Source of the DNA: an uncultured Ruminococcus sp.
GTDB lineage: Bacteria; Bacillota; Clostridia; Oscillospirales; Acutalibacteraceae
DNA: 60,279 nucleotides
NCBI GenBank assembly: GCA_902761375.1
Contig: CACWKB010000004.1
Coordinates: forward strand, 1 to 60,279
Direction: 5' to 3'
The notes under the pieces are model-generated. The model did not search any database. It was not told the origin of the DNA and saw nothing but the letters and a program-made list of their open reading frames with translations. The first letter of the stretch is position 1. Each line of letters begins with the position of its first letter. Below, piece by piece: positions 1 to 60,279 of the stretch. The position numbers and the translations under genes were made by a program.

Positions 1-22
1 TCAAACTGTCAAATATTTCCAT
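1..22 (-). CDS. Possible 5' end of a minus-strand gene (partial)
   Basis: On the minus strand an ATG at 22-20 opens a frame (MEIFDSL...) that runs off the left edge. A GGGTG-like ribosome site lies just upstream. Only seven codons are visible, so no function can be given. The start codon sits inside a 9-bp inverted repeat (21-48), which would suit a regulated promoter, but it also lies so close to the best -10-like hexamer that the start may be wrong. Confidence 0.3.
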
Positions 23-48
23 GTTATCACCCTACTATATGATAACAT
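21..48. promoter_or_regulatory. 28-bp inverted repeat, candidate operator
   Basis: ATGTTATCA (21-29) and TGATAACAT (40-48) are perfect 9-bp inverted arms separated by 10 bp. A second palindrome, TGTAAT-N4-ATTACA, lies at 57-72. Both lie upstream of or over the start of the partial minus-strand gene. This form is typical of a site for a dimeric repressor; the regulator is unknown. Confidence 0.4.
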
Positions 49-154
49 ATCTTCTTTGTAATTTCGATTACAGAATTATTTCAAAATTAGATTGACGTGT
101 TGGAAGAAACACGCAGGCGGTCATCGGCGCGCTGCGCCCGGGCGTTCAGCCGGT

Positions 155-586
155 TCATTCGGCGCCTGATATCAGCTTTTTGAGCAGCCTTTGCAGCGTC
201 TGAGCCTCATTTGGCGTCAGAGCCACGCACGCCGCCATCTCCGACGGCACCGAAAGCGCGCGGTCGCGCAGCTCTGCGCCCTCGGGGGTGAGCGAGACCA
301 TCAGCAGCCGTTCGTCGGTTTTTGAGCGGCCGCGCAGGATGTAGCCCTTTTGCTCAAGCGCCTTGAGCACGGGCGTCAGCGTACCCGAATCGAGCAGCAG
401 CCGGTCGCCGAGCTCCTTCGAGCTGACGCAGCCCCCCTCCCAGATCACCATCATCGAGATATACTGGGTGTAGGTGAGGTTCAGCCCGTCGAGCAGCGGA
501 CGGTACCGCTTCACCACCTCGCGCGAGGCGGCGTAAAGCGGAAAGCAGAGCTGGTTTTCAAGCTTCAGGGGATCGTAGGAGCTCAT
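155..586 (-). CDS. MarR-family transcriptional regulator
   Basis: A 143-aa protein, the usual MarR length. It has an N-terminal helix for dimerisation, a winged helix-turn-helix at about residues 50-100 (LGDRLLLDSGTLTPVLKALE) and the wing with the family's D-E-R segment (SKTDERLLMVSLT). The family binds palindromic DNA as a dimer and is released by ligands or oxidants; the sequence is of the OhrR/MgrA-like kind, but no N-terminal sensing Cys of the classic OhrR position is evident. It lies 4 bp downstream of the TSCPD gene and shares its promoter (890-918), where the palindrome at 871-890 is the likely autoregulatory site. Confidence 0.9.
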   Translation of the reverse strand: MSSYDPLKLENQLCFPLYAASREVVKRYRPLLDGLNLTYTQYISMMVIWEGGCVSSKELGDRLLLDSGTLTPVLKALEQKGYILRGRSKTDERLLMVSLTPEGAELRDRALSVPSEMAACVALTPNEAQTLQRLLKKLISGAE

Positions 587-590
587 GTGA

Positions 591-857
591 TCAGCCCACC
601 GCTTTCAGCTCTCCGTCGTACGCCTTCCTGACCGCCGTGGCGAGCTGGTCGGCGCAGGAGGTGGGGCGGAAGCCGCAGGTGTTGCCCTTGAGCTTGCCCT
701 CGAGCTCGCCGACGGTCATCCCGTCGCAGAGCTTTGAGATCGCCTTTAGGTTGCCGTTGCAGCCGCCGACGAATTCGATGTCCGACACCACGTCGCCCTC
801 GAGCTTGAAGTGGATCTCCATCGAGCAAACGTTTTTTGTCCTGTATGAATACAGCAT
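591..857 (-). CDS. TSCPD domain-containing protein
   Basis: An 88-aa protein with the conserved pattern of the small TSCPD family: an N-terminal Cys segment (NVCSMEIHF), GGCNGN, a Cys in SKLCDG and the TSCADQLATA motif that names the family. The conserved cysteines suggest metal or cofactor binding, but no reaction is established. The ATG at 857 is preferred because AAAGGAAG lies 7-8 nt upstream; the longer frame from 875 would start at a TTG with no ribosome site. It is the first gene of a two-gene operon with the MarR regulator, so it is the most likely regulated target. Confidence 0.85.
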   Translation of the reverse strand: MLYSYRTKNVCSMEIHFKLEGDVVSDIEFVGGCNGNLKAISKLCDGMTVGELEGKLKGNTCGFRPTSCADQLATAVRKAYDGELKAVG

Positions 858-870
858 ATCAAAACTTCCT

Positions 871-890
871 TTCAATTGTGTTCAATTGAA
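871..890. promoter_or_regulatory. Palindromic operator for the MarR regulator
   Basis: TTCAATTG-N4-CAATTGAA is a perfect 8-bp inverted repeat. It starts on the last base of the -10 box and covers the expected transcription start of the TSCPD-marR operon, so bound protein would block transcription. The AATTG-rich arms resemble known OhrR/MarR boxes. Confidence 0.65.
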
Positions 891-918
891 TTATACTCAA
901 CAAACGCCGCCGAGTCAA
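890..918 (-). promoter_or_regulatory. Sigma-A promoter of TSCPD-marR
   Basis: On the minus strand TTGACT (918-913), 17-bp spacer, TATAAT (895-890). Transcription would start about 883, inside the palindrome 871-890. The remaining bases from 919 to 1043 hold no gene that I can see. Confidence 0.8.
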
Positions 919-1043
919 GTGGAAACGCCGCGTAAATAACGGCTTTTTTCAGCTTTTTGAGCGGGATAGGGCGAATACTTTTGGTCATTATTACAAAATT
1001 ACCGCGATTGACCGCAAAAGATAAATATTTGTAATATTAACGC

Positions 1044-1072
1044 TTGTTTTTTCGGCTGAAAGCTTGTATAAT
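1044..1072 (+). promoter_or_regulatory. Promoter of the pyrC operon
   Basis: TTGTTT (1044-1049), 17-bp spacer, TATAAT (1067-1072). It gives a leader of about 70 nt before the ATG at 1151. Confidence 0.6.
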
Positions 1073-1150
1073 GATAACGTATGTAAATATGCGCTTTTTC
1101 CGTTTTTTCGGAAAAATTCAGGTAAGGACAATAACAGGAACGGTGATATT

Positions 1151-3055
1151 ATGATTAAAACGGCAAAACGACTCTGCGTGTTTCTGCTCGCCGCGCTGAT
1201 CTGCACGGCGGCGGGGACGGCTGTTTGCAGCGCGGCAGGGAAAACCTACACTATCCATGAGCTCAACGAGATGCAGCTCGTGCTCAACGACGACATATCG
1301 GCGGTCACGCGCGACGCCGACGCCTCCGACAGTTATTTCTCGCAGCACGGTCTCGACTATGCGGCGACGATCGAGAGCATGAAGAGCAACAACATCTACC
1401 TCCAGGGCACGGACAGCATGTCGAGCATCACCCTGACGGTCTCGATGACGGAGACGGACGAGAGCAAGGCGATCTCGGGCTATCAGCTCCTCGGCTACAA
1501 GGAGCTCAGCGAGATCGCGAGCAACTTCATCGCAGATCCCGCCTATACCGCCTGCACCATCGACGAGGCTTCGGCGGCAAACTGGCTTATCTTCGACAAG
1601 GTCGACGAGACGGGCGGAAAGCAGGTGTTCCAGGCTAATACCGTTTACGGCGGCAAGATCATCAACGTCACGCTGCAGCGCAACGGCGGCAACGTGATCG
1701 GCTCCGACTACGCGGTGCTCGATTCCATCGTGTCCTCGGTGACGTTCGGCAGCGGCAGCGCAGGCATTGATATGTCGCTTTTCCTGATCATCGGCGCCGT
1801 GGTGCTGGTGATCTTGGCGGTCATCGTGCTGATGCTCATCATCCGCCACGCCAAGCTCAAATCCAAGAAAAACAAGAACGACAAGATCCTCGAGGAGCTC
1901 GCCGGTCAGTACAGCAAGCCCCGCAGAGGCTATTCCGAGGAGCAGCCCGAGGAGTCAGGCGATACCTCGGATGACAGCTACGGCAATTACGAGGACATCT
2001 CCTCTTTCGGCGACGAGAGCGCCTATGACGGCGGCTACGTCTATGAGGACGAGCCCTCGGCGCCCTCGGCGGACGACGATTTTGATTCATACGACGTCGT
2101 CGCGGACGCTCCGGCGGGCGGCACACGCAAATTCTCCGACGATGAGATAAACGCTCTGCCGGGCGACGAGGGGGACTCCGAGGATTTTACGGTGGCTCTT
2201 CCCGAACCCGAGGAAGAGCCGAAAACAGAACAACAGAACGCAGCTCAGCTTCAGACAGAAGCGACAGAAGCAACAGAGGCGGCAGAGGCGGCAGAAGCGG
2301 AGGACGTCATTTCAGATGACCCCGAGCCTCAGCCCGAGGAGGCTGCGGACGAGCCCGCGCCTTCCGAGGAGCTGACCGAGCCTGTCGATGAGACGGCTCA
2401 GCCCGAACCCGAACCGGCGCCCATCGAGCCCGAGGAGGCTGAGGAGAAGTCCGAGCCCGAGGAGGAAAAGGCAGAGGAGCCCGAAGAGGTGCTCTATTCC
2501 GAGGGGCTTGACAACACAGAGGAATTTGCCAGGGTGCGCTATGACCTCAGCGAGTTTGAGGAGCGCGACCCAGTGCTGCGCGTCAGCGACGAGGCTCAGG
2601 TGCGCGAGGAATCCAAGCAGAGCCGCTTTAAGCAGAGCGACGACTTCTTTGAGGAGGCTCCCAAGCGCACGGTCGGCGTTCTCAGCCGCGAGGATATCGC
2701 CGAGGCGGAGGAATACGACGTGATCGGCGAGGTCGAAAAGCGCGCGGGCGAGCTCGAAAAGGAGCCCCCGAGGGCTGCCGACAGCGCAAAGAGCGCGGTG
2801 AAAAAGGTCGGCGACGGTTTTAAGTATTTCGGTACCCATATGGGCTATTTCGCAACCAACGTTTCGCATGAGATAAAGCGCAGCCGCGCCAAAAGGAAGC
2901 GCAAAAAAGCCGAGGAGGAGCGCCGTGCGCGCGCAAGCGAGCGCGCTTCGCAGCAGCGTCCGCCTCAGAAAAGGCAGCAGCCGCGCCCCGACGGGCTGGT
3001 TCAGGTGCGCAGCCGCGACAACCGCCGCCCTCCCAATAAAAACCGCAGAGGTTGA
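1151..3055 (+). CDS. Membrane-anchored protein with long acidic cytoplasmic region
   Basis: A 634-aa protein of no family I recognise. It has an N-terminal signal segment (residues about 5-30, ending CSAAGK), an extracytoplasmic domain of about 175 residues, one transmembrane helix at about 208-232, then about 400 cytoplasmic residues. The cytoplasmic part is strongly acidic and low in complexity (runs of Glu, Pro, Ala, including a TEATEAAEAAEA tract) and ends in a very basic, Arg/Lys-rich tail after residue 580. ATG 1151 is chosen over the upstream frame because it precedes the signal peptide. It ends 6 bp before pyrC, so it is probably cotranscribed with pyrimidine genes, but nothing in it suggests a role in that pathway. 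Confidence 0.75.
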   Translation: MIKTAKRLCVFLLAALICTAAGTAVCSAAGKTYTIHELNEMQLVLNDDISAVTRDADASDSYFSQHGLDYAATIESMKSNNIYLQGTDSMSSITLTVSMTETDESKAISGYQLLGYKELSEIASNFIADPAYTACTIDEASAANWLIFDKVDETGGKQVFQANTVYGGKIINVTLQRNGGNVIGSDYAVLDSIVSSVTFGSGSAGIDMSLFLIIGAVVLVILAVIVLMLIIRHAKLKSKKNKNDKILEELAGQYSKPRRGYSEEQPEESGDTSDDSYGNYEDISSFGDESAYDGGYVYEDEPSAPSADDDFDSYDVVADAPAGGTRKFSDDEINALPGDEGDSEDFTVALPEPEEEPKTEQQNAAQLQTEATEATEAAEAAEAEDVISDDPEPQPEEAADEPAPSEELTEPVDETAQPEPEPAPIEPEEAEEKSEPEEEKAEEPEEVLYSEGLDNTEEFARVRYDLSEFEERDPVLRVSDEAQVREESKQSRFKQSDDFFEEAPKRTVGVLSREDIAEAEEYDVIGEVEKRAGELEKEPPRAADSAKSAVKKVGDGFKYFGTHMGYFATNVSHEIKRSRAKRKRKKAEEERRARASERASQQRPPQKRQQPRPDGLVQVRSRDNRRPPNKNRRG

Positions 3056-3061
3056 CAGCAT

Positions 3062-4327
3062 ATGAAGGAAATACTGATAAAAGGAGCCAATGTCGTTTCG
3101 CCGGCGGACGGTCTTGACGGCAAGCTCGATATACTGATAAGGGACGGCAGGATCGCCGCCGTGGGTGAGAAGCTTTCGACCGACGGCGAGATCATCGACG
3201 CCGAGGGACTGACCGCGATCCCGGGGCTTGTGGATATGCACGTCCATCTGCGCGACCCCGGTCAGACCGACAAGGAGGACATCCTCTCCGGCTGCCGTGC
3301 GGCGGCTGCGGGAGGCGTGACCTCGCTGCTTGCGATGCCCAACACCGCGCCGACCGTCGACAGCCCCGAGACGGTGAGGTATATTCTCGACAAAGCCAAG
3401 GACGCCGACGCGAGGGTCTATGTCGCGGCGGCGATCACCAAGGGGCTGAAAAGCGAGGAGCCGACCGACCTCGCCGCGCTCAGGGCGGCGGGAGCCGTGG
3501 GGCTCAGCGACGACGGACGACCCGTCGTAAACACAAGATACCTGCAAAACGCGATGCGGCAGGCGCCGAAGCTCGGCATGACGGTCGCCGCTCACTGCGA
3601 GGAGCTCTTCCTTGCCGACGGCGGCAAAATAAACGAGGGCGAGGTCTCGCAAAGGCTGGGAGTCAAGGGGATACCGGCGGCTGCGGAGGACTGCGGAACG
3701 GCGCGCGAGATTGCGCTCGCCGCAGCCGAGGACGTTCCGATCCACATCTGCCACGTCAGCACCAAGACCTCGGTCGCCCTTATCCGCGACGCAAAGCGCA
3801 GAGGGGTCAGGGTCACGGCGGAGACCGCTCCGCACTACTTCTCGCTGACCGAGCGCGAGCTGCTCGGGCGCGACGCCGACTACCGCATGAACCCTCCGCT
3901 GCGCACGCAGGCGGACGTTGACGCGATAAAAGAGGGTCTGCGCGACGGCACGCTCGACTGCATAGCCACCGACCACGCGCCTCACACCCCCGATGACAAG
4001 GCGGATTTCGTAAAGGCGCCCAACGGCTCGATCGGCATGGAGACCTCCTTTGCGGTCGGCATGACCTATCTGGTAAAAGCCGGCGTACTGTCCTTTGAGG
4101 AGCTGGTGCGCAAGATGAGCGTCAACCCCGCGAGGATACTCGGTATCCCGGCGGGAACGCTTGCCGTCGGAGCAAACGCCGATATCGCGCTTGTCGACCC
4201 GGACGAGGTATGGACGGTCGACCCCGAAAGGCTCCACGGAAAGAGCAAAAACACGCCCTTCAAGGGCTTGGATCTGACGGGCAGGGTCAAAAAGACGCTG
4301 CTCGGCGGCAGGATCGTATTTGAATAA
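3062..4327 (+). CDS. pyrC: Dihydroorotase
   Basis: A 421-aa class I amidohydrolase that closes carbamoyl-aspartate to dihydroorotate, step three of pyrimidine synthesis. Visible zinc-site features: HVHLRDPG at about residues 60-67, the metal-ligand histidines in AAHCEE and HICHVST, and the catalytic Asp in ATDHAPH at about residue 304. The N-terminal composite-sandwich segment (LIKGANVVSPADG) and C-terminal ADIALVDPD are typical. It sits between the acidic membrane protein (6-bp gap) and an aldolase followed by pyrF, so pyrC and pyrF share an operon. The gap after it carries a GC-rich hairpin. Confidence 0.95.
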   Translation: MKEILIKGANVVSPADGLDGKLDILIRDGRIAAVGEKLSTDGEIIDAEGLTAIPGLVDMHVHLRDPGQTDKEDILSGCRAAAAGGVTSLLAMPNTAPTVDSPETVRYILDKAKDADARVYVAAAITKGLKSEEPTDLAALRAAGAVGLSDDGRPVVNTRYLQNAMRQAPKLGMTVAAHCEELFLADGGKINEGEVSQRLGVKGIPAAAEDCGTAREIALAAAEDVPIHICHVSTKTSVALIRDAKRRGVRVTAETAPHYFSLTERELLGRDADYRMNPPLRTQADVDAIKEGLRDGTLDCIATDHAPHTPDDKADFVKAPNGSIGMETSFAVGMTYLVKAGVLSFEELVRKMSVNPARILGIPAGTLAVGANADIALVDPDEVWTVDPERLHGKSKNTPFKGLDLTGRVKKTLLGGRIVFE

Positions 4328-4335
4328 TACAGTTC

Positions 4336-4358
4336 AGGGCGGAAGTGTTGTCCGCCCT
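4336..4358 (+). other. Intra-operon hairpin before the aldolase ribosome site
   Basis: AGGGCGGA (4336-4343) and TCCGCCCT (4351-4358) form an 8-bp stem with a 7-nt loop. No U-tract follows; instead the ribosome site AAAGGAG of the next gene begins at 4360. It is therefore more likely to affect mRNA stability or translation than to terminate transcription. Confidence 0.5.
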
Positions 4359-4373
4359 TAAAGGAGTAATTTT

Positions 4374-5354
4374 ATGGCACAAAAGGGTAATCTCCTCTCC
4401 GTCAGAGAGGACATACGGGTGGTTGACGCCACCATCCGCGACGGCGGTCTCTGCAACGACTTCCGTTTTTCGGACGAATTCGTTTCCGACCTGTACAAGT
4501 TCAATCTCAAGGCAGGCGTCGATTACATGGAGTTCGGCTACAAGGCGTCCAAGGAGATCTTTGACGAGGACGACTTCGGCAAGTGGAAGTTCTGCAACGA
4601 CGAGGACATCCGCAGGATCGTCGGCGAAGGCAGCCCCAAAATGAAGATCGCAGTCATGGCTGACGTGGGCAGGACGGATTTTGAGGAGGACATCATCCCC
4701 AAAGCCGAGAGCCCCATCGATCTCGTGCGCATCGCGACCTACATCAACACCATCCCCGCGGCGGTCGAGATGATCGAGTACTGCGCCAAGCAGGGCTACG
4801 AGACCACCATCAACATCATGGCGGTATCCAAGGCGCGAACCGAGGACATCCGCACCGCGCTCGACATCCTCGGTCAGACCCCGGTCTCCTGCTTCTACAT
4901 CGTAGACAGCTACGGCTCGCTCTATCCCGAGGAGGCGCGCCGCTACGCCGAGATGTACGGCGAGTTCGCCGAAAAGTACGGCAAGACCGTCGGCATCCAC
5001 GCCCACAACAACCAGCAGCTCGCCTTCGCCAACACCATCGAGGCTATGGCTTACGGCGCGAGCTACCTTGACGCCACCGTGGACGGCATGGGACGCGGCG
5101 CCGGCAACTGTCCGCTCGAGCTGCTGCTCGGCTTCCTCAAAAACCCGAAGTACAAGGTCAACCCCATCATCAAGATGATGGAGAAGCACATGATCGGTCT
5201 GCGCGAGCAGGGCGTTCACTGGGGCTACGACGTTCCCTATATGCTCACGGGTCAGTACAACACCCATCCCCGTCCCGCCATCCAGTTCATCAGCGACGGC
5301 AGGAAGGACTACTTCAAGTTCGCAAACGATCTTTACGATATCATCAACAGTTAA
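4374..5354 (+). CDS. HMGL-like aldolase catalytic domain protein
   Basis: A 326-aa TIM-barrel protein of the DRE-TIM metallolyase (HMGL-like) superfamily, closest in general look to 4-hydroxy-2-oxovalerate aldolases. The DRE-type motif appears as VVDATIRDGG at about residues 18-27, the metal-ligand H-x-H as IHAHNN at about 205-210, and a Gly-rich GMGRGAGN follows at about 238. These supply the divalent metal and base for aldol or Claisen chemistry. The natural substrate cannot be told from sequence. It is tightly placed between pyrC (46 bp) and pyrF (12 bp), an unusual position that suggests co-expression with pyrimidine synthesis rather than aromatic degradation, for which no other gene is present. 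Confidence 0.8.
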   Translation: MAQKGNLLSVREDIRVVDATIRDGGLCNDFRFSDEFVSDLYKFNLKAGVDYMEFGYKASKEIFDEDDFGKWKFCNDEDIRRIVGEGSPKMKIAVMADVGRTDFEEDIIPKAESPIDLVRIATYINTIPAAVEMIEYCAKQGYETTINIMAVSKARTEDIRTALDILGQTPVSCFYIVDSYGSLYPEEARRYAEMYGEFAEKYGKTVGIHAHNNQQLAFANTIEAMAYGASYLDATVDGMGRGAGNCPLELLLGFLKNPKYKVNPIIKMMEKHMIGLREQGVHWGYDVPYMLTGQYNTHPRPAIQFISDGRKDYFKFANDLYDIINS

Positions 5355-5366
5355 GGAGCACAGCAT

Positions 5367-6296
5367 ATGGCATTTGACAGACTTATTTCCGGGATCATCA
5401 AAACTCAGAACCCCACTGTCGCGGGACTTGACCCCAAGCTCGACTACGTTCCCGATTCGATCAGGAACGCCTGCTTTGAGAAGTACGGAAGGACGCTTGA
5501 GGGCGCGGCGGCGGCTCTGCTCGAGTTCAACAAGGCGCTCATCGACAGCCTCTGCGACATAGTTCCCGCGGCAAAGCCCCAGGCGGCTTATTACGAGATG
5601 TACGGCTGGCAGGGCGTGCGCGCCCTCGCCGAGACCATAGCCTACGCCCGCAGCAAGGGGATGTTCGTGATCACCGACGGCAAGCGCAACGACATCGGCA
5701 CCACCATGGAGGCTTACGCTGCGGCTCACCTCGGAAAAACCTCGGTCGCCGGAGAATCGGTATCCGCCTTCGGCGCGGACGCGCTGACGGTCAACGGCTA
5801 CCTCGGCACCGACGGCATAAAGCCCCTGCTCAAAATCTGCGCCGAGGAGGACAAGGGTGTTTTCGTCCTCGTCAAGACCTCGAACCCGAGCTCGGGCGAG
5901 CTTCAGGACAGGGAGCTTGCTGACGGAGCGACCGTTTATGAGCAGATGGGCAGGATGTGCGAGAGCTGGGGCGAGGAGCTCAGGGGCGAATACGGCTACA
6001 GCGCGGTCGGCGCGGTCGTGGGCGCGACCTATCCCGCGCAGCTCGGCGAGCTGCGAAAGAAGCTGCCCCACACCTTTTTCCTCGTCCCCGGCTACGGCGC
6101 TCAGGGCGGCGGAGCGGACGACGTGAAGAACGCCTTTGACGAGAGAGGCCTGGGCGCGGTCATCAATTCAAGCCGCGGAATAATGTGCGCCTGGCAGAAG
6201 CAGGGGCTTGCTCACGAGGACTTCGCCGAGGCCGCAAGGGCCGAGGCGCTGCGCATGCGCGATGAGCTTTTGGGCGCGATAGGCAATATCGGATAA
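5367..6296 (+). CDS. pyrF: Orotidine 5'-phosphate decarboxylase (type 2)
   Basis: A 309-aa protein that converts OMP to UMP, the last step of de novo UMP synthesis. Its length and motifs match the longer type 2 subfamily: GLDPKLDYVP near the N-terminus, the catalytic K-x-D-x-x-K-x-D-type segment as DGKRNDIGTT at about residues 105-114, the long insert VKTSNPSS, and the phosphate-binding VPGYGAQGG near residue 245. It is the last gene of the operon that begins at 1151, and the adjacent pyrC supports the assignment. No convincing terminator follows; serC has its own promoter at 6348. Confidence 0.95.
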   Translation: MAFDRLISGIIKTQNPTVAGLDPKLDYVPDSIRNACFEKYGRTLEGAAAALLEFNKALIDSLCDIVPAAKPQAAYYEMYGWQGVRALAETIAYARSKGMFVITDGKRNDIGTTMEAYAAAHLGKTSVAGESVSAFGADALTVNGYLGTDGIKPLLKICAEEDKGVFVLVKTSNPSSGELQDRELADGATVYEQMGRMCESWGEELRGEYGYSAVGAVVGATYPAQLGELRKKLPHTFFLVPGYGAQGGGADDVKNAFDERGLGAVINSSRGIMCAWQKQGLAHEDFAEAARAEALRMRDELLGAIGNIG

Positions 6297-6347
6297 ACAA
6301 AACGCAATGAAATATTGTTAAAACTTTAACTATTTAAAGCTATTTTA

Positions 6348-6376
6348 TTGACAACCCACGTCAAAAAGCGTATAAT
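6348..6376 (+). promoter_or_regulatory. Consensus promoter of serC-serA
   Basis: TTGACA (6348-6353), 17-bp spacer, TATAAT (6371-6376): a perfect sigma-A consensus. The leader to the serC ATG at 6451 is about 68 nt. Confidence 0.9.
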
Positions 6377-6450
6377 GTATTGGTATCATGGGAAGTACGG
6401 GCTTTTTAAAGTCCTTTTTCCGTCAAATAATTTTAAGGGAGTTTTTAAGC

Positions 6451-7536
6451 ATGGCAAGAGTTTACAATTTTTCCGCAGGTCCTTCGATGCTGCCGGAATC
6501 TGTACTGAAGAAAGCGGCGGCTGAGATGCTCGACTACGAGGGCAGCGGCCAGAGCGTAATGGAAATGTCTCACCGCAGCAAGACCTATGACAAGATCATC
6601 AAGGACGCCGAGGCACTTCTCCGCGAGGTAATGAACATTCCCGACAACTACAAGGTGCTCTTCCTCCAGGGCGGCGGCTCCACCCAGTTCGCTATGGTGG
6701 CGCTCAACCTGATGAACAAGAACAACAAGGCTGATTACATCGTTACCGGCCAGTGGGCGAAGAAGGCTCTTCAGGAGGCTCAGCGTTACGGCGACGCCGT
6801 CGCGGTAGCATCCTCCGCAGACAAGACCTTCACCTATATCCCCAAGACCGACCGTTCCATGTTCCGTGAGGACGCGGACTACGTTTACATCTGCCTCAAC
6901 AACACCATCTACGGCACCGTATATCATGAGCTGCCCGATACCGGCGACATCCCGCTGGTAGCCGACATCTCCTCCTGCATCGTTTCCGAGCCCCTCGACG
7001 TTTCCAAGTTCGGTCTGCTCTTTGCGGGCGCTCAGAAGAATATGTCCGGCGCAGGCGTGACCATCGTGATCATCCGCGAGGATCTGATCGGCAACGCGAT
7101 GGACATCACACCCACCATGCTCAACTACAAGATCCATGCCGACGCGGATTCGCTCTACAACACTCCGCCCTGCTACGCTATCTATGTAGCCAAGCTCGTG
7201 CTCGAGTGGATCAAGAACGAGGTAGGCGGTCTTGAGAAGATGAAGGAGCTCAACGAGAAGAAGGCAAAGCTCCTCTACGATTTCCTCGACAGCTCCGAGA
7301 TGTTCAAGGGCACCGTTGTTCCCGAGGACCGTTCGCTGATGAACGTTCCCTTTGTCACCGGCGACAGCGAGCTCGACGCGAAGTTTGTCAAGGAATCCAC
7401 CGAGGCTGGCTTTGTGAACCTCAAGGGTCACCGCACCGTAGGCGGAATGAGAGCCTCCATCTACAACGCCATGCCTTACGAGGGCGTTGAGAAGCTCGTA
7501 GAGTTCATGAAGGCTTTTGAAGAAGCAAACAAGTAA
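6451..7536 (+). CDS. serC: Phosphoserine aminotransferase
   Basis: A 361-aa fold-type I PLP enzyme that makes phosphoserine from 3-phosphohydroxypyruvate and glutamate. Family marks: the N-terminal YNFSAGPSMLP, LFLQGGGSTQFAM, the PLP-lysine segment FAGAQKNMSGAG at about residue 190, and the C-terminal GGMRASIYNAM. The ATG at 6451 has AAGGGAG 9 nt upstream; the longer frame from 6388 adds an unlikely extension and overlaps the leader. It is followed after 31 bp by serA, giving two consecutive serine-synthesis steps in one operon. Confidence 0.96.
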   Translation: MARVYNFSAGPSMLPESVLKKAAAEMLDYEGSGQSVMEMSHRSKTYDKIIKDAEALLREVMNIPDNYKVLFLQGGGSTQFAMVALNLMNKNNKADYIVTGQWAKKALQEAQRYGDAVAVASSADKTFTYIPKTDRSMFREDADYVYICLNNTIYGTVYHELPDTGDIPLVADISSCIVSEPLDVSKFGLLFAGAQKNMSGAGVTIVIIREDLIGNAMDITPTMLNYKIHADADSLYNTPPCYAIYVAKLVLEWIKNEVGGLEKMKELNEKKAKLLYDFLDSSEMFKGTVVPEDRSLMNVPFVTGDSELDAKFVKESTEAGFVNLKGHRTVGGMRASIYNAMPYEGVEKLVEFMKAFEEANK

Positions 7537-7567
7537 TTATTGAAAATATTGCAGAGGATGATGATTT

Positions 7568-8716
7568 ATGTATAACGTACTGAAGCTTAACAAGATCGCC
7601 TCCGTCGGCACCGACCGTTTAGGCGACGGCTATGTATGCCATGACGAGTGCGAAAATCCCGACGCTATCCTCGTCCGCAGCGCCGCCATGCACGACATGG
7701 AGTTCGGCTCAAACCTGCTCGCAATCGCCAGAGCCGGTGCGGGCACCAACAATATCCCCAAGGACAAGTGCACCGAGCAGGGCATCGTGGTATTCAACAC
7801 CCCCGGCGCCAACGCAAACGCCGTCAAGGAGCTCGTGCTCGCAGGTCTGCTGCTCTCCTCCCGTAAGATCGTGGAGGGCGTAGAGTGGGCAAAGACCCTC
7901 AAGGGCAACGGCGAGGCTGTCGGCAAGATGGTCGAAAAGGGCAAGAGCCGGTTCGTAGGTCCCGAGCTCAAGGGCAAGACCCTCGGCGTTATCGGTCTCG
8001 GCGCTATCGGCATCAAGGTAGCCAACGCCGCCGACCTCCTCGGAATGAAGGTCATCGGTTACGATCCCTTTATGTCCGTAGCCAACGCGCTGAAGCTCGA
8101 TCCCACGATCAAGCTCATGAAGACCAAGGAAGAGGTCATGACAAGCTGCGATTACCTCACCATCCACGTTCCTCTCACCGCCGAGACCAAGGATATGGTC
8201 GACGCCGAGATGATCGCCAAGATGAAGGATGGCGTGCGCATCCTCAACTACAGCCGCGACGGTCTTGTCAATTCCACCGCAGTGCTCGAGGCTCTCAAGA
8301 GCGGCAAGGTCGCAAAGTATGTGACCGACTTCGGCACCGACGACATCCTCGGCGAGGAGAACGTCATCTGCATGCCTCACCTCGGCGCGTCCACTCCCGA
8401 ATCCGAGGACAACTGCGCGATCATGGCGTGCGACCAGATCAAGGAATATCTCGAGGACGGCAACATCGTCAACTCCGTGAACTATCCCGCGATCTCCCTG
8501 CCCAGAACCGAGGGCACAAAGCGCGTCTGCGTGATGCACAAGAACATCCCCGAGCTTCTCAAGGCTGCGCTGAACGCCATCAGCGGCAACGTCGAGAATA
8601 TGCTCAGCAAGAGCCGCGGCGACTATGCCTACACCATCTTTGACGTGGCGGGCGACGCCGACGCCGAGAAGATCGCGGCAGTCAACGGCGTGGTAAGAGT
8701 CAGAGTCATCGACTGA
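7568..8716 (+). CDS. serA: D-3-phosphoglycerate dehydrogenase (short, ACT-bearing)
   Basis: A 382-aa NAD-dependent dehydrogenase that starts serine synthesis by oxidising 3-phosphoglycerate. The Rossmann motif is VIGLGAIGIKVAN at about residues 140-152, the catalytic Arg region NYSRDGLVN at about 228, and the catalytic His segment MPHLGAST at about 275. The last 70 residues (from about 313) look like an ACT domain, which in this family gives serine feedback control; the intervening ASB domain of long SerA forms is absent. The second half of the serC-serA operon; a strong terminator follows at 8764. Confidence 0.95.
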   Translation: MYNVLKLNKIASVGTDRLGDGYVCHDECENPDAILVRSAAMHDMEFGSNLLAIARAGAGTNNIPKDKCTEQGIVVFNTPGANANAVKELVLAGLLLSSRKIVEGVEWAKTLKGNGEAVGKMVEKGKSRFVGPELKGKTLGVIGLGAIGIKVANAADLLGMKVIGYDPFMSVANALKLDPTIKLMKTKEEVMTSCDYLTIHVPLTAETKDMVDAEMIAKMKDGVRILNYSRDGLVNSTAVLEALKSGKVAKYVTDFGTDDILGEENVICMPHLGASTPESEDNCAIMACDQIKEYLEDGNIVNSVNYPAISLPRTEGTKRVCVMHKNIPELLKAALNAISGNVENMLSKSRGDYAYTIFDVAGDADAEKIAAVNGVVRVRVID

Positions 8717-8763
8717 TGACCCGCACCGAACGCGACGCTATATTATAGTATACAGATAAAAAC

Positions 8764-8803
8764 AGCGTGTGAACCTGCTTTCAGGCTCGCACGCTTTCTG
8801 TTT
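8764..8803 (+). terminator. Terminator of serC-serA
   Basis: AGCGTGTGAACCTG (8764-8777) pairs with CAGGCTCGCACGCT (8782-8795) around a CTTT loop with two non-canonical positions, followed by TTCTGTTT. Confidence 0.85.
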
Positions 8804-8875
8804 GTCGGATTTCGGTCGTTAGCGCCTTTTCGGGGCGATTATATTGTTATCTCGCCGTTATTTAGACAAAACCTA

Positions 8876-8904
8876 TTGACTTGCACAATGAAAAAAGGTA
8901 AAAT
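8876..8904 (+). promoter_or_regulatory. Promoter of the DUF815 ATPase operon
   Basis: TTGACT (8876-8881), 17-bp spacer, TAAAAT (8899-8904). The predicted start of transcription (about 8911) is so close to the coding frame that one of the later ATGs (8919 or 8928) is probably the true start. Confidence 0.6.
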
Positions 8905-8909
8905 ATAGG

Positions 8910-10211
8910 ATGATTGGAATGATTAAGATGCAAGCTGTCAGAAATATACAACTTCAGCTCTCGGCGCTCTCGGTGTTCCGCGGCGTGATGAACCGCAGCG
9001 TGCCATACGGCTTTTACCGGCTGCTGTGCTCGCTCGACAAGGCTCCCGAGGAGTTTTTGAGCGCCTACGGCTCGTTCGTCTCGCTGATCTGTGAGCGCGG
9101 CTGCGCCGACAGGCTTGCCTACTCGCTGACCGAGGCGGCGCTCTTTGACGAGAACTGCTTCACGCGGGCGGCTGCCGGCGGAAAATATGAGTCGCTCTCC
9201 GCGCGGACGCTCGACGCTGTCCGCTGCGACTGCTCGGCGATCCTCGCCGCCGCTAAGCTCACCTCGCGTCAGGTGCTCGATGCTTACCGCGACCCGCAGG
9301 CGATAGCGGATATCAGGGATTCGCTGCCTCAATGGGACTGCGGCGAGCCCGCGCCCGAGTTCGAGGGCTTTGACGGCGACCTCTCGTCGGTGGCGGCGTA
9401 TTACCGCAAAAACGGCTGCGGGATGTTCGCGCGCTACAAGGCGTTCGTCTGGCGCGACGGCGACATCCGCCCGATCGTCAACCACGACGTCATCAGCCTC
9501 GACGATTTCACGGGCTATGAGCGCCAGCGCGACAAGGTGATCGCCAACACAAGGGCTTTCATCGAGGGCAGGGGCTGCAACAACTGCCTGCTCTTCGGCG
9601 ATATGGGTACGGGCAAAAGCTCGACCGTCAAGGCGGTCGCAAACGCCTTCCGCTCGGAGGGACTGCGGATCGTCGAGATGCCCAAGGAGAGGCTAATGGA
9701 CTTTCCGCTCCTTGTGGACAAGATCGCTCACCTTCCGCTTAAATTCATAATATTCATCGACGATCTGTCGTTCCAGAGCCAGGATCAGAGCTATACCGCG
9801 CTCAAGGCGGTGCTCGAGGGCGGACTTGCCGCCCGGCCTGCCAACGCGCTGATCTACGCCACCTCGAACCGCAGGCATCTTGTCAAGGAGCGGCTGTCTG
9901 ACCGCTCGCGCGAGGTCGACGATATCAACACGCGCGACAATATGCAGGAAACGCTCTCGCTTTCCGACCGCTTCGGACTCGCCGTGTGCTACACCGCGCC
10001 GTCCAAAAAGGAATACCTGAGCATAGTGTTCGCGCTGGCAAGGGCGCGCGGACTTGACAAGACCGAGGAGGAGCTCGCCGACGGAGCCGAACGCTTTGCG
10101 CTCGCCAAGGGCGGACGCTCTCCGCGCTGCGCCGGACAGTATATCGAATCGCTTTATACCGATGCCGGTTCAAGGGTCAGTACCATACCGCGTCATGCGG
10201 ATAATATATAA
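8910..10211 (+). CDS. DUF815-type P-loop ATPase
   Basis: A 433-aa AAA-type ATPase of the DUF815 kind. The N-terminal 230 residues are helical; the ATPase core follows with Walker A GDMGTGKSST at about residues 230-239, Walker B IIFIDDLSF at about 282-290 and a sensor-1-like IYATSNRR. The family's function is unproven; many members sit in general-purpose operons. Start choice is uncertain: ATGs lie at 8910, 8919 and 8928, and the promoter at 8876-8904 argues for the second or third. It is 25 bp upstream of the substrate-binding lipoprotein gene and probably cotranscribed with it. Confidence 0.85.
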   Translation: MIGMIKMQAVRNIQLQLSALSVFRGVMNRSVPYGFYRLLCSLDKAPEEFLSAYGSFVSLICERGCADRLAYSLTEAALFDENCFTRAAAGGKYESLSARTLDAVRCDCSAILAAAKLTSRQVLDAYRDPQAIADIRDSLPQWDCGEPAPEFEGFDGDLSSVAAYYRKNGCGMFARYKAFVWRDGDIRPIVNHDVISLDDFTGYERQRDKVIANTRAFIEGRGCNNCLLFGDMGTGKSSTVKAVANAFRSEGLRIVEMPKERLMDFPLLVDKIAHLPLKFIIFIDDLSFQSQDQSYTALKAVLEGGLAARPANALIYATSNRRHLVKERLSDRSREVDDINTRDNMQETLSLSDRFGLAVCYTAPSKKEYLSIVFALARARGLDKTEEELADGAERFALAKGGRSPRCAGQYIESLYTDAGSRVSTIPRHADNI

Positions 10212-10236
10212 ATCCAAACGAAGGAAGGATTATGAT

Positions 10237-11538
10237 ATGAAAAAGATAATTTCGGGAATGCTCGCGCTCGTGCTCGTGCTGCTCGCCGCCCTCACCCTCG
10301 CGGGCTGCGGCGACGGAAACTATCCCGTGAGCGTTGGCAATTTTGTGATCGATAAGGAGCCTGCCTCGATCGTCGTGCTCGATCCCTGCGCCGCCGACAT
10401 CATCGCCTATATGGGCTATGATATCAAGATGGTCGGCAGAAGCGAGCAGGTCGACCAGCAGATACTTCAGGTCGCGCCTGTCATGGGCAGCTCGAATAAT
10501 CCCGACGTAAACCAGATCAAGGCGTCAAACGCCGACGTGGTGTTCGCCGGAGTCGATCTGGCTGAGGACGTCAAGCAGCAGCTCAAGGACTCGGGCATCA
10601 TCGTGGTAACAATGGCGCTTGCCGAGACCCCCAAACAGCTCGAGACCAACTACCTCACCATCGGCAAGATCCTCGGCGGAGCGATAACCGGCGAGAGCAA
10701 GGCTTCAGACTCGTATTCCAAGCTGATCGACAGCATGGAGCGCATCAAGACCGAGGCTTCCGCGAAAAACAAATCCACCGCGCTCAGCACCGTGTGCTAT
10801 CTCTACTATGAAAACAACGCCCTGCGCCTCGTGACCAGCGGCACCTACGGCGATATGCTCCTCGGCTACACCGGAGCCGTCAACGTCGCGGTCAATATCG
10901 ACGAGAACAACGTCGACGCCGACACCCTGCGCGTCGCAAATCCCAACTACGTATTCTACGCCGACGAGCAGACGCTTGAAGCCATCAAAAACGACAAGGT
11001 GCTCTCAAAGCTGTCCGCTCTCAAGGACAACAAGACGCTGATGGTCACCAAGGACGAGATGTCCCGTCAGGGCTTCACCGCGCTTGAGACCCTGCAGAAG
11101 ATGGTCGACTTCATGTACGGCGGAAAGCCCGCCTCCGGCGACGAGCCCAAGGGCACCGCGCCCAAGGAGACCAAGCCCGGCGAGACAAAGCCCTCCGAGA
11201 GCAAGCAGACCGAGACCACCGCGCCCTCCGAGAGCGAGACTAAGCCCAAGGCGACCGAGGCTGCCGAGCCCAAGTCGGTAGCGGACAAGTACAAGATCGA
11301 CCTCGACGGTCTGTCGCTCGAGTTTGACGACGAGAACGACGACGTTAAGACGATGCAGCAGAGGCTGTACGACCTCGGCTATGTCGACGACAAGGACAAC
11401 ATCACCGGCTACTACGGCGAGGTTTCCAAGAAGGCGGTCGAGGAGTTCCAGAAGGCTAACGGCCTCGAGGTCACCGGCCAGGCTGACAACGATACGCTTG
11501 TAAAGCTCTTCATGGACGACGCAAAGAAAAAGTCATGA
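10237..11538 (+). CDS. Substrate-binding lipoprotein fused to a peptidoglycan-binding domain
   Basis: A 433-aa secreted lipoprotein. A signal peptide with lipobox LAGC (about residues 22-25) leads into a helical-backbone (BtuF/FhuD-type) substrate-binding domain at about 40-300, recognised from the ASIVVLDPCAADIIAYMG start and the NADVVFAGVD segment; such domains capture iron-siderophore, heme or cobalamin for ABC importers. A Pro/Thr/Lys/Glu linker (about 303-350) then joins a C-terminal PG_binding_1-like domain (VKTMQQRLYDLGYVD, YYGEVSKKAVEEFQ). The fusion would hold the binding protein at the cell wall. No permease or ATPase of an uptake system is adjacent, which is odd. ATG 10237 follows AAGGAAGG. 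Confidence 0.8.
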   Translation: MKKIISGMLALVLVLLAALTLAGCGDGNYPVSVGNFVIDKEPASIVVLDPCAADIIAYMGYDIKMVGRSEQVDQQILQVAPVMGSSNNPDVNQIKASNADVVFAGVDLAEDVKQQLKDSGIIVVTMALAETPKQLETNYLTIGKILGGAITGESKASDSYSKLIDSMERIKTEASAKNKSTALSTVCYLYYENNALRLVTSGTYGDMLLGYTGAVNVAVNIDENNVDADTLRVANPNYVFYADEQTLEAIKNDKVLSKLSALKDNKTLMVTKDEMSRQGFTALETLQKMVDFMYGGKPASGDEPKGTAPKETKPGETKPSESKQTETTAPSESETKPKATEAAEPKSVADKYKIDLDGLSLEFDDENDDVKTMQQRLYDLGYVDDKDNITGYYGEVSKKAVEEFQKANGLEVTGQADNDTLVKLFMDDAKKKS

Positions 11539-11558
11539 TCTGAATAACCGATAACAAC

Positions 11559-11596
11559 GCCTCCCGGCTCTGACTGAACCGGGAGGCTGATTTTTT
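11559..11596 (+). terminator. Terminator after the binding-lipoprotein gene
   Basis: GCCTCCCGG (11559-11567) pairs with CCGGGAGGC (11579-11587), then CTGA and TTTTTT (11591-11596). It also separates the convergent L,D-transpeptidase gene. Confidence 0.85.
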
Positions 11597-11607
11597 CGCT
11601 GTTTTCA

Positions 11608-12831
11608 CTATTTTATCGTAACTGTCACGGTCTGCTCCGCGCTGCGGTTGAGCAGATCCCTGACGCGGTAGGTCAGACGGTAGGTTCCCTTGTGCATCGG
11701 GATAACGTTGCCTATCAGCTCGATCCTGTAGGTGATGTCGTTGCCGCAGGTATCGTAAGCCTTTATCCCGTCGGTCAGGCGGAGCGGATCGCCGATACTC
11801 AGCTCGATATCCTCTGCGCCGGTGATCCGGGGCTTCTTCTTGCGGTAGGGGTTGCTTTCGGCGGGGTCTGTGGGATCCCAGCCGTTCTTCCGGTCTGAGA
11901 TGCGTATGGCTTCGGGCTTGCCCAAAGGTCCCGGCTCGTCGCCGTCGAAGATCACCACGGGCGTTTCGTCGGCGCAGTTGTCGTATATCCACTTGACGTC
12001 GCCCACGGCGAGCCTTACGCAGCCGCGCGAGGCGAAGCCGCCGAGCTTGTTGTATTCGTCGACCTGAAGCTTGTTGTCGGCGTAGTCCGTGTATGGCACG
12101 CTGTGGAACAGATAGTCGCCCGAAATGCCCGTGACATACTTTCCGAAAACATCGTGATACAGCGGGTGCCATTCGGATTTGAAGTAGGTGCTGTATTCTC
12201 CGGTTATGGTCTCGTGTCCCTCAACGCCGCAGGAGCAGACCATCGCCCTGACGGGAACGGTGTACTCTCCGGTGCTGTCGTAGGTGTATACGGTCACGCA
12301 GTTCTGGCTGCGGTTGACCATGATACGGTACAGCGGCGCGCCGCCCTTCTTCTTGTTGGCGGCGGCTACGTCCTCGTTGGCGGTGTACGCGGTGGAGGTG
12401 TACTTTACCTTGCTCTTCTTGGCGGCGGGTTGCACCGTGACCTCAAATATCTTGATGCGGTTGTCGCAAAAGCGCGCGGTGACGTTCGCGCTGCCCTTTT
12501 TGAGCCCGTCGAGCCTGCCGCCGTCGTCGACCGTGACGACCGACTCGTTGTCGCACTCGAAGCTCATGATGTTCGCCTCCTCGCCCTTGGTCAGAGGCAG
12601 CACAAGGCTTTCGCCGCAGGCGAGCGTCGCGGTGTTGCGGCTGAGGACCGAGGCTCCGGTCATCAGCTCGTCGCTCAGCGCGGGCGTCGGCTTTTCGGGC
12701 GAGGGCGACAGGTTGACTGCGGATTCCGAGGGCTGGGTCAAATTGTGCTGCAGCGCGGTTCCCGTAATGCCGCAGACAGCGCAGCAAACGGCAAGGGCGA
12801 CGCAGAGCAAAATTGCTGCGGGGTTTTTCAT
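11608..12831 (-). CDS. Secreted L,D-transpeptidase (YkuD) with Ig-like domains
   Basis: A 407-aa exported protein. A signal peptide or anchor (residues 1-27) is followed by a Ser/Pro linker, a bacterial Ig-like Big_2 type domain (about 55-140: SVVTVDDGGRLDGLKKGSAN), the YkuD catalytic domain (about 165-280) and a C-terminal Ig-like domain of DUF5011 type (about 335-407). The catalytic His is in LFHSVPYTD and the nucleophile Cys in SRGCVRL. YkuD enzymes make 3-3 peptidoglycan cross-links or attach proteins to the wall. The ATG at 12831 has GAGGAATCC just upstream; the frame could start earlier but without a ribosome site. Promoter at 12904-12932. Confidence 0.9.
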   Translation of the reverse strand: MKNPAAILLCVALAVCCAVCGITGTALQHNLTQPSESAVNLSPSPEKPTPALSDELMTGASVLSRNTATLACGESLVLPLTKGEEANIMSFECDNESVVTVDDGGRLDGLKKGSANVTARFCDNRIKIFEVTVQPAAKKSKVKYTSTAYTANEDVAAANKKKGGAPLYRIMVNRSQNCVTVYTYDSTGEYTVPVRAMVCSCGVEGHETITGEYSTYFKSEWHPLYHDVFGKYVTGISGDYLFHSVPYTDYADNKLQVDEYNKLGGFASRGCVRLAVGDVKWIYDNCADETPVVIFDGDEPGPLGKPEAIRISDRKNGWDPTDPAESNPYRKKKPRITGAEDIELSIGDPLRLTDGIKAYDTCGNDITYRIELIGNVIPMHKGTYRLTYRVRDLLNRSAEQTVTVTIK

Positions 12832-12903
12832 TTGGATTCCTCGCTTCACTGAAATATTAATAAAACGTAACAAATAATTACAGATTTTTAACCATTATAA
12901 TCC

Positions 12904-12932
12904 ATTATACATTTTTTCGACAAATAATGCAA
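12904..12932 (-). promoter_or_regulatory. Promoter of the L,D-transpeptidase gene
   Basis: On the minus strand TTGCAT (12932-12927), 17-bp spacer, TATAAT (12909-12904). The leader is about 70 nt. Confidence 0.75.
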
Positions 12933-12959
12933 GAGGTTATTTTCATTTTTTTCAAATTG

Positions 12960-12968
12960 TGATATAAT
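12960..12968 (+). promoter_or_regulatory. Extended -10 promoter of the DUF5662-like gene
   Basis: TGaTATAAT at 12960-12968 is an extended -10 element; no good -35 is visible. It fires divergently from the transpeptidase promoter. Confidence 0.5.
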
Positions 12969-13002
12969 CAGCCTTAGCTAATGATTACGGAAGGTGAGCT
13001 TT

Positions 13003-13545
13003 TTGGCACATCCTATTAAACATTTTATCACGATAACCAATCACCGCCACAAGGTGATCGCCAACTGCGCCCGCGCGGGCATTCTGTGGCAGGGGCTCAG
13101 GCACGACCTGTCAAAATACAGCCCGACGGAATTCATCCCCGGAGCGCGGTTCTATCAGGGAAACCGCAGCCCCAACGAGCGCGAGCGCGAGCTTTACGGC
13201 GCGTCGAGGGCGTGGATGCACCACAAGGGGCGCAACCGCCATCACTACGAATACTGGAACGACTACAATCCCAAAACCAAGTCGATAGAGAATGTCGAGA
13301 TGCCGATCCGCTTTGTGCTCGAGATGTTCTGCGACCGCGTCGCCGCCAGCAAGACCTACAACGGCAAAAACTACACCGACGCCCATCCGTACAACTACTA
13401 TCTGAGGATCAAGGGCAAAAACCGCATGCACCACAACACCGAGGCGCTGCTGTGCAGGCTGCTCGAGATGCTGCGCGACGAGGGCGAGGAAAAGACCTTT
13501 GCCTATATCCGCACGCTTGACAAGAGGGAACGCCATGGAAGCTGA
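13003..13545 (+). CDS. DUF5662-like conserved protein
   Basis: A 180-aa soluble protein with the hallmarks of the DUF5662 family: HFITITNHRHKV at the N-terminus, GLRHDLSKYSPTEF, and a His/Tyr-rich centre (MHHKGRNRHHYEYW). The many conserved His and Asp residues suggest a metal-dependent HD-like fold, but no activity is known. A TTG start at 13003 is preferred: AAGGTGA lies 5-6 nt upstream and family members begin close to this point; the GTG at 12994 has no room for a ribosome site. It overlaps the glycosylase gene by 11 bp, so the two are cotranscribed. Confidence 0.75.
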   Translation: MAHPIKHFITITNHRHKVIANCARAGILWQGLRHDLSKYSPTEFIPGARFYQGNRSPNERERELYGASRAWMHHKGRNRHHYEYWNDYNPKTKSIENVEMPIRFVLEMFCDRVAASKTYNGKNYTDAHPYNYYLRIKGKNRMHHNTEALLCRLLEMLRDEGEEKTFAYIRTLDKRERHGS

Positions 13546-14023
13546 GCACATCGTACACCCCATCCCTCCGCTCTATGACGAAAACAGCCGCGTGCTGGTA
13601 CTGGGCAGCTTTCCCTCGATCAAATCCCGCGAGGCGATGTTCTTTTACGGTCATCCGCAGAACCGGTTCTGGAGGCTGCTCGCGCTGCTGTGCGGCGAGC
13701 CGGAGCCCAAAACCGTCGAGGAGAAAAAGCGGCTCGCGCTCTCGCACGGCGTCGCGATGTGGGATTCAATACACTCCTGCACGATAGTCGGCTCGTCGGA
13801 CAGCTCGGTCAGGGATGTGGTCCCGAACGACCTGAGCGTGATTCTCGAAAACAGCCGAGTCGAGAAAATTTTCTGCAACGGCGCGCTGTCGCACAGGATG
13901 TATATGAAGCACATTTATCCGAACACAGGGATAGCGGCGGTAAAGCTGCCGTCCACAAGCCCCGCCAACGCCGCGTTTTCGCTGGATAGATTAGCCAAGT
14001 GTTGGAAGGTGATTTTTGAGTGA
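13535..14023 (+). CDS. DNA-deoxyinosine glycosylase (uracil-DNA glycosylase superfamily)
   Basis: A 162-aa protein of the uracil-DNA glycosylase superfamily, matching the small deoxyinosine-type group: VLVLGSFPSIKSREA at about residues 17-31 (motif 1), FYGHPQNRFW at about 35-44, and LPSTSPANA (motif 2 region) at about 140. It would remove deaminated bases (hypoxanthine, perhaps uracil) from DNA and start base-excision repair. The ATG at 13535 lies inside the end of the preceding gene and has AGAGGGA upstream. Heptamer repeats begin right after its stop codon. Confidence 0.85.
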   Translation: MEAEHIVHPIPPLYDENSRVLVLGSFPSIKSREAMFFYGHPQNRFWRLLALLCGEPEPKTVEEKKRLALSHGVAMWDSIHSCTIVGSSDSSVRDVVPNDLSVILENSRVEKIFCNGALSHRMYMKHIYPNTGIAAVKLPSTSPANAAFSLDRLAKCWKVIFE

Positions 14024-14029
14024 TAAGTG

Positions 14030-14074
14030 GTTAGGGATCAGGAGTTAGAGGTTTTTCAACTTTCAACTTTCAAC
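14030..14074. repeat. Heptamer repeat block (B then A type)
   Basis: The gap between the glycosylase and purL is built of 7-nt units: GTTAGGG, ATCAGGA, GTTAGAG (14030-14050), a short joint, then TTTCAAC three times (14054-14074). The same two unit families occur at 47621-47655 and 47990-48024. Such short tandem heptamers are known from cyanobacterial STRR elements; here they are a separate occurrence. Confidence 0.7.
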
Positions 14075-14165
14075 TCTCTAACTTCTCTATATTGCCTAAA
14101 ACGAAATAAAAACCCAAACAAATATGATACAATAAAAAGGATAAGAAAAACGGGAGGCTGATGTT

Positions 14166-17100
14166 ATGTCAGACGTCATCAGAATATTTGTGGAAAAGCG
14201 CGAGGGCTTCAACGTCGTTGCAAAGCAGACACTGTGGGATATCCGCCACAACCTCGGCATGCGCTGCGTCACCGACCTGCGCTACATCGTGCGCTACGAC
14301 CTTGAGGGGCTCACCCGCGAGGAATACGACAAGGCTAAGGGCATCGTGCTCTCCGAGCCGAACGCCGACGTGATCTATGAGGAGGAGCTGCCCGTCGAGG
14401 ACGGCTGGCGCGTATTTGCGATGGAATACCTTCCCGGTCAGTACGACCAGCGCGGCGACTCCGCGGAGCAGTGCGTGCAGCTTCTCACCCAGGGCGAGCG
14501 CTGCAGGGTGCTGACCGCCCGCGTGATCGCGCTCAAGGGCGACATCACCGACGAGGAGCAGAAGAAGATCGAGGATTACCTGATCAACCCCGTAGAGAGC
14601 CGCTTGGCTTCGCTTGAAAAGCCCGATACTCTCGACCTCGAGACTCCCGTACCCGAGGATGTAAAGCGCGTCGAGGGCTTTATTGCCTGGAACGACGCTC
14701 AGATGGAGGAGTATTTCGGCTCGATGGGCTTTGCGATGACGCTTGCCGACCTGAAATTCTGCCGCGACTACTTCCGCGACGAGGAGCGCCGCGACCCCAG
14801 CGTGACAGAGCTGCGCGTGATCGACACCTACTGGTCGGATCACTGCCGCCACACCACCTTCCTCACCAAGCTTGAAGAGGTAGAGGTCGAGCAGAAGGCG
14901 CTCGGCTCCGTGATCGAGGACGCGCTGCGCGAATACTACGCGACCCGCGACGAGGTGTACGGCAAGGACACCGACCGCATCGTTTCGCTCATGGACATGG
15001 CGCTCATGGGCATGAAATCACTGAAGAAAAAGGGCATGATCCCCGACCTCGACGAGAGCGAGGAGATCAACGCCTGTTCAATAGAGGTCCCCGTCACCAT
15101 AGACGGAAGGACCGAGAAATGGCTCGTCCAGTTCAAGAACGAGACCCACAACCATCCCACCGAGATCGAGCCCTTCGGCGGCGCGGCGACCTGCCTCGGC
15201 GGCGCTATCCGCGACCCGCTTTCGGGCAGAGCCTATGTGTATCAGGCTATGCGCGTTACCGGCTCGGGCGATCCCACGATCCCCTTCAAGGACACCATGC
15301 ACGGCAAGCTGCCCTCGCGCAAGATCACCACGGGCGCGGCTAACGGCTACAGCTCCTACGGCAACCAGATCGGTCTTGCCACGGGTCAGGTCGTCGAGCT
15401 ATACGACAAGGGCTACGTCGCCAAGCGCATGGAGATCGGTGCGGTTATCGGCGCTTCTCCCAAGGAGAACGTCATCCGCGAGACCCCGATGCCCGACGAC
15501 GTGATCGTGCTCCTCGGCGGCAGAACCGGACGCGACGGCTGCGGCGGAGCGACAGGCTCCTCAAAGGCGCACACCGAGAGCTCCATCGAGACCTGCGGCG
15601 CTGAGGTGCAGAAGGGCAATCCGCCCACAGAGCGCAAGATACAGCGCCTGTTCCGCAACGCGGCGGTCGCAAAGCTGATAAAACGCTGCAACGACTTCGG
15701 CGCAGGCGGCGTCTGCGTAGCCATCGGCGAGCTCGCCGACGGGCTGACGGTAGACCTCGACAGGGTCACCAAGAAGTACGACGGCCTCGACGGCACAGAG
15801 CTTGCGATCTCCGAAAGCCAGGAGAGAATGGCTGTCGTGCTCGACAAAAACGATGTCGATACCTTTATCAAATATGCCGAAACCGAAAACCTCGAGGCTA
15901 CCGCCGTGGCGGTGGTGACCGAGGAGCCGCGCCTCACCATGAACTGGCGCGGAGATAAGATAGTCGACCTCAGCCGCGCGTTCCTCAACACCAACGGCGT
16001 TACCCAGACCGCAAGGGCGTTCATCGCCGCTCCCGAGGCTGAGGACTGCTACCGCGAGAACTGCCCCGAAATGCTCGAGGGCAAGCCCTTTGCCGAGGCG
16101 ATAGCGGCGAATATGGGCAGGCTCGAGGTCTGCTCGCAGATCGGACTCGCCGAGCGCTTCGACGCCTCGATCGGCGCGGCTACGGTCATCATGCCCTTCG
16201 GCGGCAAGACCCAGCTCACGCCTCAGGAGGCGATGGCGGCTAAGATCCCGCTGGAGAAGGGCGAGACCGACGACGCTACCGCGATGAGCTACGGCTTTAT
16301 CCCCGGCGTTTCGCGCTGGAGCCCCTTCCACGGCTCCGCCTACGCGGTGGTGGAATCCGTATCGAAGCTGCTCGCTATAGGCGCCGATCCCCTGACCGCG
16401 CGCCTCACCTTCCAGGAGTATTTTGAGCGTCTGCACGACGTTCCCTCGCGCTGGGGCAAGCCCGCGGCGGCTCTGCTCGGCGCTATGCAGGCTCAGCTCA
16501 GGCTCGGACTGCCCTCGATAGGCGGCAAGGACAGCATGTCCGGCTCCTTTGAGGACATCGACGTTCCGCCTACGCTGGTTAGCTTCGCGGTCGCCATGAC
16601 CAAGGCGAGCAAGACCGTCTCCGCCGAGTTCAAGCAGGCGGGCTCCAAGGTCGTCTATGTTCCCGTCCCCGAGGTCAAGGCTTCGCTTATGCCCGACTGG
16701 GACAAGCTGATCGCCATGTACAGGGCGGTCTACGCGCTGACCGATAAGGGTCAGGTGCTCTCAGCCTCCGTCGTCAAGGAGGGCGGCGCGGCGGCAAGCG
16801 TCTGCAAGGCTTGCTTCGGCAACCGCTTCGGCTTCAAATTCACAAAGACCCTTACCAATAAAGAGCTGTTCGCTCCGCTTTCGGGCTCGCTCGTGCTCGA
16901 GCTTGCCGACGGCGCCGAGCTCCCCGGGGATGTGCTGTGCTACGACCTCGGAACCGTCACCGACGACGAAATGATAACCATGGGCGCTGAAGCAGTCGCC
17001 CTCGATACGATCCTCGAAAGCTGGACCGCTCCGCTCGAGAAGGTGTTCCCGACTCAGGCGGACTGCCCCAAGCCCGAGGTAGACGTGCCGCTCTATACCG

Positions 17101-17933
17101 AGCGCAGCATCCATTCTCCCGTCATCAAGACCGCGAAGCCCAGGGTGTTCATCCCCGTGTTCCCCGGCACCAACTGCGAGGTAGATACCGCCCGTGCCTT
17201 TGAGAAGGCGGGCGCGCAGCCTGAGCTGCTGATCGTCAAAAACCTCACCCAGAGCGGAATCGAGGAGACGATCGAGAAAATGGTCGAGCTCATCGGTCAG
17301 TCGCAGATCATCATGCTCCCCGGCGGCTTCTCGGGCGGCGACGAGCCCGACGGCTCGGGCAAGTTCATCGCCACCACCTTCCGCAATCCGCGCGTCGCTG
17401 AGGCGGTCAACGACCTGCTCAAAAACCGCGACGGTCTGATGCTCGGAATCTGCAACGGCTTCCAGGCGCTGATCAAGCTCGGTCTGGTGCCTTACGGCGA
17501 GATCCGCGATTTGAAACCCACCGACCCGACGCTGACCTTCAACACCGTCGGCAGACATATCTCGCATATGGCATATACGCGCGTTACCTCGGTCAAATCC
17601 CCGTGGTTCGCCGGCGTTAACGCGGGCGACGTGTTCGCAATCCCCGTTTCTCACGGCGAGGGCAGATTTATGGCTGACGCCGAAACCGTCCGTCAGCTCG
17701 CCGCCAACGGTCAGATCGCCACCCAGTACGTCGACCTCAGCGGCAAGCCCGGCGAGGAGATAGCCTACAACGTCAACGGCTCCGTCTGCGCCATCGAGGG
17801 CATCACCTCGCCCGACGGCAGGGTGCTCGGCAAGATGGGACACAGCGAGAGAAAGGGCGAAAACCTCTATAAGAACGTTCCGTTCGAGAAGGATCAGAGA
17901 ATATTCGAGAGCGGCACAGCATATTTTAAGTAA
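14166..17933 (+). CDS. purL: Phosphoribosylformylglycinamidine synthase, single chain
   Basis: A 1,255-aa FGAM synthase that makes FGAM from FGAR, ATP and glutamine, the fourth step of purine synthesis. It is the long form with the glutaminase fused: FGAR-binding and ATPase regions (FKNETHNHPTEIEPFGGA at about residue 322; SQERMAVVL; PSIGGKDSMSGSF), then a C-terminal class I glutaminase from about residue 985 (FIPVFPGTNCEVD) with the nucleophile Cys in GICNGFQ and His in SHGEGRF. Codon use matches neighbours. No other pur gene lies nearby. ATG 14166 has GGAGG upstream, and a terminator follows at 17945. Confidence 0.97.
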   Translation: MSDVIRIFVEKREGFNVVAKQTLWDIRHNLGMRCVTDLRYIVRYDLEGLTREEYDKAKGIVLSEPNADVIYEEELPVEDGWRVFAMEYLPGQYDQRGDSAEQCVQLLTQGERCRVLTARVIALKGDITDEEQKKIEDYLINPVESRLASLEKPDTLDLETPVPEDVKRVEGFIAWNDAQMEEYFGSMGFAMTLADLKFCRDYFRDEERRDPSVTELRVIDTYWSDHCRHTTFLTKLEEVEVEQKALGSVIEDALREYYATRDEVYGKDTDRIVSLMDMALMGMKSLKKKGMIPDLDESEEINACSIEVPVTIDGRTEKWLVQFKNETHNHPTEIEPFGGAATCLGGAIRDPLSGRAYVYQAMRVTGSGDPTIPFKDTMHGKLPSRKITTGAANGYSSYGNQIGLATGQVVELYDKGYVAKRMEIGAVIGASPKENVIRETPMPDDVIVLLGGRTGRDGCGGATGSSKAHTESSIETCGAEVQKGNPPTERKIQRLFRNAAVAKLIKRCNDFGAGGVCVAIGELADGLTVDLDRVTKKYDGLDGTELAISESQERMAVVLDKNDVDTFIKYAETENLEATAVAVVTEEPRLTMNWRGDKIVDLSRAFLNTNGVTQTARAFIAAPEAEDCYRENCPEMLEGKPFAEAIAANMGRLEVCSQIGLAERFDASIGAATVIMPFGGKTQLTPQEAMAAKIPLEKGETDDATAMSYGFIPGVSRWSPFHGSAYAVVESVSKLLAIGADPLTARLTFQEYFERLHDVPSRWGKPAAALLGAMQAQLRLGLPSIGGKDSMSGSFEDIDVPPTLVSFAVAMTKASKTVSAEFKQAGSKVVYVPVPEVKASLMPDWDKLIAMYRAVYALTDKGQVLSASVVKEGGAAASVCKACFGNRFGFKFTKTLTNKELFAPLSGSLVLELADGAELPGDVLCYDLGTVTDDEMITMGAEAVALDTILESWTAPLEKVFPTQADCPKPEVDVPLYTERSIHSPVIKTAKPRVFIPVFPGTNCEVDTARAFEKAGAQPELLIVKNLTQSGIEETIEKMVELIGQSQIIMLPGGFSGGDEPDGSGKFIATTFRNPRVAEAVNDLLKNRDGLMLGICNGFQALIKLGLVPYGEIRDLKPTDPTLTFNTVGRHISHMAYTRVTSVKSPWFAGVNAGDVFAIPVSHGEGRFMADAETVRQLAANGQIATQYVDLSGKPGEEIAYNVNGSVCAIEGITSPDGRVLGKMGHSERKGENLYKNVPFEKDQRIFESGTAYFK

Positions 17934-17944
17934 GATAAAACGAG

Positions 17945-17984
17945 AGTCGGTTCAGGGCGCGAGAGCGCTTTGAACCGACTTTTT
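17945..17984 (+). terminator. Terminator of purL
   Basis: AGTCGGTTCA (17945-17954) pairs with TGAACCGACT (17971-17980) around an inner GCGC hairpin, followed by TTTT. Confidence 0.85.
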
Positions 17985-18089
17985 GGGTAAATGCGACAAA
18001 ATGAGACTGAAAGTATTGTGAATATATACCAATGGCTTTTGCGGCACATCGGAGAATTTGGGGTATGCTACAAAGATGGCAGGGACTTA

Positions 18090-18118
18090 TTGACAGCTTT
18101 TGGAAAAAGACGTATAAT
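18090..18118 (+). promoter_or_regulatory. Consensus promoter of the zinc-ribbon membrane protein
   Basis: TTGACA (18090-18095), 17-bp spacer, TATAAT (18113-18118). A second TATAAT at 18166 is too close to the start codon to serve. Confidence 0.85.
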
Positions 18119-18188
18119 TTTTATTACGCTGAAGCGCTGACGCTTTCGGCTGAAAAAGTATATAGTATAATGAAAAGGGGTATTATTT

Positions 18189-18761
18189 ATGGCTATTTGT
18201 AAGACTTGCGGTGCTCAGATGGACGACAACGCAACGGCATGTCCTATCTGCGGCGCAGCCGCCGAGGGTCAGAATCAGACCTACACTCCCGCCGTGCAGA
18301 ACGCACAGGCTCAGCAGAACGGCGACGACGCTGCGGATGTTGCCTCGAGCAAGGCTTTGGCTTGGCTGGCGTATATTCCGTGGACTCCCGTTTTCCTGGT
18401 TCCCTTCTTTGTGAAGAAGTGGTCTAAGTACGCGCGCTTCCATGTGCGTCAGGGCGCGACCCTGTGGGCGATCAGCGCTGTATATTCCGTACTGCAAGGC
18501 ATTATTTCAGGCATTGTGACAGGCGTCGTCGCAGCGATCCGGTATAATACCAACGCTCCCGGTCTGGCTGTGCTCGTTGTTCTGACTACCCTTCTGCTTT
18601 CGGCGGTACAGATCGGTATCTGTGTATTTGCCGTTATCGGTATCGTCAAGGCGGCTACGGGTCAGAAGTATGAGCTTCCGCTCGTCAGCAAGATCCCCTT
18701 TGTTGCGAAGCTTATTGATTTCTTCTACGGCAAGATGGGCGTAGACGTTTCCGGCGACTGA
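18189..18761 (+). CDS. Zinc-ribbon membrane protein (DUF4870/Tic20-like)
   Basis: A 190-aa protein. Residues 4-20 form a zinc ribbon (CKTCG ... CPICG). After a Gln/Ala-rich linker there are three to four hydrophobic helices (about 58-75, 90-118, 125-155) and a cytoplasmic tail. The WSKYARFHVRQGATLW segment is typical of DUF4870/Tic20-like small membrane proteins, whose function is unknown. ATG 18189 follows AAAAGGGG. It has its own consensus promoter and terminator. Confidence 0.8.
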   Translation: MAICKTCGAQMDDNATACPICGAAAEGQNQTYTPAVQNAQAQQNGDDAADVASSKALAWLAYIPWTPVFLVPFFVKKWSKYARFHVRQGATLWAISAVYSVLQGIISGIVTGVVAAIRYNTNAPGLAVLVVLTTLLLSAVQIGICVFAVIGIVKAATGQKYELPLVSKIPFVAKLIDFFYGKMGVDVSGD

Positions 18762-18774
18762 TCATTTTAATAGA

Positions 18775-18817
18775 AAAAAGGCAATGACTGAGGTAACGGT
18801 CATTGCTTTTTCTTTTT
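18775..18817 (+). terminator. Terminator after the zinc-ribbon membrane protein
   Basis: GCAATGAC (18781-18788) pairs with GTCATTGC (18799-18806) and is followed by TTTTCTTTTT; an A-run precedes the stem. Confidence 0.9.
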
Positions 18818-18824
18818 AAAGACG

Positions 18825-18853
18825 TTGAATTTCGATGATAAATGTGATATGAT
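18825..18853 (+). promoter_or_regulatory. Promoter of the patatin gene
   Basis: TTGAAT (18825-18830), 17-bp spacer, TATGAT (18848-18853) with an upstream TG at -14/-15. Confidence 0.75.
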
Positions 18854-18882
18854 GATATCGTACAGGAAGGGAGGCTGTCAAT

Positions 18883-19737
18883 GTGAGGATCGGTTTGGTG
18901 CTTTCGGGCGGAATGGCAAAGGGCGCGTTTCAGGTCGGCGCGCTGAAGGCGATAGGCGAGTATATTGATCCCAAGGAGATCACGGCGATAAGCTGTTCGT
19001 CGGTGGGCTGTCTCAACGGCTTCGCCTTTGTGAGCGGAAAGCTCGATCAGGCGGAGAAGATGTGGAAGCATATCTGTGAAAACGGCAACAGGCGGTATAT
19101 CAACAGCATCCTGCGCAGCAGCTTTTTGCAGGAGAGCATCAATTATATCTGCGACGACAGCTCTCAGATAACGAACTCGTTTTTTATTTCGCTGCTGAAC
19201 CTCAAGGAGCGAACCGTGTTGTATCAGAACCTCGCAAAGGTGAGCAGCAGGAGCTATGCCGATTACCTGAAGGCGAGCGTGGCTATGCCGCTTTATAACC
19301 GCCCGGTGATGATAAACGGCAAGGGCTTGTACGACGGCGCGCCCGTGGATAATATCCCGGTGTATCCGCTGGTGAAGCGCAAGCTCGATTATATCATATG
19401 CATATATTTTGACGATTGCTGCTATACCTTCGAGACCCCGGCGTTCGATAAGAAGCTGATAAAGATAACCTTCCCGACCAAAAAGACGATAGTCGATTCG
19501 CTGACCTTCAAGGAGGAGGCGATCGACGCGATGATCCAGCGCGGCTATCGGGTAGCGGGCAATATTCTGAGACCCGTGTTCGCCGACGGCGGAATGAAGC
19601 TCAACGAGGTGTACGATTATATAAATTTCCTGAACGACCATATGGGCGAGAAAAAAATGAGGATCACCGGCGATATGCTGATGACCAATTTCAATAAGAT
19701 AACCTCAAAGCTCGCAAGACATTCTATAGTGTATTAA
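18883..19737 (+). CDS. Patatin-like phospholipase
   Basis: A 284-aa patatin-fold lipid acyl hydrolase with a Ser-Asp dyad. The oxyanion-hole glycines are in LSGGMAKGAFQVG (residues about 7-19), the nucleophile Ser in SCSSVG at about 45-50, and the catalytic Asp in YDGAPVDN at about 150. The usual G-x-S-x-G elbow reads C-S-S-V-G, so its first Gly is a Cys. There is no signal peptide, so it acts inside the cell or at the inner membrane face. The start is GTG 18883 (the ATG two bases upstream is followed directly by a stop), with GGAAGGGAGG 8 nt away. It is a single-gene unit. Confidence 0.88.
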   Translation: MRIGLVLSGGMAKGAFQVGALKAIGEYIDPKEITAISCSSVGCLNGFAFVSGKLDQAEKMWKHICENGNRRYINSILRSSFLQESINYICDDSSQITNSFFISLLNLKERTVLYQNLAKVSSRSYADYLKASVAMPLYNRPVMINGKGLYDGAPVDNIPVYPLVKRKLDYIICIYFDDCCYTFETPAFDKKLIKITFPTKKTIVDSLTFKEEAIDAMIQRGYRVAGNILRPVFADGGMKLNEVYDYINFLNDHMGEKKMRITGDMLMTNFNKITSKLARHSIVY

Positions 19738-19801
19738 TTGACAGTCAAATATAAGCGGATAATTCCGCAGAATGAGGCGATATTATCAAACCCGGTGGCG
19801 A

Positions 19802-19995
19802 GGGAGTGCATTGCAGTTTTTAAAACAAAACGCCATTGCGTGAGTGTTATTTAACTTAAGCAAACTTGGCAGCGTGGGAGTGCATTGCAGTTTTTAAACA
19901 AAACGCCATTGCGTGAGTGTTATTTGACTTCAGCAAACTTGGCGGCGTGGGAGTGCATTGTCGTTTCTAAAACAAAACGCCTTTGCGCGGTCGCC
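19802..19995. repeat. Three tandem copies of a 73-74 bp repeat
   Basis: Units begin at about 19802, 19876 and 19949 with GGGAGTGCATTG and share AAAACAAAACGCC and GCAAACTTGGC blocks. Units 1 and 2 are nearly identical; unit 3 is diverged and ends in TTTGCGCGG. The region 19738-20041 has no gene. The CATTGCAGT core is also found in the array at 53401-53718. Confidence 0.85.
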
Positions 19996-20041
19996 AAACC
20001 TTTGATAAAAACCAAACGTCTCATCGCGACCTAAAAAGCCA

Positions 20042-20069
20042 AAAGAAGCCGCTTGTCAGCGGCTTCTTT
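20042..20069. terminator. Bidirectional terminator-like hairpin
   Basis: AAAGAAGCCGCT (20042-20053) pairs with AGCGGCTTCTTT (20058-20069) around TGTC. T-rich flanks on both strands let it end transcripts from either side, including the minus-strand gene at 20192. Confidence 0.75.
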
Positions 20070-20191
20070 CGGATTTAGAAGTTTTGAAATTAACGTGAAA
20101 AACGTGGTTGTTGAAAATTAATTAATTGACATTTGGCTTTTCAAAATACTTTCCAATATACTTTCCAAAATCGGCGTGCTCGCTCCGCAGA

Positions 20192-20458
20192 TCAACCTAC
20201 CTTAGCGCCTGAGAGATCACCAAAGAAGTTGAATCTGAAAAGCTTGCTCTCGTCATTCTTGTTGTCACAGATGACGCTTGCCTCGGCGATCTTGCCGTTC
20301 TCGATGATCTTGGTCAGACCAAAGAGCTGGCTGAGCTTGCTTTTAAGGTTGAGTCTGTCGCCTTCGTTTGTAACAAGATATACGTTGCCCTCGCAGGTAT
20401 CAAGCACGGCGAGGAACTCGGTAGCATCAACGTTGTGTAAACTGAGGATTGGTGTCAT
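20192..20458 (-). CDS. Small conserved hypothetical protein
   Basis: An 88-aa acidic soluble protein beginning MTPILSLHNVDATEF and including VYLVTNEGDRLNLKSKLSQL and FRFNFFGDLSG. Its composition, good codon use and strong ribosome site (GGAGG 10 nt upstream of ATG 20458) show it is real. I believe similar short proteins are common in Clostridia, but I know no function. Promoter TTGACT-N16-TATAAT lies about 190 bp upstream, leaving a long leader that can fold just before the ribosome site. Confidence 0.75.
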   Translation of the reverse strand: MTPILSLHNVDATEFLAVLDTCEGNVYLVTNEGDRLNLKSKLSQLFGLTKIIENGKIAEASVICDNKNDESKLFRFNFFGDLSGAKVG

Positions 20459-20463
20459 AATCT

Positions 20464-20640
20464 TGTTTCCTCCTTCAATTCATTATTGAACCGACAGGAC
20501 GAACCGGTCAGTCCGACTAAATTTCGTGCGCCATTTACCATTTGGCAAATCATGATTTTTAATCGACCCTGAAATATTCAATTGTAACTCGAGTCGGCAA
20601 ATTGAATCAGCCGAATGTCAAGCGGAATCTTTACTTGACA
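20464..20640 (-). other. Long 5' leader with hairpins upstream of the small protein
   Basis: On the minus strand the transcript from about 20640 has about 180 nt before the ATG. Near its end TTCAAT and ATTGAA form a 6-bp hairpin directly before GGAGG, and a GACCG/CGGTT stem lies further upstream. This would suit translational control. No known riboswitch class was recognised. Confidence 0.4.
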
Positions 20641-20646
20641 GTTATT

Positions 20647-20674
20647 ATTATACGCAGTTTTTTGAAAAAGTCAA
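20647..20674 (-). promoter_or_regulatory. Promoter of the small conserved protein
   Basis: On the minus strand TTGACT (20674-20669), 16-bp spacer, TATAAT (20652-20647). Confidence 0.75.
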
Positions 20675-20679
20675 CAAAA

Positions 20680-20990
20680 TTTAAACCGAGTCTTTGTGCG
20701 CTCTGCTATTTTGATGTCAATAACTGCCAAAGAAGCGGCGACAGAATTGTGCAATAAGCACAAGACACAGCCTGCCGAGAGTCTGATCGTAGATCGGTTT
20801 CGACTTTCGATTAGTCATCTTAAACAAGTTAATCGGCGGATGACAAAAAAGTGAGTGATGATTTGACAAACTTGAAAAACGGCTTGTTTATCGGGAAAAA
20901 CAGCGCAATATGATTTTTGGATGCAACAATAGTATCAGTGACCCGAATGAACGGGAGAAAATAAAGCGAAAAGAACAGCTCGAACCGGGC
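20680..20990. other. Intergenic stretch with no recognised feature
   Basis: About 310 bp between divergent promoters. I find no frame of coding character, no terminator and no known RNA. A lone TTGACA at 20874 has no matching -10. Confidence 0.5.
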
Positions 20991-20997
20991 GCTGAGC

Positions 20998-21027
20998 TTG
21001 ACGAAATAAGCCGGAATAGGATATAAT
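20998..21027 (+). promoter_or_regulatory. Promoter of the phosphohexomutase gene
   Basis: TTGACG (20998-21003), 18-bp spacer, TATAAT (21022-21027). Transcription from about 21034 makes the ATG at 21038 unlikely as a start. Confidence 0.7.
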
Positions 21028-21058
21028 ATACATATAAATGGAAAAGGACGGCGATTGC

Positions 21059-22561
21059 ATGATGATCGAAGATTTCAGACAGTTCAAAAGCGGAACCGAT
21101 ATCCGCGGCGTGGCAAGCGAGGGCGTTGAGGGTCAGCCCGTCAATCTCACCGACGAGGCGGTAGAGAGGATGGCGGACGGCTTTGTGCTGTGGCTTGCAC
21201 GGAAGGTCGGCAAGGCTCCCGATAAGCTACGCATTTCCGTGGGCAGAGACAGCCGCATCTCGGGTCCGCGCCTGATGAAGCTGTGCTGCGGACGATTTGA
21301 GGCGGCGGGCGCAGAGGTGCTCTGCTGCGGACTCGCCTCGACGCCGTCGATGTTCATGACCACGGTGGAGCTCGGCTGCGACGGCGCGCTCCAGCTTACC
21401 GCGAGCCATCATCCGTTCAACAGAAACGGCTTGAAGTTTTTCACCCGGGAGGGCGGTCTGGAGGGCTCCGATATAGAGGCTATTCTCGACTTCGCTCAGA
21501 AGGGAGAGAGCCCCGAGGCTGTCGAGGGCGGCTCGGTCAGGGAGATCGACTTCATGAGCGACTACGCAAGAGGTCTGAGAGAGAAGATCATGCGCGAGGT
21601 CAACGCGGAGGATTACGAGCATCCGCTCAAGGGCTTTCATATCGTTGTGGACGCCGGAAACGGAGCGGGCGGCTTTTACGCGGATAAGGTGCTTGCGCCC
21701 TTGGGCGCGGATACCTCGGGCAGCCGTTACCTCGAGCCGGACGGAATGTTCCCGAATCATGTGCCGAACCCCGAGGACGCGACCGCGATGGCTTCGATCT
21801 GCGAGGCTGTGCGCGAGAGCGGAGCCGATATGGGCGTGATCTTCGATACCGACGTAGACCGCGGCGGCGCCGTGGACAGCAAGGGCAACGAGATCAACCG
21901 CAACCGCCTGGTGGCGGCAGCGGCGGCTATCGCTCTGGAGGGCAACGAAGGCGGCACTATCGTCACCGACTCGATCACCTCGAGCGGATTGAAGGAGTTC
22001 ATCGAAAAGAACCTCGGCGGCAGGCATTACCGCTACCGCAGAGGCTATAAGAACGTGATAGATAAGGCGCTGGAGCTTGAAGCTCAGGGCGTTAACTGTC
22101 CGCTGGCAATCGAGACCTCGGGTCACGCGGCGATGCGCGAGAACTACTTCCTCGACGACGGCGCGTACCTCTGCACCAAGCTCATCATCAAGGCGGCGCA
22201 GCTTCGCGCTCAGGGCAGGGAGCTTGACTCGCTGACGGCGGAGCTCAGGGAGCCGCTCGAAAGCAGAGAGGTGCGCTTTAAGATAACGGAAAAGGATTTT
22301 AGAGCCTGCGGCGAGAGGATAATCAGAGAGCTTACCGCTTATGCCGAGGCTCGGGACGGCTGGCAGGTCGCCGACGATAACCGCGAGGGCGTCAGAGTCT
22401 CGTTCGACAGGGAGAACGGCGACGGCTGGTTTTTGCTCAGACTGTCGGTTCACGACCCGATCATGCCGCTGAATATCGAGAGCGACAGCGAGGGCGGCGT
22501 CGAGATCATCTACAATAAGCTGATGGAGTATTTGAAGACCACCGAGGGACTTGAAATATAA
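21059..22561 (+). CDS. Phosphoglucomutase/phosphomannomutase
   Basis: A 500-aa alpha-D-phosphohexomutase that moves phosphate between C1 and C6 of glucose or mannose phosphate, feeding glycogen, exopolysaccharide or nucleotide-sugar synthesis. Marks: SGTDIRGVA (about residues 11-19), the phosphoserine loop TASHHPFNRNG (about 114-124), the metal loop DTDVDRGG (about 262-269) and the sugar loop ETSGHAA (about 352-358). Substrate choice between glucose and mannose cannot be told. The ATG at 21059 is preferred over 21038 for its AAAAGGACGG site and the promoter position; a second ATG follows at 21062. Confidence 0.92.
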   Translation: MMIEDFRQFKSGTDIRGVASEGVEGQPVNLTDEAVERMADGFVLWLARKVGKAPDKLRISVGRDSRISGPRLMKLCCGRFEAAGAEVLCCGLASTPSMFMTTVELGCDGALQLTASHHPFNRNGLKFFTREGGLEGSDIEAILDFAQKGESPEAVEGGSVREIDFMSDYARGLREKIMREVNAEDYEHPLKGFHIVVDAGNGAGGFYADKVLAPLGADTSGSRYLEPDGMFPNHVPNPEDATAMASICEAVRESGADMGVIFDTDVDRGGAVDSKGNEINRNRLVAAAAAIALEGNEGGTIVTDSITSSGLKEFIEKNLGGRHYRYRRGYKNVIDKALELEAQGVNCPLAIETSGHAAMRENYFLDDGAYLCTKLIIKAAQLRAQGRELDSLTAELREPLESREVRFKITEKDFRACGERIIRELTAYAEARDGWQVADDNREGVRVSFDRENGDGWFLLRLSVHDPIMPLNIESDSEGGVEIIYNKLMEYLKTTEGLEI

Positions 22562-22568
22562 CGCCAAG

Positions 22569-22598
22569 AAAGGGAGCGGCGCGGAATCGCTCCCTTTT
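22569..22598 (+). terminator. Terminator of the phosphohexomutase gene
   Basis: AAAGGGAGCG (22569-22578) pairs with CGCTCCCTTT (22588-22597), then a short T-run. Directly after it CATATATATTGCAG (22599-22612) resembles the repeat core seen at 53401-53718. Confidence 0.7.
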
Positions 22599-22620
22599 CA
22601 TATATATTGCAGCTCGGGCA

Positions 22621-22649
22621 TTGACTTTTTGAGGCTGCGGGAGTAATAT
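22621..22649 (+). promoter_or_regulatory. Promoter of the antiporter gene
   Basis: TTGACT (22621-22626), 17-bp spacer, TAATAT (22644-22649). Confidence 0.65.
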
Positions 22650-22688
22650 ATTTGTTGGCAAATCAAAACGGAAAAGAGCCGATAGGGA

Positions 22689-23870
22689 ATGGATGTACTG
22701 TCAATAATGAGGGATCTGGCGATAATACTTATCTTCGCCAAGATATTCGGACTGCTGGCGCGCAAGCTGAGGGCTCCCCAGGTCGTGGGAGAGATCGTCG
22801 CGGGTCTGCTGATCGGACCGAGCGTGCTGGGCTTTGTGCAGCTCAACGACTTTCTCGGGGTCTGCGCGCAGATCGGCGTGGTGCTGCTTATGTTCTCGGC
22901 GGGCTTGGGCACGAACCTCAAGGAGCTGCTCAAAACAGGTCCCAAGGCGCTGGCTATCGCATGCGCGGGCGTTTTGGTACCGCTGGCGGGCGGCACTCTG
23001 CTTTATATGTGCTTCTACGGCTTTGAACCGTGGGGCAGCCAGAAGTTTTTTACCGCGGTGTTTATCGGCGTGATAATGACCGCGACGAGCGTGAGCATCA
23101 CTGTCGAAACGCTAAAGGAGCTCGGAAAGCTCAAAAGTGAGCTCGGCACCGCGATACTGAGCGCGGCGATCATCGACGATGTGATCGGCATCTTGGTGCT
23201 TACCTTTGTCTTGGGGCTGAAAAACCCCAAGACCAAGCCGATACAGGTCGTGGTCAGTACGCTGCTGTTTTTTGTGCTCGCCGTGGGCGTGGGCTTTTTG
23301 GTCTACAAGCTGTTCAAATTCATCGACAAGCGCCATCCGCGCACCCGAAGGATCCCGATCTACTCGCTGGCGCTGTGCTTCGGACTCGCGTTTGTGGCTG
23401 AAAAGGTGTTCGGTATAGCCGACATCACCGGCGCTTATGTAGCCGGAATAATCCTCTGCCGCCTGCACGATTCGAGCTATATCGAGGAGAAGATGGATAT
23501 CAACTCCTATATGCTCTTCGGGCCGATATTCTTTGCGAGCATCGGGCTGAAAACCAAGCTCGACGGAATGACGCTCGATATCGTGGCGTTCTCGCTGCTG
23601 TTCGTCGTGGTAGCTATGGCGACCAAGGTGATCGGCTGCTCAGCCATGTCGAGGCTGTGCCGCTTCAATAACAAGGACTCGCTGCGCATCGGCGTGGGAA
23701 TGATGACGCGCGGCGAGGTCGCCCTGATCGTCGCCCAGCGCGGACTCGACGAGGGGCTGATAAGCTCGGTCTACTTCACCTCGGTGATACTGCTGATAAT
23801 CGCCTCGAGCATACTGACCCCGATATTCCTGAAGCTGCTGTTCCGCGAGAAAAAGGTGAAAACAATATAA
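22689..23870 (+). CDS. Cation:proton antiporter (CPA2 family)
   Basis: A 393-aa polytopic membrane protein with about 12 helices, matching the Na+/H+ exchanger (KefB/NapA-like) domain: LRAPQVVGEIVAGLLIGPS near residues 29-47, SAGLGTNLKEL, and the paired acidic site SAAIIDDVIGILVL at about 158-171, whose Asp pair marks electrogenic CPA2 antiporters. It would trade Na+ or K+ for H+. There is no C-terminal RCK/TrkA regulatory domain. The ribosome site before ATG 22689 is weak and very close (AGGG), so the in-frame ATG at 22707 is an alternative. It ends 2 bp from the convergent dehydrogenase gene. Confidence 0.9.
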   Translation: MDVLSIMRDLAIILIFAKIFGLLARKLRAPQVVGEIVAGLLIGPSVLGFVQLNDFLGVCAQIGVVLLMFSAGLGTNLKELLKTGPKALAIACAGVLVPLAGGTLLYMCFYGFEPWGSQKFFTAVFIGVIMTATSVSITVETLKELGKLKSELGTAILSAAIIDDVIGILVLTFVLGLKNPKTKPIQVVVSTLLFFVLAVGVGFLVYKLFKFIDKRHPRTRRIPIYSLALCFGLAFVAEKVFGIADITGAYVAGIILCRLHDSSYIEEKMDINSYMLFGPIFFASIGLKTKLDGMTLDIVAFSLLFVVVAMATKVIGCSAMSRLCRFNNKDSLRIGVGMMTRGEVALIVAQRGLDEGLISSVYFTSVILLIIASSILTPIFLKLLFREKKVKTI

Positions 23871-23872
23871 TT

Positions 23873-24829
23873 TCAGTTGACAAGATTGGTCGGCGTTCCG
23901 TTGAAGAAGTTTCTGATGTTGTCGGCGACGATCCGCATGAGCCTTTGCCGAGTCTCGACGGGCGCCCATGCGATGTGGGGAGTCATGATGCAGTTTTTCG
24001 CCTTCATCAGTATGCAGTCCTCGACCATCGGCTCGACGCGGAGCGTATCTATGCACGCGCCGCCGAGACAACCGCTTTCGAGAGCCTCGAACAGCGCCTG
24101 CTCGTCCATGACGCCGCCGCGCGCGGTATTGACAAAGAGCGCGCCGCGCTTCATTTTGCCGAACGCCTCGGCGTTGAACATATTCTCGGAATCGGGATTG
24201 AGCGGACAGTGGACGCTGACGATATCGCTGCGCCGTAGCAGCTCGTCAAAGCCGACCGAGCCGACCCCGTCGAGCTGCATGGGACTGCGGTTGAAGGCGA
24301 GCACCTTCATATTAAAGGCGAGGGCTATCCGCGCCGTCGCCTGACCTATCGCGCCCAGCCCGACAATGCCGAGGGTCTTGCCGGCGAGCTCGTGCAGGGG
24401 ATAGACAAAGGGCGAGAAGGTTCTGCTGCGGACCCAGCGCCCCTGCATTACGTAGTCGTTGTAGCCGCCGACGTGGTTGTAGTGCGCCAAAATCAGCGCG
24501 AAGGTGTGCTGGGCGACGGCGTTCGTCGAGTAGGAGCCGGCGTTGCAGACGGCTATCCCGTGCTCGCGGCAGTAGCCGACGTCGATGTTGTTGTAGCCCG
24601 TGGCAAAAAGCCCGATGTACTTCAAATGCTTTGCGAGGCGCAGCGTGTGGCTGTCGAGCAGGGTTTTGTTGCAGACGACGACGTCCGCGTCGGCGATCTT
24701 TTCGGCGACCTCCTCGTATTCGAGCAGACCGTAGGAGGCCACCTCGCCGAGCTCGTTGAGGATGTCAGCGCTCACAAGCCCGTCGACTACCGTCTGCGCG
24801 TCCGTGAGCACTATTTTCGGCTTATTCAC
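23873..24829 (-). CDS. D-2-hydroxyacid dehydrogenase
   Basis: A 318-aa NAD(P)-dependent dehydrogenase that interconverts a 2-keto acid and a D-2-hydroxy acid, of the hydroxypyruvate/glyoxylate reductase type. Marks: the dinucleotide motif GIVGLGAIGQATA at about residues 145-157, the catalytic Arg in NTARGGVMDE at about 228, and the catalytic His in MTPHIAWAP at about 282. Exact substrate is unknown. The start is GTG 24829, which has AAGGAG 8 nt upstream; the GTG at 24838 would touch the ribosome site. Its promoter lies back to back with that of the HAD gene. Confidence 0.9.
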   Translation of the reverse strand: MNKPKIVLTDAQTVVDGLVSADILNELGEVASYGLLEYEEVAEKIADADVVVCNKTLLDSHTLRLAKHLKYIGLFATGYNNIDVGYCREHGIAVCNAGSYSTNAVAQHTFALILAHYNHVGGYNDYVMQGRWVRSRTFSPFVYPLHELAGKTLGIVGLGAIGQATARIALAFNMKVLAFNRSPMQLDGVGSVGFDELLRRSDIVSVHCPLNPDSENMFNAEAFGKMKRGALFVNTARGGVMDEQALFEALESGCLGGACIDTLRVEPMVEDCILMKAKNCIMTPHIAWAPVETRQRLMRIVADNIRNFFNGTPTNLVN

Positions 24830-24868
24830 ATTAGTCACTCCTTGCGGATGGAATCATATTACAATTTT

Positions 24869-24897
24869 ATTATAACTTAAAAAACCGCCGAAATCAA
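24869..24897 (-). promoter_or_regulatory. Promoter of the 2-hydroxyacid dehydrogenase
   Basis: On the minus strand TTGATT (24897-24892), 17-bp spacer, TATAAT (24874-24869). One base separates its -35 from the -35 of the divergent promoter. Confidence 0.8.
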
Positions 24898-24898
24898 C

Positions 24899-24927
24899 TT
24901 GAAAACAGGGAAATCTACTGATATAAT
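24899..24927 (+). promoter_or_regulatory. Promoter of the HAD-galactanase operon
   Basis: TTGAAA (24899-24904), 17-bp spacer, TATAAT (24922-24927) with TG at -14/-15. Confidence 0.8.
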
Positions 24928-24991
24928 AACAGTATGGGCGATGCCGTACGGTTTGCGGAAAAGCCTTATAATTGAGCGCACGGGTGAAGCG

Positions 24992-25705
24992 ATGTATAAA
25001 AACTATTTATTTGATCTTGACGGCACGCTGCTGCCGATGAATATGAGGGTGTTTACCGACGCCTATCTGACTGCGTTCTGCGACCGCTTTGTCGGAGCGC
25101 TCGGGATAGACGCGAGGACGCTTGTGCGCGCTCTTTGGACGGGAACGGGCGCGGTGCTTAAAAACGACGGAGAATGCCTGAACGTCGAGGTGTTCTGGCG
25201 CACGATGAGCCGCTGCTGCGGCAAGGATATGCGCGGCTACGCCGACAGCTTCGACGATTTTTACCGCTCCGATTTCGAGGAGATCAGGAGGTTCACGGGC
25301 TTTCAGCCCCGGGCGAATGAGCTGATCGGGCAGATCAAGCAAAGTGGTGCCAAGCTGATAATCGCTACCAACCCCGTGTTCCCCAAGTCGGCGACCTTTG
25401 CGCGTATCCGCTGGGCAGGGCTCGACCCCAACGATTTTGATTACGTGACGGTCTACGACAATTCCTCGGCGTGCAAGCCCAACCTCAATTACTACGACGA
25501 GATCTGCTCGATATGCAGCATCCATCCCGAGGACAGCGTTATGATCGGGAACGACGTGGACGAGGATATGGTAGCCTCGCGCCTCGGCTTCGACACCTTC
25601 CTTGTCACCGACTGCCTGCTCAACCGCAGCGAAAAGGATTACTCGGTCTACAGGAACGGCAGCTTTGACGATATGTGCGACTATATCGAAAGCGTTCTGA
25701 GGTGA
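24992..25705 (+). CDS. HAD-family hydrolase
   Basis: A 237-aa haloacid dehalogenase-like phosphatase. Motif I is FDLDGTLLP at about residues 7-15 with the nucleophile Asp, motif II is LIIATNP at about 119, the motif III Lys is in SSACKPN at about 158, and motif IV is VMIGNDVDEDM at about 182. The large helical cap (about residues 20-100) places it with subclass I. Substrate unknown. The ATG at 24992 starts just before motif I; the longer frame upstream covers the promoter. It ends 5 bp before the galactanase gene. Confidence 0.87.
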   Translation: MYKNYLFDLDGTLLPMNMRVFTDAYLTAFCDRFVGALGIDARTLVRALWTGTGAVLKNDGECLNVEVFWRTMSRCCGKDMRGYADSFDDFYRSDFEEIRRFTGFQPRANELIGQIKQSGAKLIIATNPVFPKSATFARIRWAGLDPNDFDYVTVYDNSSACKPNLNYYDEICSICSIHPEDSVMIGNDVDEDMVASRLGFDTFLVTDCLLNRSEKDYSVYRNGSFDDMCDYIESVLR

Positions 25706-25710
25706 ACATT

Positions 25711-27195
25711 ATGAAAAAGCTTATTTCGGTATTATCGGCGACAGTCCTTTTGATGACTGCCGCCTTTTCGGTTTCGGCGGCGAAGCTTCCGGCGGCGGTC
25801 AGCAGCGGTGTGACCGTCGAGCGCATTGACTTTAATGACCCCGGCTTCCTCCGCGGGATGGACGTGTCCTCGGTGCTCTCTCTCGAAAGGTCGGGCGTGA
25901 GCTTTTGCGGCAGCGACGGGGAAGAGGAGGATATTTTTAAAATTCTCGCCGACAACGGGGTGAACGCGATACGCGTCCGAGTTTGGAACGAGCCCGAGAC
26001 CGCCGACGGCAGAAGCTACGGCGGCGGAGCCTGCGACCTCGCTTCGGCTTGCGAGATCGGCGAAAGGGCGGCGCGGTACGGTCTGAAGCTGCTGGTGGAT
26101 TTCCATTACTCCGACTTCTGGGCGGATCCCGCCAAGCAGAAGGCTCCCAAGGCGTGGGCGGATATGGGCGTTGAGGAAAAATGCTCCGCCGTCGAGACCT
26201 TCACGCTTCAGTCCCTGAACGCGATACGCAGCGCCGGAGGCGACGTTTATATGGTTCAGATCGGAAACGAGACCACCTCCGGGATTGCCGGAGTGAATGA
26301 CTTCTCGGCTATGCCGCGCATTTTCGGTGCGGGCGCTGCGGCGGTGAGGGCGTTCGACCCCGATGTTCTTGTCGCGCTGCACTTTACCGATCCTCAAAAG
26401 ACGGAGACGATGAAGTGGTTCGCGGATTGGCTGGATGAAAACAGCGTCGATTACGACGTTTTCGCCTCCTCCTATTATCCCAACTGGCACGGCTCGCTCG
26501 AAAACCTGACCGAGGTCCTCGGCTATGCCGCGCGGCGCTACGGCAAATATGCAGTGGTCGCCGAGACCTCCTATCCCTATACCCTCGCCGACAGCGACGG
26601 ACATCCGAACACGATCAACGCTTCTACAGGGCTCAGCGGCGATATGCTGTGGGACTTTACGCCTCAGGGTCAGGCGGACGAGCTGAGCGCGGTCATGAGG
26701 GCGGTCAACGCCGTTCCCGACGGCAGGGGCTTGGGTGTGTTCTGGTGGGAGGGCGCGTGGATCACCGTGGGCGACACCACGGGACTCGGCGGCGCGGAGT
26801 ACGACGCCCGGTTAGCTCAAAACCGCCTGCTCTGGGAGCGCTACGGCTCGGGCTGGGCTGCCTCGGCGTGCTGCGAGTACGATCCCGACGACGCGGGGCT
26901 TTGGTACGGCGGCAGCGCGGTCGACAATCAGGCGTTTTTCGATCCCTCGGGAAGGGCGCTGCCCTCGCTTAGCGTGTTCGGCGACGTGCTGACGGGCTCC
27001 TACAGCGGAGAAGCCCTGCGGGGCGACGTAAACGGCGACGGGAGGGTGAACATCGTCGACGCCACCGCGATCCAGCGCATCTGCGCGGGACTTGATCAGC
27101 CCGACAGCAGGGCGTCGATGCTTGCGGATTTTGACGGCAGCGGCGCGATCGACGTCGTTGACGCGACCCGGCTCCAGGTCTGGCTGGTTAGCTGA
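25711..27195 (+). CDS. Secreted GH53 endo-beta-1,4-galactanase with dockerin
   Basis: A 494-aa exported enzyme that cuts beta-1,4-galactan side chains of pectin (type I arabinogalactan). A signal peptide ends near residue 24 (SVSAA). The GH53 barrel spans about 40-390, with RVRVWNEP, the acid/base Glu in QIGNETTSG at about 190, SSYYPNWHG and the nucleophile Glu in VVAETSYPY at about 286. The last about 65 residues are a type I dockerin with two calcium-binding repeats (DVNGDGRVNIVDATAIQ and DFDGSGAIDVVDATRLQ). The dockerin implies assembly onto a cohesin scaffold (cellulosome). ATG 25711 follows GAGGTGA, 5 bp after the HAD gene. Confidence 0.95.
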   Translation: MKKLISVLSATVLLMTAAFSVSAAKLPAAVSSGVTVERIDFNDPGFLRGMDVSSVLSLERSGVSFCGSDGEEEDIFKILADNGVNAIRVRVWNEPETADGRSYGGGACDLASACEIGERAARYGLKLLVDFHYSDFWADPAKQKAPKAWADMGVEEKCSAVETFTLQSLNAIRSAGGDVYMVQIGNETTSGIAGVNDFSAMPRIFGAGAAAVRAFDPDVLVALHFTDPQKTETMKWFADWLDENSVDYDVFASSYYPNWHGSLENLTEVLGYAARRYGKYAVVAETSYPYTLADSDGHPNTINASTGLSGDMLWDFTPQGQADELSAVMRAVNAVPDGRGLGVFWWEGAWITVGDTTGLGGAEYDARLAQNRLLWERYGSGWAASACCEYDPDDAGLWYGGSAVDNQAFFDPSGRALPSLSVFGDVLTGSYSGEALRGDVNGDGRVNIVDATAIQRICAGLDQPDSRASMLADFDGSGAIDVVDATRLQVWLVS

Positions 27196-27238
27196 GATCA
27201 GGCAAAAAAATATCATAACGGCAATGGATTTTCCTGCT

Positions 27239-27284
27239 CGGAGACGGTTTGAGCTTTTTGCGGCAAACCGTCTCCGACTTTTTT
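27239..27284 (+). terminator. Terminator of the galactanase gene
   Basis: CGGAGACGGTTTG (27239-27251) pairs perfectly with CAAACCGTCTCCG (27264-27276), followed by AC and TTTTTT. Confidence 0.92.
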
Positions 27285-27365
27285 GACATATTTCCATAAA
27301 TTCTGTCAATATGTATAAAAAATCTTTTGATAATTCAACATATCCTACAATATTGCTAATTCACA

Positions 27366-27394
27366 GTTGACACGATTATTCGTATTTGGTATAA
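27366..27394 (+). promoter_or_regulatory. Consensus promoter of the VWA/tubulin-like/GTPase operon
   Basis: TTGACA (27366-27371), 17-bp spacer, TATAAT (27389-27394), a perfect sigma-A consensus. The leader to the VWA gene is about 115 nt. No other comparably strong promoter is seen before the terminator at 43368. Confidence 0.9.
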
Positions 27395-27516
27395 TTTTAT
27401 AAGGCATCCTATGGTCTTTTTTAACAACTATTTCTGAATATTTGATGTGGTTAAGAGCTTAGCGATGCCTGTCGGAATGCGATAAAAATTATATCTGATT
27501 ATGAGGTGTTTAACTT

Positions 27517-29556
27517 ATGAGGAAAAGCATCAGGATATTTTCCGTTTTGTTAGCGCTGATCATGCTGCTGTCGACCGCAGTCGGGGTCGTCTCGGCGGCA
27601 AACGATCAAAAACGGACCTCTAACCGCTTCAACGTTGTGTTTGTAATAGACGCCAGCGGCTCGATGGAGGACACCGACCCCCAAAAGCTTCGCTTTGACG
27701 CGACGACCCTGTTCCTCTCGCTGCTCGCCAACAGCGGCAACCGCGTGGGCAGCGTCGTTTTTGCGACCGGAGTCAAGCAGGTAACCGACCTGCGCGATAT
27801 CAACGGCGTTGACGACAAGCTGTTCATAGAGGGCGAGATCGAGAAATGTCCCGCAGAGGGCTGGACGGCGATCGGCGACGCGTTAAAGACCGCGACCGAT
27901 ATGCTCGAAAAGCAGGGCAATCCCGACAACAAGTCGGTAATCATCCTGCTCAGCGACGGCTACTCCGAGCTCGGCAGCGACGACGCGCTCAAAAAGTGCA
28001 ACGACAATAAGGCTGAGGCGATCCAGGACGCCAGAGACAGAGGCGTTGCGATATATTCCGTCGGTCTGAATGTAAACAACGTCAACGGAGACAAGGGAAT
28101 CAAGGAGCTCAAGCAGATCTCCGGACCCACCGGCGGCGAGTGCGAGGAGGTAAACAAGCCCGAGGATCTCAAAAAAATCTTCCAGCTTTTCTACACGCTT
28201 ATCTACGGCTCCGCTCCGGTGCCTATCGGCGAATATGAGGTTCCCTCAGACGGCAACATCGAAAAAACCTTCCTCGTTCCCAGCGCCGGAGTCGAGGAGG
28301 TCAACATCATTATTTCCTCTAAGAGCAAGATATCCGACATGACCCTTGAAATGCCCGACGGCACCGTTTGGGATGTCAACAAGGTCAAGGGCATGACTGT
28401 TTCCACCAACTCCTTCGCCATCACCAAGCTCGTCGACCCGATGGGCGGCGAATGGACGCTCAGAGCCAAGGGAACCCCGAACGACAAGGTGAAGATCGAG
28501 ATGATCTTCAACGATAACCTTTCGGTCGAGACCGAATGCGACACCGCTCAGGCAAAGGCGGGCTCCAAGCTCCCCGTTTTCGGCTATCTGCTCGAAAACA
28601 ATCAGCGCGCGACAGACGGCTACGCCGATTACCACGCCACCCTGCACGTGACGTTCAACAAATCGGCGGACGAAAAGCCCCGCAACCTCGAGTTCGACAT
28701 GGACCCGCAGAGCTCCTCGTATTACTATGAGCTCCCGATCGACGAGATCGGTCACTATGAGCTTTATATGTCGCTGACCGGAAACGGCACGAACAAGGAT
28801 ACCTCCGACAATATGATAAGATTTGATGTCGGCAACACCTCTCCCGCGATCGGCGACGGCGACAAAAGGCTCAAGGACGGAAGGATCGAGGAGACCATCT
28901 GGTTCATCCCCTTCCTCACCAAGACCCATGAGATACCCGTCGGCGGAATCATTACCGACCCCGAGGACGGCGACGACCTCACATATTCCGTTTCCTCCTC
29001 CAGCTTCAACGATACCACCTATGAGATCGACAGCAATGAGAAAGTGCTGATAATCAAGGACTTCCTCGATCTCTCCAAGGGCAGCGTCACCATCCGCGCC
29101 ACCGACGCCATGGGCGCCTACGCCGAGTTCGACGTGTTGGTTACCATCGTCAATGTCGGCGTCATCGCGATCATCGTGATCGTCGCGGCGGCGGTCATCG
29201 TGGCGGGCATCATCGTCCTGCTGATATACCTGCTGAGCAGAAAGAAATTCATGGGAACCATCACGGTCAGAAACCTCGAGACAAACGCCGTGATGACCCA
29301 GCAGAAGAACAGGGGACACATCAACCTCACCGCCTTCCAGATCGGACACACCGGCTTCCACAAGAAGGCGTGCTTCCAGGCGACGGGCAAGAGCTGGATC
29401 GAGTTCAGGTCGCCCACGCCCGTGCTGAGCTCGTCGAGCGTTTCCAAGGAGAAGAAGATCAAGATCCTCAACCGCAGCGAGATCGAGATCTATTCCGACG
29501 ATTCGCGCACGCGCGGCATAGCGGTGACCTTTGAAAGCTATCTCGGCGGCTATTGA
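27517..29556 (+). CDS. Membrane-anchored von Willebrand factor A domain protein
   Basis: A 679-aa protein and first gene of the nine-gene operon. A signal peptide (about residues 1-28) precedes a VWA domain at about 38-235 with an intact metal site: VIDASGSMED (DxSxS), the Thr region GDALKTATD and the Asp in LLSDGYSE. Beta-rich extracytoplasmic domains follow, including a cadherin-like LTYSVSSSS/VTIRATD segment before one transmembrane helix at about 545-572. The last about 105 residues are cytoplasmic and beta-rich (ITVRNLETNAV ... SEIEIYSD), FHA-like in feel but not diagnosable. It probably binds a ligand outside through metal and passes a signal inside to the operon's cytoplasmic GTPases (inference). 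Confidence 0.88.
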   Translation: MRKSIRIFSVLLALIMLLSTAVGVVSAANDQKRTSNRFNVVFVIDASGSMEDTDPQKLRFDATTLFLSLLANSGNRVGSVVFATGVKQVTDLRDINGVDDKLFIEGEIEKCPAEGWTAIGDALKTATDMLEKQGNPDNKSVIILLSDGYSELGSDDALKKCNDNKAEAIQDARDRGVAIYSVGLNVNNVNGDKGIKELKQISGPTGGECEEVNKPEDLKKIFQLFYTLIYGSAPVPIGEYEVPSDGNIEKTFLVPSAGVEEVNIIISSKSKISDMTLEMPDGTVWDVNKVKGMTVSTNSFAITKLVDPMGGEWTLRAKGTPNDKVKIEMIFNDNLSVETECDTAQAKAGSKLPVFGYLLENNQRATDGYADYHATLHVTFNKSADEKPRNLEFDMDPQSSSYYYELPIDEIGHYELYMSLTGNGTNKDTSDNMIRFDVGNTSPAIGDGDKRLKDGRIEETIWFIPFLTKTHEIPVGGIITDPEDGDDLTYSVSSSSFNDTTYEIDSNEKVLIIKDFLDLSKGSVTIRATDAMGAYAEFDVLVTIVNVGVIAIIVIVAAAVIVAGIIVLLIYLLSRKKFMGTITVRNLETNAVMTQQKNRGHINLTAFQIGHTGFHKKACFQATGKSWIEFRSPTPVLSSSSVSKEKKIKILNRSEIEIYSDDSRTRGIAVTFESYLGGY

Positions 29557-29571
29557 TAACAGAAAATCGTA

Positions 29572-29602
29572 AGCCGGCGGAGTACGTCAGGGTCCGCCGG
29601 CT
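29572..29602 (+). other. Intra-operon hairpin after the VWA gene
   Basis: AGCCGGCGGA (29572-29581) pairs with TCCGCCGGCT (29593-29602), a perfect 10-bp stem without a U-tract. A second hairpin, GTCCCTT/AAGGGAC, lies at 29643-29659. They may adjust mRNA stability or partial read-through between operon genes. Confidence 0.5.
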
Positions 29603-29723
29603 GCGCATAAAGCGAAAATAAGTCCTTCGCAGCTTTCGGGCAGTCCCTTCCTAAGGGACGTCAAGACCGAAACGGCGCGGGCAGAGCATATAACAGAGTA
29701 AAAAATTCCGAGGAGTGTTATTT

Positions 29724-32700
29724 ATGATTTACAAAAACCTATCCATCGCTGCCGGCGGCGGAATCATCGCCCACAATCAGCAGGCTGAGCAGGAGGAGTG
29801 CGCAAACGTATTCATCGGTCTCGGCGGCACCGGCATAAGCTGCCTCAAGGAGGTCAAAAAGCAGGTGTTCAACCGCCTGCAGCCCGACGATCCCACTTCC
29901 GAGATCCCCGAGTACAAGCACATCCAGTTCCTCGCCGTAGACACCGACAGCAGCTCGCTGGGCGACGACTATACCATCAGTACCCTCGATACCGTTACCG
30001 AGTTTGTCGATATGAGCTGCCGCGACATCCGCGGAGTCCTCAGCAACCCCAGAGTGCTCAGACAGAACCCCTCGCTGCAGTGGTTCGGCGAGAACATCAC
30101 TATCCAGAACGCCGAGGCGGGCGCCGGCGGCGTAAGGCAGATCGGCAGACTGCTCACCATCCAGAACTGCGACAACCTCGTAGCCAAGCTCAAGGACAAG
30201 ATCAACAACGCCAGAAGAGGTCTTGAGGGCAAGCCCATCAACATCCATATCTTCACCGGTATGGGCGGCGGCACCGGCTCCGGCAGCTTCCTCGATGTCT
30301 GCTATATCCTGCAGCACGTTCTCGACCAGCTTTCCATCGCCGGTCAGGCTCAGACCTGCGGCTACTTCTTCCTGCCCGACGTCAACCTCGCAAAGGTGAG
30401 CATCCCCGTTGTGCAGCAGTATATCGAGATCAACGGCTTTGCCGCCATGAAAGAGCTCGACTACTGCATGAACCTCCACGACAACGGAGGCGAGTGGAAC
30501 CAGACCTACAACGGCTTTTCCGTAAAGACCAAGGAGCCTCCCGTGAAGCTGGCTCACCTCATCACCGCCAAGAACGAGAACGGAGATATCCTCGTCAACG
30601 GCTACAACTACGCCATGAACGTCGTGGTCGACTACGTCATGGAATTCATGACCAAGCAGCTTGTTGAGCAGGGAACCGAACAGGAATTCGGTCTGCAGTC
30701 GCATATCTCTAACTTCGAGAAGATCGTTGAAGGTCTCAGAAAGAGAAGAGGCGCGCGCTATTACTACTGCGTGCTCGGCGCTTCCAACGCCTATATGCCC
30801 TACAAGGACATCAACACCTACCTTGCCGCGCGTATTTTTGAGTCGATAAACTCCCTCGCGCGCACCAACCACGATATCGACGCGTTTACAAACGACAACG
30901 GTCTCACATATCAGAACCTCCTCAACCAAATCAGACGCGGCGTTCCCTCTATCCCTATCTATGAGGTAGACGCGAAAATGCTCATCGAGCAGACCGTCGG
31001 TCTCGGCCCGGACGGCATTCCTCAGGTGCTCTCTCAGATGAGAGACGCGATCCCGAAGGTCGACGGCACCCTGACCAACAACCGCGAGAGCCAGATCAAG
31101 AGCGTCATCGCCTTCCTCAGACAGAAGCTCACCGAGATGGCTACCATGGCGGACAAGGGTCCGTTCTACGCCGCGCTCATCCTCAAAAACACCGACGTCA
31201 ACGACCGTGACCTCGGAACTATTGTCGAAGGCTATATCCGCCAGAACAACGACAACCTGTCGCTTGCCCGCGCCGACCTCGACAGAAGAGATCAGGATAT
31301 CGCCAACACCCTGCGCGCCCTCCAGAACGGCGGTATGGGCAAGAACAAGAAGGCGAAGGACTACGTCGCCGCCGTTCACGCCTATTACACCCAGCTCGCC
31401 AAGATCTCGCTGTTCAGAGAGATGGGCAACTTCCTCGCTGAGTTCAAGCCCCAGATCAACCAGCTCTACAACGAGATGTTCCAGCCGCTCAACGAGATGC
31501 TCTACAACGTAGCCGAGACCTTCCGTCAGAACTACGTCGATCTTTCCGACAGCGTTAAGAACGACGACGATTACGCGATCAAGATCGTCGGTCTCGACGA
31601 CGACAGCCTCAAGGAGAGCCTCGACGAAGCCGTCGACAGACTCGACACCAGACAGATCGTCATGGACTTCATCGCCCATATGATCAGAAAATCCAAGGAC
31701 TGGATCGGCAAGAGCAGCGACAGCAAGATCTCCGCAACGGTTTCGGAGTTCTTTGTAAACCAGCTCAAGGACTTCACCAGCAGAAGCATCGACTTCTATC
31801 TGCAGACCAAGTTCAACACCGGCTCGCAGGCTGAGCTTGCCAACGCCATCAACCGCAACATCATGAACCGCCTCAAGTCCAAGGCAAAGCCTCTGTTCTG
31901 GGCGGACACCAGCGATGGCGGAATCGATCAGGACAGCAAGATGGGCTACTGCTCCATCCCCAATACCAGCGAGGCCATCGCTGCCGCCGCCGACGAGCTC
32001 AACCGCGCCGATTCGGCTATCAAGAAGAGAAAATCCATCATGCCCGACAGGATCTCGCTGCTCATTTTCTACTGCGGCGTTCCCATGTTCCAGTTCAAGG
32101 GCTCGTTCAACTACAAGCCCAAGTACAGCGCCAGCACCTACAAGGGCGTCCACCTCTATGAGGGTACCGCTCAGGATCCCAGAGACTTCGGCGAGCTCCA
32201 CGACATCGTGCCTCTCAGCCTGCTCAAGCCCGACGAGATCACCGAGAAGGTCGCCAATTTCATCGCCGACTACAAGAAGGCATGCGACAAAAAGATCATC
32301 CTCAAAAAAGAGGTCGGCAACACCGGCGATCAGGTCGAATACTATATCCAGCTCATCGACAGGGAAGACCTCGATAACAAGATCGCAAAGCTCGACAAGT
32401 ACCTCAACGACGGCAATCCCGAGCGCATGAAGAAGTTCCGCGAGAATCCCGCCAACGTCACCGTCACCTTCAACGGCTCGATCGCCCTGCCCAACACCGG
32501 CGCGCCCGGCTACAAGGACGACGTCATCAAGGATCACGTCTTTGCCTCCAATTTCCTCAAAAAGGCTATGCTCGACCAGCTCGAGCTGATCAAAGCTCTT
32601 GACGATAAGGTCGCCGCAGTCGACAAGATCATCAACGAGGGCAGCCAGAAGGATAAGGATATGCGCGATTTCTCCAACGCGATCTGCACAGGCGCGGTAT

Positions 32701-33068
32701 TCATGGAGAATAAGTTCACCTTCAAGTACATCAAGGACGACGACGGCTTCATCGACGAGTTCGATCTGTCCACGATCGACACTCAGCCCTTCGGCGAGTC
32801 GATCCCGCTCTACAGCGCCTTTGTCGAGTTCACCAAGCTCGACGACGAGGACAAGGCGGAGCTTGCCAAGATCGCCCGCGAGCGCCAGCTCAACGACGAG
32901 GACACCTGCCTTGATTACACCAAAAAGATCAAGGAATACCTCGAGAAGAGAGCCGATCTCATCAAGGATGTGGCGACCGATTCCTACAGAACCGAAAGAA
33001 AGGAAATCCATGTCTTTGTGGATTCGCTGCAGAAATTCGTAAGGAATTTCGAGAGGAAATTACTGTAA
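29724..33068 (+). CDS. Tubulin/FtsZ-like protein (Tubulin_2 type)
   Basis: A 1,114-aa protein whose first about 350 residues carry the tubulin/FtsZ nucleotide site: FIGLGGTGISCLKE at about residues 31-44, FLAVDTDSSS at about 70, and the tubulin signature GMGGGTGSGSF at about 178-188. This matches the large bacterial tubulin-like (PF13809-type) proteins, far from FtsZ and TubZ in length. The remaining about 750 residues are mostly helical, with charged stretches, and match nothing I know. It would bind and perhaps hydrolyse GTP; whether it forms filaments is unknown. ATG 29724 has GAGGAG 8 nt upstream. There is no membrane segment. Confidence 0.88.
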   Translation: MIYKNLSIAAGGGIIAHNQQAEQEECANVFIGLGGTGISCLKEVKKQVFNRLQPDDPTSEIPEYKHIQFLAVDTDSSSLGDDYTISTLDTVTEFVDMSCRDIRGVLSNPRVLRQNPSLQWFGENITIQNAEAGAGGVRQIGRLLTIQNCDNLVAKLKDKINNARRGLEGKPINIHIFTGMGGGTGSGSFLDVCYILQHVLDQLSIAGQAQTCGYFFLPDVNLAKVSIPVVQQYIEINGFAAMKELDYCMNLHDNGGEWNQTYNGFSVKTKEPPVKLAHLITAKNENGDILVNGYNYAMNVVVDYVMEFMTKQLVEQGTEQEFGLQSHISNFEKIVEGLRKRRGARYYYCVLGASNAYMPYKDINTYLAARIFESINSLARTNHDIDAFTNDNGLTYQNLLNQIRRGVPSIPIYEVDAKMLIEQTVGLGPDGIPQVLSQMRDAIPKVDGTLTNNRESQIKSVIAFLRQKLTEMATMADKGPFYAALILKNTDVNDRDLGTIVEGYIRQNNDNLSLARADLDRRDQDIANTLRALQNGGMGKNKKAKDYVAAVHAYYTQLAKISLFREMGNFLAEFKPQINQLYNEMFQPLNEMLYNVAETFRQNYVDLSDSVKNDDDYAIKIVGLDDDSLKESLDEAVDRLDTRQIVMDFIAHMIRKSKDWIGKSSDSKISATVSEFFVNQLKDFTSRSIDFYLQTKFNTGSQAELANAINRNIMNRLKSKAKPLFWADTSDGGIDQDSKMGYCSIPNTSEAIAAAADELNRADSAIKKRKSIMPDRISLLIFYCGVPMFQFKGSFNYKPKYSASTYKGVHLYEGTAQDPRDFGELHDIVPLSLLKPDEITEKVANFIADYKKACDKKIILKKEVGNTGDQVEYYIQLIDREDLDNKIAKLDKYLNDGNPERMKKFRENPANVTVTFNGSIALPNTGAPGYKDDVIKDHVFASNFLKKAMLDQLELIKALDDKVAAVDKIINEGSQKDKDMRDFSNAICTGAVFMENKFTFKYIKDDDGFIDEFDLSTIDTQPFGESIPLYSAFVEFTKLDDEDKAELAKIARERQLNDEDTCLDYTKKIKEYLEKRADLIKDVATDSYRTERKEIHVFVDSLQKFVRNFERKLL

Positions 33069-33082
33069 TAGCATTTATTCAG

Positions 33083-33115
33083 AGCTCCAAATACCCGTAT
33101 TGGGTATTTGGAGCT
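33083..33115 (+). other. Long perfect hairpin after the tubulin-like gene
   Basis: AGCTCCAAATACCC (33083-33096) and GGGTATTTGGAGCT (33102-33115) form a 14-bp perfect stem with a 5-nt loop. No U-run follows, so it is not a standard terminator; the rest of this 230-bp gap (33116-33298) shows no promoter I can support. Confidence 0.6.
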
Positions 33116-33298
33116 TCGGAAATAAAGGTAATACTGTTCATTTGTCAAGGGAGCCGATCGGGTACCGGTATTCGCAGAGGCGATTTGTCATCCGCCGCGA
33201 AAACGCCGACGCCCGATCAAAGCGCTTTTGATGATAATTAAAATCAGACAATCCGCAGAGTCCGATAATGCGGCATTGATAAAAAAGAAGGTTAGACT

Positions 33299-35206
33299 AT
33301 GAGCATTGATCAGCTATTGGACAGGGTAAAATCAAGTATAGACGACGAAAACCTGCGCACCAACAGCGTGGGCAACAGACCGCATTATCCCGTGTTCGTC
33401 GCGTTCAGCGGAGCGCAGCTTCCCGAATGCGCCGCGTTCACGAACAATATCAGCCGCATCTGGTCGCGCCAGATCTGCAGGAACCTGCTGTTTTACCGCT
33501 ATGAGCCCTCGGACGGCGGAGTGCGCTTCACCTCTGCCGAGTCCGACGAGGCGGTCGACCACGACAAGGTGTACCGCAGGATCAGCGAAGCCTCGAGAAC
33601 GCGCGACATCTTCTCGGGTCTGGACACATGGTGTCTGTATAACATCATCGATACCTCGAATTTTTCCTTTGAGCAGTTCGAGGCGTCATACCGTTCTCTC
33701 GGCGCGCTGCGCTATGTTGTAGACGAGAACGTCCGGTCGATGGTGCTGGTCATCCTCAGGGAATCGCGCGAGCACGAGCGCAAGGCGATAAACTACCGCA
33801 TCCGCGAATTCCTGATAAACGCAAACGACTACGACGGAGTGATGCTGGTCTCGAACCGTTCGCGCGGAGGCACCGAATTCACCCCGGAGGATATTTACAA
33901 GATCGCGTCCAACGCGGTGCTGCTGTCCGACAACGACGCGGTATCGGCGATCGACGACAAGTGTTATCTGGAGCGCAACATCAAGCTCTACAGCGGCAAG
34001 CCGATCATAATGTCTTACAACTCGCTGAGCAAGCCCACAAAGGAGATCCTGCACTGCATGACGGAGAGCTTTGTCAAGGCTGTGCGCGAGAGCATCACCG
34101 GCGCGGACAACAGGCGTATGTACGCCAATGATATCGACGCCGTCATCGGCATCTCGAACGGAAGGCTGATGCACTTCGAGGGCTTCATCAACAGCGTGAG
34201 GAACGAGCTTGCGGGCTCGATACCGCCGGACTTCTTCCTCTATCTTCCCATGATGTCTCCGACGGTGCTGACCGACGCCGACCTGAGCACCAAGCGCTTT
34301 GCCGAGATCAAGCACCTGTTCAACATAGATTCGCTTGTGCTGACCGCGCGCAGCTACTGCCGCAGGCTGGTTTCCGGCGACGAATCAAAGCGGCTTTTCG
34401 AGAGCTACCGCGAAAGCATAAACGAGAACCTTAACCTTTTGAACATAAACAATATTTCCGAGGAGGGCATCGCCAACGCGTTCAACGCGATCATGGACAA
34501 CAACAGGGTCAACGAGGGTATGCCGATCCGGGATTACTACATAAATCTGATCATTTGCATGATCAAGAACGAATTCATCTATCCCTTCTGCCGCGATACC
34601 TTCAAGTCGATCTGCGACGCCGACAATATCCGCAACGCGGGACGCAGCATCGAGGAGTTTGAGCGTCGCCTTGAGGATGAGGCTCCGCTTTCGGGCTTCG
34701 ACGAGATCGCCCAGCTCTACGGCGGCTATATGAAGGAATTCACCGGGACGGACGAGGGCAAAAAGCGCATAAGGGAATTTGCCGCCATCGGCAATACCTA
34801 TGACGATCTGATGAGGATCGTCGAGGAGACGCTGCACGACGCAAACGAGTTCTGCAACGGCAACATCAATATGCCCTACATCCAGCTTTGGGCGAACGCC
34901 CTCAAGCTGAAGCACCCGGCGGCGATCTTCCACCAGATCAAGCACATCCTCGACGGCGAGGGCGACAACGCCATCCTGCTTCGCGGCTCCTTCCCCGTGA
35001 TCAGGGAGCTGGCGGTGTACTCGCTGCATTGCTACGACCGCAACGGCGAGAACAACACCTGGCTGTACGACCAGTTCCGCGAGGCGTTCAGCTCGCTCAA
35101 CGACGTTCACTTCTTCAATTCGGGAAGCGAGGACACGATCGAATCGATCAAATTCTACAAGTGCGAGGGTACCAATCTTATTTTGGGACTCGATCCGATA
35201 GATTAA
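33299..35206 (+). CDS. Operon protein of unknown family (635 aa)
   Basis: A 635-aa soluble protein of no family I recognise. The first about 240 residues look alpha/beta and Rossmann-like (YPVFVAFSGAQLPECAAF, VRSMVLVILRES, YDGVMLVSNRS), and the rest is mainly helical. There is no signal peptide, membrane helix or Walker motif. It follows the tubulin-like gene after 230 bp and is 16 bp from the next gene. By position it is most likely a partner of the tubulin-like protein, but this rests only on gene order. Confidence 0.7.
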   Translation: MSIDQLLDRVKSSIDDENLRTNSVGNRPHYPVFVAFSGAQLPECAAFTNNISRIWSRQICRNLLFYRYEPSDGGVRFTSAESDEAVDHDKVYRRISEASRTRDIFSGLDTWCLYNIIDTSNFSFEQFEASYRSLGALRYVVDENVRSMVLVILRESREHERKAINYRIREFLINANDYDGVMLVSNRSRGGTEFTPEDIYKIASNAVLLSDNDAVSAIDDKCYLERNIKLYSGKPIIMSYNSLSKPTKEILHCMTESFVKAVRESITGADNRRMYANDIDAVIGISNGRLMHFEGFINSVRNELAGSIPPDFFLYLPMMSPTVLTDADLSTKRFAEIKHLFNIDSLVLTARSYCRRLVSGDESKRLFESYRESINENLNLLNINNISEEGIANAFNAIMDNNRVNEGMPIRDYYINLIICMIKNEFIYPFCRDTFKSICDADNIRNAGRSIEEFERRLEDEAPLSGFDEIAQLYGGYMKEFTGTDEGKKRIREFAAIGNTYDDLMRIVEETLHDANEFCNGNINMPYIQLWANALKLKHPAAIFHQIKHILDGEGDNAILLRGSFPVIRELAVYSLHCYDRNGENNTWLYDQFREAFSSLNDVHFFNSGSEDTIESIKFYKCEGTNLILGLDPID

Positions 35207-35222
35207 TGCAGGCGGTGATGAT

Positions 35223-35885
35223 ATGAGATTAGAGGTCAACAGCAGCTTTGAGCGCAGCTTTATCTGCGATATAGAGGAAAACGGCGGCATCATGAGATGG
35301 CAGTACGAAAGGAACAGCCGTCCGGAGTATGTGCTTATTATCCGCGCGCCCTATGAAGCGAGGGTCAGTCTTTCGGAGATCGTTTCGCTGATCAACTCAA
35401 ACCCCGAGGAGCTCGTCGAGGACAAGGTGCTCGCGCTCACGCCGGATATCAACTGCAAGCTCGTCCGCAGCATCCAGGGACGGGGCGGCGTTTACAAGGT
35501 AACCTACGCGCCCGCGCTGTACGCGGTGTTCGGCTGCGTATACGAGGGAGAAGCCCTTGCGGTCTACGATCAGGAGAGCGCGCGCCAGAATATCTGCCGC
35601 GTCTCGGCTGTGGTGGAGTACCACGTCGAGGACGTTCCGATCACCGTTACGAGCGGCGGACTTTTCCACAAAAAGAAGATACAGTACAACTTTTCAAAGA
35701 TCACTGTCAAGCAAAGCGACAGCTACATCGACGGCGCGCTGTTCTACACCTTCGAGGGCAGCCCGAACAGATATAACATCAGCAAGAGTATGCTCGGAAC
35801 GCCGATCTTTGTGAGATGGTTCAATAACGAGAGAAACCCCATTTTGAGGTCCGATCTTGAGGGCTACAGAGTGGAGAAACGATAA
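35223..35885 (+). CDS. Operon protein of unknown family, beta-rich (220 aa)
   Basis: A 220-aa soluble protein predicted by eye to be nearly all beta strands (ITVKQSDSYIDGALFYTFEG, IPTFVRW-like hydrophobic alternation near the end). No known domain, catalytic motif, signal or membrane segment is visible. A compact beta-sandwich adaptor is the likeliest form. It lies 16 bp after the 635-aa gene and 15 bp before the GTPase gene, so it is translated from the same message. Confidence 0.7.
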   Translation: MRLEVNSSFERSFICDIEENGGIMRWQYERNSRPEYVLIIRAPYEARVSLSEIVSLINSNPEELVEDKVLALTPDINCKLVRSIQGRGGVYKVTYAPALYAVFGCVYEGEALAVYDQESARQNICRVSAVVEYHVEDVPITVTSGGLFHKKKIQYNFSKITVKQSDSYIDGALFYTFEGSPNRYNISKSMLGTPIFVRWFNNERNPILRSDLEGYRVEKR

Positions 35886-35900
35886 AGCGAGGAGATAAAA

Positions 35901-37427
35901 ATGAGTCGTGAAAGTATAATTTGCCCGTATTGCTTCGAGACCTTCAGGCATGACGAGGTGCTTTTCAGGGCGGAGACCTGCTACACCGAGGACGACATCC
36001 TCGATGATTACGATATCGACATGATGCCCGACGGCGAGGAAAAGATGAGGGCAAGAGAGACCAACGAGCTGAAAAAAGCCTTCCTCGCGGGCGTACACCC
36101 CAGATATCAGGAATTCTGGGAGAGATACAACGGCACCACCGAGCAGACCAGACGCAGCACCTCCCGTTCGCTGGGTCAGGGCATCGAAAACTACCAGAAG
36201 CCAGTCATCAACCCCAGAGATCCGCGGATGGTGCGCTTCAACGCGCCCGGCGGAAACGGCGTCGAGCTCGACAAGGACGGCTTCCTGTCCTCGGTGATCG
36301 ACATCATGGGCAACCACACCAGCAGCCGCGTCTGTCCCAGATGCTGCAACCCCCTGCCCCACAACTACGGAAAATTCCCCGTGAAGTTCATCTCGGTCAT
36401 CGGAATCACCGGCGCCGGCAAAACCGTATATCTGTCGAGCCTGCTCGATAATATGTACGACTACGCCGATAAGATCGGAATGACCCCGCTGCCGAGCGAA
36501 TCGGTAAACTTTTTCATCGAGCTAAACAAGATCGCGCGCGACGTGGTGCTGCCTCAAGGTACCTCTCCCGAGCGAATGTCCCAGCCGCTGTGCTATAATC
36601 TGCAGTACTTCCATCAGGGCAAGGGCATCCGGGAGACCTCGACCTTTGTAATCTACGATATCGCGGGCGAGAACTGCGTCAATCCCCAGGGCATAACCAA
36701 CTTCGGAAAGTTCATCTCGCATTCCGACGGCATCATCATCCTCCAGGATCCCAAGCAGTTCAAGGATATTTACGGCGAAGCCCACACCATGACCCAGTCG
36801 GTGCTCAACACGATCATCAGCCTGTTCGTCGGCAAGAGATACTGCGACATCCCGATGGCGCTGTGCATCTCAAAGTGCGACCGCCTGATCTCGGACGGTC
36901 TGCTCGGAAGCGGACTGATCGACATGCTCTCCTCGGAGGTGAAGTCGGCTGAGGATTTCAGGGGCTTCTGCGCCAAGGATTACAACAACATCAGCAAGGA
37001 GATCGACGCCTTTTATCACGACCACGACAATCCCACCCGTACCGCGCTCAAGAACTCCTTTGACAATTTCAACTACTTTGCGGTGTCCTCGCTCAACTGC
37101 CGCCTCGAGGAGAGCTCGGAGATCAGCAGCATCGACGGCGAGAAGATCCTCATGCCCGCCGAAAAGCCGCATCCCATGCGCATCGAGGAGCCGCTGTTCT
37201 GGCTGTTCACCCAGTTCGGCTTCATCAAGAGCGACATCCCGATCATCAATCACGCCGTAGTAGGCAGGGTCGAGCGCCTCAACCACGACAAGAAGCTCTT
37301 TATGGAGGAGCTTCAGAGGCTTGAGAGCAAGAGGATAATCATGCCTCCCACCAAAAAGAAGATAAACGAGTGCAAGGCGAGCATTGACGAGATAAACCGT
37401 CTGATCAGAGAACTGACAAGCTATTGA
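35901..37427 (+). CDS. Zinc-ribbon P-loop GTPase (double-GTPase-like)
   Basis: A 508-aa soluble protein. Two Cys pairs, CPYC at residues 8-11 and CPRC at about 145-148, probably form one zinc ribbon split by a long charged insert. The GTPase domain starts right after: G1/Walker A GITGAGKT at about 168-175, G3 YDIAGEN at about 252-258, and a G4-like ISKCDRL at about 322-328. The layout (zinc ribbon then TRAFAC-type GTPase, next to a GAP1-like gene) matches the DO-GTPase2 group proposed by comparative genomics for conflict systems. The C-terminus is a short coiled coil. ATG 35901 follows GAGGAG. Confidence 0.82.
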   Translation: MSRESIICPYCFETFRHDEVLFRAETCYTEDDILDDYDIDMMPDGEEKMRARETNELKKAFLAGVHPRYQEFWERYNGTTEQTRRSTSRSLGQGIENYQKPVINPRDPRMVRFNAPGGNGVELDKDGFLSSVIDIMGNHTSSRVCPRCCNPLPHNYGKFPVKFISVIGITGAGKTVYLSSLLDNMYDYADKIGMTPLPSESVNFFIELNKIARDVVLPQGTSPERMSQPLCYNLQYFHQGKGIRETSTFVIYDIAGENCVNPQGITNFGKFISHSDGIIILQDPKQFKDIYGEAHTMTQSVLNTIISLFVGKRYCDIPMALCISKCDRLISDGLLGSGLIDMLSSEVKSAEDFRGFCAKDYNNISKEIDAFYHDHDNPTRTALKNSFDNFNYFAVSSLNCRLEESSEISSIDGEKILMPAEKPHPMRIEEPLFWLFTQFGFIKSDIPIINHAVVGRVERLNHDKKLFMEELQRLESKRIIMPPTKKKINECKASIDEINRLIRELTSY

Positions 37428-37440
37428 TAAGGAGGCTGTT

Positions 37441-39831
37441 ATGAGCTATATTACCCCTTATCGCGTGGTATACACACGCATCGGTACACAAGAAAGCTGG
37501 GCGGGCTGGACGATCGCGGGCTATTCCGAGGGAACTCCCAATGAGGTCCTGCACAACTGCTCCAAGCTCCAGGCGAGAAACTCCGATAAGGCGAAGTTCA
37601 TGTTCGACAAGGTGCACAAGGAGCGCAGAGACGACGCCCGCGAGGTTTACGAGTTTTTCTGCGATTACGGAAGCACCGAGAGCAAGGTGTTCACCTTCAC
37701 CAAAATGCTGTTCGGAGATTCCGACGAGAGCGGAAGGACCGGCATGAGCTCCGCCTCGGTCTGCGTGCCGCTCTTCGAGAACGAGGATATCCTCAAAAAG
37801 CCCCAGACCCTGCTGACGATCGACAGGGAGTGCTTTGACGACTGCAAGCTCAACACCGAGCTGCTGGCTCAGGCGAGCGGCAAGAACCATTTCAGCATAC
37901 CGGAGCTTCAGACAAGGTTTGAGCCCAAGAAATATGTCTGCAAGGACAGCTTTGACGTCGGAAAGGCGGTCTCCGAGCTGTTCGGCAGCAAAAAGGCTTA
38001 TGAAAACCTGATAAAATGCATCTACTGGAACCTGACCTTCAAGTCGTCGTCCTCGATATTCATCTGCACCGACGGCGACCTCGACAAGGAGATACGCCTG
38101 TTTTTGACGATCTTCAACTCGGTGCTGTATTCCTTCCGCACCAAGCTCAGCTTCCGCACCTTTGACTTTGCGGACGCGAACACCCAGCCTACGCTCGTGT
38201 TCTGCCGCAGGGTACCCAACGGAGTAAAATACTACGATATCAGAACCGGCAACAACAACATCCTGACCGATTCCATAATGATAAAGCTCAACCGCTCGTC
38301 GATGAATTACTATCCGCAAAACGTCGGCAAGCCCGCGGCGGAGAAGTATTTCGACCTGTTCGAGCAGACGCTCGATGAGCTCGGGAACCGCAGCGCGACG
38401 GACGTGGGACTGCTTGAGACCGCCTTTGTGTTCGTTCAAAACGAGCTCGAGGGTGAGGTCGCCCAGAGCGACAAGGAGCTTGTCCGCAAGCTGATCACCG
38501 TCTGCAATCTTCCCTACAACAACGAGAAGATCGACGGCTACATCGCCGGACTGCTCGAGACCGTCATCGAGAACGACATCCCGCTCAACGACGACATCCG
38601 CAGTCATATCGACAAAAAGCTCAGCGTCACCTCCTGCAAAAAGCTGATCGAGGCGGGAATAAGGTACAACGCGAAGAATCTGCTGTCCGAGCCCAAGGAA
38701 AAGGCTTACGAGCGGCTTTACAGACTGAAGGAAAGCGACGCGAGCTACGAAAAGGTCATCGAATATATCAAGCTGGAGCCCAAGGGAAAGTCGTTCATCG
38801 ACCGCTTCTTCGGCGAATACTACGGTCCCGCCAAGGTAAGGCAATGGTCATCCCTGATGGAGTTCGCCAAGGAGACCGCAGACGTCACGCCGCGCGTGAG
38901 CATCGAGGCGTTCCTCAAGAACTGCTGCGAGAAGCTGGGCGAGAGCATCGTTCTGCGCTTTTTCAGTACGGGGAACCACATCGACGCCGATCTGAAGAAA
39001 TTCGGCGAGACGCTCAGGGCGCTTTATCCGAATTCGGCGACCCCGGACGAGATACTCAGGGACACCTGCGTGCGCTTCTGGGAAAACGCCAAGATACCCG
39101 ACTACGACTACAGCTACGCCGCGGACTACCGCCTGGTGGCGTGCTCGAATCCGAGGCTCTATCCCTCTGAGGCGGTGCGCAAGAGCAATCTGTTCGGCAG
39201 GCTCACGGAGATCTACGGTACGGCGGCAAAGTGCAATCCGAACACGGTGCGCGGGCTGAAAAACAAGCTCGAGGAGACCGACCTTACCTCCGCCGAGCAG
39301 CGCAGAATGCTCCTGAAATTCCGCGATTACTGCCTTGATCACTGCGACACCGCCGACCATCTCGATTTCTGGATAGCGCTTGCGGAGCTTGATCCGCGCT
39401 CGAAATTCGAGTTCATCTTCAACAATCGGATCCGCATATTCTGCAATGAAAACAGCTACGAGAGCGCGCTGATCCGCTCTTCCGAGATGAACGACGCCGA
39501 GAAGCTCGGAAAATTCCGCTTGGAGCTCGAGGCGTACCGCAGGCTGAACGACACCAAAACCGCAGCCGCGATCTGGGATATAACCCATCGCCGCGAGGCT
39601 GAGCTCAGAAAAAAGCAAAAGCACGAGAAAAAGCGCCCTGAGCCCGAGAAGAAGCAGCCTGAGTCCGAAAACAAGCGAAAAGAGCCGGATCGCTCGCGCG
39701 ACATCTACTCCTCGTCGGAGCCCTCGCAGAAGAGGAGCGGCGGCGAACGCAACAGTCCCGCGCATTCAGACGACGGCGAAAAGCGCGAGACCATACTGAA
39801 AAACATCTTCAACAAATTCAAAAAGAACTAA
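37441..39831 (+). CDS. GTPase-associated protein 1-like (GAP1-N2-type N-terminus)
   Basis: A 796-aa soluble protein. The N-terminal about 280 residues resemble the GAP1-N2 domain: SYITPYRVVYTRIG, ESWAGWTIAGYSEG with its conserved Gly-Trp, and SFRTKLSFRTFDF. The middle and C-terminal parts are long helical regions like the GAP1-M/C segments, and the last about 100 residues are a charged, Lys/Glu/Pro-rich tail (EKKRPEPEKKQPE) of low complexity. Such proteins are known only as constant neighbours of the GTPases, and the tight spacing here (13 bp after the GTPase gene) fits. They are thought to regulate or scaffold the GTPase; this is not proven. Confidence 0.72.
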   Translation: MSYITPYRVVYTRIGTQESWAGWTIAGYSEGTPNEVLHNCSKLQARNSDKAKFMFDKVHKERRDDAREVYEFFCDYGSTESKVFTFTKMLFGDSDESGRTGMSSASVCVPLFENEDILKKPQTLLTIDRECFDDCKLNTELLAQASGKNHFSIPELQTRFEPKKYVCKDSFDVGKAVSELFGSKKAYENLIKCIYWNLTFKSSSSIFICTDGDLDKEIRLFLTIFNSVLYSFRTKLSFRTFDFADANTQPTLVFCRRVPNGVKYYDIRTGNNNILTDSIMIKLNRSSMNYYPQNVGKPAAEKYFDLFEQTLDELGNRSATDVGLLETAFVFVQNELEGEVAQSDKELVRKLITVCNLPYNNEKIDGYIAGLLETVIENDIPLNDDIRSHIDKKLSVTSCKKLIEAGIRYNAKNLLSEPKEKAYERLYRLKESDASYEKVIEYIKLEPKGKSFIDRFFGEYYGPAKVRQWSSLMEFAKETADVTPRVSIEAFLKNCCEKLGESIVLRFFSTGNHIDADLKKFGETLRALYPNSATPDEILRDTCVRFWENAKIPDYDYSYAADYRLVACSNPRLYPSEAVRKSNLFGRLTEIYGTAAKCNPNTVRGLKNKLEETDLTSAEQRRMLLKFRDYCLDHCDTADHLDFWIALAELDPRSKFEFIFNNRIRIFCNENSYESALIRSSEMNDAEKLGKFRLELEAYRRLNDTKTAAAIWDITHRREAELRKKQKHEKKRPEPEKKQPESENKRKEPDRSRDIYSSSEPSQKRSGGERNSPAHSDDGEKRETILKNIFNKFKKN

Positions 39832-39840
39832 GGAATAATC

Positions 39841-40869
39841 ATGAGTCATATTCTGAGTCCCGAAAACATTCTGATCAGTCTGTTGTCGGGCTACAACACC
39901 TATTTTTGCACGGAAAACCGCGCCCAGCTTCCGACGAGCGACAGACCGGCGCTGGTGCTGCAGCATCTGCGCAGCAACGAGACGTTTTACGCTATCGCCA
40001 TTGCGACCCCGTACATCGCCTACAACAACATGGCGTTTATCGGAAGATGGAGAAGGCTGGTCGAGTATCCCTGCGGCCGCGGCTTTTTGTGGCCGATAGA
40101 TTTGGTATATCAGACGAACGGCGAGAACCAGTGCTATCTCGTATATCCGTTCCGCAATATGGCTCCGTACAAGAGTATGTCGGAGCTGTCTAAGACGCGA
40201 AAATTCTTCGGTCTCGATCACAGAATGACGCGCGACATTGCGATGGCGTTTTTGAACGCCTACGAGTCGCTTGAGCGCAACAACTACCTTTACTTCGGGC
40301 TCGACGACGACGATATCTTCATCAACACCCTCGACGGCAGAGTGCTTATCCCCATCAACGAGCGCATCAGCATCGACAAGCGCGAGCGTCTGAGCTTTAC
40401 GAACAGGGAATATCTGTCCGAGGTCATCGACCCCTACTGCTACGCGAACCGAAAGATCACTCCGGGCTCAAACGACGTCTATTCCTATGACATCGACTCC
40501 GAGAGGTATGCGTTCATCTCGATACTGTTCCGCCTGCTGATCGGACTGTACCCGTATGAGGGACCGTATATGGACGAATACGAGTATAATGTCGAGAGCG
40601 AGAACAACAGGGACTGGATCTATCATTACCTCCAAAACCCCGTCTTTATATTTGACGAAAACGACACCAGCAACTCGATCGCCAATTTTAAAAAGAACGA
40701 GGAGCACCTCAAGCGCTGGGGAATGCTGACCGAACGCCTGAGGGAGATGTTTGCAAATACCTTCGTCAGCGATAATGTGATGCGCAGGGGCACCGTCACC
40801 CAGTACGCGGCGGCTGAATGGCGCGCGGCTCTCGAGGAATGCTTCCGCGAGACAAAGCCGATCGATTAA
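39841..40869 (+). CDS. Degenerate protein kinase-like protein (pseudokinase)
   Basis: A 342-aa protein that follows the outline of a bacterial Ser/Thr kinase domain but has lost its catalytic residues. The hinge region is FLWPIDLVY ... CYLVYPF (about residues 81-102), the helix-E and catalytic-loop region is YLYFGLDDDDIFINTLDG (about 149-166), where HRD is missing, DFG is replaced by INE, and the later helix-F region is YAFISILFRLLIGLYPYEG (about 221-239). No Gly-rich loop is clear. It would bind partners or nucleotide rather than phosphorylate. The kinase identity is an inference from motif order, less certain than the other calls. Confidence 0.6.
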   Translation: MSHILSPENILISLLSGYNTYFCTENRAQLPTSDRPALVLQHLRSNETFYAIAIATPYIAYNNMAFIGRWRRLVEYPCGRGFLWPIDLVYQTNGENQCYLVYPFRNMAPYKSMSELSKTRKFFGLDHRMTRDIAMAFLNAYESLERNNYLYFGLDDDDIFINTLDGRVLIPINERISIDKRERLSFTNREYLSEVIDPYCYANRKITPGSNDVYSYDIDSERYAFISILFRLLIGLYPYEGPYMDEYEYNVESENNRDWIYHYLQNPVFIFDENDTSNSIANFKKNEEHLKRWGMLTERLREMFANTFVSDNVMRRGTVTQYAAAEWRAALEECFRETKPID

Positions 40870-40919
40870 CAAAAGCGCTTTTCGCGCTCCCGAAAATCAG
40901 GGGAACCAAGAGGGATACT

Positions 40920-41942
40920 ATGAACAATAAGCTAAACGAATATGTGCAGCAGTACGGCAGAGAGGCGCTCTTTGACGGACAAATGCTGCGCGATTTCCTC
41001 GACCCGGAGCATACCGAGTCGAAATACATCAACCGGCTAATGCTGGCGCTTCAGTGCGGAAGCCTGAACAACTGGCTCGAGAGGGCGGAAAATTCGATTT
41101 CCGCCGTCGAGCTCAACACGATACTGATCAATACCGTCAACCTTTCGGGCCTCAAGCAGAGGACGGTCCGTACTCTGCTCGAGGATATCCTGACCGCCGC
41201 CGAGATAAGCTACCCGTCGAACACTCTGCTCGGCTTTGACACCGAAACGGGAGCCGTGAGCAGCGTGGATTGCCTTTATGACGTGCGCGAAGCGGCGCAG
41301 GACCTGAGGCTTGCGGAACAGTTTTCACAGGACGGCACCGACGAAGGACGAAAAAAGGCGGTTGATATCTACAGTACGCTTGCGAAGCGCGGAGACGCCG
41401 AGGCTATGTATATGCTCGGCGTGATGAAGCGCAGGGAGCTCAACAGCGAGGAGGCCTACGGAAGAAAGCTCAACGCCGAGGACAAAAAGCGCCTCGGCGA
41501 CGAGGCGATACGCCTGCTCGAGACCTCGGCTGCCGACGGCTACGGAAAGGCAAAAAGCGAGCTCGGCGATATCTACTACGAGCGGGGCAACTACGACAAG
41601 GCTTATGAGTACTACACAGCTCCGGGTGTGGTGACGGTCTTTCCCCATACAAAGGAGCATGTCGTCAACATCCTCAACCTCCGCCGCGCAAATCTGATCA
41701 TGATAATACTCGGCGGATTGCTCACGGCGCTGCTGTGGATGTTTCTGGCGTTAAATCACGTTTCTGCGCACAATTCATTCGAGCTCCTCGGTCTGGGCAT
41801 ACCGGTGAGCGTCATCGCTACGCTCATCTACGCCTCGATGCTCCTCGTCCGCTTCCGCTTCAAGTATGCGGACCTCAAGCCGTTTCTGTTTGCGATGGCG
41901 GCGGTTTGGGCGATATTTCCGCTGTTTGCGGCGATCTTTTGA
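40920..41942 (+). CDS. Membrane protein with effector-associated-like N-terminus and Sel1/TPR repeats
   Basis: A 340-aa protein. The first about 95 residues are helical (LNEYVQQYGREALFDG, YINRLMLALQCGS) and resemble the N-terminal adaptor domain found on varied signalling and conflict-system proteins in Clostridia. Residues about 140-235 hold two Sel1/TPR-type repeats (YSTLAKRGDAEAMYMLGVMK; GKAKSELGDIYYERG). Three transmembrane helices occupy about 255-340. The ATG at 40920 has AGAGGGAT upstream; the longer frame overlaps the previous gene. It could dock the soluble operon products at the membrane (inference). Confidence 0.7.
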   Translation: MNNKLNEYVQQYGREALFDGQMLRDFLDPEHTESKYINRLMLALQCGSLNNWLERAENSISAVELNTILINTVNLSGLKQRTVRTLLEDILTAAEISYPSNTLLGFDTETGAVSSVDCLYDVREAAQDLRLAEQFSQDGTDEGRKKAVDIYSTLAKRGDAEAMYMLGVMKRRELNSEEAYGRKLNAEDKKRLGDEAIRLLETSAADGYGKAKSELGDIYYERGNYDKAYEYYTAPGVVTVFPHTKEHVVNILNLRRANLIMIILGGLLTALLWMFLALNHVSAHNSFELLGLGIPVSVIATLIYASMLLVRFRFKYADLKPFLFAMAAVWAIFPLFAAIF

Positions 41943-41953
41943 GGGGGGCAGTT

Positions 41954-43345
41954 ATGAAATCGATTCCGTATTTAAAATTTCTGACGGCAAACCTCTGCAC
42001 CCTGCTCCTGCTCGTGTTCGCCCTGATCTCGCACTATTCGCTGACGGGACTCATCGTTTATCTCGTCGGCGCGGGAATGCTGTTTTTGGGAACGCTCGGC
42101 GACAGCAAAAACGTGCGCTACGGCGTAGCCAATAAGACCGGCTTTTATCTTTTCATTGCGTGTATAATCCTGATCGGCATCAGGCTGCCGGATATGATTC
42201 CGGCGCTGCGCTTCGACGGCTCGTCAAACGGCTTCGGGAAAATGTCCTTCGGCACAGGCTCGCCTAATTTCGCCGCCGCTCTGCCGGGGCTTGCGGGCAT
42301 GATAGGCTTCATCATCGCGTCCTCAAAGGTCAAGAGCTACGTTTTGAAGATCTGCTTCGGCTCGCTGGCTCAGACCTTCGGCTTTCTGCTGTTTTACGGC
42401 ATTTTCGGGCTGCCGATCCGGACCTTCCCGTTCATAGTCGCGGTCGAGGCGTTGTTTGCGTTCTGCCGCGTCTATGCGAGCAAAAACATAATATACAACG
42501 GCGATTCCGGCGCCTCCAAGCGCACCGCGCACAGCTTTATGGCGCTGATCATCTGCGCCTGCGTGGCGGTTGCGACGCTGCTCTACCCGAGCTATGCGAT
42601 CTCCGCGACGAACGGCGAGCACATAGCCAAGCTTGTCAAATCGCTGACCGAGGGTTTTAACCTGCCTGTGTTTGTGACGGTTATGGCGGTCGCGGCGGCG
42701 CTGTTCATGTTCTCGGAGCTTAAATCGGATGTCAAGGGCTCCGCGGACGCCTACCTTGCGGTCTCGCTTGCGGGGCTTGCGATCTCGATCAGGGTGCTGC
42801 TCACCCATCTGTCGATCGGCGGCGCGATAATCTGCGCGGCTTCGGCGGTAGCCTACTACCTTGTGGGCTTTTCGATGCTCTCGTTCATGCCCTCGTCGGA
42901 CAAAAGCAATCCCATATACTGGATGCTCGGCAAGGGACGGTTCGCCGCCGTGCTGTATTCGGCGATAGTTTCCGCTATGGCGGCGTTCTCGATACTGTTC
43001 ATGTACAGGGGCAGCATCGTGTCCTATCTGATTTTGGTCTGCGGAGTGGTGCTTGCGCTTACGTCAAAGAGGATATTCCGCGGCCTCGCCGCGGCGGAGG
43101 CGATCCGCTGGCAGATCATACTGCTCACGGTCTACGCCTTCACGATGAGCGTTTCCGTGATCAACGGCACGATAGGAAAAACCTGGATGCTCCTGACGGC
43201 GGTGTTCGTGCTCTTCTCGATCGTGATGTGGGGGCTCGGACTGCGCGACGGAGTGAACCTGCCCAAGAAATACCGCGCTTTCAAGGTCGCGGGCTGTGTG
43301 ATAGCCGGAGCGATAAGCGTTATCGCGGTGATAACCTTCGGTTGA
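41954..43345 (+). CDS. Polytopic membrane protein, last gene of the operon
   Basis: A 463-aa protein made almost wholly of about 14 hydrophobic helices with short loops, and no recognisable transporter, enzyme or signalling motif. The first helices (LTANLCTLLLLVFALISHYSL) start directly, without a cleaved signal. ATG 41954 follows GAGGGGGG, 11 bp after the Sel1 gene, so the two membrane proteins are translated together. A longer frame from 41735 overlaps that gene and is rejected. It may be the membrane output or anchor of the system (inference). Confidence 0.7.
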   Translation: MKSIPYLKFLTANLCTLLLLVFALISHYSLTGLIVYLVGAGMLFLGTLGDSKNVRYGVANKTGFYLFIACIILIGIRLPDMIPALRFDGSSNGFGKMSFGTGSPNFAAALPGLAGMIGFIIASSKVKSYVLKICFGSLAQTFGFLLFYGIFGLPIRTFPFIVAVEALFAFCRVYASKNIIYNGDSGASKRTAHSFMALIICACVAVATLLYPSYAISATNGEHIAKLVKSLTEGFNLPVFVTVMAVAAALFMFSELKSDVKGSADAYLAVSLAGLAISIRVLLTHLSIGGAIICAASAVAYYLVGFSMLSFMPSSDKSNPIYWMLGKGRFAAVLYSAIVSAMAAFSILFMYRGSIVSYLILVCGVVLALTSKRIFRGLAAAEAIRWQIILLTVYAFTMSVSVINGTIGKTWMLLTAVFVLFSIVMWGLGLRDGVNLPKKYRAFKVAGCVIAGAISVIAVITFG

Positions 43346-43367
43346 TCGCATCAAAGATCAATAAACG

Positions 43368-43400
43368 GCTCCGATCGTTTTGACCGTCGGAGCAGTTTTT
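43368..43400 (+). terminator. Terminator of the nine-gene operon
   Basis: GCTCCGA (43368-43374) pairs with TCGGAGC (43387-43393), with an extra inner CG/CG pair, then AG and TTTTT. Confidence 0.85.
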
Positions 43401-43420
43401 AAAAATAATTTAAAAAAACC

Positions 43421-43446
43421 GCAAACCGATTTTGCCCTTGTGCGTC
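43421..43446 (+). promoter_or_regulatory. Possible ECF-type promoter of the sigma-factor gene
   Basis: GCAAACC (43421-43427) and CGTC (43443-43446) are 15 bp apart, the layout of ECF sigma promoters (AAC ... CGTC). No sigma-A promoter is seen in this gap. It may be used by the downstream sigma factor itself. Confidence 0.35.
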
Positions 43447-43490
43447 TTTATTAGTGAAGGAAAAAAACTAAGGAAAGCGAGGAAAACAAG

Positions 43491-45011
43491 ATGAAAAAAG
43501 AGCCGAAATTTAAGATCGACAATTCAGGTTTGACGCGTCTTGTGGTTAAGGCGCAAAAGGGCAACCAAAAGGCTATCGAGGAAATAGTTGACCTCGTGAG
43601 CGGATACATATACTGTTACTGTCTGTCGCTTCTCGGAAACAGCGAGAACGCCCGTGACGCGGTTCAGGATATCCTGCTTATCATGCTGAATAAGCTTGAT
43701 ACCGTCGAGAACCCGCAGGCGTTTTTGGGATGGATCAAGACCGTGACCGCCAACTACTGCAAATCACGGCGCGGACGGGCTAAAACCGAATATGACATCG
43801 ACGGGGAATATGAGGAGCTTGAGGATGACTGCCCGCAGGTCAGCCCGTCAAAATCACTTGAAACCAAGGAGGTTTGCGCTCTCGTTCGGAATGCGGTCCA
43901 AGAGCTGCCGCCCCACCAGCGTGAATGCGTGCTGATGTATTACTTTTATCAGCTCAGTATAACGCAGATCGCAAATACGTTAGAGCTCAACGAGAATACC
44001 GTCAAGAGCCGCCTTTACTCGGCGCGCAAGTCGATGAAAAAGAAGCTTGAGCTGTGCGGCGCTGCGACGCTTGCCTCATGCGCGGTACCTTCGCTTTCGC
44101 TGCTTTCTTACAGCCTGATCACCTCTGCCGAGGATATAAAACTGGTCATTCCGTTTACCTCATCCTCGGGCAAGCTGATGGTCGCCGTTGCAAGGACAGC
44201 GGCAAAGTCAGCGGCTTCCGCAAGGATCGCCGCCGCTGCCTGCGCGGCAGTGGTCGCCGTTGGAGGAATAGGTATCGCCGGCGCTTCCTATTCGAATAAC
44301 AACAGGGAAAAAAGCAGTGCCGTTTCTGTTTCGGCGGAGAACAAAGGAACTGCCGACAGTACGTTCCCAACGTCTTTTGAGGCGGTCGAATCGACAACGG
44401 AAGGAGCTTCGCCTTACGTACCGTCCGTGACCGTTATGCCGACCGTGCATCGCTCCTACACACCGATGGCTCCGCCGTTGAATACTGCCGAGCCGACCGT
44501 TCAGCCGTTGAATACTGCCGTTCCGACCGCTCAGCCAACGGAGGCGATCCCTCAGACGACAGCGGCTCCCGTCATACAGACCCCGACGTCGCCAAAGGCA
44601 GCCGAGCCGACACAGGCTCCGACTGTCGCGCAGACCACCGCACCGCTCTCAAAGCAAAAGACAGTCTATTTTGACGCAGGCAAATGGACGGATTTTTCAA
44701 AGCTTTACTGCCACATATATAAAAAGAACGGCGGCAGCTTCTTTGACTACGCCACCAAAAAGGAAGCGTGTACATTGGTGTCCGGCACATTGTATTCGTA
44801 CGATCTGTCGCTGCTTGACAGCAAGGGCGGACTTGAGGAAGGCGAGGAATACGTGATGATCTTCATGACGGAAAAGGGCTCTGCCACAAACGAGCTGAGC
44901 TTCACCACAGCCTTCTTTGAGCGTACCGCTTACCTCACGGGAGAGCTCGCAAATCCCGAGCTCGCTCCTACAGACAGCCCCCAAAAAACCTATGTAGCCA
45001 TGTGGAAATAA
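43491..45011 (+). CDS. ECF sigma factor with transmembrane and extracytoplasmic domains
   Basis: A 506-aa fusion. Residues about 15-190 form an ECF sigma-70 factor with region 2 (ENARDAVQDILLIMLNKLD, NPQAFLGWIKTVTANYC) and region 4 (LPPHQRECVLMYYF, SITQIANTLELNENTVKSRL). A hydrophobic helix follows at about 241-265. The outside part is a long Thr/Pro linker with a 30-bp DNA repeat (PLNTAEPTVQ/PLNTAVPTAQ at 44475-44534) and a folded C-terminal domain of about 120 residues (from VYFDAGKWTDFS). Usually an anti-sigma factor carries the membrane sensor; here it is on the sigma factor itself, so activity would need release or membrane-proximal action. No anti-sigma gene is adjacent. Confidence 0.85.
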   Translation: MKKEPKFKIDNSGLTRLVVKAQKGNQKAIEEIVDLVSGYIYCYCLSLLGNSENARDAVQDILLIMLNKLDTVENPQAFLGWIKTVTANYCKSRRGRAKTEYDIDGEYEELEDDCPQVSPSKSLETKEVCALVRNAVQELPPHQRECVLMYYFYQLSITQIANTLELNENTVKSRLYSARKSMKKKLELCGAATLASCAVPSLSLLSYSLITSAEDIKLVIPFTSSSGKLMVAVARTAAKSAASARIAAAACAAVVAVGGIGIAGASYSNNNREKSSAVSVSAENKGTADSTFPTSFEAVESTTEGASPYVPSVTVMPTVHRSYTPMAPPLNTAEPTVQPLNTAVPTAQPTEAIPQTTAAPVIQTPTSPKAAEPTQAPTVAQTTAPLSKQKTVYFDAGKWTDFSKLYCHIYKKNGGSFFDYATKKEACTLVSGTLYSYDLSLLDSKGGLEEGEEYVMIFMTEKGSATNELSFTTAFFERTAYLTGELANPELAPTDSPQKTYVAMWK

Positions 45012-45055
45012 GCATAAAAGCGCCTTGATATTTTCGAGGCGCTTTGTGCTTATTT
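45006..45055 (+). terminator. Terminator-like hairpin of the sigma gene
   Basis: AAATAAGCA/TGCTTATTT and AAAGCGCCT/AGGCGCTTT stack into one long stem (45006-45055). It includes the stop codon of the sigma gene. The U-tract is short. Confidence 0.7.
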
Positions 45056-45065
45056 ACGAAATATC

Positions 45066-45094
45066 TTGCAAAAATGAAGATTTTGTGGTAAAAT
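45066..45094 (+). promoter_or_regulatory. Promoter of the 45131 gene pair
   Basis: TTGCAA (45066-45071), 17-bp spacer, TAAAAT (45089-45094). Confidence 0.65.
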
Positions 45095-45130
45095 AATAAA
45101 AAATGCAGTTGATACAAAGGAGAAAAGGCG

Positions 45131-45664
45131 ATGAATAAGGTTTGGATGATCTTTTTATTCGCTGTACTCGGAGCGCTTATCTTAGGAGGCGTTATAGCTG
45201 CGGCGTGCTTTCTTGTAGTGAATCACATGAAGGGACAGGTGCTCGACGGCCCCGGCATGGTCAACAAAACCGTGACCTCCGTTTCCTATGATTGCTCGGG
45301 AGGAATGGACGGCGGCAGCCTTTCGATGACGCTCGAGCTCAATCCCGAGGGCGACTGCACCTTCAGCTACAGCAGCCGGGAGAGCTGGAACAGCAAGGAG
45401 GAGACGCGCAGCTACAAGGTCTCGCGCGAGCCTCTGTACAGGCTTGAGGATATCTTCAAGAGCTGCCGGGTCGAATCCTGGGGCGAGCTCAAGCGCAGCG
45501 AGTTTGAGGTGCTCGACGCTCCCACGAAATCCATAGTGTTCGTATATGACGGCAAGAGTTACCGCCTGAGCGACGGCTATGAGTTCCCCGAAGAGGGCAG
45601 AGGGATCATCGGCGACGTATATGATATTCTGAACGAATGCAAAGAGCATCAATACACGATTTAG
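45131..45664 (+). CDS. Membrane-anchored hypothetical protein
   Basis: A 177-aa protein with one N-terminal transmembrane helix or uncleaved signal (about residues 5-30) and an exported beta-rich domain of about 140 residues (SMTLELNPEGDCTFSYSS, KSIVFVYDGKSYRLSDGYE). Similar small membrane-tethered beta domains occur widely in Clostridia; no function is known to me. ATG 45131 follows AAAGGAGAA. It ends 9 bp before the next gene. Confidence 0.72.
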   Translation: MNKVWMIFLFAVLGALILGGVIAAACFLVVNHMKGQVLDGPGMVNKTVTSVSYDCSGGMDGGSLSMTLELNPEGDCTFSYSSRESWNSKEETRSYKVSREPLYRLEDIFKSCRVESWGELKRSEFEVLDAPTKSIVFVYDGKSYRLSDGYEFPEEGRGIIGDVYDILNECKEHQYTI

Positions 45665-45673
45665 GAGGCTATT

Positions 45674-46231
45674 ATGGGACTTTTTGACAACCTTACGAAC
45701 AAGGTCAACCAAGCCGTGAATTCCATGGGCGGCGGCAACAAAACCGTGGACGTGACATTCCCTTATCTGCCCGAGACCCTCGAGCAGTTCAAGGCGCTGC
45801 CGCAGGCGAATATGACCAGCCCCTTTGATACCGCGGCGCTGACTGTTCTCGCGTTCTGCTACTATCCGCAGAACAGGGAGCTGAGTCTGCAAATGGTGGA
45901 TTTTCTGCGCGGTCCGCGTCCGCTGAGCGGCTATGACAAGTCGTTCATTGCCGACCGCTTCCGCGACGCCGACTATGTGCCGCGCTCCTACTTCAACGGC
46001 GCGACCCCTCAGAACGACTACGCGCCCCGGCAGCCCTATACCATCCGGGTCAGCGAGAGCCCCTATTCCTACCAGACCGAGAACTACGCCACCCTCTATA
46101 TCCGCTCGGGCGGAGCCGACAGCCCCCGTTCCGTTCAGATGCGCAAGGCGAAGGACGGCAGATGGTACTTGTGGGAGCAGTTCGTGCTGGTGGGCATCCG
46201 TCAGCCCGAAAGTCAGAATCCGTGGGCATAA
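45674..46231 (+). CDS. Conserved hypothetical protein (DUF6935-like)
   Basis: A 185-aa soluble protein. The TFPYLPETLEQFKALPQANM and TAALTVLAFCYYPQN segments recall the DUF6935 family, which I name with moderate confidence. Its C-terminal half is beta-rich and ends in RWYLWEQFVLVGIRQP. No signal peptide or catalytic motif is visible. Second gene of a pair with 45131; ribosome site AGGAGG. Confidence 0.68.
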   Translation: MGLFDNLTNKVNQAVNSMGGGNKTVDVTFPYLPETLEQFKALPQANMTSPFDTAALTVLAFCYYPQNRELSLQMVDFLRGPRPLSGYDKSFIADRFRDADYVPRSYFNGATPQNDYAPRQPYTIRVSESPYSYQTENYATLYIRSGGADSPRSVQMRKAKDGRWYLWEQFVLVGIRQPESQNPWA

Positions 46232-46248
46232 AACCTATTTAAAATTAT

Positions 46249-46303
46249 CGGTCGGGAAGACAGAGCGCGATTTGCGTCAGCGTTCTGTTCCCGACCGTTT
46301 TAT
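46249..46303. terminator. Bidirectional terminator
   Basis: CGGTCGGGAA (46249-46258) pairs with TTCCCGACCG (46288-46297) with an inner CAGA/TCTG stem, then TTTTA. It serves the 45131 pair and, less strongly, the convergent queH. Confidence 0.75.
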
Positions 46304-46920
46304 TATTGTTCGTTGTGCTTTGAAAACACACAGCCGCAGTAATTCTGGCGGTAGAGGTCGTACTCTTTTGACAGGACTATCGAGCGCTTGTAGCCCTCGC
46401 GTTTTTTGAAGTCGCTGAAAAGCCAGCTCACGCCGTATTCTTCGCCCATTTTCGCGCCGATCTTGTTTAGGAGGTCGGCATTTTTCAGCGGGCTTATCGT
46501 GAGCGTGGTGGTGAAGTAATCGAAGCCGCCGTCGCGGGCGAATCGAGCCGCCCTGCCGAGCCGCAGCTCAAAGCATTTTTCGCACCTTTTGCCGCCCTCG
46601 GGCTCGTTTTCAAGCCCCCTGACCTCCCGATAAAACCGCTCGGGGTCGTACTCGCAGTCCTCGATCCGCACGGGATTTTTAAAAGGCATCTGACCGAGCA
46701 GGCGCTTTTCCTCGCTGAGCCGATACTCGTACTCGCTCTGCGGCGAGATGTTCGGATTGTAGTAGAGCACTGTAATTTTAAAAAACTGCGACAGATATTC
46801 AAGGCAGTAGCTCGAGCACGGCGCACAGCAGACGTGCAGCAGCAGCGACGGGGTTTTGCCCTCGCGCAGATTTTGCGCGATCACCGCGTCCAGCTCTTTT
46901 TGATAGTTCCGCCTGTTCAT
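46303..46920 (-). CDS. queH: Epoxyqueuosine reductase QueH
   Basis: A 205-aa protein that reduces epoxyqueuosine to queuosine in tRNA, replacing QueG. Marks: LLLHVCCAPCSSYCLEYL at about residues 24-41 with the CC and C-x-x-C cysteines, YYNPNISP, GGKRCEKCFELRL at about 103 with the second Cys pair, and FTTTLTISPLKN. The four Cys ligate the iron-sulfur and iron centre typical of QueH. The ATG at 46920 overlaps the stop of the upstream gene (ATGA), so the two are translationally coupled; the longer frame is rejected. Confidence 0.93.
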   Translation of the reverse strand: MNRRNYQKELDAVIAQNLREGKTPSLLLHVCCAPCSSYCLEYLSQFFKITVLYYNPNISPQSEYEYRLSEEKRLLGQMPFKNPVRIEDCEYDPERFYREVRGLENEPEGGKRCEKCFELRLGRAARFARDGGFDYFTTTLTISPLKNADLLNKIGAKMGEEYGVSWLFSDFKKREGYKRSIVLSKEYDLYRQNYCGCVFSKHNEQ

Positions 46921-47573
46921 AGCTGCATTATCCTCTGCAAAAGCTCGTCGGCGGTATCGACCACATACGGCGCGCCCGCCGCTTCGAGCTCCTCGCGTCC
47001 GCGAAAGCCCCACGACACGCCGATCATTCTGAGACCCGCGTTTTCGGCGGTCATGACATCGACGTCGCTGTCGCCTATGTAGACCGCCTCTTCCGGCTCG
47101 ACCCCGTGGAGCCGGAGCAGCTCGAGCAGAGCGCCCGCGTCGGGCTTGGGAAGGAACTCGGGCTTTTTGCCCCAGGCGTCGGTGAAGCTGTGATCGGGGA
47201 AGAATTTCCGCGCGATCACGCCGACGAATTCATGCGGCTTGTTGGAATGCACCGCGGTCATTATCCCGAGCCCGGAAAGCTTTTCCAAAAGCTCCGGCAC
47301 ACCGTCATAGGGTCTGGTGTGGTCGCCGCAGTGCAGCTCATAGTCGGCGTTGAAGGCGTCGCCGACGACCTTGAACAGCGCCGCGTCGGAGGAAGCCGCG
47401 CCCATAGCGCGCTCGATCAGCTTTTCACGTCCGTTGCCGACGAAGTATCTGTATTCGTTGATCTCGTGGGTGGGCAGCCCAGCCGCCTCAAGCCCTCTGT
47501 TTACGCTCAGCGCGAGGTCGGTCAGGGTATCGACCAGCGTGCCGTCAAAGTCAAAGACAGTCATTTTTATCAT
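46917..47573 (-). CDS. HAD phosphatase, phosphoglycolate phosphatase-like
   Basis: A 218-aa HAD hydrolase of the Gph type. Motif I VFDFDGTLVDT at about residues 5-15, a four-helix cap, motif II AVHSNKPHEF at about 112, Lys in FLPKPDAG at about 148 and motif IV YIGDSDVDVM at about 170. Family members clear 2-phosphoglycolate or similar phosphates; the true substrate is not fixed. The ATG at 47573 follows GAGGCTG; the frame extends far upstream into repeat DNA, which is not coding. First gene of an operon with queH. Confidence 0.87.
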   Translation of the reverse strand: MIKMTVFDFDGTLVDTLTDLALSVNRGLEAAGLPTHEINEYRYFVGNGREKLIERAMGAASSDAALFKVVGDAFNADYELHCGDHTRPYDGVPELLEKLSGLGIMTAVHSNKPHEFVGVIARKFFPDHSFTDAWGKKPEFLPKPDAGALLELLRLHGVEPEEAVYIGDSDVDVMTAENAGLRMIGVSWGFRGREELEAAGAPYVVDTADELLQRIMQL

Positions 47574-47620
47574 AATATCAGCCTCTGTTTCAGGTTTCGG
47601 TGTTGGTGAGAAGTTTTTTA

Positions 47621-47655
47621 GTTGAAAGTTGAAAATGGAAAATTGAAAGTTGATG
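47621..47655. repeat. Heptamer repeat block A
   Basis: Five 7-nt units: GTTGAAA, GTTGAAA, ATGGAAA, ATTGAAA, GTTGATG. The reverse complement (TTTCAAC) is the unit at 14054-14074. Confidence 0.75.
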
Positions 47656-47764
47656 GCGGGCTCCGTAGCCGGACGGCAACCCTTTTGTCGCTGCGCGACA
47701 TTTCTCCTATCAGGGGAATCACCCGCACCCGATTTGTAATGCCGCGTGTTCGGAGTCAACACTT

Positions 47765-47816
47765 GGGCTCCCCTTGAGGGGAGCTGTCGCGCCAAAAGCG
47801 CGACTGAGGGGTGGGG
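47765..47816 (+). repeat. Two-hairpin module, copy 1
   Basis: Hairpin 1 is GCTCCCC-TTGA-GGGGAGC (47767... to 47784) and hairpin 2 is GTCGCGC-N5-GCGCGAC (47786-47804), followed by TGAGGGGTGG. An inverted copy lies at 47913-47966. Modules of this look recur between genes in many gut Clostridia; their role is unknown. Confidence 0.8.
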
Positions 47817-47912
47817 GAACGGGAACGAGCTTTATCTTTCTGCGATACCTTGCGATGAACTATGCGTTTGTTTTACCGAGCGACGTCGGATTGTAAGGAA
47901 AGTGCGGCGCAT

Positions 47913-47966
47913 GCCACCCCTCAGTCAATCCGATAAGGATTGACAGCTCCCCTCAAGGGGAGCCTA
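47913..47966 (-). repeat. Two-hairpin module, copy 2 (inverted)
   Basis: Read on the minus strand it has the same first hairpin, GCTCCCC-TTGA-GGGGAGC (47963-47946), but the second stem is GTCAATCC-N5-GGATTGAC (47944-47924), different in sequence yet still fully paired, and the same TGAGGGGTGG end. About 96 bp separate the two facing copies. Confidence 0.8.
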
Positions 47967-47989
47967 TAAGGTTCACAGCCAAACGATAT

Positions 47990-48024
47990 CCCTAACGCCT
48001 AATCCCTAACTCCTAATCCCTAAT
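47990..48024. repeat. Heptamer repeat block B
   Basis: Five 7-nt units: CCCTAAC, GCCTAAT, CCCTAAC, TCCTAAT, CCCTAAT. The last unit contributes the stop codon of the cyclase gene. The reverse complement (GTTAGGG) is present at 14030-14050. Confidence 0.78.
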
Positions 48025-48613
48025 TCAATCCCTTTTCCATCTCAAAAAGTATCGCCCTGCACGGAGCCGCCTCGAGTCCCGCGAGCTTTACGGGAAAGGC
48101 GCAGAGCTCGTATTCTCCGTTGCGGATGCGTTCGAGGTTCAGCCCCTCGAGCACGGTGATGCCGGCTCTGGCGAGCTCGCGGTGCGGCTTGACCTCATCG
48201 AACGGCGGCGCGATGGAATCGGCGTCGGTGCCGACCAGCACCACGCGGCTCGAGGCGAGCACGATCGCCGCCGAGTGCGACAAAAAGGTCTTGCCCATTC
48301 CCCGGAACAGGATCCTGCGCTTGCAGTAGGGCAGAAGCCTCTCCATGTCCTGACCCGTCAGTATGCCCTCGACCGAGACCACGGTGCATTTGCCGTAGAA
48401 GGTGTTGAGCCTGAGCTGATCGACCGACGCGCCGTCCTCGCAGAAATGCAGCGGAGCGTCGATGTGAGTGCCGGCGTGTGGCGTCAGCTTGATATATGAG
48501 AGGTTGTAGTAATCGTCATTGTCCATGCTTTTGAGCCACTCCGCCTCGGGAGCCGGGTCGCCCTCATAAACAGGCGCAGTCAAAGCGTCGCGCGAAATGT
48601 CGTGAATTATCAT
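48020..48613 (-). CDS. Cyclase-family protein (kynurenine formamidase-like)
   Basis: A 197-aa metal-dependent hydrolase of the KynB/cyclase family. The metal-site motif HAGTHIDAPLHF at about residues 46-57 fits the family's HxGTHxDxPxH. A later Asp-His region is less conserved. Members act on formylkynurenine, isatin or other amides; no kyn gene is nearby, so the substrate is unknown. It begins 17 bp after hicB and has its own ribosome site (AAGGGT), so it is probably read from the hicAB promoter. The stop codon falls within the heptamer block. Confidence 0.85.
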   Translation of the reverse strand: MIIHDISRDALTAPVYEGDPAPEAEWLKSMDNDDYYNLSYIKLTPHAGTHIDAPLHFCEDGASVDQLRLNTFYGKCTVVSVEGILTGQDMERLLPYCKRRILFRGMGKTFLSHSAAIVLASSRVVLVGTDADSIAPPFDEVKPHRELARAGITVLEGLNLERIRNGEYELCAFPVKLAGLEAAPCRAILFEMEKGLN

Positions 48614-48630
48614 ACCCTTATCATCCTCAA

Positions 48631-49035
48631 TCAGTGAATATCGAATTTCTGCAGAAGCGCCTCCTGCAAAACAGCCGAGAAATTAACGTTTTCATGCTCG
48701 GCTATTTCATTGAGCCAAGCAGGGATGGTCAGCGTCTTTTTTACAGCCTTGCTTTTGTGTTTTTTTTCATATGAAAGCAGGTCGCAGGCGACCATCACCA
48801 TGAACTCGCCGGCCTCGAGCGCGACGTCCTGCGGATTTGACGGAGGCTTGGGAAGGTTGTTTTTTTCGTATGAATATGAGATATAAAGCTCCATCGCCTC
48901 TTGTATCATCTCGACCGCCTCGGGGATGGTTTCGCCCTGAGAGATACATCCCGGCAGATCGGGTATCCAAATGCTGTAGCCGCCCTCGTCCTCGGGACGC
49001 AAAACGGCGGGATAGTAGTATTGATATTTATTCAT
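48631..49035 (-). CDS. hicB: HicB-family antitoxin
   Basis: A 134-aa antitoxin. Residues about 5-60 are the partially degraded RNase H fold (YYPAVLRPEDEGGYSIWIPD, LPGCISQGETIPEAVEMIQEA) that blocks HicA. The C-terminal about 45 residues (KKTLTIPAWLNEIAEHENVN) look like a ribbon-helix-helix DNA-binding domain used for autoregulation. It overlaps hicA by 8 bp, in the usual toxin-first order. Confidence 0.92.
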   Translation of the reverse strand: MNKYQYYYPAVLRPEDEGGYSIWIPDLPGCISQGETIPEAVEMIQEAMELYISYSYEKNNLPKPPSNPQDVALEAGEFMVMVACDLLSYEKKHKSKAVKKTLTIPAWLNEIAEHENVNFSAVLQEALLQKFDIH

Positions 49036-49228
49036 GCTCGCTGCCTCCTTTTAAGCCCGCATCCTTAAGTATTTGCTGTTCGGTGCCCTTTTTCAGCTCC
49101 TTGGCGTGCATGGGCACAACGATGATACGGTTTGTTTCGGGGTTTACATAGATCGCGTGAGAGCCCTTTTGACGGTCAAACACAAAACCGTTAGCCAATA
49201 ACAGTTTAACCATTTCCTTTGCTTTCAT
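49028..49228 (-). CDS. hicA: HicA-family mRNA interferase toxin
   Basis: A 66-aa double-stranded RNA-binding-fold toxin that cuts mRNA. The catalytic His is in KGSHAIYVNP at about residues 22-31, preceded by NGFVFDRQ, with VPMHAKELKKGT after it. I prefer ATG 49228, because GGGAG is 9 nt upstream; an ATG at 49234 is in frame but only 3 nt from that site. First gene of hicA-hicB-cyclase. Confidence 0.92.
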   Translation of the reverse strand: MKAKEMVKLLLANGFVFDRQKGSHAIYVNPETNRIIVVPMHAKELKKGTEQQILKDAGLKGGSEHE

Positions 49229-49257
49229 CGGCATAGACTCCCACTTCTTATATTATT

Positions 49258-49286
49258 ATTTTAGCACGTATAACACGTGTTGTCAA
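49258..49286 (-). promoter_or_regulatory. hicAB promoter with spacer palindrome
   Basis: On the minus strand TTGACA (49286-49281), 17-bp spacer, TAAAAT (49263-49258). The spacer contains CACGT-N5-ACGTG (49265-49279), well placed as a HicB operator for autoregulation. Confidence 0.75.
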
Positions 49287-49326
49287 TTGTAAAAACAAAA
49301 AACAGACCGACAAAATGCCGATCTGT

Positions 49327-49536
49327 TTAAAGCATATTCGGGTTTTCGGTTCTTCCCAAGAGATAATCTATCGAAACCTCAAAGTAATCGGCGAGCAGGA
49401 TGAGCGTTTTGTAGTCCGCCTCGCGTTCGCCGTTCTCGTACCTCGAGATCGAGTTTTGGTTCATGTTCAAATCCATCGCTAACTTGGTTTGGGAAAGCCT
49501 TTTCTTTAATCGCAGTTCTTTTAATCTGAAATCCAA
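49327..49536 (-). CDS. XRE-family helix-turn-helix regulator
   Basis: A 69-aa single-domain Cro/C1-type regulator: FRLKELRLKKRLSQTKLAMD, the recognition helix MNQNSISRYENGER and LADYFEVSIDYLLG. The TTG at 49536 is preferred: AAGGGTG lies 6 nt upstream and it gives the usual N-terminus; a GTG at 49545 is the alternative, and the frame beyond that crosses the promoter. It lies head to head with the zinc-ribbon gene across a palindrome (49556-49576), the likely binding site for both promoters. Confidence 0.85.
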   Translation of the reverse strand: MDFRLKELRLKKRLSQTKLAMDLNMNQNSISRYENGEREADYKTLILLADYFEVSIDYLLGRTENPNML

Positions 49537-49547
49537 AGGAATCACCC

Positions 49548-49576
49548 TTGACAAAATTATACCAAAAAGGTATAAT
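49548..49576 (+). promoter_or_regulatory. Consensus promoter with XRE operator
   Basis: TTGACA (49548-49553), 17-bp spacer, TATAAT (49571-49576) for the zinc-ribbon gene. ATTATACC-N5-GGTATAAT (49556-49576) is a perfect 8-bp inverted repeat that spans the spacer and -10, and its left arm is also the -10 (TATAAT) of the divergent XRE gene. Confidence 0.85.
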
Positions 49577-49579
49577 AAA

Positions 49580-49600
49580 AATATCCCAAATCGGGATATT
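49580..49600. promoter_or_regulatory. Second inverted repeat in the leader
   Basis: AATATCCC-N5-GGGATATT is a perfect 8-bp inverted repeat with the same spacing as the operator 4 bp upstream. It lies at the start of the zinc-ribbon transcript and could be a second operator or an RNA hairpin. Confidence 0.5.
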
Positions 49601-49635
49601 AAGTGCAAAGTGAGAAAAGAAAGAAGGGCGAGACT

Positions 49636-50580
49636 ATGCCTTTATTGATGGGAAAATGCGGTAACTGCGGCGGTACCATCCAAATGAACGAGGGAATGAA
49701 AAGCGGGGTCTGCCCGTTTTGCGGCACTCCGTATGTCGCGGAGGACGTTGTAAACAATTACTACACAACAAATACCTATAACATCGGCAGCGCGGAGATA
49801 AAGCTCGAGGACGGAAGCTCGATCAGAGAGCGTTATGAAACCGCGGAGTTTTACCTTACAAAGCTAAAGCAATATGACCGTGCCGAGAAGGTCTTTTTGG
49901 AGCTGACTGATGTTGCTCCAAATGACTACCGCTGTTGGTGGGGACTTGTCAGGACGGGAACAGGATGTTTTAGTGACTATTCGGTGGGTGAAAACAGATT
50001 ACGAGAAATAGAGAGAAAATGGCTAAATATCTCGATGACGATCGCTCCTCCGGAGTTAAAGCAGTCCATGAGGGAACAATGGGACGGATATATTGAACAA
50101 CGCAGGCAATGCAGAGATAAACTAATCAAGCATAAAGAAAAGCTGTTGGTTGAACATGGTAAGATAGAAAAAGAGCTTCCACAATTGCGCGATAAGTTCA
50201 AAACATTGAATAAAGAAATAGCGTATGTAAAGGGAGGAACAAAGTATATATATTTAATAACTTCTTTTATACTAGCTGCATTTTGCTTTATTAACGGTAT
50301 ATTTAATAGTGTGTCTGCTGGTTTAACCGTTTGGTCTATCATACCTTTTATACTGGGCGTAGTATGTTTGGTAGGGGGATTTCTTCTTAATTCAAAGGAT
50401 AAATCAAAGCGCAATGCTGTAATCCATAAAGAATCTCAAAGGGATGAGCTTTATTCAACTGTCACACAATATCAAGAGCAAGAACCATTATTAAGAGAAG
50501 AGATAATGCAAATAGATTTGGAATTAGCTGAAGGTATAAAGACCGAAAAATTCCTGAAAATTTGCGGTATAATCGAATGA
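49636..50580 (+). CDS. Zinc-ribbon membrane protein, AT-rich
   Basis: A 314-aa protein. A zinc ribbon (CGNCGG ... CPFCGTPY, residues about 8-32) is followed by a TPR-like helical region (AEFYLTKLKQYDRAEKVFLEL), a coiled coil (about 155-205), two transmembrane helices (about 210-255) and a second coiled coil. Function unknown. ATG 49636 follows GAAGGGCGAG. From about 49980 the DNA is markedly richer in A and T, with codons unlike its neighbours, which suggests a transferred origin. Controlled by the palindrome at 49556-49576. Confidence 0.78.
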   Translation: MPLLMGKCGNCGGTIQMNEGMKSGVCPFCGTPYVAEDVVNNYYTTNTYNIGSAEIKLEDGSSIRERYETAEFYLTKLKQYDRAEKVFLELTDVAPNDYRCWWGLVRTGTGCFSDYSVGENRLREIERKWLNISMTIAPPELKQSMREQWDGYIEQRRQCRDKLIKHKEKLLVEHGKIEKELPQLRDKFKTLNKEIAYVKGGTKYIYLITSFILAAFCFINGIFNSVSAGLTVWSIIPFILGVVCLVGGFLLNSKDKSKRNAVIHKESQRDELYSTVTQYQEQEPLLREEIMQIDLELAEGIKTEKFLKICGIIE

Positions 50581-50583
50581 AAA

Positions 50584-50616
50584 AAGCAGACCTTTGCAAA
50601 AAGCAAGGGTCTGCTT
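50584..50616. terminator. Bidirectional terminator, mainly valS
   Basis: AAGCAGACC (50584-50592) pairs with GGTCTGCTT (50608-50616) with an inner stem. On the minus strand a TTTTTT run follows, so it ends valS well; on the plus strand the U-tract is weak. Confidence 0.8.
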
Positions 50617-50627
50617 ATTCTATATCC

Positions 50628-53321
50628 TTATTTCAGCGCAGCGATCGCCGCTTCGATCAGCGCTATCTGCTCCTTTTCCTTTTCCGCCTGCTTGCGAACG
50701 CCCTCTACTACGGCTGCCGGAGCCTTTGAGGTGAAGCCCTGATTGTTGAGCTTGCCCTCGCTCTGGGCGAGGCGTTTTCTGAGCTGCTCGAGCTCCTTGT
50801 TAAGCCTCTTGAGCTCCGCGTCCCTGTCGACCAGCTCGTCGAGGGGGATGTAGATCTTCGCGTCGGGAGTGACCACGGTGACCGCGCCCTCGAGCTCAAA
50901 GCTGTCGGCTACCTCGACCTCGCTTGCGGAGGCGAGCTTTACGATAAACGCGCTGCCGTTTTTGAAGGTCTCGGGGAACTTGGTCGCGACGTAGACCTTC
51001 GCCTTTCTTGAAGGCGGCACGTTCATCTCGCTGCGGCGGTTCCTGATCGCGCGGATGGCGTTCATTATCCTCGTCATCTCAGCCGCCGCCTCGGGGAAGT
51101 CGAGCGAGCTGTCATAGGACGGGTACTCGGCGAGCATTACGGTCTCGCCCTCGTGAGGGATGGTCTGCCAGATCTCCTCGGTGATGAAGGGCATGAAGGG
51201 ATGCAGCAGTCTTAAAATGCGGTCGAGCACCCAGACGAGCACCTGACGGGCGTTGCGCGCGTCGTCGCCCTCGCTCTGCAGACGAGCCTTGACGAGCTCG
51301 ATGTACCAGTCGCAGTAGCAGTCCCAGGTGAATTCGTATATCTTCTGAACGGCGATGCCGAGCTCGAACTTGCCGAGGTTCTCGTTGATCTCCTTAGCCA
51401 CGGTATTGAGTGTGGAGATTATCCACTTGTCCTCGGTGGTCAGAGTCTCGGGCAGCTCGTTCTTAACATCGAAATCGTCGATGTTCATGTGAACATAGCG
51501 CGAGGCGTTCCACAGCTTATTGGCAAAGCCGGAGCAGGCTTCAATGCGCTTCTCGGAGTAGCGGATGTCGTTTCCGGGCGAGTTGCCGGTAACGAGCAGG
51601 AAGCGCAGCGCGTCGGCGCCGTACTTCTCGATGACCTCGAGCGGGTCAACGCCGTTGCCGAGCGACTTGCTCATCTTTCTGCCGAGCTCGTCGCGGACGA
51701 TACCGTGGATGAACACTGTATCGAACGGGGTCTTGCCGGTGTGCTCGAGCGCGGAGAAGATCATTCTCGCTACCCAGAAGAAGATGATGTCATAGCCCGT
51801 AACGAGCGTAGAGGTGGGGTAGAAGTAGTCGAGCTCCTCGGTCTTTTCGGGCCAGCCTAAGGTCGAGAACGGCCAGAGCGCGGAGCTGAACCAGGTGTCG
51901 AGCGTGTCCTCGTCCTGAGTGAGCTTCCTGCAGCCGCAGTGCGGACAGCTCTCGGGCATAGACTTGGCAACGGTCACCTCGCCGCAGCCGTCGCAGTAAT
52001 ACGCCGGGATCTGATGACCCCACCACAGACGGCGCGAGATGCACCAATCCTTTATATTCTCCATCCAGTGGAAGTATATCTTTTCAAAGCGCTCGGGGAT
52101 GAACCGCGTCTCGCCGTCCCTTACCGCCTTTATAGCGGGCTTTGCGAGCGGCTCCATGCGCACGAACCACTGCTTCGAGACCATCGGCTCTATCGTGGTG
52201 TGGCAGCGGTAGCAGGTTCCTACGTCGTGGGTGTGAGCCTTTACCTGTTTTAACTGACCCAATGCCTCGAGGTCGGCGACGATCGCCTTTCTCGCCTCCA
52301 TCGTGTCCATTCCCGCGTACTTTCCGCAGTCGAGCACCTCGGGCTCGTTCTCGGTCAGACCGCCCTTTGCCTTCAACGCCTCATACTCGGCGACGTCTTC
52401 GGCTCCGGTCATGTGGCCGTCATAGGTGAACACTCTCACGATCGGCAGACCGCAGCGCTGACCTACCTCGTAGTCGTTGGGGTCGTGGGCAGGGGTGATC
52501 TTGACTACGCCGGTGCCCTTTTCCATATCGGCGTGGTCATCGCAGACAATGGGTATCTCCTTATTGATAAGCGGCAGGATAACGTGGCAGCCGTGCAGGT
52601 GCTTGTACCTCTCGTCGTCCTTGTTGACCGCGACGGCGGTATCGCCGAGCATGGTCTCGGGACGGGTGGTGGCGATCTCGAGCATTTCGCCGGTTTCCTT
52701 TACCTGATACAGAATGTGCCAGAAGTGACCCTGCTGCTCCTCGTACTCGACCTCGGCGTCCGATATCGAGGTCACGCAGTGCGGGCACCAGTTTACAAGC
52801 CTGTTGCCGCGGTAGATCTTGCCGTCGTTGTAAAGCTTGACAAAGACCTCCTTGACCGCCTCCGAGCAGCCCTCGTCCATCGTGAAGCGCTCGCGCTCCC
52901 AGTCGCAGCTTACGCCGAGCTTTCTGAGCTGACGGGTGATCCTTCCGCCGTATTCGCGCTTCCATTCCCACGCGCGCTCTAAGAACTTCTCTCTGCCGAG
53001 ATCGTCCTTGCTCAGACCTTCCTTTCTCATCGCCTCAACTATCTTCGCCTCGGTCGCTATCGAGGCGTGGTCGGTGCCGGGCAGCCACAGCGCGCTGTAG
53101 CCGGACATCCTCTTCCAGCGGATCAGAATATCCTGAAGCGTCTCGTCGAGCGCGTGACCTATATGGAGCTGACCCGTGATATTGGGCGGCGGCATAACGA
53201 TCGTGTACGGTTTTTTATCCGGGTCGACCTCTGCGTGGAAGTAATTTCCCTTGATCCAAAAGTCGTATATCCTGTCCTCAAAGTCCGAGGGCTTATACGA
53301 TTTTGCAAGCTCCTTTGACAT
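50628..53321 (-). CDS. valS: Valine--tRNA ligase
   Basis: An 897-aa class I aminoacyl-tRNA synthetase that charges tRNA-Val. Marks: PPPNITGQLHIGHALDETLQ (HIGH) at about residues 43-62, the editing-domain TTRPETMLGDTAVAV at about 220, a zinc-type Cys cluster CDGCGEV ... CPHCGCRK, KMSKSLGN at about 548, the anticodon-binding helical domain, and the C-terminal coiled coil (LEQLRKRLAQSEGKLNN). ATG 53321 has AGGAGAGG 7 nt upstream. Promoter at 53362-53390. No T-box leader is visible, though clostridial aminoacyl-tRNA synthetase genes often have one. Confidence 0.97.
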   Translation of the reverse strand: MSKELAKSYKPSDFEDRIYDFWIKGNYFHAEVDPDKKPYTIVMPPPNITGQLHIGHALDETLQDILIRWKRMSGYSALWLPGTDHASIATEAKIVEAMRKEGLSKDDLGREKFLERAWEWKREYGGRITRQLRKLGVSCDWERERFTMDEGCSEAVKEVFVKLYNDGKIYRGNRLVNWCPHCVTSISDAEVEYEEQQGHFWHILYQVKETGEMLEIATTRPETMLGDTAVAVNKDDERYKHLHGCHVILPLINKEIPIVCDDHADMEKGTGVVKITPAHDPNDYEVGQRCGLPIVRVFTYDGHMTGAEDVAEYEALKAKGGLTENEPEVLDCGKYAGMDTMEARKAIVADLEALGQLKQVKAHTHDVGTCYRCHTTIEPMVSKQWFVRMEPLAKPAIKAVRDGETRFIPERFEKIYFHWMENIKDWCISRRLWWGHQIPAYYCDGCGEVTVAKSMPESCPHCGCRKLTQDEDTLDTWFSSALWPFSTLGWPEKTEELDYFYPTSTLVTGYDIIFFWVARMIFSALEHTGKTPFDTVFIHGIVRDELGRKMSKSLGNGVDPLEVIEKYGADALRFLLVTGNSPGNDIRYSEKRIEACSGFANKLWNASRYVHMNIDDFDVKNELPETLTTEDKWIISTLNTVAKEINENLGKFELGIAVQKIYEFTWDCYCDWYIELVKARLQSEGDDARNARQVLVWVLDRILRLLHPFMPFITEEIWQTIPHEGETVMLAEYPSYDSSLDFPEAAAEMTRIMNAIRAIRNRRSEMNVPPSRKAKVYVATKFPETFKNGSAFIVKLASASEVEVADSFELEGAVTVVTPDAKIYIPLDELVDRDAELKRLNKELEQLRKRLAQSEGKLNNQGFTSKAPAAVVEGVRKQAEKEKEQIALIEAAIAALK

Positions 53322-53361
53322 AAAACCTCTCCTATCATTTTGGTTTTGCATATACCTTTAT

Positions 53362-53390
53362 ATTATCGCACTCTTTTCCCATTTTGTCAA
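53362..53390 (-). promoter_or_regulatory. Promoter of valS
   Basis: On the minus strand TTGACA (53390-53385), 17-bp spacer, GATAAT (53367-53362). The leader is short, about 35 nt. Confidence 0.75.
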
Positions 53391-53400
53391 CTTTTTAAAT

Positions 53401-53718
53401 TTAGGCGCATATATATTGCAGTCCCTATTCAACGTTTGTTACGGCTATGCGTTAGTTGTCCTATCTAACGTTTTTTAAAGTCAGGCGCATATACATTGCA
53501 GTCCCTAACTTTTTGTTTGTTACGGCTAAGGGTTTTTAAATTCAGGCGCATATACATTGCAGTCCATGACCGACCTTTTTTTAGTCAGGCGCATATATAG
53601 TTTTGCTGCAACAAGCGAAACTATATAATCACCGACCTCTATGAGTCCGGCAAAAAACGATAGACAGAGCAGCTAACCCTTAGCCGAAACAAACGTTAAA
53701 CAGGGACTGCATTGTATA
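53401..53718. repeat. Array of four direct repeats closed by an inverted copy
   Basis: AGGCGCATATAYATTGCAGTCC or its close variant starts at 53403, 53483 and 53544, with a shortened copy at 53586. Spacing shrinks (80, 61, 42 bp). The first two copies continue into TTTGTTACGGCTA. At 53678-53718 the same elements are inverted (CCTTAGCCGAAACAAACGTT, then GGGACTGCATTGTATA), so the region can fold as one large stem with copies 2-4 in the loop. No gene was found here. Confidence 0.82.
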
Positions 53719-53731
53719 GATTACTATACCT

Positions 53732-53778
53732 AAAAAACGCTGTGAAGAAACGAGGTGCAAGGCTTCGTTCTTCACAGC
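53732..53778 (-). terminator. Terminator of the GntR-ABC operon
   Basis: GCTGTGAAGAA (53739-53749) pairs with TTCTTCACAGC (53768-53778); on the minus strand TTTTTT follows (53737-53732). Confidence 0.88.
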
Positions 53779-53849
53779 GCCGTATTTAAGATTATTTCAG
53801 CAGCGACTTTCCGCGCCTGACGGTTTGGCGCTCATCGTCGCCGAAAGCT

Positions 53850-55808
53850 TTAATCATAAATATAATATCGTTTGGTCGTGTGGTAGGGGCTTTGGTTGTT
53901 GCCGTAGTTATTGCCGATGAGCATACCGGTTTCGCGGAGCGCTTCGATCGTGCGGCTGTAGTCCTTTGAGACATAGACCGTTTTTTGACCGTTACCGATC
54001 AGGGACGACATGAAGATCTCGGTCAGCGAATATCCGCCTTCGCTGAGTCCGGTGTATTTAACGGTGAAGCGGCAGACGCTGTCAACGCTGTCGGCAGTGC
54101 CGTGCTCCCTGACGTCGGCGCGGTACGCCTCGATTATCTTCATGCGGTCGGCGTTCGCCTGAGCCTCGCTGACCTTGCTGTTCTTGCTGACGTCGAAGTT
54201 CTCGCCGTCGTAGTAGTCGTGGTCTTCGGGGATAGTCAGCTCAAAGCTCGTGATCTCATCGGGCTTTATGTTCATGACCGCGTTATAGTTTATGAAGTAA
54301 ACGTCGCTGTCGACGATCTTATCGATGTCGCTGTCGTAAACGTTGTAAGAACCCAAGCCGTCGTCATAAACGCGCGAGAGCACGGAGCCGTTTTTGAGCT
54401 TATAGGACACGCAGTAGCCGCTGTTGAGGTATTCGGAGGGGAGGCTGGTGTAGATTATGTTCAGCCACACGCGCTGGTATTTGGTATTCGCCTTCTCTGT
54501 CTTGTCGACAATATCCTTGTGAAAATCGATGATAGTTCCGACAGTTCCCTTGTCGGTGAAGTCGTCCGCTGCCTGAGACGCCAGCGATGCGCTCGACTCT
54601 CTGCCTGACTGATAGCAGTCGCTGAGGTCGATCACGCCGGCGCTCTCGACCTCGTCGAGCGTAGGCACGTGTGACACATAGCCGAAGGGATCGAAATGCA
54701 GGAACGCCATCGAGATCACGACGGTCAAAATCAGGCAGCCCAGCGGTATAGCGGTTTTCATCAGCTTGTTGAAGCCCTTGTAGAGGATCAGGTGGGTGAT
54801 GATATAAGCCGGGATACTCGCGGTCATAAAGCCGAAGCAGAACAGCAAATAGCCGTTGACGTGAGCGCTGATGCTCGCAAAGGTGATGCCGAGGAACATT
54901 CCGGCGCAGAAGGCGATCAGCAGCTTGACCGCATAGCAGGGCAGATAATAGGCAAACGAGGTCTGAGCGCACTCCGCCTTGCGCTTTTTGATGAGGAAGA
55001 TCCCCAAGAACAGACAAGCCGCGATGAACACAGTCCAGTAGATCAGGTGGGTGCCGTCATAGGCGGACAGCGGATTGAGGGCTCGCATGATGAAGCTCGA
55101 GTTGTATCTTCCGGCGGGAATGCCGTAGAGGAAGGACTTCAGAACGCCCTTGATGAACAGCGCCGCGAGCGGATAGGCGATGTTGATCGCCACGAACGAG
55201 AGCACCGCGTTGAGCGAGTTGCCGCAGCAGACCGAGAGCAGACCGTAGAACGAGATGCAGGCAACGCTGCCGAACAGGAGCTGCAGATACAGCTTGCCGA
55301 CCTCGTTGAGGACGGGCTGACCGAACAGCAGCGAGATTATGGAGATCAAGCCGAAGAAGAACATCGTCGGGATCACCGAGAAGAGGAAGGCGGAGATGGT
55401 TTTTGCGATGTAGAACGTCCGCCTGCCGATCGGCAGCGCGCCGTACATATCCGCCTTGCGCTTGTTGTGCAGGTAGGAGTAGATGCGTATCGTGTAGATT
55501 ATCGTGAATATCGCGTTGAGGTAGAACACCGCGAAGCTCGCGATCACCTGAAAAAGCAGCACAGCCGACTGAGCCTTCTCAAAGCTGAGAAGCTCCTCGA
55601 TATCCGAGGTGCTGAACATACCGAGCATACACAGCGTGAAGATCACGACGAGCAGCACAGAGGCTATGATGGCGAAAACCGTCAGCGGGCTCTTGCAGTT
55701 TCTCAGCTCCCACTTAAAAACGGTGAAGATTGTTTTGAATTTGCCCGCGGGCTTTTTTGAAGGAGCCTGAGCGGTCTGAACGGGATCATAAGATGCTGTT
55801 GGTGTCAT
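53850..55808 (-). CDS. ABC-2 type transporter permease
   Basis: A 652-aa membrane protein. A short N-terminal cytoplasmic part is followed by about ten hydrophobic helices (from FAIIASVLLVVIFTLCML at about residues 46-63 to VISMAFLHFD), then a C-terminal extracytoplasmic domain of about 250 residues. Such large permeases pair with YtrB-type ATPases in Gram-positive exporters linked to cell-wall antibiotics. The substrate is unknown. The ATG at 55808 lies inside the end of the ATPase gene (23-bp overlap) with a G-rich ribosome site (GGGGGCGGCAGG); the GTG farther upstream lacks one. Confidence 0.87.
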   Translation of the reverse strand: MTPTASYDPVQTAQAPSKKPAGKFKTIFTVFKWELRNCKSPLTVFAIIASVLLVVIFTLCMLGMFSTSDIEELLSFEKAQSAVLLFQVIASFAVFYLNAIFTIIYTIRIYSYLHNKRKADMYGALPIGRRTFYIAKTISAFLFSVIPTMFFFGLISIISLLFGQPVLNEVGKLYLQLLFGSVACISFYGLLSVCCGNSLNAVLSFVAINIAYPLAALFIKGVLKSFLYGIPAGRYNSSFIMRALNPLSAYDGTHLIYWTVFIAACLFLGIFLIKKRKAECAQTSFAYYLPCYAVKLLIAFCAGMFLGITFASISAHVNGYLLFCFGFMTASIPAYIITHLILYKGFNKLMKTAIPLGCLILTVVISMAFLHFDPFGYVSHVPTLDEVESAGVIDLSDCYQSGRESSASLASQAADDFTDKGTVGTIIDFHKDIVDKTEKANTKYQRVWLNIIYTSLPSEYLNSGYCVSYKLKNGSVLSRVYDDGLGSYNVYDSDIDKIVDSDVYFINYNAVMNIKPDEITSFELTIPEDHDYYDGENFDVSKNSKVSEAQANADRMKIIEAYRADVREHGTADSVDSVCRFTVKYTGLSEGGYSLTEIFMSSLIGNGQKTVYVSKDYSRTIEALRETGMLIGNNYGNNQSPYHTTKRYYIYD

Positions 55809-56685
55809 AACCTGCCGCCCCCATTTCACAAATAAATATTTCCTCCAGAGTCAGCGGCATAGCCGAAACATAGGCGGGCTGCAGCGCGTTGATGCGCGGC
55901 ATGAACTCGTCCTCCGTGCCTCTGATGGTTACGTTGAATACATTGCCGTTGCGCCAAACATTGACGACGTTGATGCCCTCGAACGGATTCGGCACGTTCG
56001 GGAGTTCGGTGAACGCCACCTGAACCTTGCGGAACTCGGTGCGCAGCGAGTCGATGTCGCGCTCCATGATGACGTTGCCCCGGTGCATGAGGCAGATGCG
56101 GTCGCACAGATCCTCGAGCTCGCGCAGGTTGTGGCTGGCGATGATGACCGTCAGCTCCTCGCGTGAGACATGGTCGATCAGTATGCGCTTGAGCATATGG
56201 CGCACAACGGGATCGAGTCCGTCGAAGATCTCGTCGAGGAACAGATAGCGCGGACAGGTCGAGAGCGCCAGTATCAGCGCCGCCTGACGCTGCATACCCT
56301 TGGACATATTGATTATCAGCGCGTTGCGGTCGATGGGAAAGGTCTTGCAGTACCGCTCGTACTGCGCCTCGCTCCAGTTGGGATAGAGCTCGCGGTAGAG
56401 CATGGCGGTGTTTTCGACCGTGCTGTTGCTGTAGAAAAACGGGAAGTCGGGCACGAAATAGCACAGCCCCTTGGCTGCCGGGTTGTCGAACAGCTTCACG
56501 CCGTCGAGCAGGATCTCGCCCTCCTCGCCCTCATAAACGCCGGCGAGCATTCGCAGCAGAGTGGATTTTCCGCTGCCGTTGCTGCCGACAAGTCCGATCA
56601 CCGAGCCGTTTTTGATTTCAAGGCTCATGTCGTTTACCGCAGTGACCTTTTCAAAGCGTTTTGTAAGATGCTTGATCTCAATCAA
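55786..56685 (-). CDS. ABC transporter ATP-binding protein (YtrB-type)
   Basis: A 299-aa ATPase. Walker A GLVGSNGSGKSTLL at about residues 31-44, signature NMSKGMQRQAAL at about 126-137 (the MSKGMQ form typical of YtrB/EcsA-like proteins), Walker B RYLFLDEIFDGLD at about 146-158 and the switch His in IIASHNLREL. A C-terminal domain of about 80 residues follows. The TTG at 56685 is chosen because AAGGAGG lies about 11 nt upstream; the upstream frame overlaps the GntR gene end and lacks a ribosome site. It partners the downstream permease. Confidence 0.9.
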   Translation of the reverse strand: MIEIKHLTKRFEKVTAVNDMSLEIKNGSVIGLVGSNGSGKSTLLRMLAGVYEGEEGEILLDGVKLFDNPAAKGLCYFVPDFPFFYSNSTVENTAMLYRELYPNWSEAQYERYCKTFPIDRNALIINMSKGMQRQAALILALSTCPRYLFLDEIFDGLDPVVRHMLKRILIDHVSREELTVIIASHNLRELEDLCDRICLMHRGNVIMERDIDSLRTEFRKVQVAFTELPNVPNPFEGINVVNVWRNGNVFNVTIRGTEDEFMPRINALQPAYVSAMPLTLEEIFICEMGAAGYDTNSIL

Positions 56686-56734
56686 TTTTCTTAATACCTC
56701 CTTGCGGCTGCTCCGCAAAACAGCGTCGCAGTCC

Positions 56735-57091
56735 TTAGAAAGCTTTTTCAACAGCCGCGATAAGCTGCTCCTTGCGCACGCCGGCGCGCATAGCCTCCGC
56801 GATCGCCTTCTCGAACTCCTTTACGGCGAGCAGCTTCTGAGCCGAGTCGCCGTTGAGCTTGTCGGTGAGATAGCTGCCTCTGCCTACCGAGGAATAGATG
56901 AAGCCGTCGGACTCCAGCTCGCGGTACGCCTTTGCCGCGGTGTTGGGGTTGATGCCGAGATCCTCGGCGATGATCCTGACGGGCGGCAGCTTGTCGCCGG
57001 GCTTGAGCACGCCTGCCGAGGCGAGCTTTATCACGTTGTTGTAAAGCTGTGTGTAAATTGGCGTCCTTGACGCAAAATCGATTTGGAACAT
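56735..57091 (-). CDS. GntR-family regulator (YtrA subfamily)
   Basis: A 118-aa repressor. The winged helix lies at about residues 8-75 (PIYTQLYNNVIKLASAG, LPPVRIIAEDLGINPNTAAK, GFIYSSVGRGSYL), followed by the short two-helix effector-lacking tail that marks the YtrA subfamily. These repress their own ABC operon and respond to cell-wall antibiotics in some species. ATG 57091 follows GAGGAGG. First gene of the operon GntR-ATPase-permease. Confidence 0.92.
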   Translation of the reverse strand: MFQIDFASRTPIYTQLYNNVIKLASAGVLKPGDKLPPVRIIAEDLGINPNTAAKAYRELESDGFIYSSVGRGSYLTDKLNGDSAQKLLAVKEFEKAIAEAMRAGVRKEQLIAAVEKAF

Positions 57092-57316
57092 ACAAATAAC
57101 CTCCTCTGTTCGCCGAAAACCGGCGGCACACGGCGAAGTCTCTCACGCTCCGCCGGTTGTATTTTCTCGAGCAGCCAAGGCGCGCCGGTTTTTGATCAAA
57201 GCTCAGATATACTGCGGCTTTTTTGCATTAGGATCTCCCAAAAGCCCTGTTGCCGCCGCTTCTGAGCTCGTTTTTACAGCAGGATAGTACGAGCCTTGTG
57301 CTAATCATTCTAATAC
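57092..57316 (-). other. Structured 5' leader of the GntR-ABC operon
   Basis: From the predicted start near 57316 the message has about 225 nt before the ATG. On the minus strand, AGCTCAG and CTGAGCT enclose a GCGGC/GCCGC stem, and further on AACCGGCGG pairs with CCGCCGGTT, followed by TTCGG. The second stem resembles an attenuator but lacks a strong U-run. No known riboswitch was recognised. Confidence 0.4.
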
Positions 57317-57322
57317 GATTAT

Positions 57323-57351
57323 ATGTTACCTGATTTTCAGTGCTTTGTCAA
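57323..57351 (-). promoter_or_regulatory. Promoter of the GntR-ABC operon
   Basis: On the minus strand TTGACA (57351-57346), 17-bp spacer, TAACAT (57328-57323). The YtrA operator itself could not be picked out. Confidence 0.65.
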
Positions 57352-57400
57352 TAGAAGAAGGAAAAGTTTTTCAAAATTTTCACATTCCGCCCGGCTGACT

Positions 57401-57443
57401 TAAAATAAAAAGAAACACTGAACGAGAGGTCGTCCGGTGTTCC
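57401..57443 (-). terminator. Terminator of the 57491 gene
   Basis: On the minus strand GGAACACCGGACG and CGTTCAGTGTTTC form a stem with one or two mismatches, followed by TTTTTATTTT. Confidence 0.7.
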
Positions 57444-57490
57444 TTGTTTTTGTTATTAAACCGCGGCAAAATGAGATTTCCGGCTCGGTA

Positions 57491-58192
57491 TCACTTGAAC
57501 TTTTCGGAATCCCTGAGCTGCTCAAATGAGCGCTTATCCCATTCCATCTGCTCGCGCTTGAATTCACGGGAGCCCTTGTCGAGCGTCAAAACCGCAGAGG
57601 TCTTGCGGTCGGTGAAGGAGATCAGGTCGTCCCAGCTCACCAAAGCCATGCTTCCCATGATAAGACCCATGGCGGTGCGGTAATCGGTATAAAAAGCGAA
57701 GTGCTTCTTGATTATCACGGGCTTGAGCAGCTTTTGGTCGATTGGCTGCAGCGAGGCGCGGGCGTCCCTGTCGAGGGTGACGCAGTTGGTCACGGTAAAT
57801 CTGTCTGTGGGACCCAGCTTTTCGGAGTAGAGCGACTCAAAGCTCAAATCGGGCTGGACCGTATTGGCTGTGGGAGTTTTTCCCTCGTCAAGCAGCGCAC
57901 GCGCGCTGTCGGAAACATAGCAGCCGGCGGCAGCGAGCTTCTTGTCCTTTTTCAGCTCGATAAAGTACAGACCCGTGTTGAGCGCCACGGCGTTGTCGAT
58001 CCTCTGGCGCTCGCGCTTTTCGGTGTCCGCCTTGGTGATATCGCGGTGATAAGCGTCCTTCTCGCGCGCAGCCCTGAGTATCGAGCCCGCGATAGGGTTC
58101 ACTCCCGTCAGCATAGCTTCGCCTAAGCCGTGCGGTCCTTTGTAATCCTTGTCCGAAAAGCTGTCAAGATAATCGTCTGAATTTCTGCCCAT
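57491..58192 (-). CDS. Hypothetical protein (233 aa)
   Basis: A 233-aa protein of unknown family, without signal peptide. A Gly-rich N-terminus (GPHGLGEAMLTGVNPIAGSI) is followed by a charged helix, then an alpha/beta region, with one hydrophobic stretch near residue 185 (TAMGLIMGSMALVSWDDLI). ATG 58192 follows AGGGATA. It is a single-gene unit with a perfect consensus promoter, so it is probably well expressed. Confidence 0.7.
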   Translation of the reverse strand: MGRNSDDYLDSFSDKDYKGPHGLGEAMLTGVNPIAGSILRAAREKDAYHRDITKADTEKRERQRIDNAVALNTGLYFIELKKDKKLAAAGCYVSDSARALLDEGKTPTANTVQPDLSFESLYSEKLGPTDRFTVTNCVTLDRDARASLQPIDQKLLKPVIIKKHFAFYTDYRTAMGLIMGSMALVSWDDLISFTDRKTSAVLTLDKGSREFKREQMEWDKRSFEQLRDSEKFK

Positions 58193-58254
58193 AAAAGTAT
58201 CCCTGCCTTTGATGTGTGAAAATGATATTTGCGAATGAAATCATTGCTGATACA

Positions 58255-58283
58255 ATTATACTCTAATGCTTTTTGCCTGTCAA
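58255..58283 (-). promoter_or_regulatory. Consensus promoter of the 57491 gene
   Basis: On the minus strand TTGACA (58283-58278), 17-bp spacer, TATAAT (58260-58255). Confidence 0.9.
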
Positions 58284-58542
58284 TACGTTGCCCTGAGAAA
58301 GCTGCTCTTTCGGGGGTCAATTGTCTGTTATGTACAATCAAACGCGGTGGTTTTCTGTGATTTCGACGATGAAAAAAGGGACGCGCAGTCTACCGATTTT
58401 TTAAACGGTTTGCCATTATATATGGTATTCGGGCATGACCGCACGATTCGCGGCGGAATTTTTATTAATAATGTATATAATTATTGATTGACAAATACAA
58501 ATAATAATAAGCATTATATAATCAATATAGTATTATTTATAA

Positions 58543-58740
58543 AGTGGAGTATTATACGTTGCAATTCCACTATAGCCCTGAATATTCGGCAAATGACTAT
58601 CGTTTGTCGCTCCTTCAACGGCAGCAATTTTTTTCTCATCACGGCACATACGGGTGATCGAGATATAGGGGCGTCGGTTTTTGCTTGTTACCGGGTTGGC
58701 TACCCGGCTATATTGTCATCGGTACTGTAAAAGATGACAG
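58543..58740 (+). other. Structured leader upstream of the broken surface-protein gene
   Basis: Four hairpins follow one another: AGTGGA/TCCACT (about 58544-58571), GGCAAAT/TTTGTC, ATATAG/CTATAT (58663-58713) enclosing CCGGGT-N5-ACCCGG (58691-58707), and TGTCATC-N12-GATGACA (58714-58739). A ribosome site AAGGAGG follows at about 58760. The density of stems suggests a regulatory RNA, but I match it to no known class. Upstream, 58440-58540 is very AT-rich. Confidence 0.45.
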
Positions 58741-58771
58741 GAGTATATATTTTTCAACAAGGAGGAATTTG

Positions 58772-59799
58772 AATGCATTGTAAGAAATTGTTAGCTTCTT
58801 TGCTGGTGATTTGCCTGCTCGCAACGATGTTTCCCATATCTGCTCCAGTCAGCCGGTCTCGGCGAATGGTCTTATAAGGACATCGTCGGCACCGTGCAGG
58901 AGTTCACCTGCGGCGCGTTCAATCTTTCCGAGGATAACAGAGATCTCGCCAAGGAAATGAAGGTTCAGCTGGTTGTCTGGAATCCGGCTGTTCAGCAGGA
59001 TCCGAATAATCCGGATACTATCCAAGTAGTGGCAGAAGAGGACTACGGCTTCGACGATGTGACCGAGATCGTTGCACCGCCTGTTCCCGCTGTAGACGTC
59101 ACTCTTGTAGAAAACAAAGACAGAGCGAAAAATGCGCCTCTGTATGCCTTTAACAACAACGCCCAGCTCGAGGCGACGCCCGAAAGAGTTGCGGCTGTCG
59201 GCACCAGCTATACCTTTGAGGTCAGCAACACCAACTCTGGAGTATTATAGGGATTGGCGCTGCGATTATATCGTTACCTTCAATGAAGATATCCCCAAAA
59301 ACACCTTCGGTCTGTACGGCAAGTACGGCAACTATGAGGTAGCGTTCGTATATCCCGACGATATCACAGCCGGACAAAGCATCAGGCTTGTTGAGGGCTC
59401 CGGCCTTGGCAGTTGGACCTTCGGCGATATCTATAGCACAGTCAGCCCCTTCACCTGCGGCGCGTTCAACCTTTCCGATGATAATCGGAATGTCGGCAAG
59501 AACATGACCGTCGAACTGGTCATCTGGAAGGAAGGCGAAGAGCAGGCAACAACGGCAGTAATCAGTAAAAAGACATATTAACTATTACAGAGATGTTCGC
59601 AACCGAAAATGCCAACGGCGGCTACAAGGTAACTCCGACCATGAAGTACTACGTGCCCGAGGGCTGCACCGTCAGACAAGCCGGCTTCTTATTCAGCAGA
59701 GCTACCGATGATCCCGAAAAGCTCGTTCTCGGAAATGTCGGTAACGATAACGTCAAGAAGCACCTTATCGGTGAACGCTATCCATATATAGGCGTGTGA
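58772..59799 (+). pseudogene. Decayed secreted surface-protein gene
   Basis: The ATG at 58772 with AAGGAGG starts a good signal peptide (MHCKKLLASLLVICLLATMF), but the frame meets a stop at about 58876. The following coding sequence continues in a second frame (58865-59248), a third piece (59240-59580) and a fourth (59575-59799). The pieces contain two related units, LGEWSYKDIVGTVQEFTCGA and LGSWTFGDIYSTVSPFTCGA, so the parent was a repetitive secreted protein. Frameshifts at about 58860, 59245 and in an A-run near 59567, and an abrupt end at about 59799 where a minus-strand gene begins, show that it is no longer functional. Confidence 0.75.
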
Positions 59800-60070
59800 A
59801 ATTCGGCTTTACGGTTTGACCGTTGTATTCTTCTTCTGTAAGCTCTGTTTCATCGTCAATATGGCTAACAAAACTACTGTTCTTTTGTGAATTCTGATTG
59901 GTGGTGTTTACCTCATCTGCGGTTGCTTCACTTTTCAGTGATTTGAAATCCTCAATGGTTGAATGAGCTATTTGTATGCCGACTTGATTGGATACTCTCG
60001 GAGCAACGAGCAAAGCTAATCCGACGAATACCAGCAGAATAGGAACAACTAATAGGATTCTTCGTTTCAT
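59765..60070 (-). CDS. N-terminal fragment of a sortase-like protein
   Basis: A 101-aa frame. Its start, MKRRILLVVPILLVFVGLAL then LLVAPRVSNQVG, is the typical N-terminal membrane anchor of class C or B sortases, and the polar region after it matches the stalk before the catalytic barrel. The barrel with its TLxTC motif is missing: the frame runs into the reverse complement of the decayed surface gene and stops. It is most likely a truncated, non-functional sortase. The ATG (60070) overlaps the stop of the upstream gene (ATGA), so the two were once coupled. Confidence 0.6.
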   Translation of the reverse strand: MKRRILLVVPILLVFVGLALLVAPRVSNQVGIQIAHSTIEDFKSLKSEATADEVNTTNQNSQKNSSFVSHIDDETELTEEEYNGQTVKPNFTRLYMDSVHR

Positions 60071-60279
60071 TTTTCCGCTTCATCGATATATCTGACAGCT
60101 CCCAGCCCAAACTTCCGAATCGCCATTGCGTTGCAAATAAGCGCAAAGGTTTTGCTGCCAATCAGCTTATTGTCGGCAAGGTCGTTGATGGTGATGTGCT
60201 TGGTGCCGAGGTACAAATCCTTCGCGGCGCAGTAGAGGGGATAGGATTCTTCGGAGCAGTTCTTGGGACGAAGCTTGCC
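60067..60279 (-). CDS. 3' end of an unknown gene (partial)
   Basis: The last 70 codons of a frame that enters from the right edge and ends at TGA 60069-60067. Visible segments include YPLYCAAKDLYLGTKHITIN, LADNKLIGSKTFALICNAMA and FGLGAVRYIDEAEK. I do not recognise the family. Coding character is good and the 4-bp overlap with the sortase-like gene indicates an operon. Confidence 0.65.
   Translation of the reverse strand, partial: GKLRPKNCSEESYPLYCAAKDLYLGTKHITINDLADNKLIGSKTFALICNAMAIRKFGLGAVRYIDEAEK

Follow-up and report, generated by a model that had tools for sequence, protein, structure and literature searches.

Do the nine codirectional genes at 27517-43345 of a 60,279-nucleotide stretch of DNA from an uncultured Ruminococcus sp. 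(the window) form a single system, and what might such a system do? The initial annotation had proposed one operon with nine codirectional genes, encoding an undescribed signalling or defence system. All nine open reading frames are present in the ORF map of the window. Start codons were refined using ribosome-binding sites and conserved N-termini, giving ATG starts for the tubulin gene (29724), the Sel1 protein gene (40920) and the last gene (41954); the ORF list begins the tubulin gene earlier, at GTG 29715. The features, from left to right, are as follows.

27238-27277, + strand: terminator-like hairpin, 14-bp perfect arms followed by a T-run (-27.9 kcal/mol, z -6.3)
27367-27395, + strand: sigma-70-type promoter, TTGACA-17-TATAAT, 12/12, with TG before the second hexamer
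27517-29556, + strand: VWA protein, 679 aa (PF00092, 3.5e-17)
29572-29602, + strand: hairpin between the VWA and tubulin genes, perfect arms of 10 bp (-23.9 kcal/mol, z -3.9)
29724-33068, + strand: tubulin-like protein of the FtsZl1/Tubulin_2 type (PF13809, 3.2e-60), with GMGGGTGSG
33083-33115, + strand: RNA hairpin 3' of the tubulin gene, 14-bp perfect arms, no T-run (-26.5 kcal/mol, z -7.9)
33299-35206, + strand: O635, a 635-aa orphan (AlphaFold2 pLDDT 90.2)
35223-35885, + strand: O220, a 220-aa orphan with predicted tandem fibronectin-III-like domains (AlphaFold2 pLDDT 94.3)
35901-37427, + strand: DO-GTPase (PF19993, 7.9e-6, 26.1 bits against a cut-off of 27)
37441-39831, + strand: GAP1 protein of the GAP1-N2 type, identified through orthologues only, no TM segment
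39841-40869, + strand: pseudokinase (5.6e-12 between the family profile and protein kinases)
40920-41942, + strand: Sel1/TPR-like protein whose C-terminal part has about three TM segments (Sel1 in 19/31 aligned members)
41954-43345, + strand: polytopic membrane protein (hydrophobic segments)
43363-43400, + strand: intrinsic terminator, arms 43363-43374 and 43387-43398 (-16 kcal/mol, z -3.5)

The first hairpin lies 3' of the upstream GH53-dockerin gene and marks the left boundary of the gene set. The promoter is perfect, as had been claimed, with coordinates one base off those first given. The promoter scan returned 13 sites in total with at least nine matches versus 8.9 +- 2.8 in shuffled sequences, and so only the perfect 12/12 site stands out. 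The terminator that had been placed after the ninth gene was likewise recovered; its TTTTT (43396-43400) begins within the 3' arm, and 3 of 200 shuffles folded equally well. A pattern scan with a loop limit of 8 did not list it.

Co-occurrence was assessed in a comparison set of 80 publicly available loci surrounding related GTPases, and the proposal of a single system withstood this test. The orphan genes lie beside the GTPase gene in 54 of the 80 loci, the tubulin gene, both orphans, GTPase and GAP1 occur together in 42, and the first eight families in 24; all nine families are in view by profile in only 9 of 54 loci, many loci being cut. The 26 loci lacking O635 or O220 consist of L139, three (L102, L110 and L131) whose stretch starts at or just before the GTPase gene, or after it, and 22 distant ones (L158-L179, from Actinomadura and kin, archaea and one Clostridiales) for which the matches were limited to the GTPase and sometimes a vWA protein. 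The nearest named genome in the set is that of Ruminococcaceae bacterium P7 (L100), apparently an isolate. Gene order across the 80 loci is strongly kept: O635-O220 in 47/52, O220-GTPase in 50/50, GAP1-pseudokinase in 38/51 and pseudokinase-Sel1 in 35/40. The pairing of GTPase with GAP1 that had been suggested is invariant, with GAP1 following the GTPase in 51/51 loci that have the next gene in view (four others end there). A single Tubulin_2-type gene precedes O635 in 30 of 35 loci with the upstream vWA gene in view (window included), a count that is approximate because metagenome contigs split some genes. A second vWA gene lies downstream in 13 of 53 O635 loci (window included), the window itself having one vWA gene, and both tubulin number and tail genes vary among loci.

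The claim of tight spacing across most junctions is roughly correct. With the refined starts the intergenic gaps are, in order, 167, 230, 16, 15, 13, 9, 50 and 11 bp; spacing of 9-16 bp thus holds at five of the eight junctions, but not at the two wide gaps, both of which contain strong hairpins without T-runs (29572-29602 and 33083-33115). The wide gaps and the strong hairpin after the tubulin gene could be taken to separate two transcription units, vWA-tubulin and then the seven genes past the 230-bp gap. We consider this division improbable, because the window hairpin has no T-run, the promoter scan gave no promoter-like match in the 230-bp gap, and the order across the gap (tubulin ahead of O635) is kept in 45 of 48 loci. 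The hairpin itself is a new observation: a strong RNA hairpin often recurs 3' of the tubulin gene, in 18 of 25 testable gaps, and by a simple count 2 of these 18 have a T-rich tail (L152 just missed).

The VWA protein is a membrane protein, as had been suggested, with an N-terminal hydrophobic signal, the vWA domain, a TM segment near 552-570 and a tail of about 100 aa; it carries the MIDAS motif DASGS, and the strict form D.SGS occurs in 18 of 30 vWA proteins of the compared loci. The tubulin GTP loop is found in 42 of 45 copies of at least 1000 aa, and Tubulin_2 has one match in the window's own genome (79% complete). Two CxxC motifs (CPYC, CPRC) precede the GTPase P-loop GITGAGKT, and DIAGE is also present. 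Within the GTPase family the P-loop is universal (59/59) and the two CxxC motifs ahead of it nearly so (58/59), with D.[AP]GE (50/59) and an NKxD-like motif (47/59) less constant. Against PDB sequences, no match stronger than E 0.08 was obtained for the tubulin and GTPase profiles, and the GAP1 profile found no matching structure.

The Pfam families named in advance were only partly recovered. VWA and Tubulin_2 matched, and DO-GTPase2 fell below the cut-off in the window and reached 29.0 bits, above the cut-off of 27, in the homologue of L094. The window GAP1 protein itself matched neither GAP1-N2 nor GAP1-M, and PF20013 was not found in its own genome (79% complete); the identity comes from the six aligned orthologues, two of which match GAP1-N2 (best 4.9e-8) and two GAP1-M (best 7.3e-6). 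In control searches the genome of Corynebacterium glutamicum gave both a Tubulin_2 and a GAP1-N2 match, which need not be neighbours. The pseudokinase and Sel1 membrane protein assignments both stood, again by way of orthologues. In the pseudokinase family consensus, Arg replaces the catalytic Lys and the Asn of the HRD motif, and DFS replaces DFG; read from the alignment, the HRD Asp is changed too in the window protein. The window Sel1 protein has only weak TPR matches below the Pfam cut-off. The gene that follows the pseudokinase-Sel1 pair encodes at least six TM segments in 32 of 34 places with a view of it (window included).

A further regularity, new here, links GAP1 to the membrane. None of the eight GAP1 genes encoding at least two C-terminal TM segments has a pseudokinase gene within the next four genes, versus 37 of 42 among the remaining GAP1 genes with a later gene in view. 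This exclusion pattern is as expected if the pseudokinase and Sel1 protein anchor GAP1. It has exceptions, in that 5 of the 42 also lack a pseudokinase and L148 has both a GAP1 with one TM segment and a pseudokinase, and 7 of the 8 TM-bearing GAP1 genes fall in one clade of the GTPase tree and are therefore not independent cases.

The two orphans acquire assignments from structure prediction that are new here. O220 models as tandem fibronectin-III-like domains: tandem FN3 structures head its fold search (E 9.2e-4, probability 0.99), with a whole-chain TM of about 0.3 (0.31) against FN3 pairs, and a Pfam search gave no match. O635 models as a tubulin-like fold, with a predicted alpha/beta domain without the GTP loop followed by a mostly helical part. 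Judged by title and chain length, tubulins and CetZ make up 47 of the 50 listed PDB matches, among which there is no vWA protein. Rank 1 is Drp1, the best tubulin-type match is CetZ2 (2.6e-3, TM 0.36 of target), and no PDB match reaches E 0.001 or better. A sequence-detectable second tubulin was considered and rejected, since hhalign against tubulin profiles gave 1% or less, that is, no profile similarity, and Tubulin_2 was found in 1 of 45 family members, at 0.092. The GGGTG[ST]G loop occurs in 0 of 52 O635 proteins. These negative sequence tests would fit another Rossmann-like fold, vWA-like or new, with a helical tail and no tubulin relative. In the model the first helix is followed by a strand hairpin, as is usual in vWA folds, and the matches from a viral fold library were mixed, both vWA proteins and tubulins being among them. 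Against this stands the predominance of tubulins and CetZ among the PDB matches listed, and we judge a non-tubulin fold rather unlikely.

From the gene content, order, conservation, domain identities and GAP1 anchoring pattern we infer the interactions, polymerisation, signal and purpose of the following model. As a variant of the tubulin-theme GAP1-N2 DO-GTPase systems, the gene set would encode a tubulin apparatus that is tethered to the membrane and gated by a GTPase; we give this reading an even chance. An envelope event would be reported by the vWA ectodomain together with the polytopic protein, while the pseudokinase and Sel1 membrane protein would keep GAP1 and its GTPase at the membrane. 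Turnover by the GTPase, together with GAP1 and the FNIII-like adaptor, would license tubulin assembly, with O635 as a non-GTP-binding tubulin partner or cap, and the polymer would then remodel or wall off membrane. The route first suggested, in which vWA and membrane proteins pass a signal on to a module of GTPase and tubulin, is plausible and agrees with the anchoring pattern of GAP1. A more specific version is unlikely: a conditional cytoskeleton of active tubulin and pseudo-tubulin, assembled at the membrane on a vWA signal via GTPase-GAP1 held by pseudokinase-Sel1, with the hairpin setting an excess of tubulin over the switch.

The same apparatus might instead sense infection at the envelope and contain or kill the cell, as an anti-phage or conflict system. 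Kaur 2020 (PMC7159879), in its treatment of the class, predicts a role in conflict with invaders, and no experiment on this role was found in the literature searched. The distribution would suit defence: O635 occurs in 4 of 394 genomes of the order, and relatives are spread across Clostridia, a Lactococcus, a Bifidobacterium and Coriobacteria-type genomes. The GTPase tree adds two Actinomycetota placements, no proof of transfer in themselves (the long-branched L148, L119 and L157 are unsure in placement). Patchy presence and these two placements point to an accessory system, but a patchy distribution suits accessory functions of every sort. Variation in tubulin number and in tail genes would also fit defence, as would single defence-type matches in the flanks, among them IetA (4.1e-35), a reverse transcriptase (6.4e-27) and a mads protein (1.6e-24); the locus flanks as a whole matched 100 PADLOC families among 99 ORFs, a figure without baseline, 25 of them listed each by one ORF. 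On the other side, the nine proteins gave only two weak matches in PADLOC 2.0.0 (E 0.004 and 0.013), and a catalogued anti-phage system was rejected on this ground; carriage on plasmids or viral contigs was also considered, and no relative was found with two protein probes of plasmids or one scan of viral contigs. A defence role is possible but less likely than not.

An envelope or membrane-remodelling machine with no part in defence, acting in vesicle formation or in cell-wall or membrane stress, has a chance somewhat short of even. Such a role was proposed for FtsZl1 operons by Makarova and Koonin (PMC2875224), in whose account the vWA, GTPase, kinase-like and membrane parts recur. Several components of the gene set are membrane proteins, an L,D-transpeptidase gene lies downstream in the near relative L031, and a DO-GTPase protein is noted with phage-shock operons in PMC11237479. 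However, within the genus and the order the set is too rare to serve a core envelope function, and the transpeptidase link is seen in one locus only. If the preferred model of a GTPase-gated tubulin apparatus is true, bacteria use a switchable tubulin polymer beyond division or plasmid and phage segregation. A described class of tubulin systems now has a defined, conserved gene set, the two orphans have testable assignments, and GAP1 anchoring has a clear prediction.

The suggestion of an undescribed system in the initial annotation is not supported; the kind has been in print since 2010 (PMC2875224) and 2020 (PMC7159879). Certain four-gene loci of the same taxonomic order encode a vWA protein, Tubulin_2, a protein of about two TM segments and a very large membrane protein; they share vWA followed by tubulin with the window, but the stretches retrieved matched neither GTPase nor GAP1, and their third and fourth genes match no window profile. 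The gene set matches the FtsZl1/vWA operons of Makarova and Koonin, as far as the operon description in PMC2875224 goes, in its FtsZl1 tubulin with GGGTG(S/T)G, vWA protein, P-loop GTPase, kinase-like protein and lineage-specific membrane proteins. The window kinase, however, is degenerate, and the GAP1, FNIII-like and O635 parts are unnamed in that operon description. An OmpA-family protein accompanies those operons in several genomes only and so is not required; Pfam gave no OmpA match in the nine window proteins.

The gene set also matches, as a variant, the GAP1-N2 GTPase-centric (DO-GTPase) systems with the tubulin theme, which were predicted from genome comparisons (Kaur 2020, PMC7159879). 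In the sections of that paper on these systems, as in the window, a DO-GTPase with a zinc-binding N-terminus is followed by GAP1, together with a tubulin, a vWA protein with an extracellular domain, membrane association and an FNIII-like component (in the window a candidate, by predicted fold only). The polar C-terminal extension on GAP1 of the Firmicutes theme is shared too, 81% of the last 100 residues of the window protein being polar. The Firmicutes layout has two tubulin and two vWA genes, whereas the window has one sequence-detectable tubulin and one vWA gene, and because of the single vWA gene we call the window a variant rather than the theme as printed. The pseudokinase, Sel1-type membrane protein and polytopic protein are additional to the tubulin-theme text, and the second tubulin of the Firmicutes theme may be the O635 protein.

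The nine open reading frames of the initial annotation, with their perfect promoter and terminator, were confirmed on the window sequence, which is contig C4 of a 1.59 Mb, 79%-complete genome. The genes run in the order vWA, tubulin, O635 and O220 (orphans of 635 and 220 aa), GTPase, GAP1, pseudokinase, Sel1 protein and polytopic membrane protein. With start codons refined via ribosome-binding sites, the successive junctions measure 167, 230, 16, 15, 13, 9, 50 and 11 bp. The left boundary is a terminator-like hairpin 3' of an upstream GH53-dockerin gene.

27367-27395, perfect promoter
33299-35206 (+), O635
35223-35885 (+), O220
43363-43400, terminator closing the operon

An antisense open frame of 1090 aa (29739-33011, minus strand) covers nearly the whole tubulin gene and is probably a codon-usage mirror effect. 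The downstream neighbour (43491-45011) codes for a protein with a sigma factor domain of the ECF type (Sigma70_r4_2, 1.6e-14); beyond this domain we read a TM segment and a region rich in Pro and Thr. This gene was not observed within the conserved unit.

Scanning genome contigs with an alignment of six GTPase sequences produced 110 stretches and 89 relatives, of which 80 loci were retained; genes in them were called by iterated profiles. O635 or O220 is present at 54 of the 80, and among these 54 the families in view are vWA (41), tubulin (46), O635 (52), O220 (50), GAP1 (51), pseudokinase (36), Sel1 protein (34) and, by profile, the last membrane protein (11). Tubulin, O635, O220, GTPase and GAP1 occur all together at 42 of the 54, the first eight families at 24 and all nine at 9, many stretches being cut by contig or fetch ends. 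Across the 80 loci, O635 is preceded by tubulin in 45/48 cases (4 more at an end) and followed by O220 in 47/52, O220 by the GTPase in 50/50, GAP1 by the pseudokinase in 38/51 and the pseudokinase by Sel1 in 35/40. GTPase and GAP1, counted only for loci with O635 or O220, adjoin in 51/51 (4 more at an end). The gene 3' of a pseudokinase-linked Sel1 gene has at least 6 TM segments in 32 of 34 places, the window included; the last gene thus varies in sequence and is constant in kind. Within the order, O635 was found in 4/394 genomes, all four at Tubulin_2 loci, and Tubulin_2 itself in 34/394 genomes of the order and 13/161 of the genus. By these counts the unit is real and patchy, and the earlier view of the nine genes as a single system is supported.

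In the GTPase tree (56 rows), the rows closest to the window are Ruminococcaceae bacterium P7 and an uncultured Clostridia bacterium. Starred branches force two changes for the Actinomycetota, and the row of a Lactococcus adjoins a Clostridia row; neither placement is proof of transfer. Bifidobacterium callimiconis carries three consecutive GTPase-like genes (1054, 1201 and 525 aa) after the polytopic gene (L131:4920-13402). In a phylum sample, GAP1-N2 was found in 7/299 genomes (L180-L186), the four strongest all belonging to one family with genome sizes of 5.6-7.3 Mb. The nearest relatives of the window, which has one Tubulin_2 copy, hold four (G105, L027-L028) or three in tandem (G176, L030). 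In G176, the region 3' of the system (L031:10402-11646 and 9366-10712) encodes a TM-containing L,D-transpeptidase (YkuD, 3.3e-7) and a TM protein with a zinc ribbon and a C-terminus that looks alike on visual inspection.

A different Tubulin_2 layout, in which vWA and tubulin are followed by a protein of 590-800 aa (1-3 TM segments) and a very large one reaching about 1940 aa (2-6 TM segments), was seen in 28 stretches (L032-L037, L039, L040, L042, L043, L073, L075-L079, L082, L083, L086-L088, L091, L092, L095-L099). A few have vWA or tubulin out of view or behind an antisense ORF, and none has a GTPase/GAP1 match. The very large protein weakly matches the putative metallopeptidase family DUF6782 at both loci tested (0.0077 and 6.3e-6).

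The vWA protein has an N-terminal hydrophobic signal, DASGS, one additional TM segment and a short tail; the strict pattern D.SGS recurs in 18/30 homologues. The window tubulin (Tubulin_2, 3.2e-60) carries GMGGGTGSG, and a [GS]GGTG[SA]G loop, a pattern set after the copies were inspected, is present in 42 of 45 tubulin copies of at least 1000 aa. The GTPase has two CxxC motifs, a P-loop and DIAGE; 59 homologues show two CxxC in 58, the P-loop in 59, D.[AP]GE in 50 and an NKxD-like motif in 47, and the DO-GTPase2 score is slightly below the Pfam cut-off in the window and above it at locus L094. No domain match was found for the window GAP1 protein, and the same domain search matched GAP1-N2 in 2/6 and GAP1-M in 2/6 aligned orthologues. 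Pseudokinase membership rests on a weak Pkinase match in 8/36 family members and on the family profile against kinases (5.6e-12); motif positions are altered and, in our reading of the alignment, the HRD Asp is retained in one clade. Of the members aligned for the Sel1 protein, 19/31 match Sel1.

The AlphaFold2 model of O635 has a pLDDT of 90.2. Among the best 50 of 1002 PDB matches (E <=10), 47 are tubulin/CetZ by title and chain length, the others standing at ranks 1 (Drp1, probability 0.57), 5 and 21; CetZ2 aligns at E 2.6e-3 (probability 1.00, TM 0.36 of target), and no PDB match reached E <=0.001. A viral fold library returned a mixed list, with dynamin at rank 1 (probability 0.30), a vWA protein at rank 2 (0.84), PhuZ at rank 14 (0.47) and a phage tubulin at rank 20 (0.82). 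In the model, a strand/helix succession up to residue 269 closes with a 23-residue helix at the tubulin H7 position, an order that agrees with a tubulin-type domain. Against such a relation, tubulin profiles showed no similarity to O635, Tubulin_2 matched 1/45 members (at 0.092), and the GTP loop is absent from 52/52 O635 proteins. From the modelled fold, O635 is probably a pseudo-tubulin.

GAP1 genes encoding at least two C-terminal TM segments occur at 8 loci, and a pseudokinase lies within the next four genes at none of these; among the remaining GAP1 genes for which any later gene is visible, it is present in 37/42 and absent in 5/42. L148 pairs a one-TM GAP1 with a pseudokinase. Fisher's test gives 2e-6 for this alternation, an overstatement because seven of the eight loci share one clade in the tree (L120 lies outside). 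The simplest reading is that the pseudokinase together with the Sel1 protein, and perhaps also with the polytopic one, provides in trans the membrane anchor that other GAP1s carry themselves.

The gap after the tubulin gene often encodes an RNA hairpin. Of 46 tubulin-O635 gaps, 25 are at least 40 nt long; 18 of these 25 contain a 45-nt hairpin of <=-18 kcal/mol, a line picked after a first look at the data, and 16 do better than all 40 shuffles. The same measures give 7/20 and 5/20 for the vWA-tubulin gap and 4/36 and 5/36 for six other junctions pooled (Fisher for the tubulin-O635 gaps against each, 0.018 and 1.5e-6, respectively, related loci not being independent). The stems vary in sequence between loci, and by simple count only 2/18 have a T-rich tail (L152 is a near miss), so most are not plain terminators. 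They may instead stabilise or process the mRNA, which would lift tubulin above the later genes.

In its core features the operon matches the GAP1-N2 GTPase-centric systems of Kaur et al. (PMC7159879): a GTPase, GAP1 through its orthologues and, at the fold level, a putative FNIII component. The O220 model (pLDDT 94.3), whose fold search puts tandem FN3 structures on top (E 9.2e-4, probability 0.99, TM 0.31), agrees with the FNIII component named there. The operon also shows the core of their tubulin theme and fits the FtsZl1/vWA description of 2010 (PMC2875224, also consulted in part); it is therefore a variant of an already described class, and the initial description of it as undescribed is not supported. 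In the parts consulted, both papers give function as a prediction, and among the papers listed by searches of the open literature none was seen to report experiments on an operon of this kind. The mechanism, with signalling through vWA and membrane proteins, is inferred. What makes the operon interesting is its conserved anatomy, together with the probable pseudo-tubulin and the alternation in GAP1 anchoring; each can be tested directly. Kaur et al. mention GAP1 with C-terminal TM segments, and the TM/pseudokinase alternation is not among the points found in the consulted part (PMC7159879). The Firmicutes layout as printed there differs from the window, whose vWA gene is single and in which sequence reveals one tubulin gene; the second tubulin of Kaur et al. 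could be the O635 protein.
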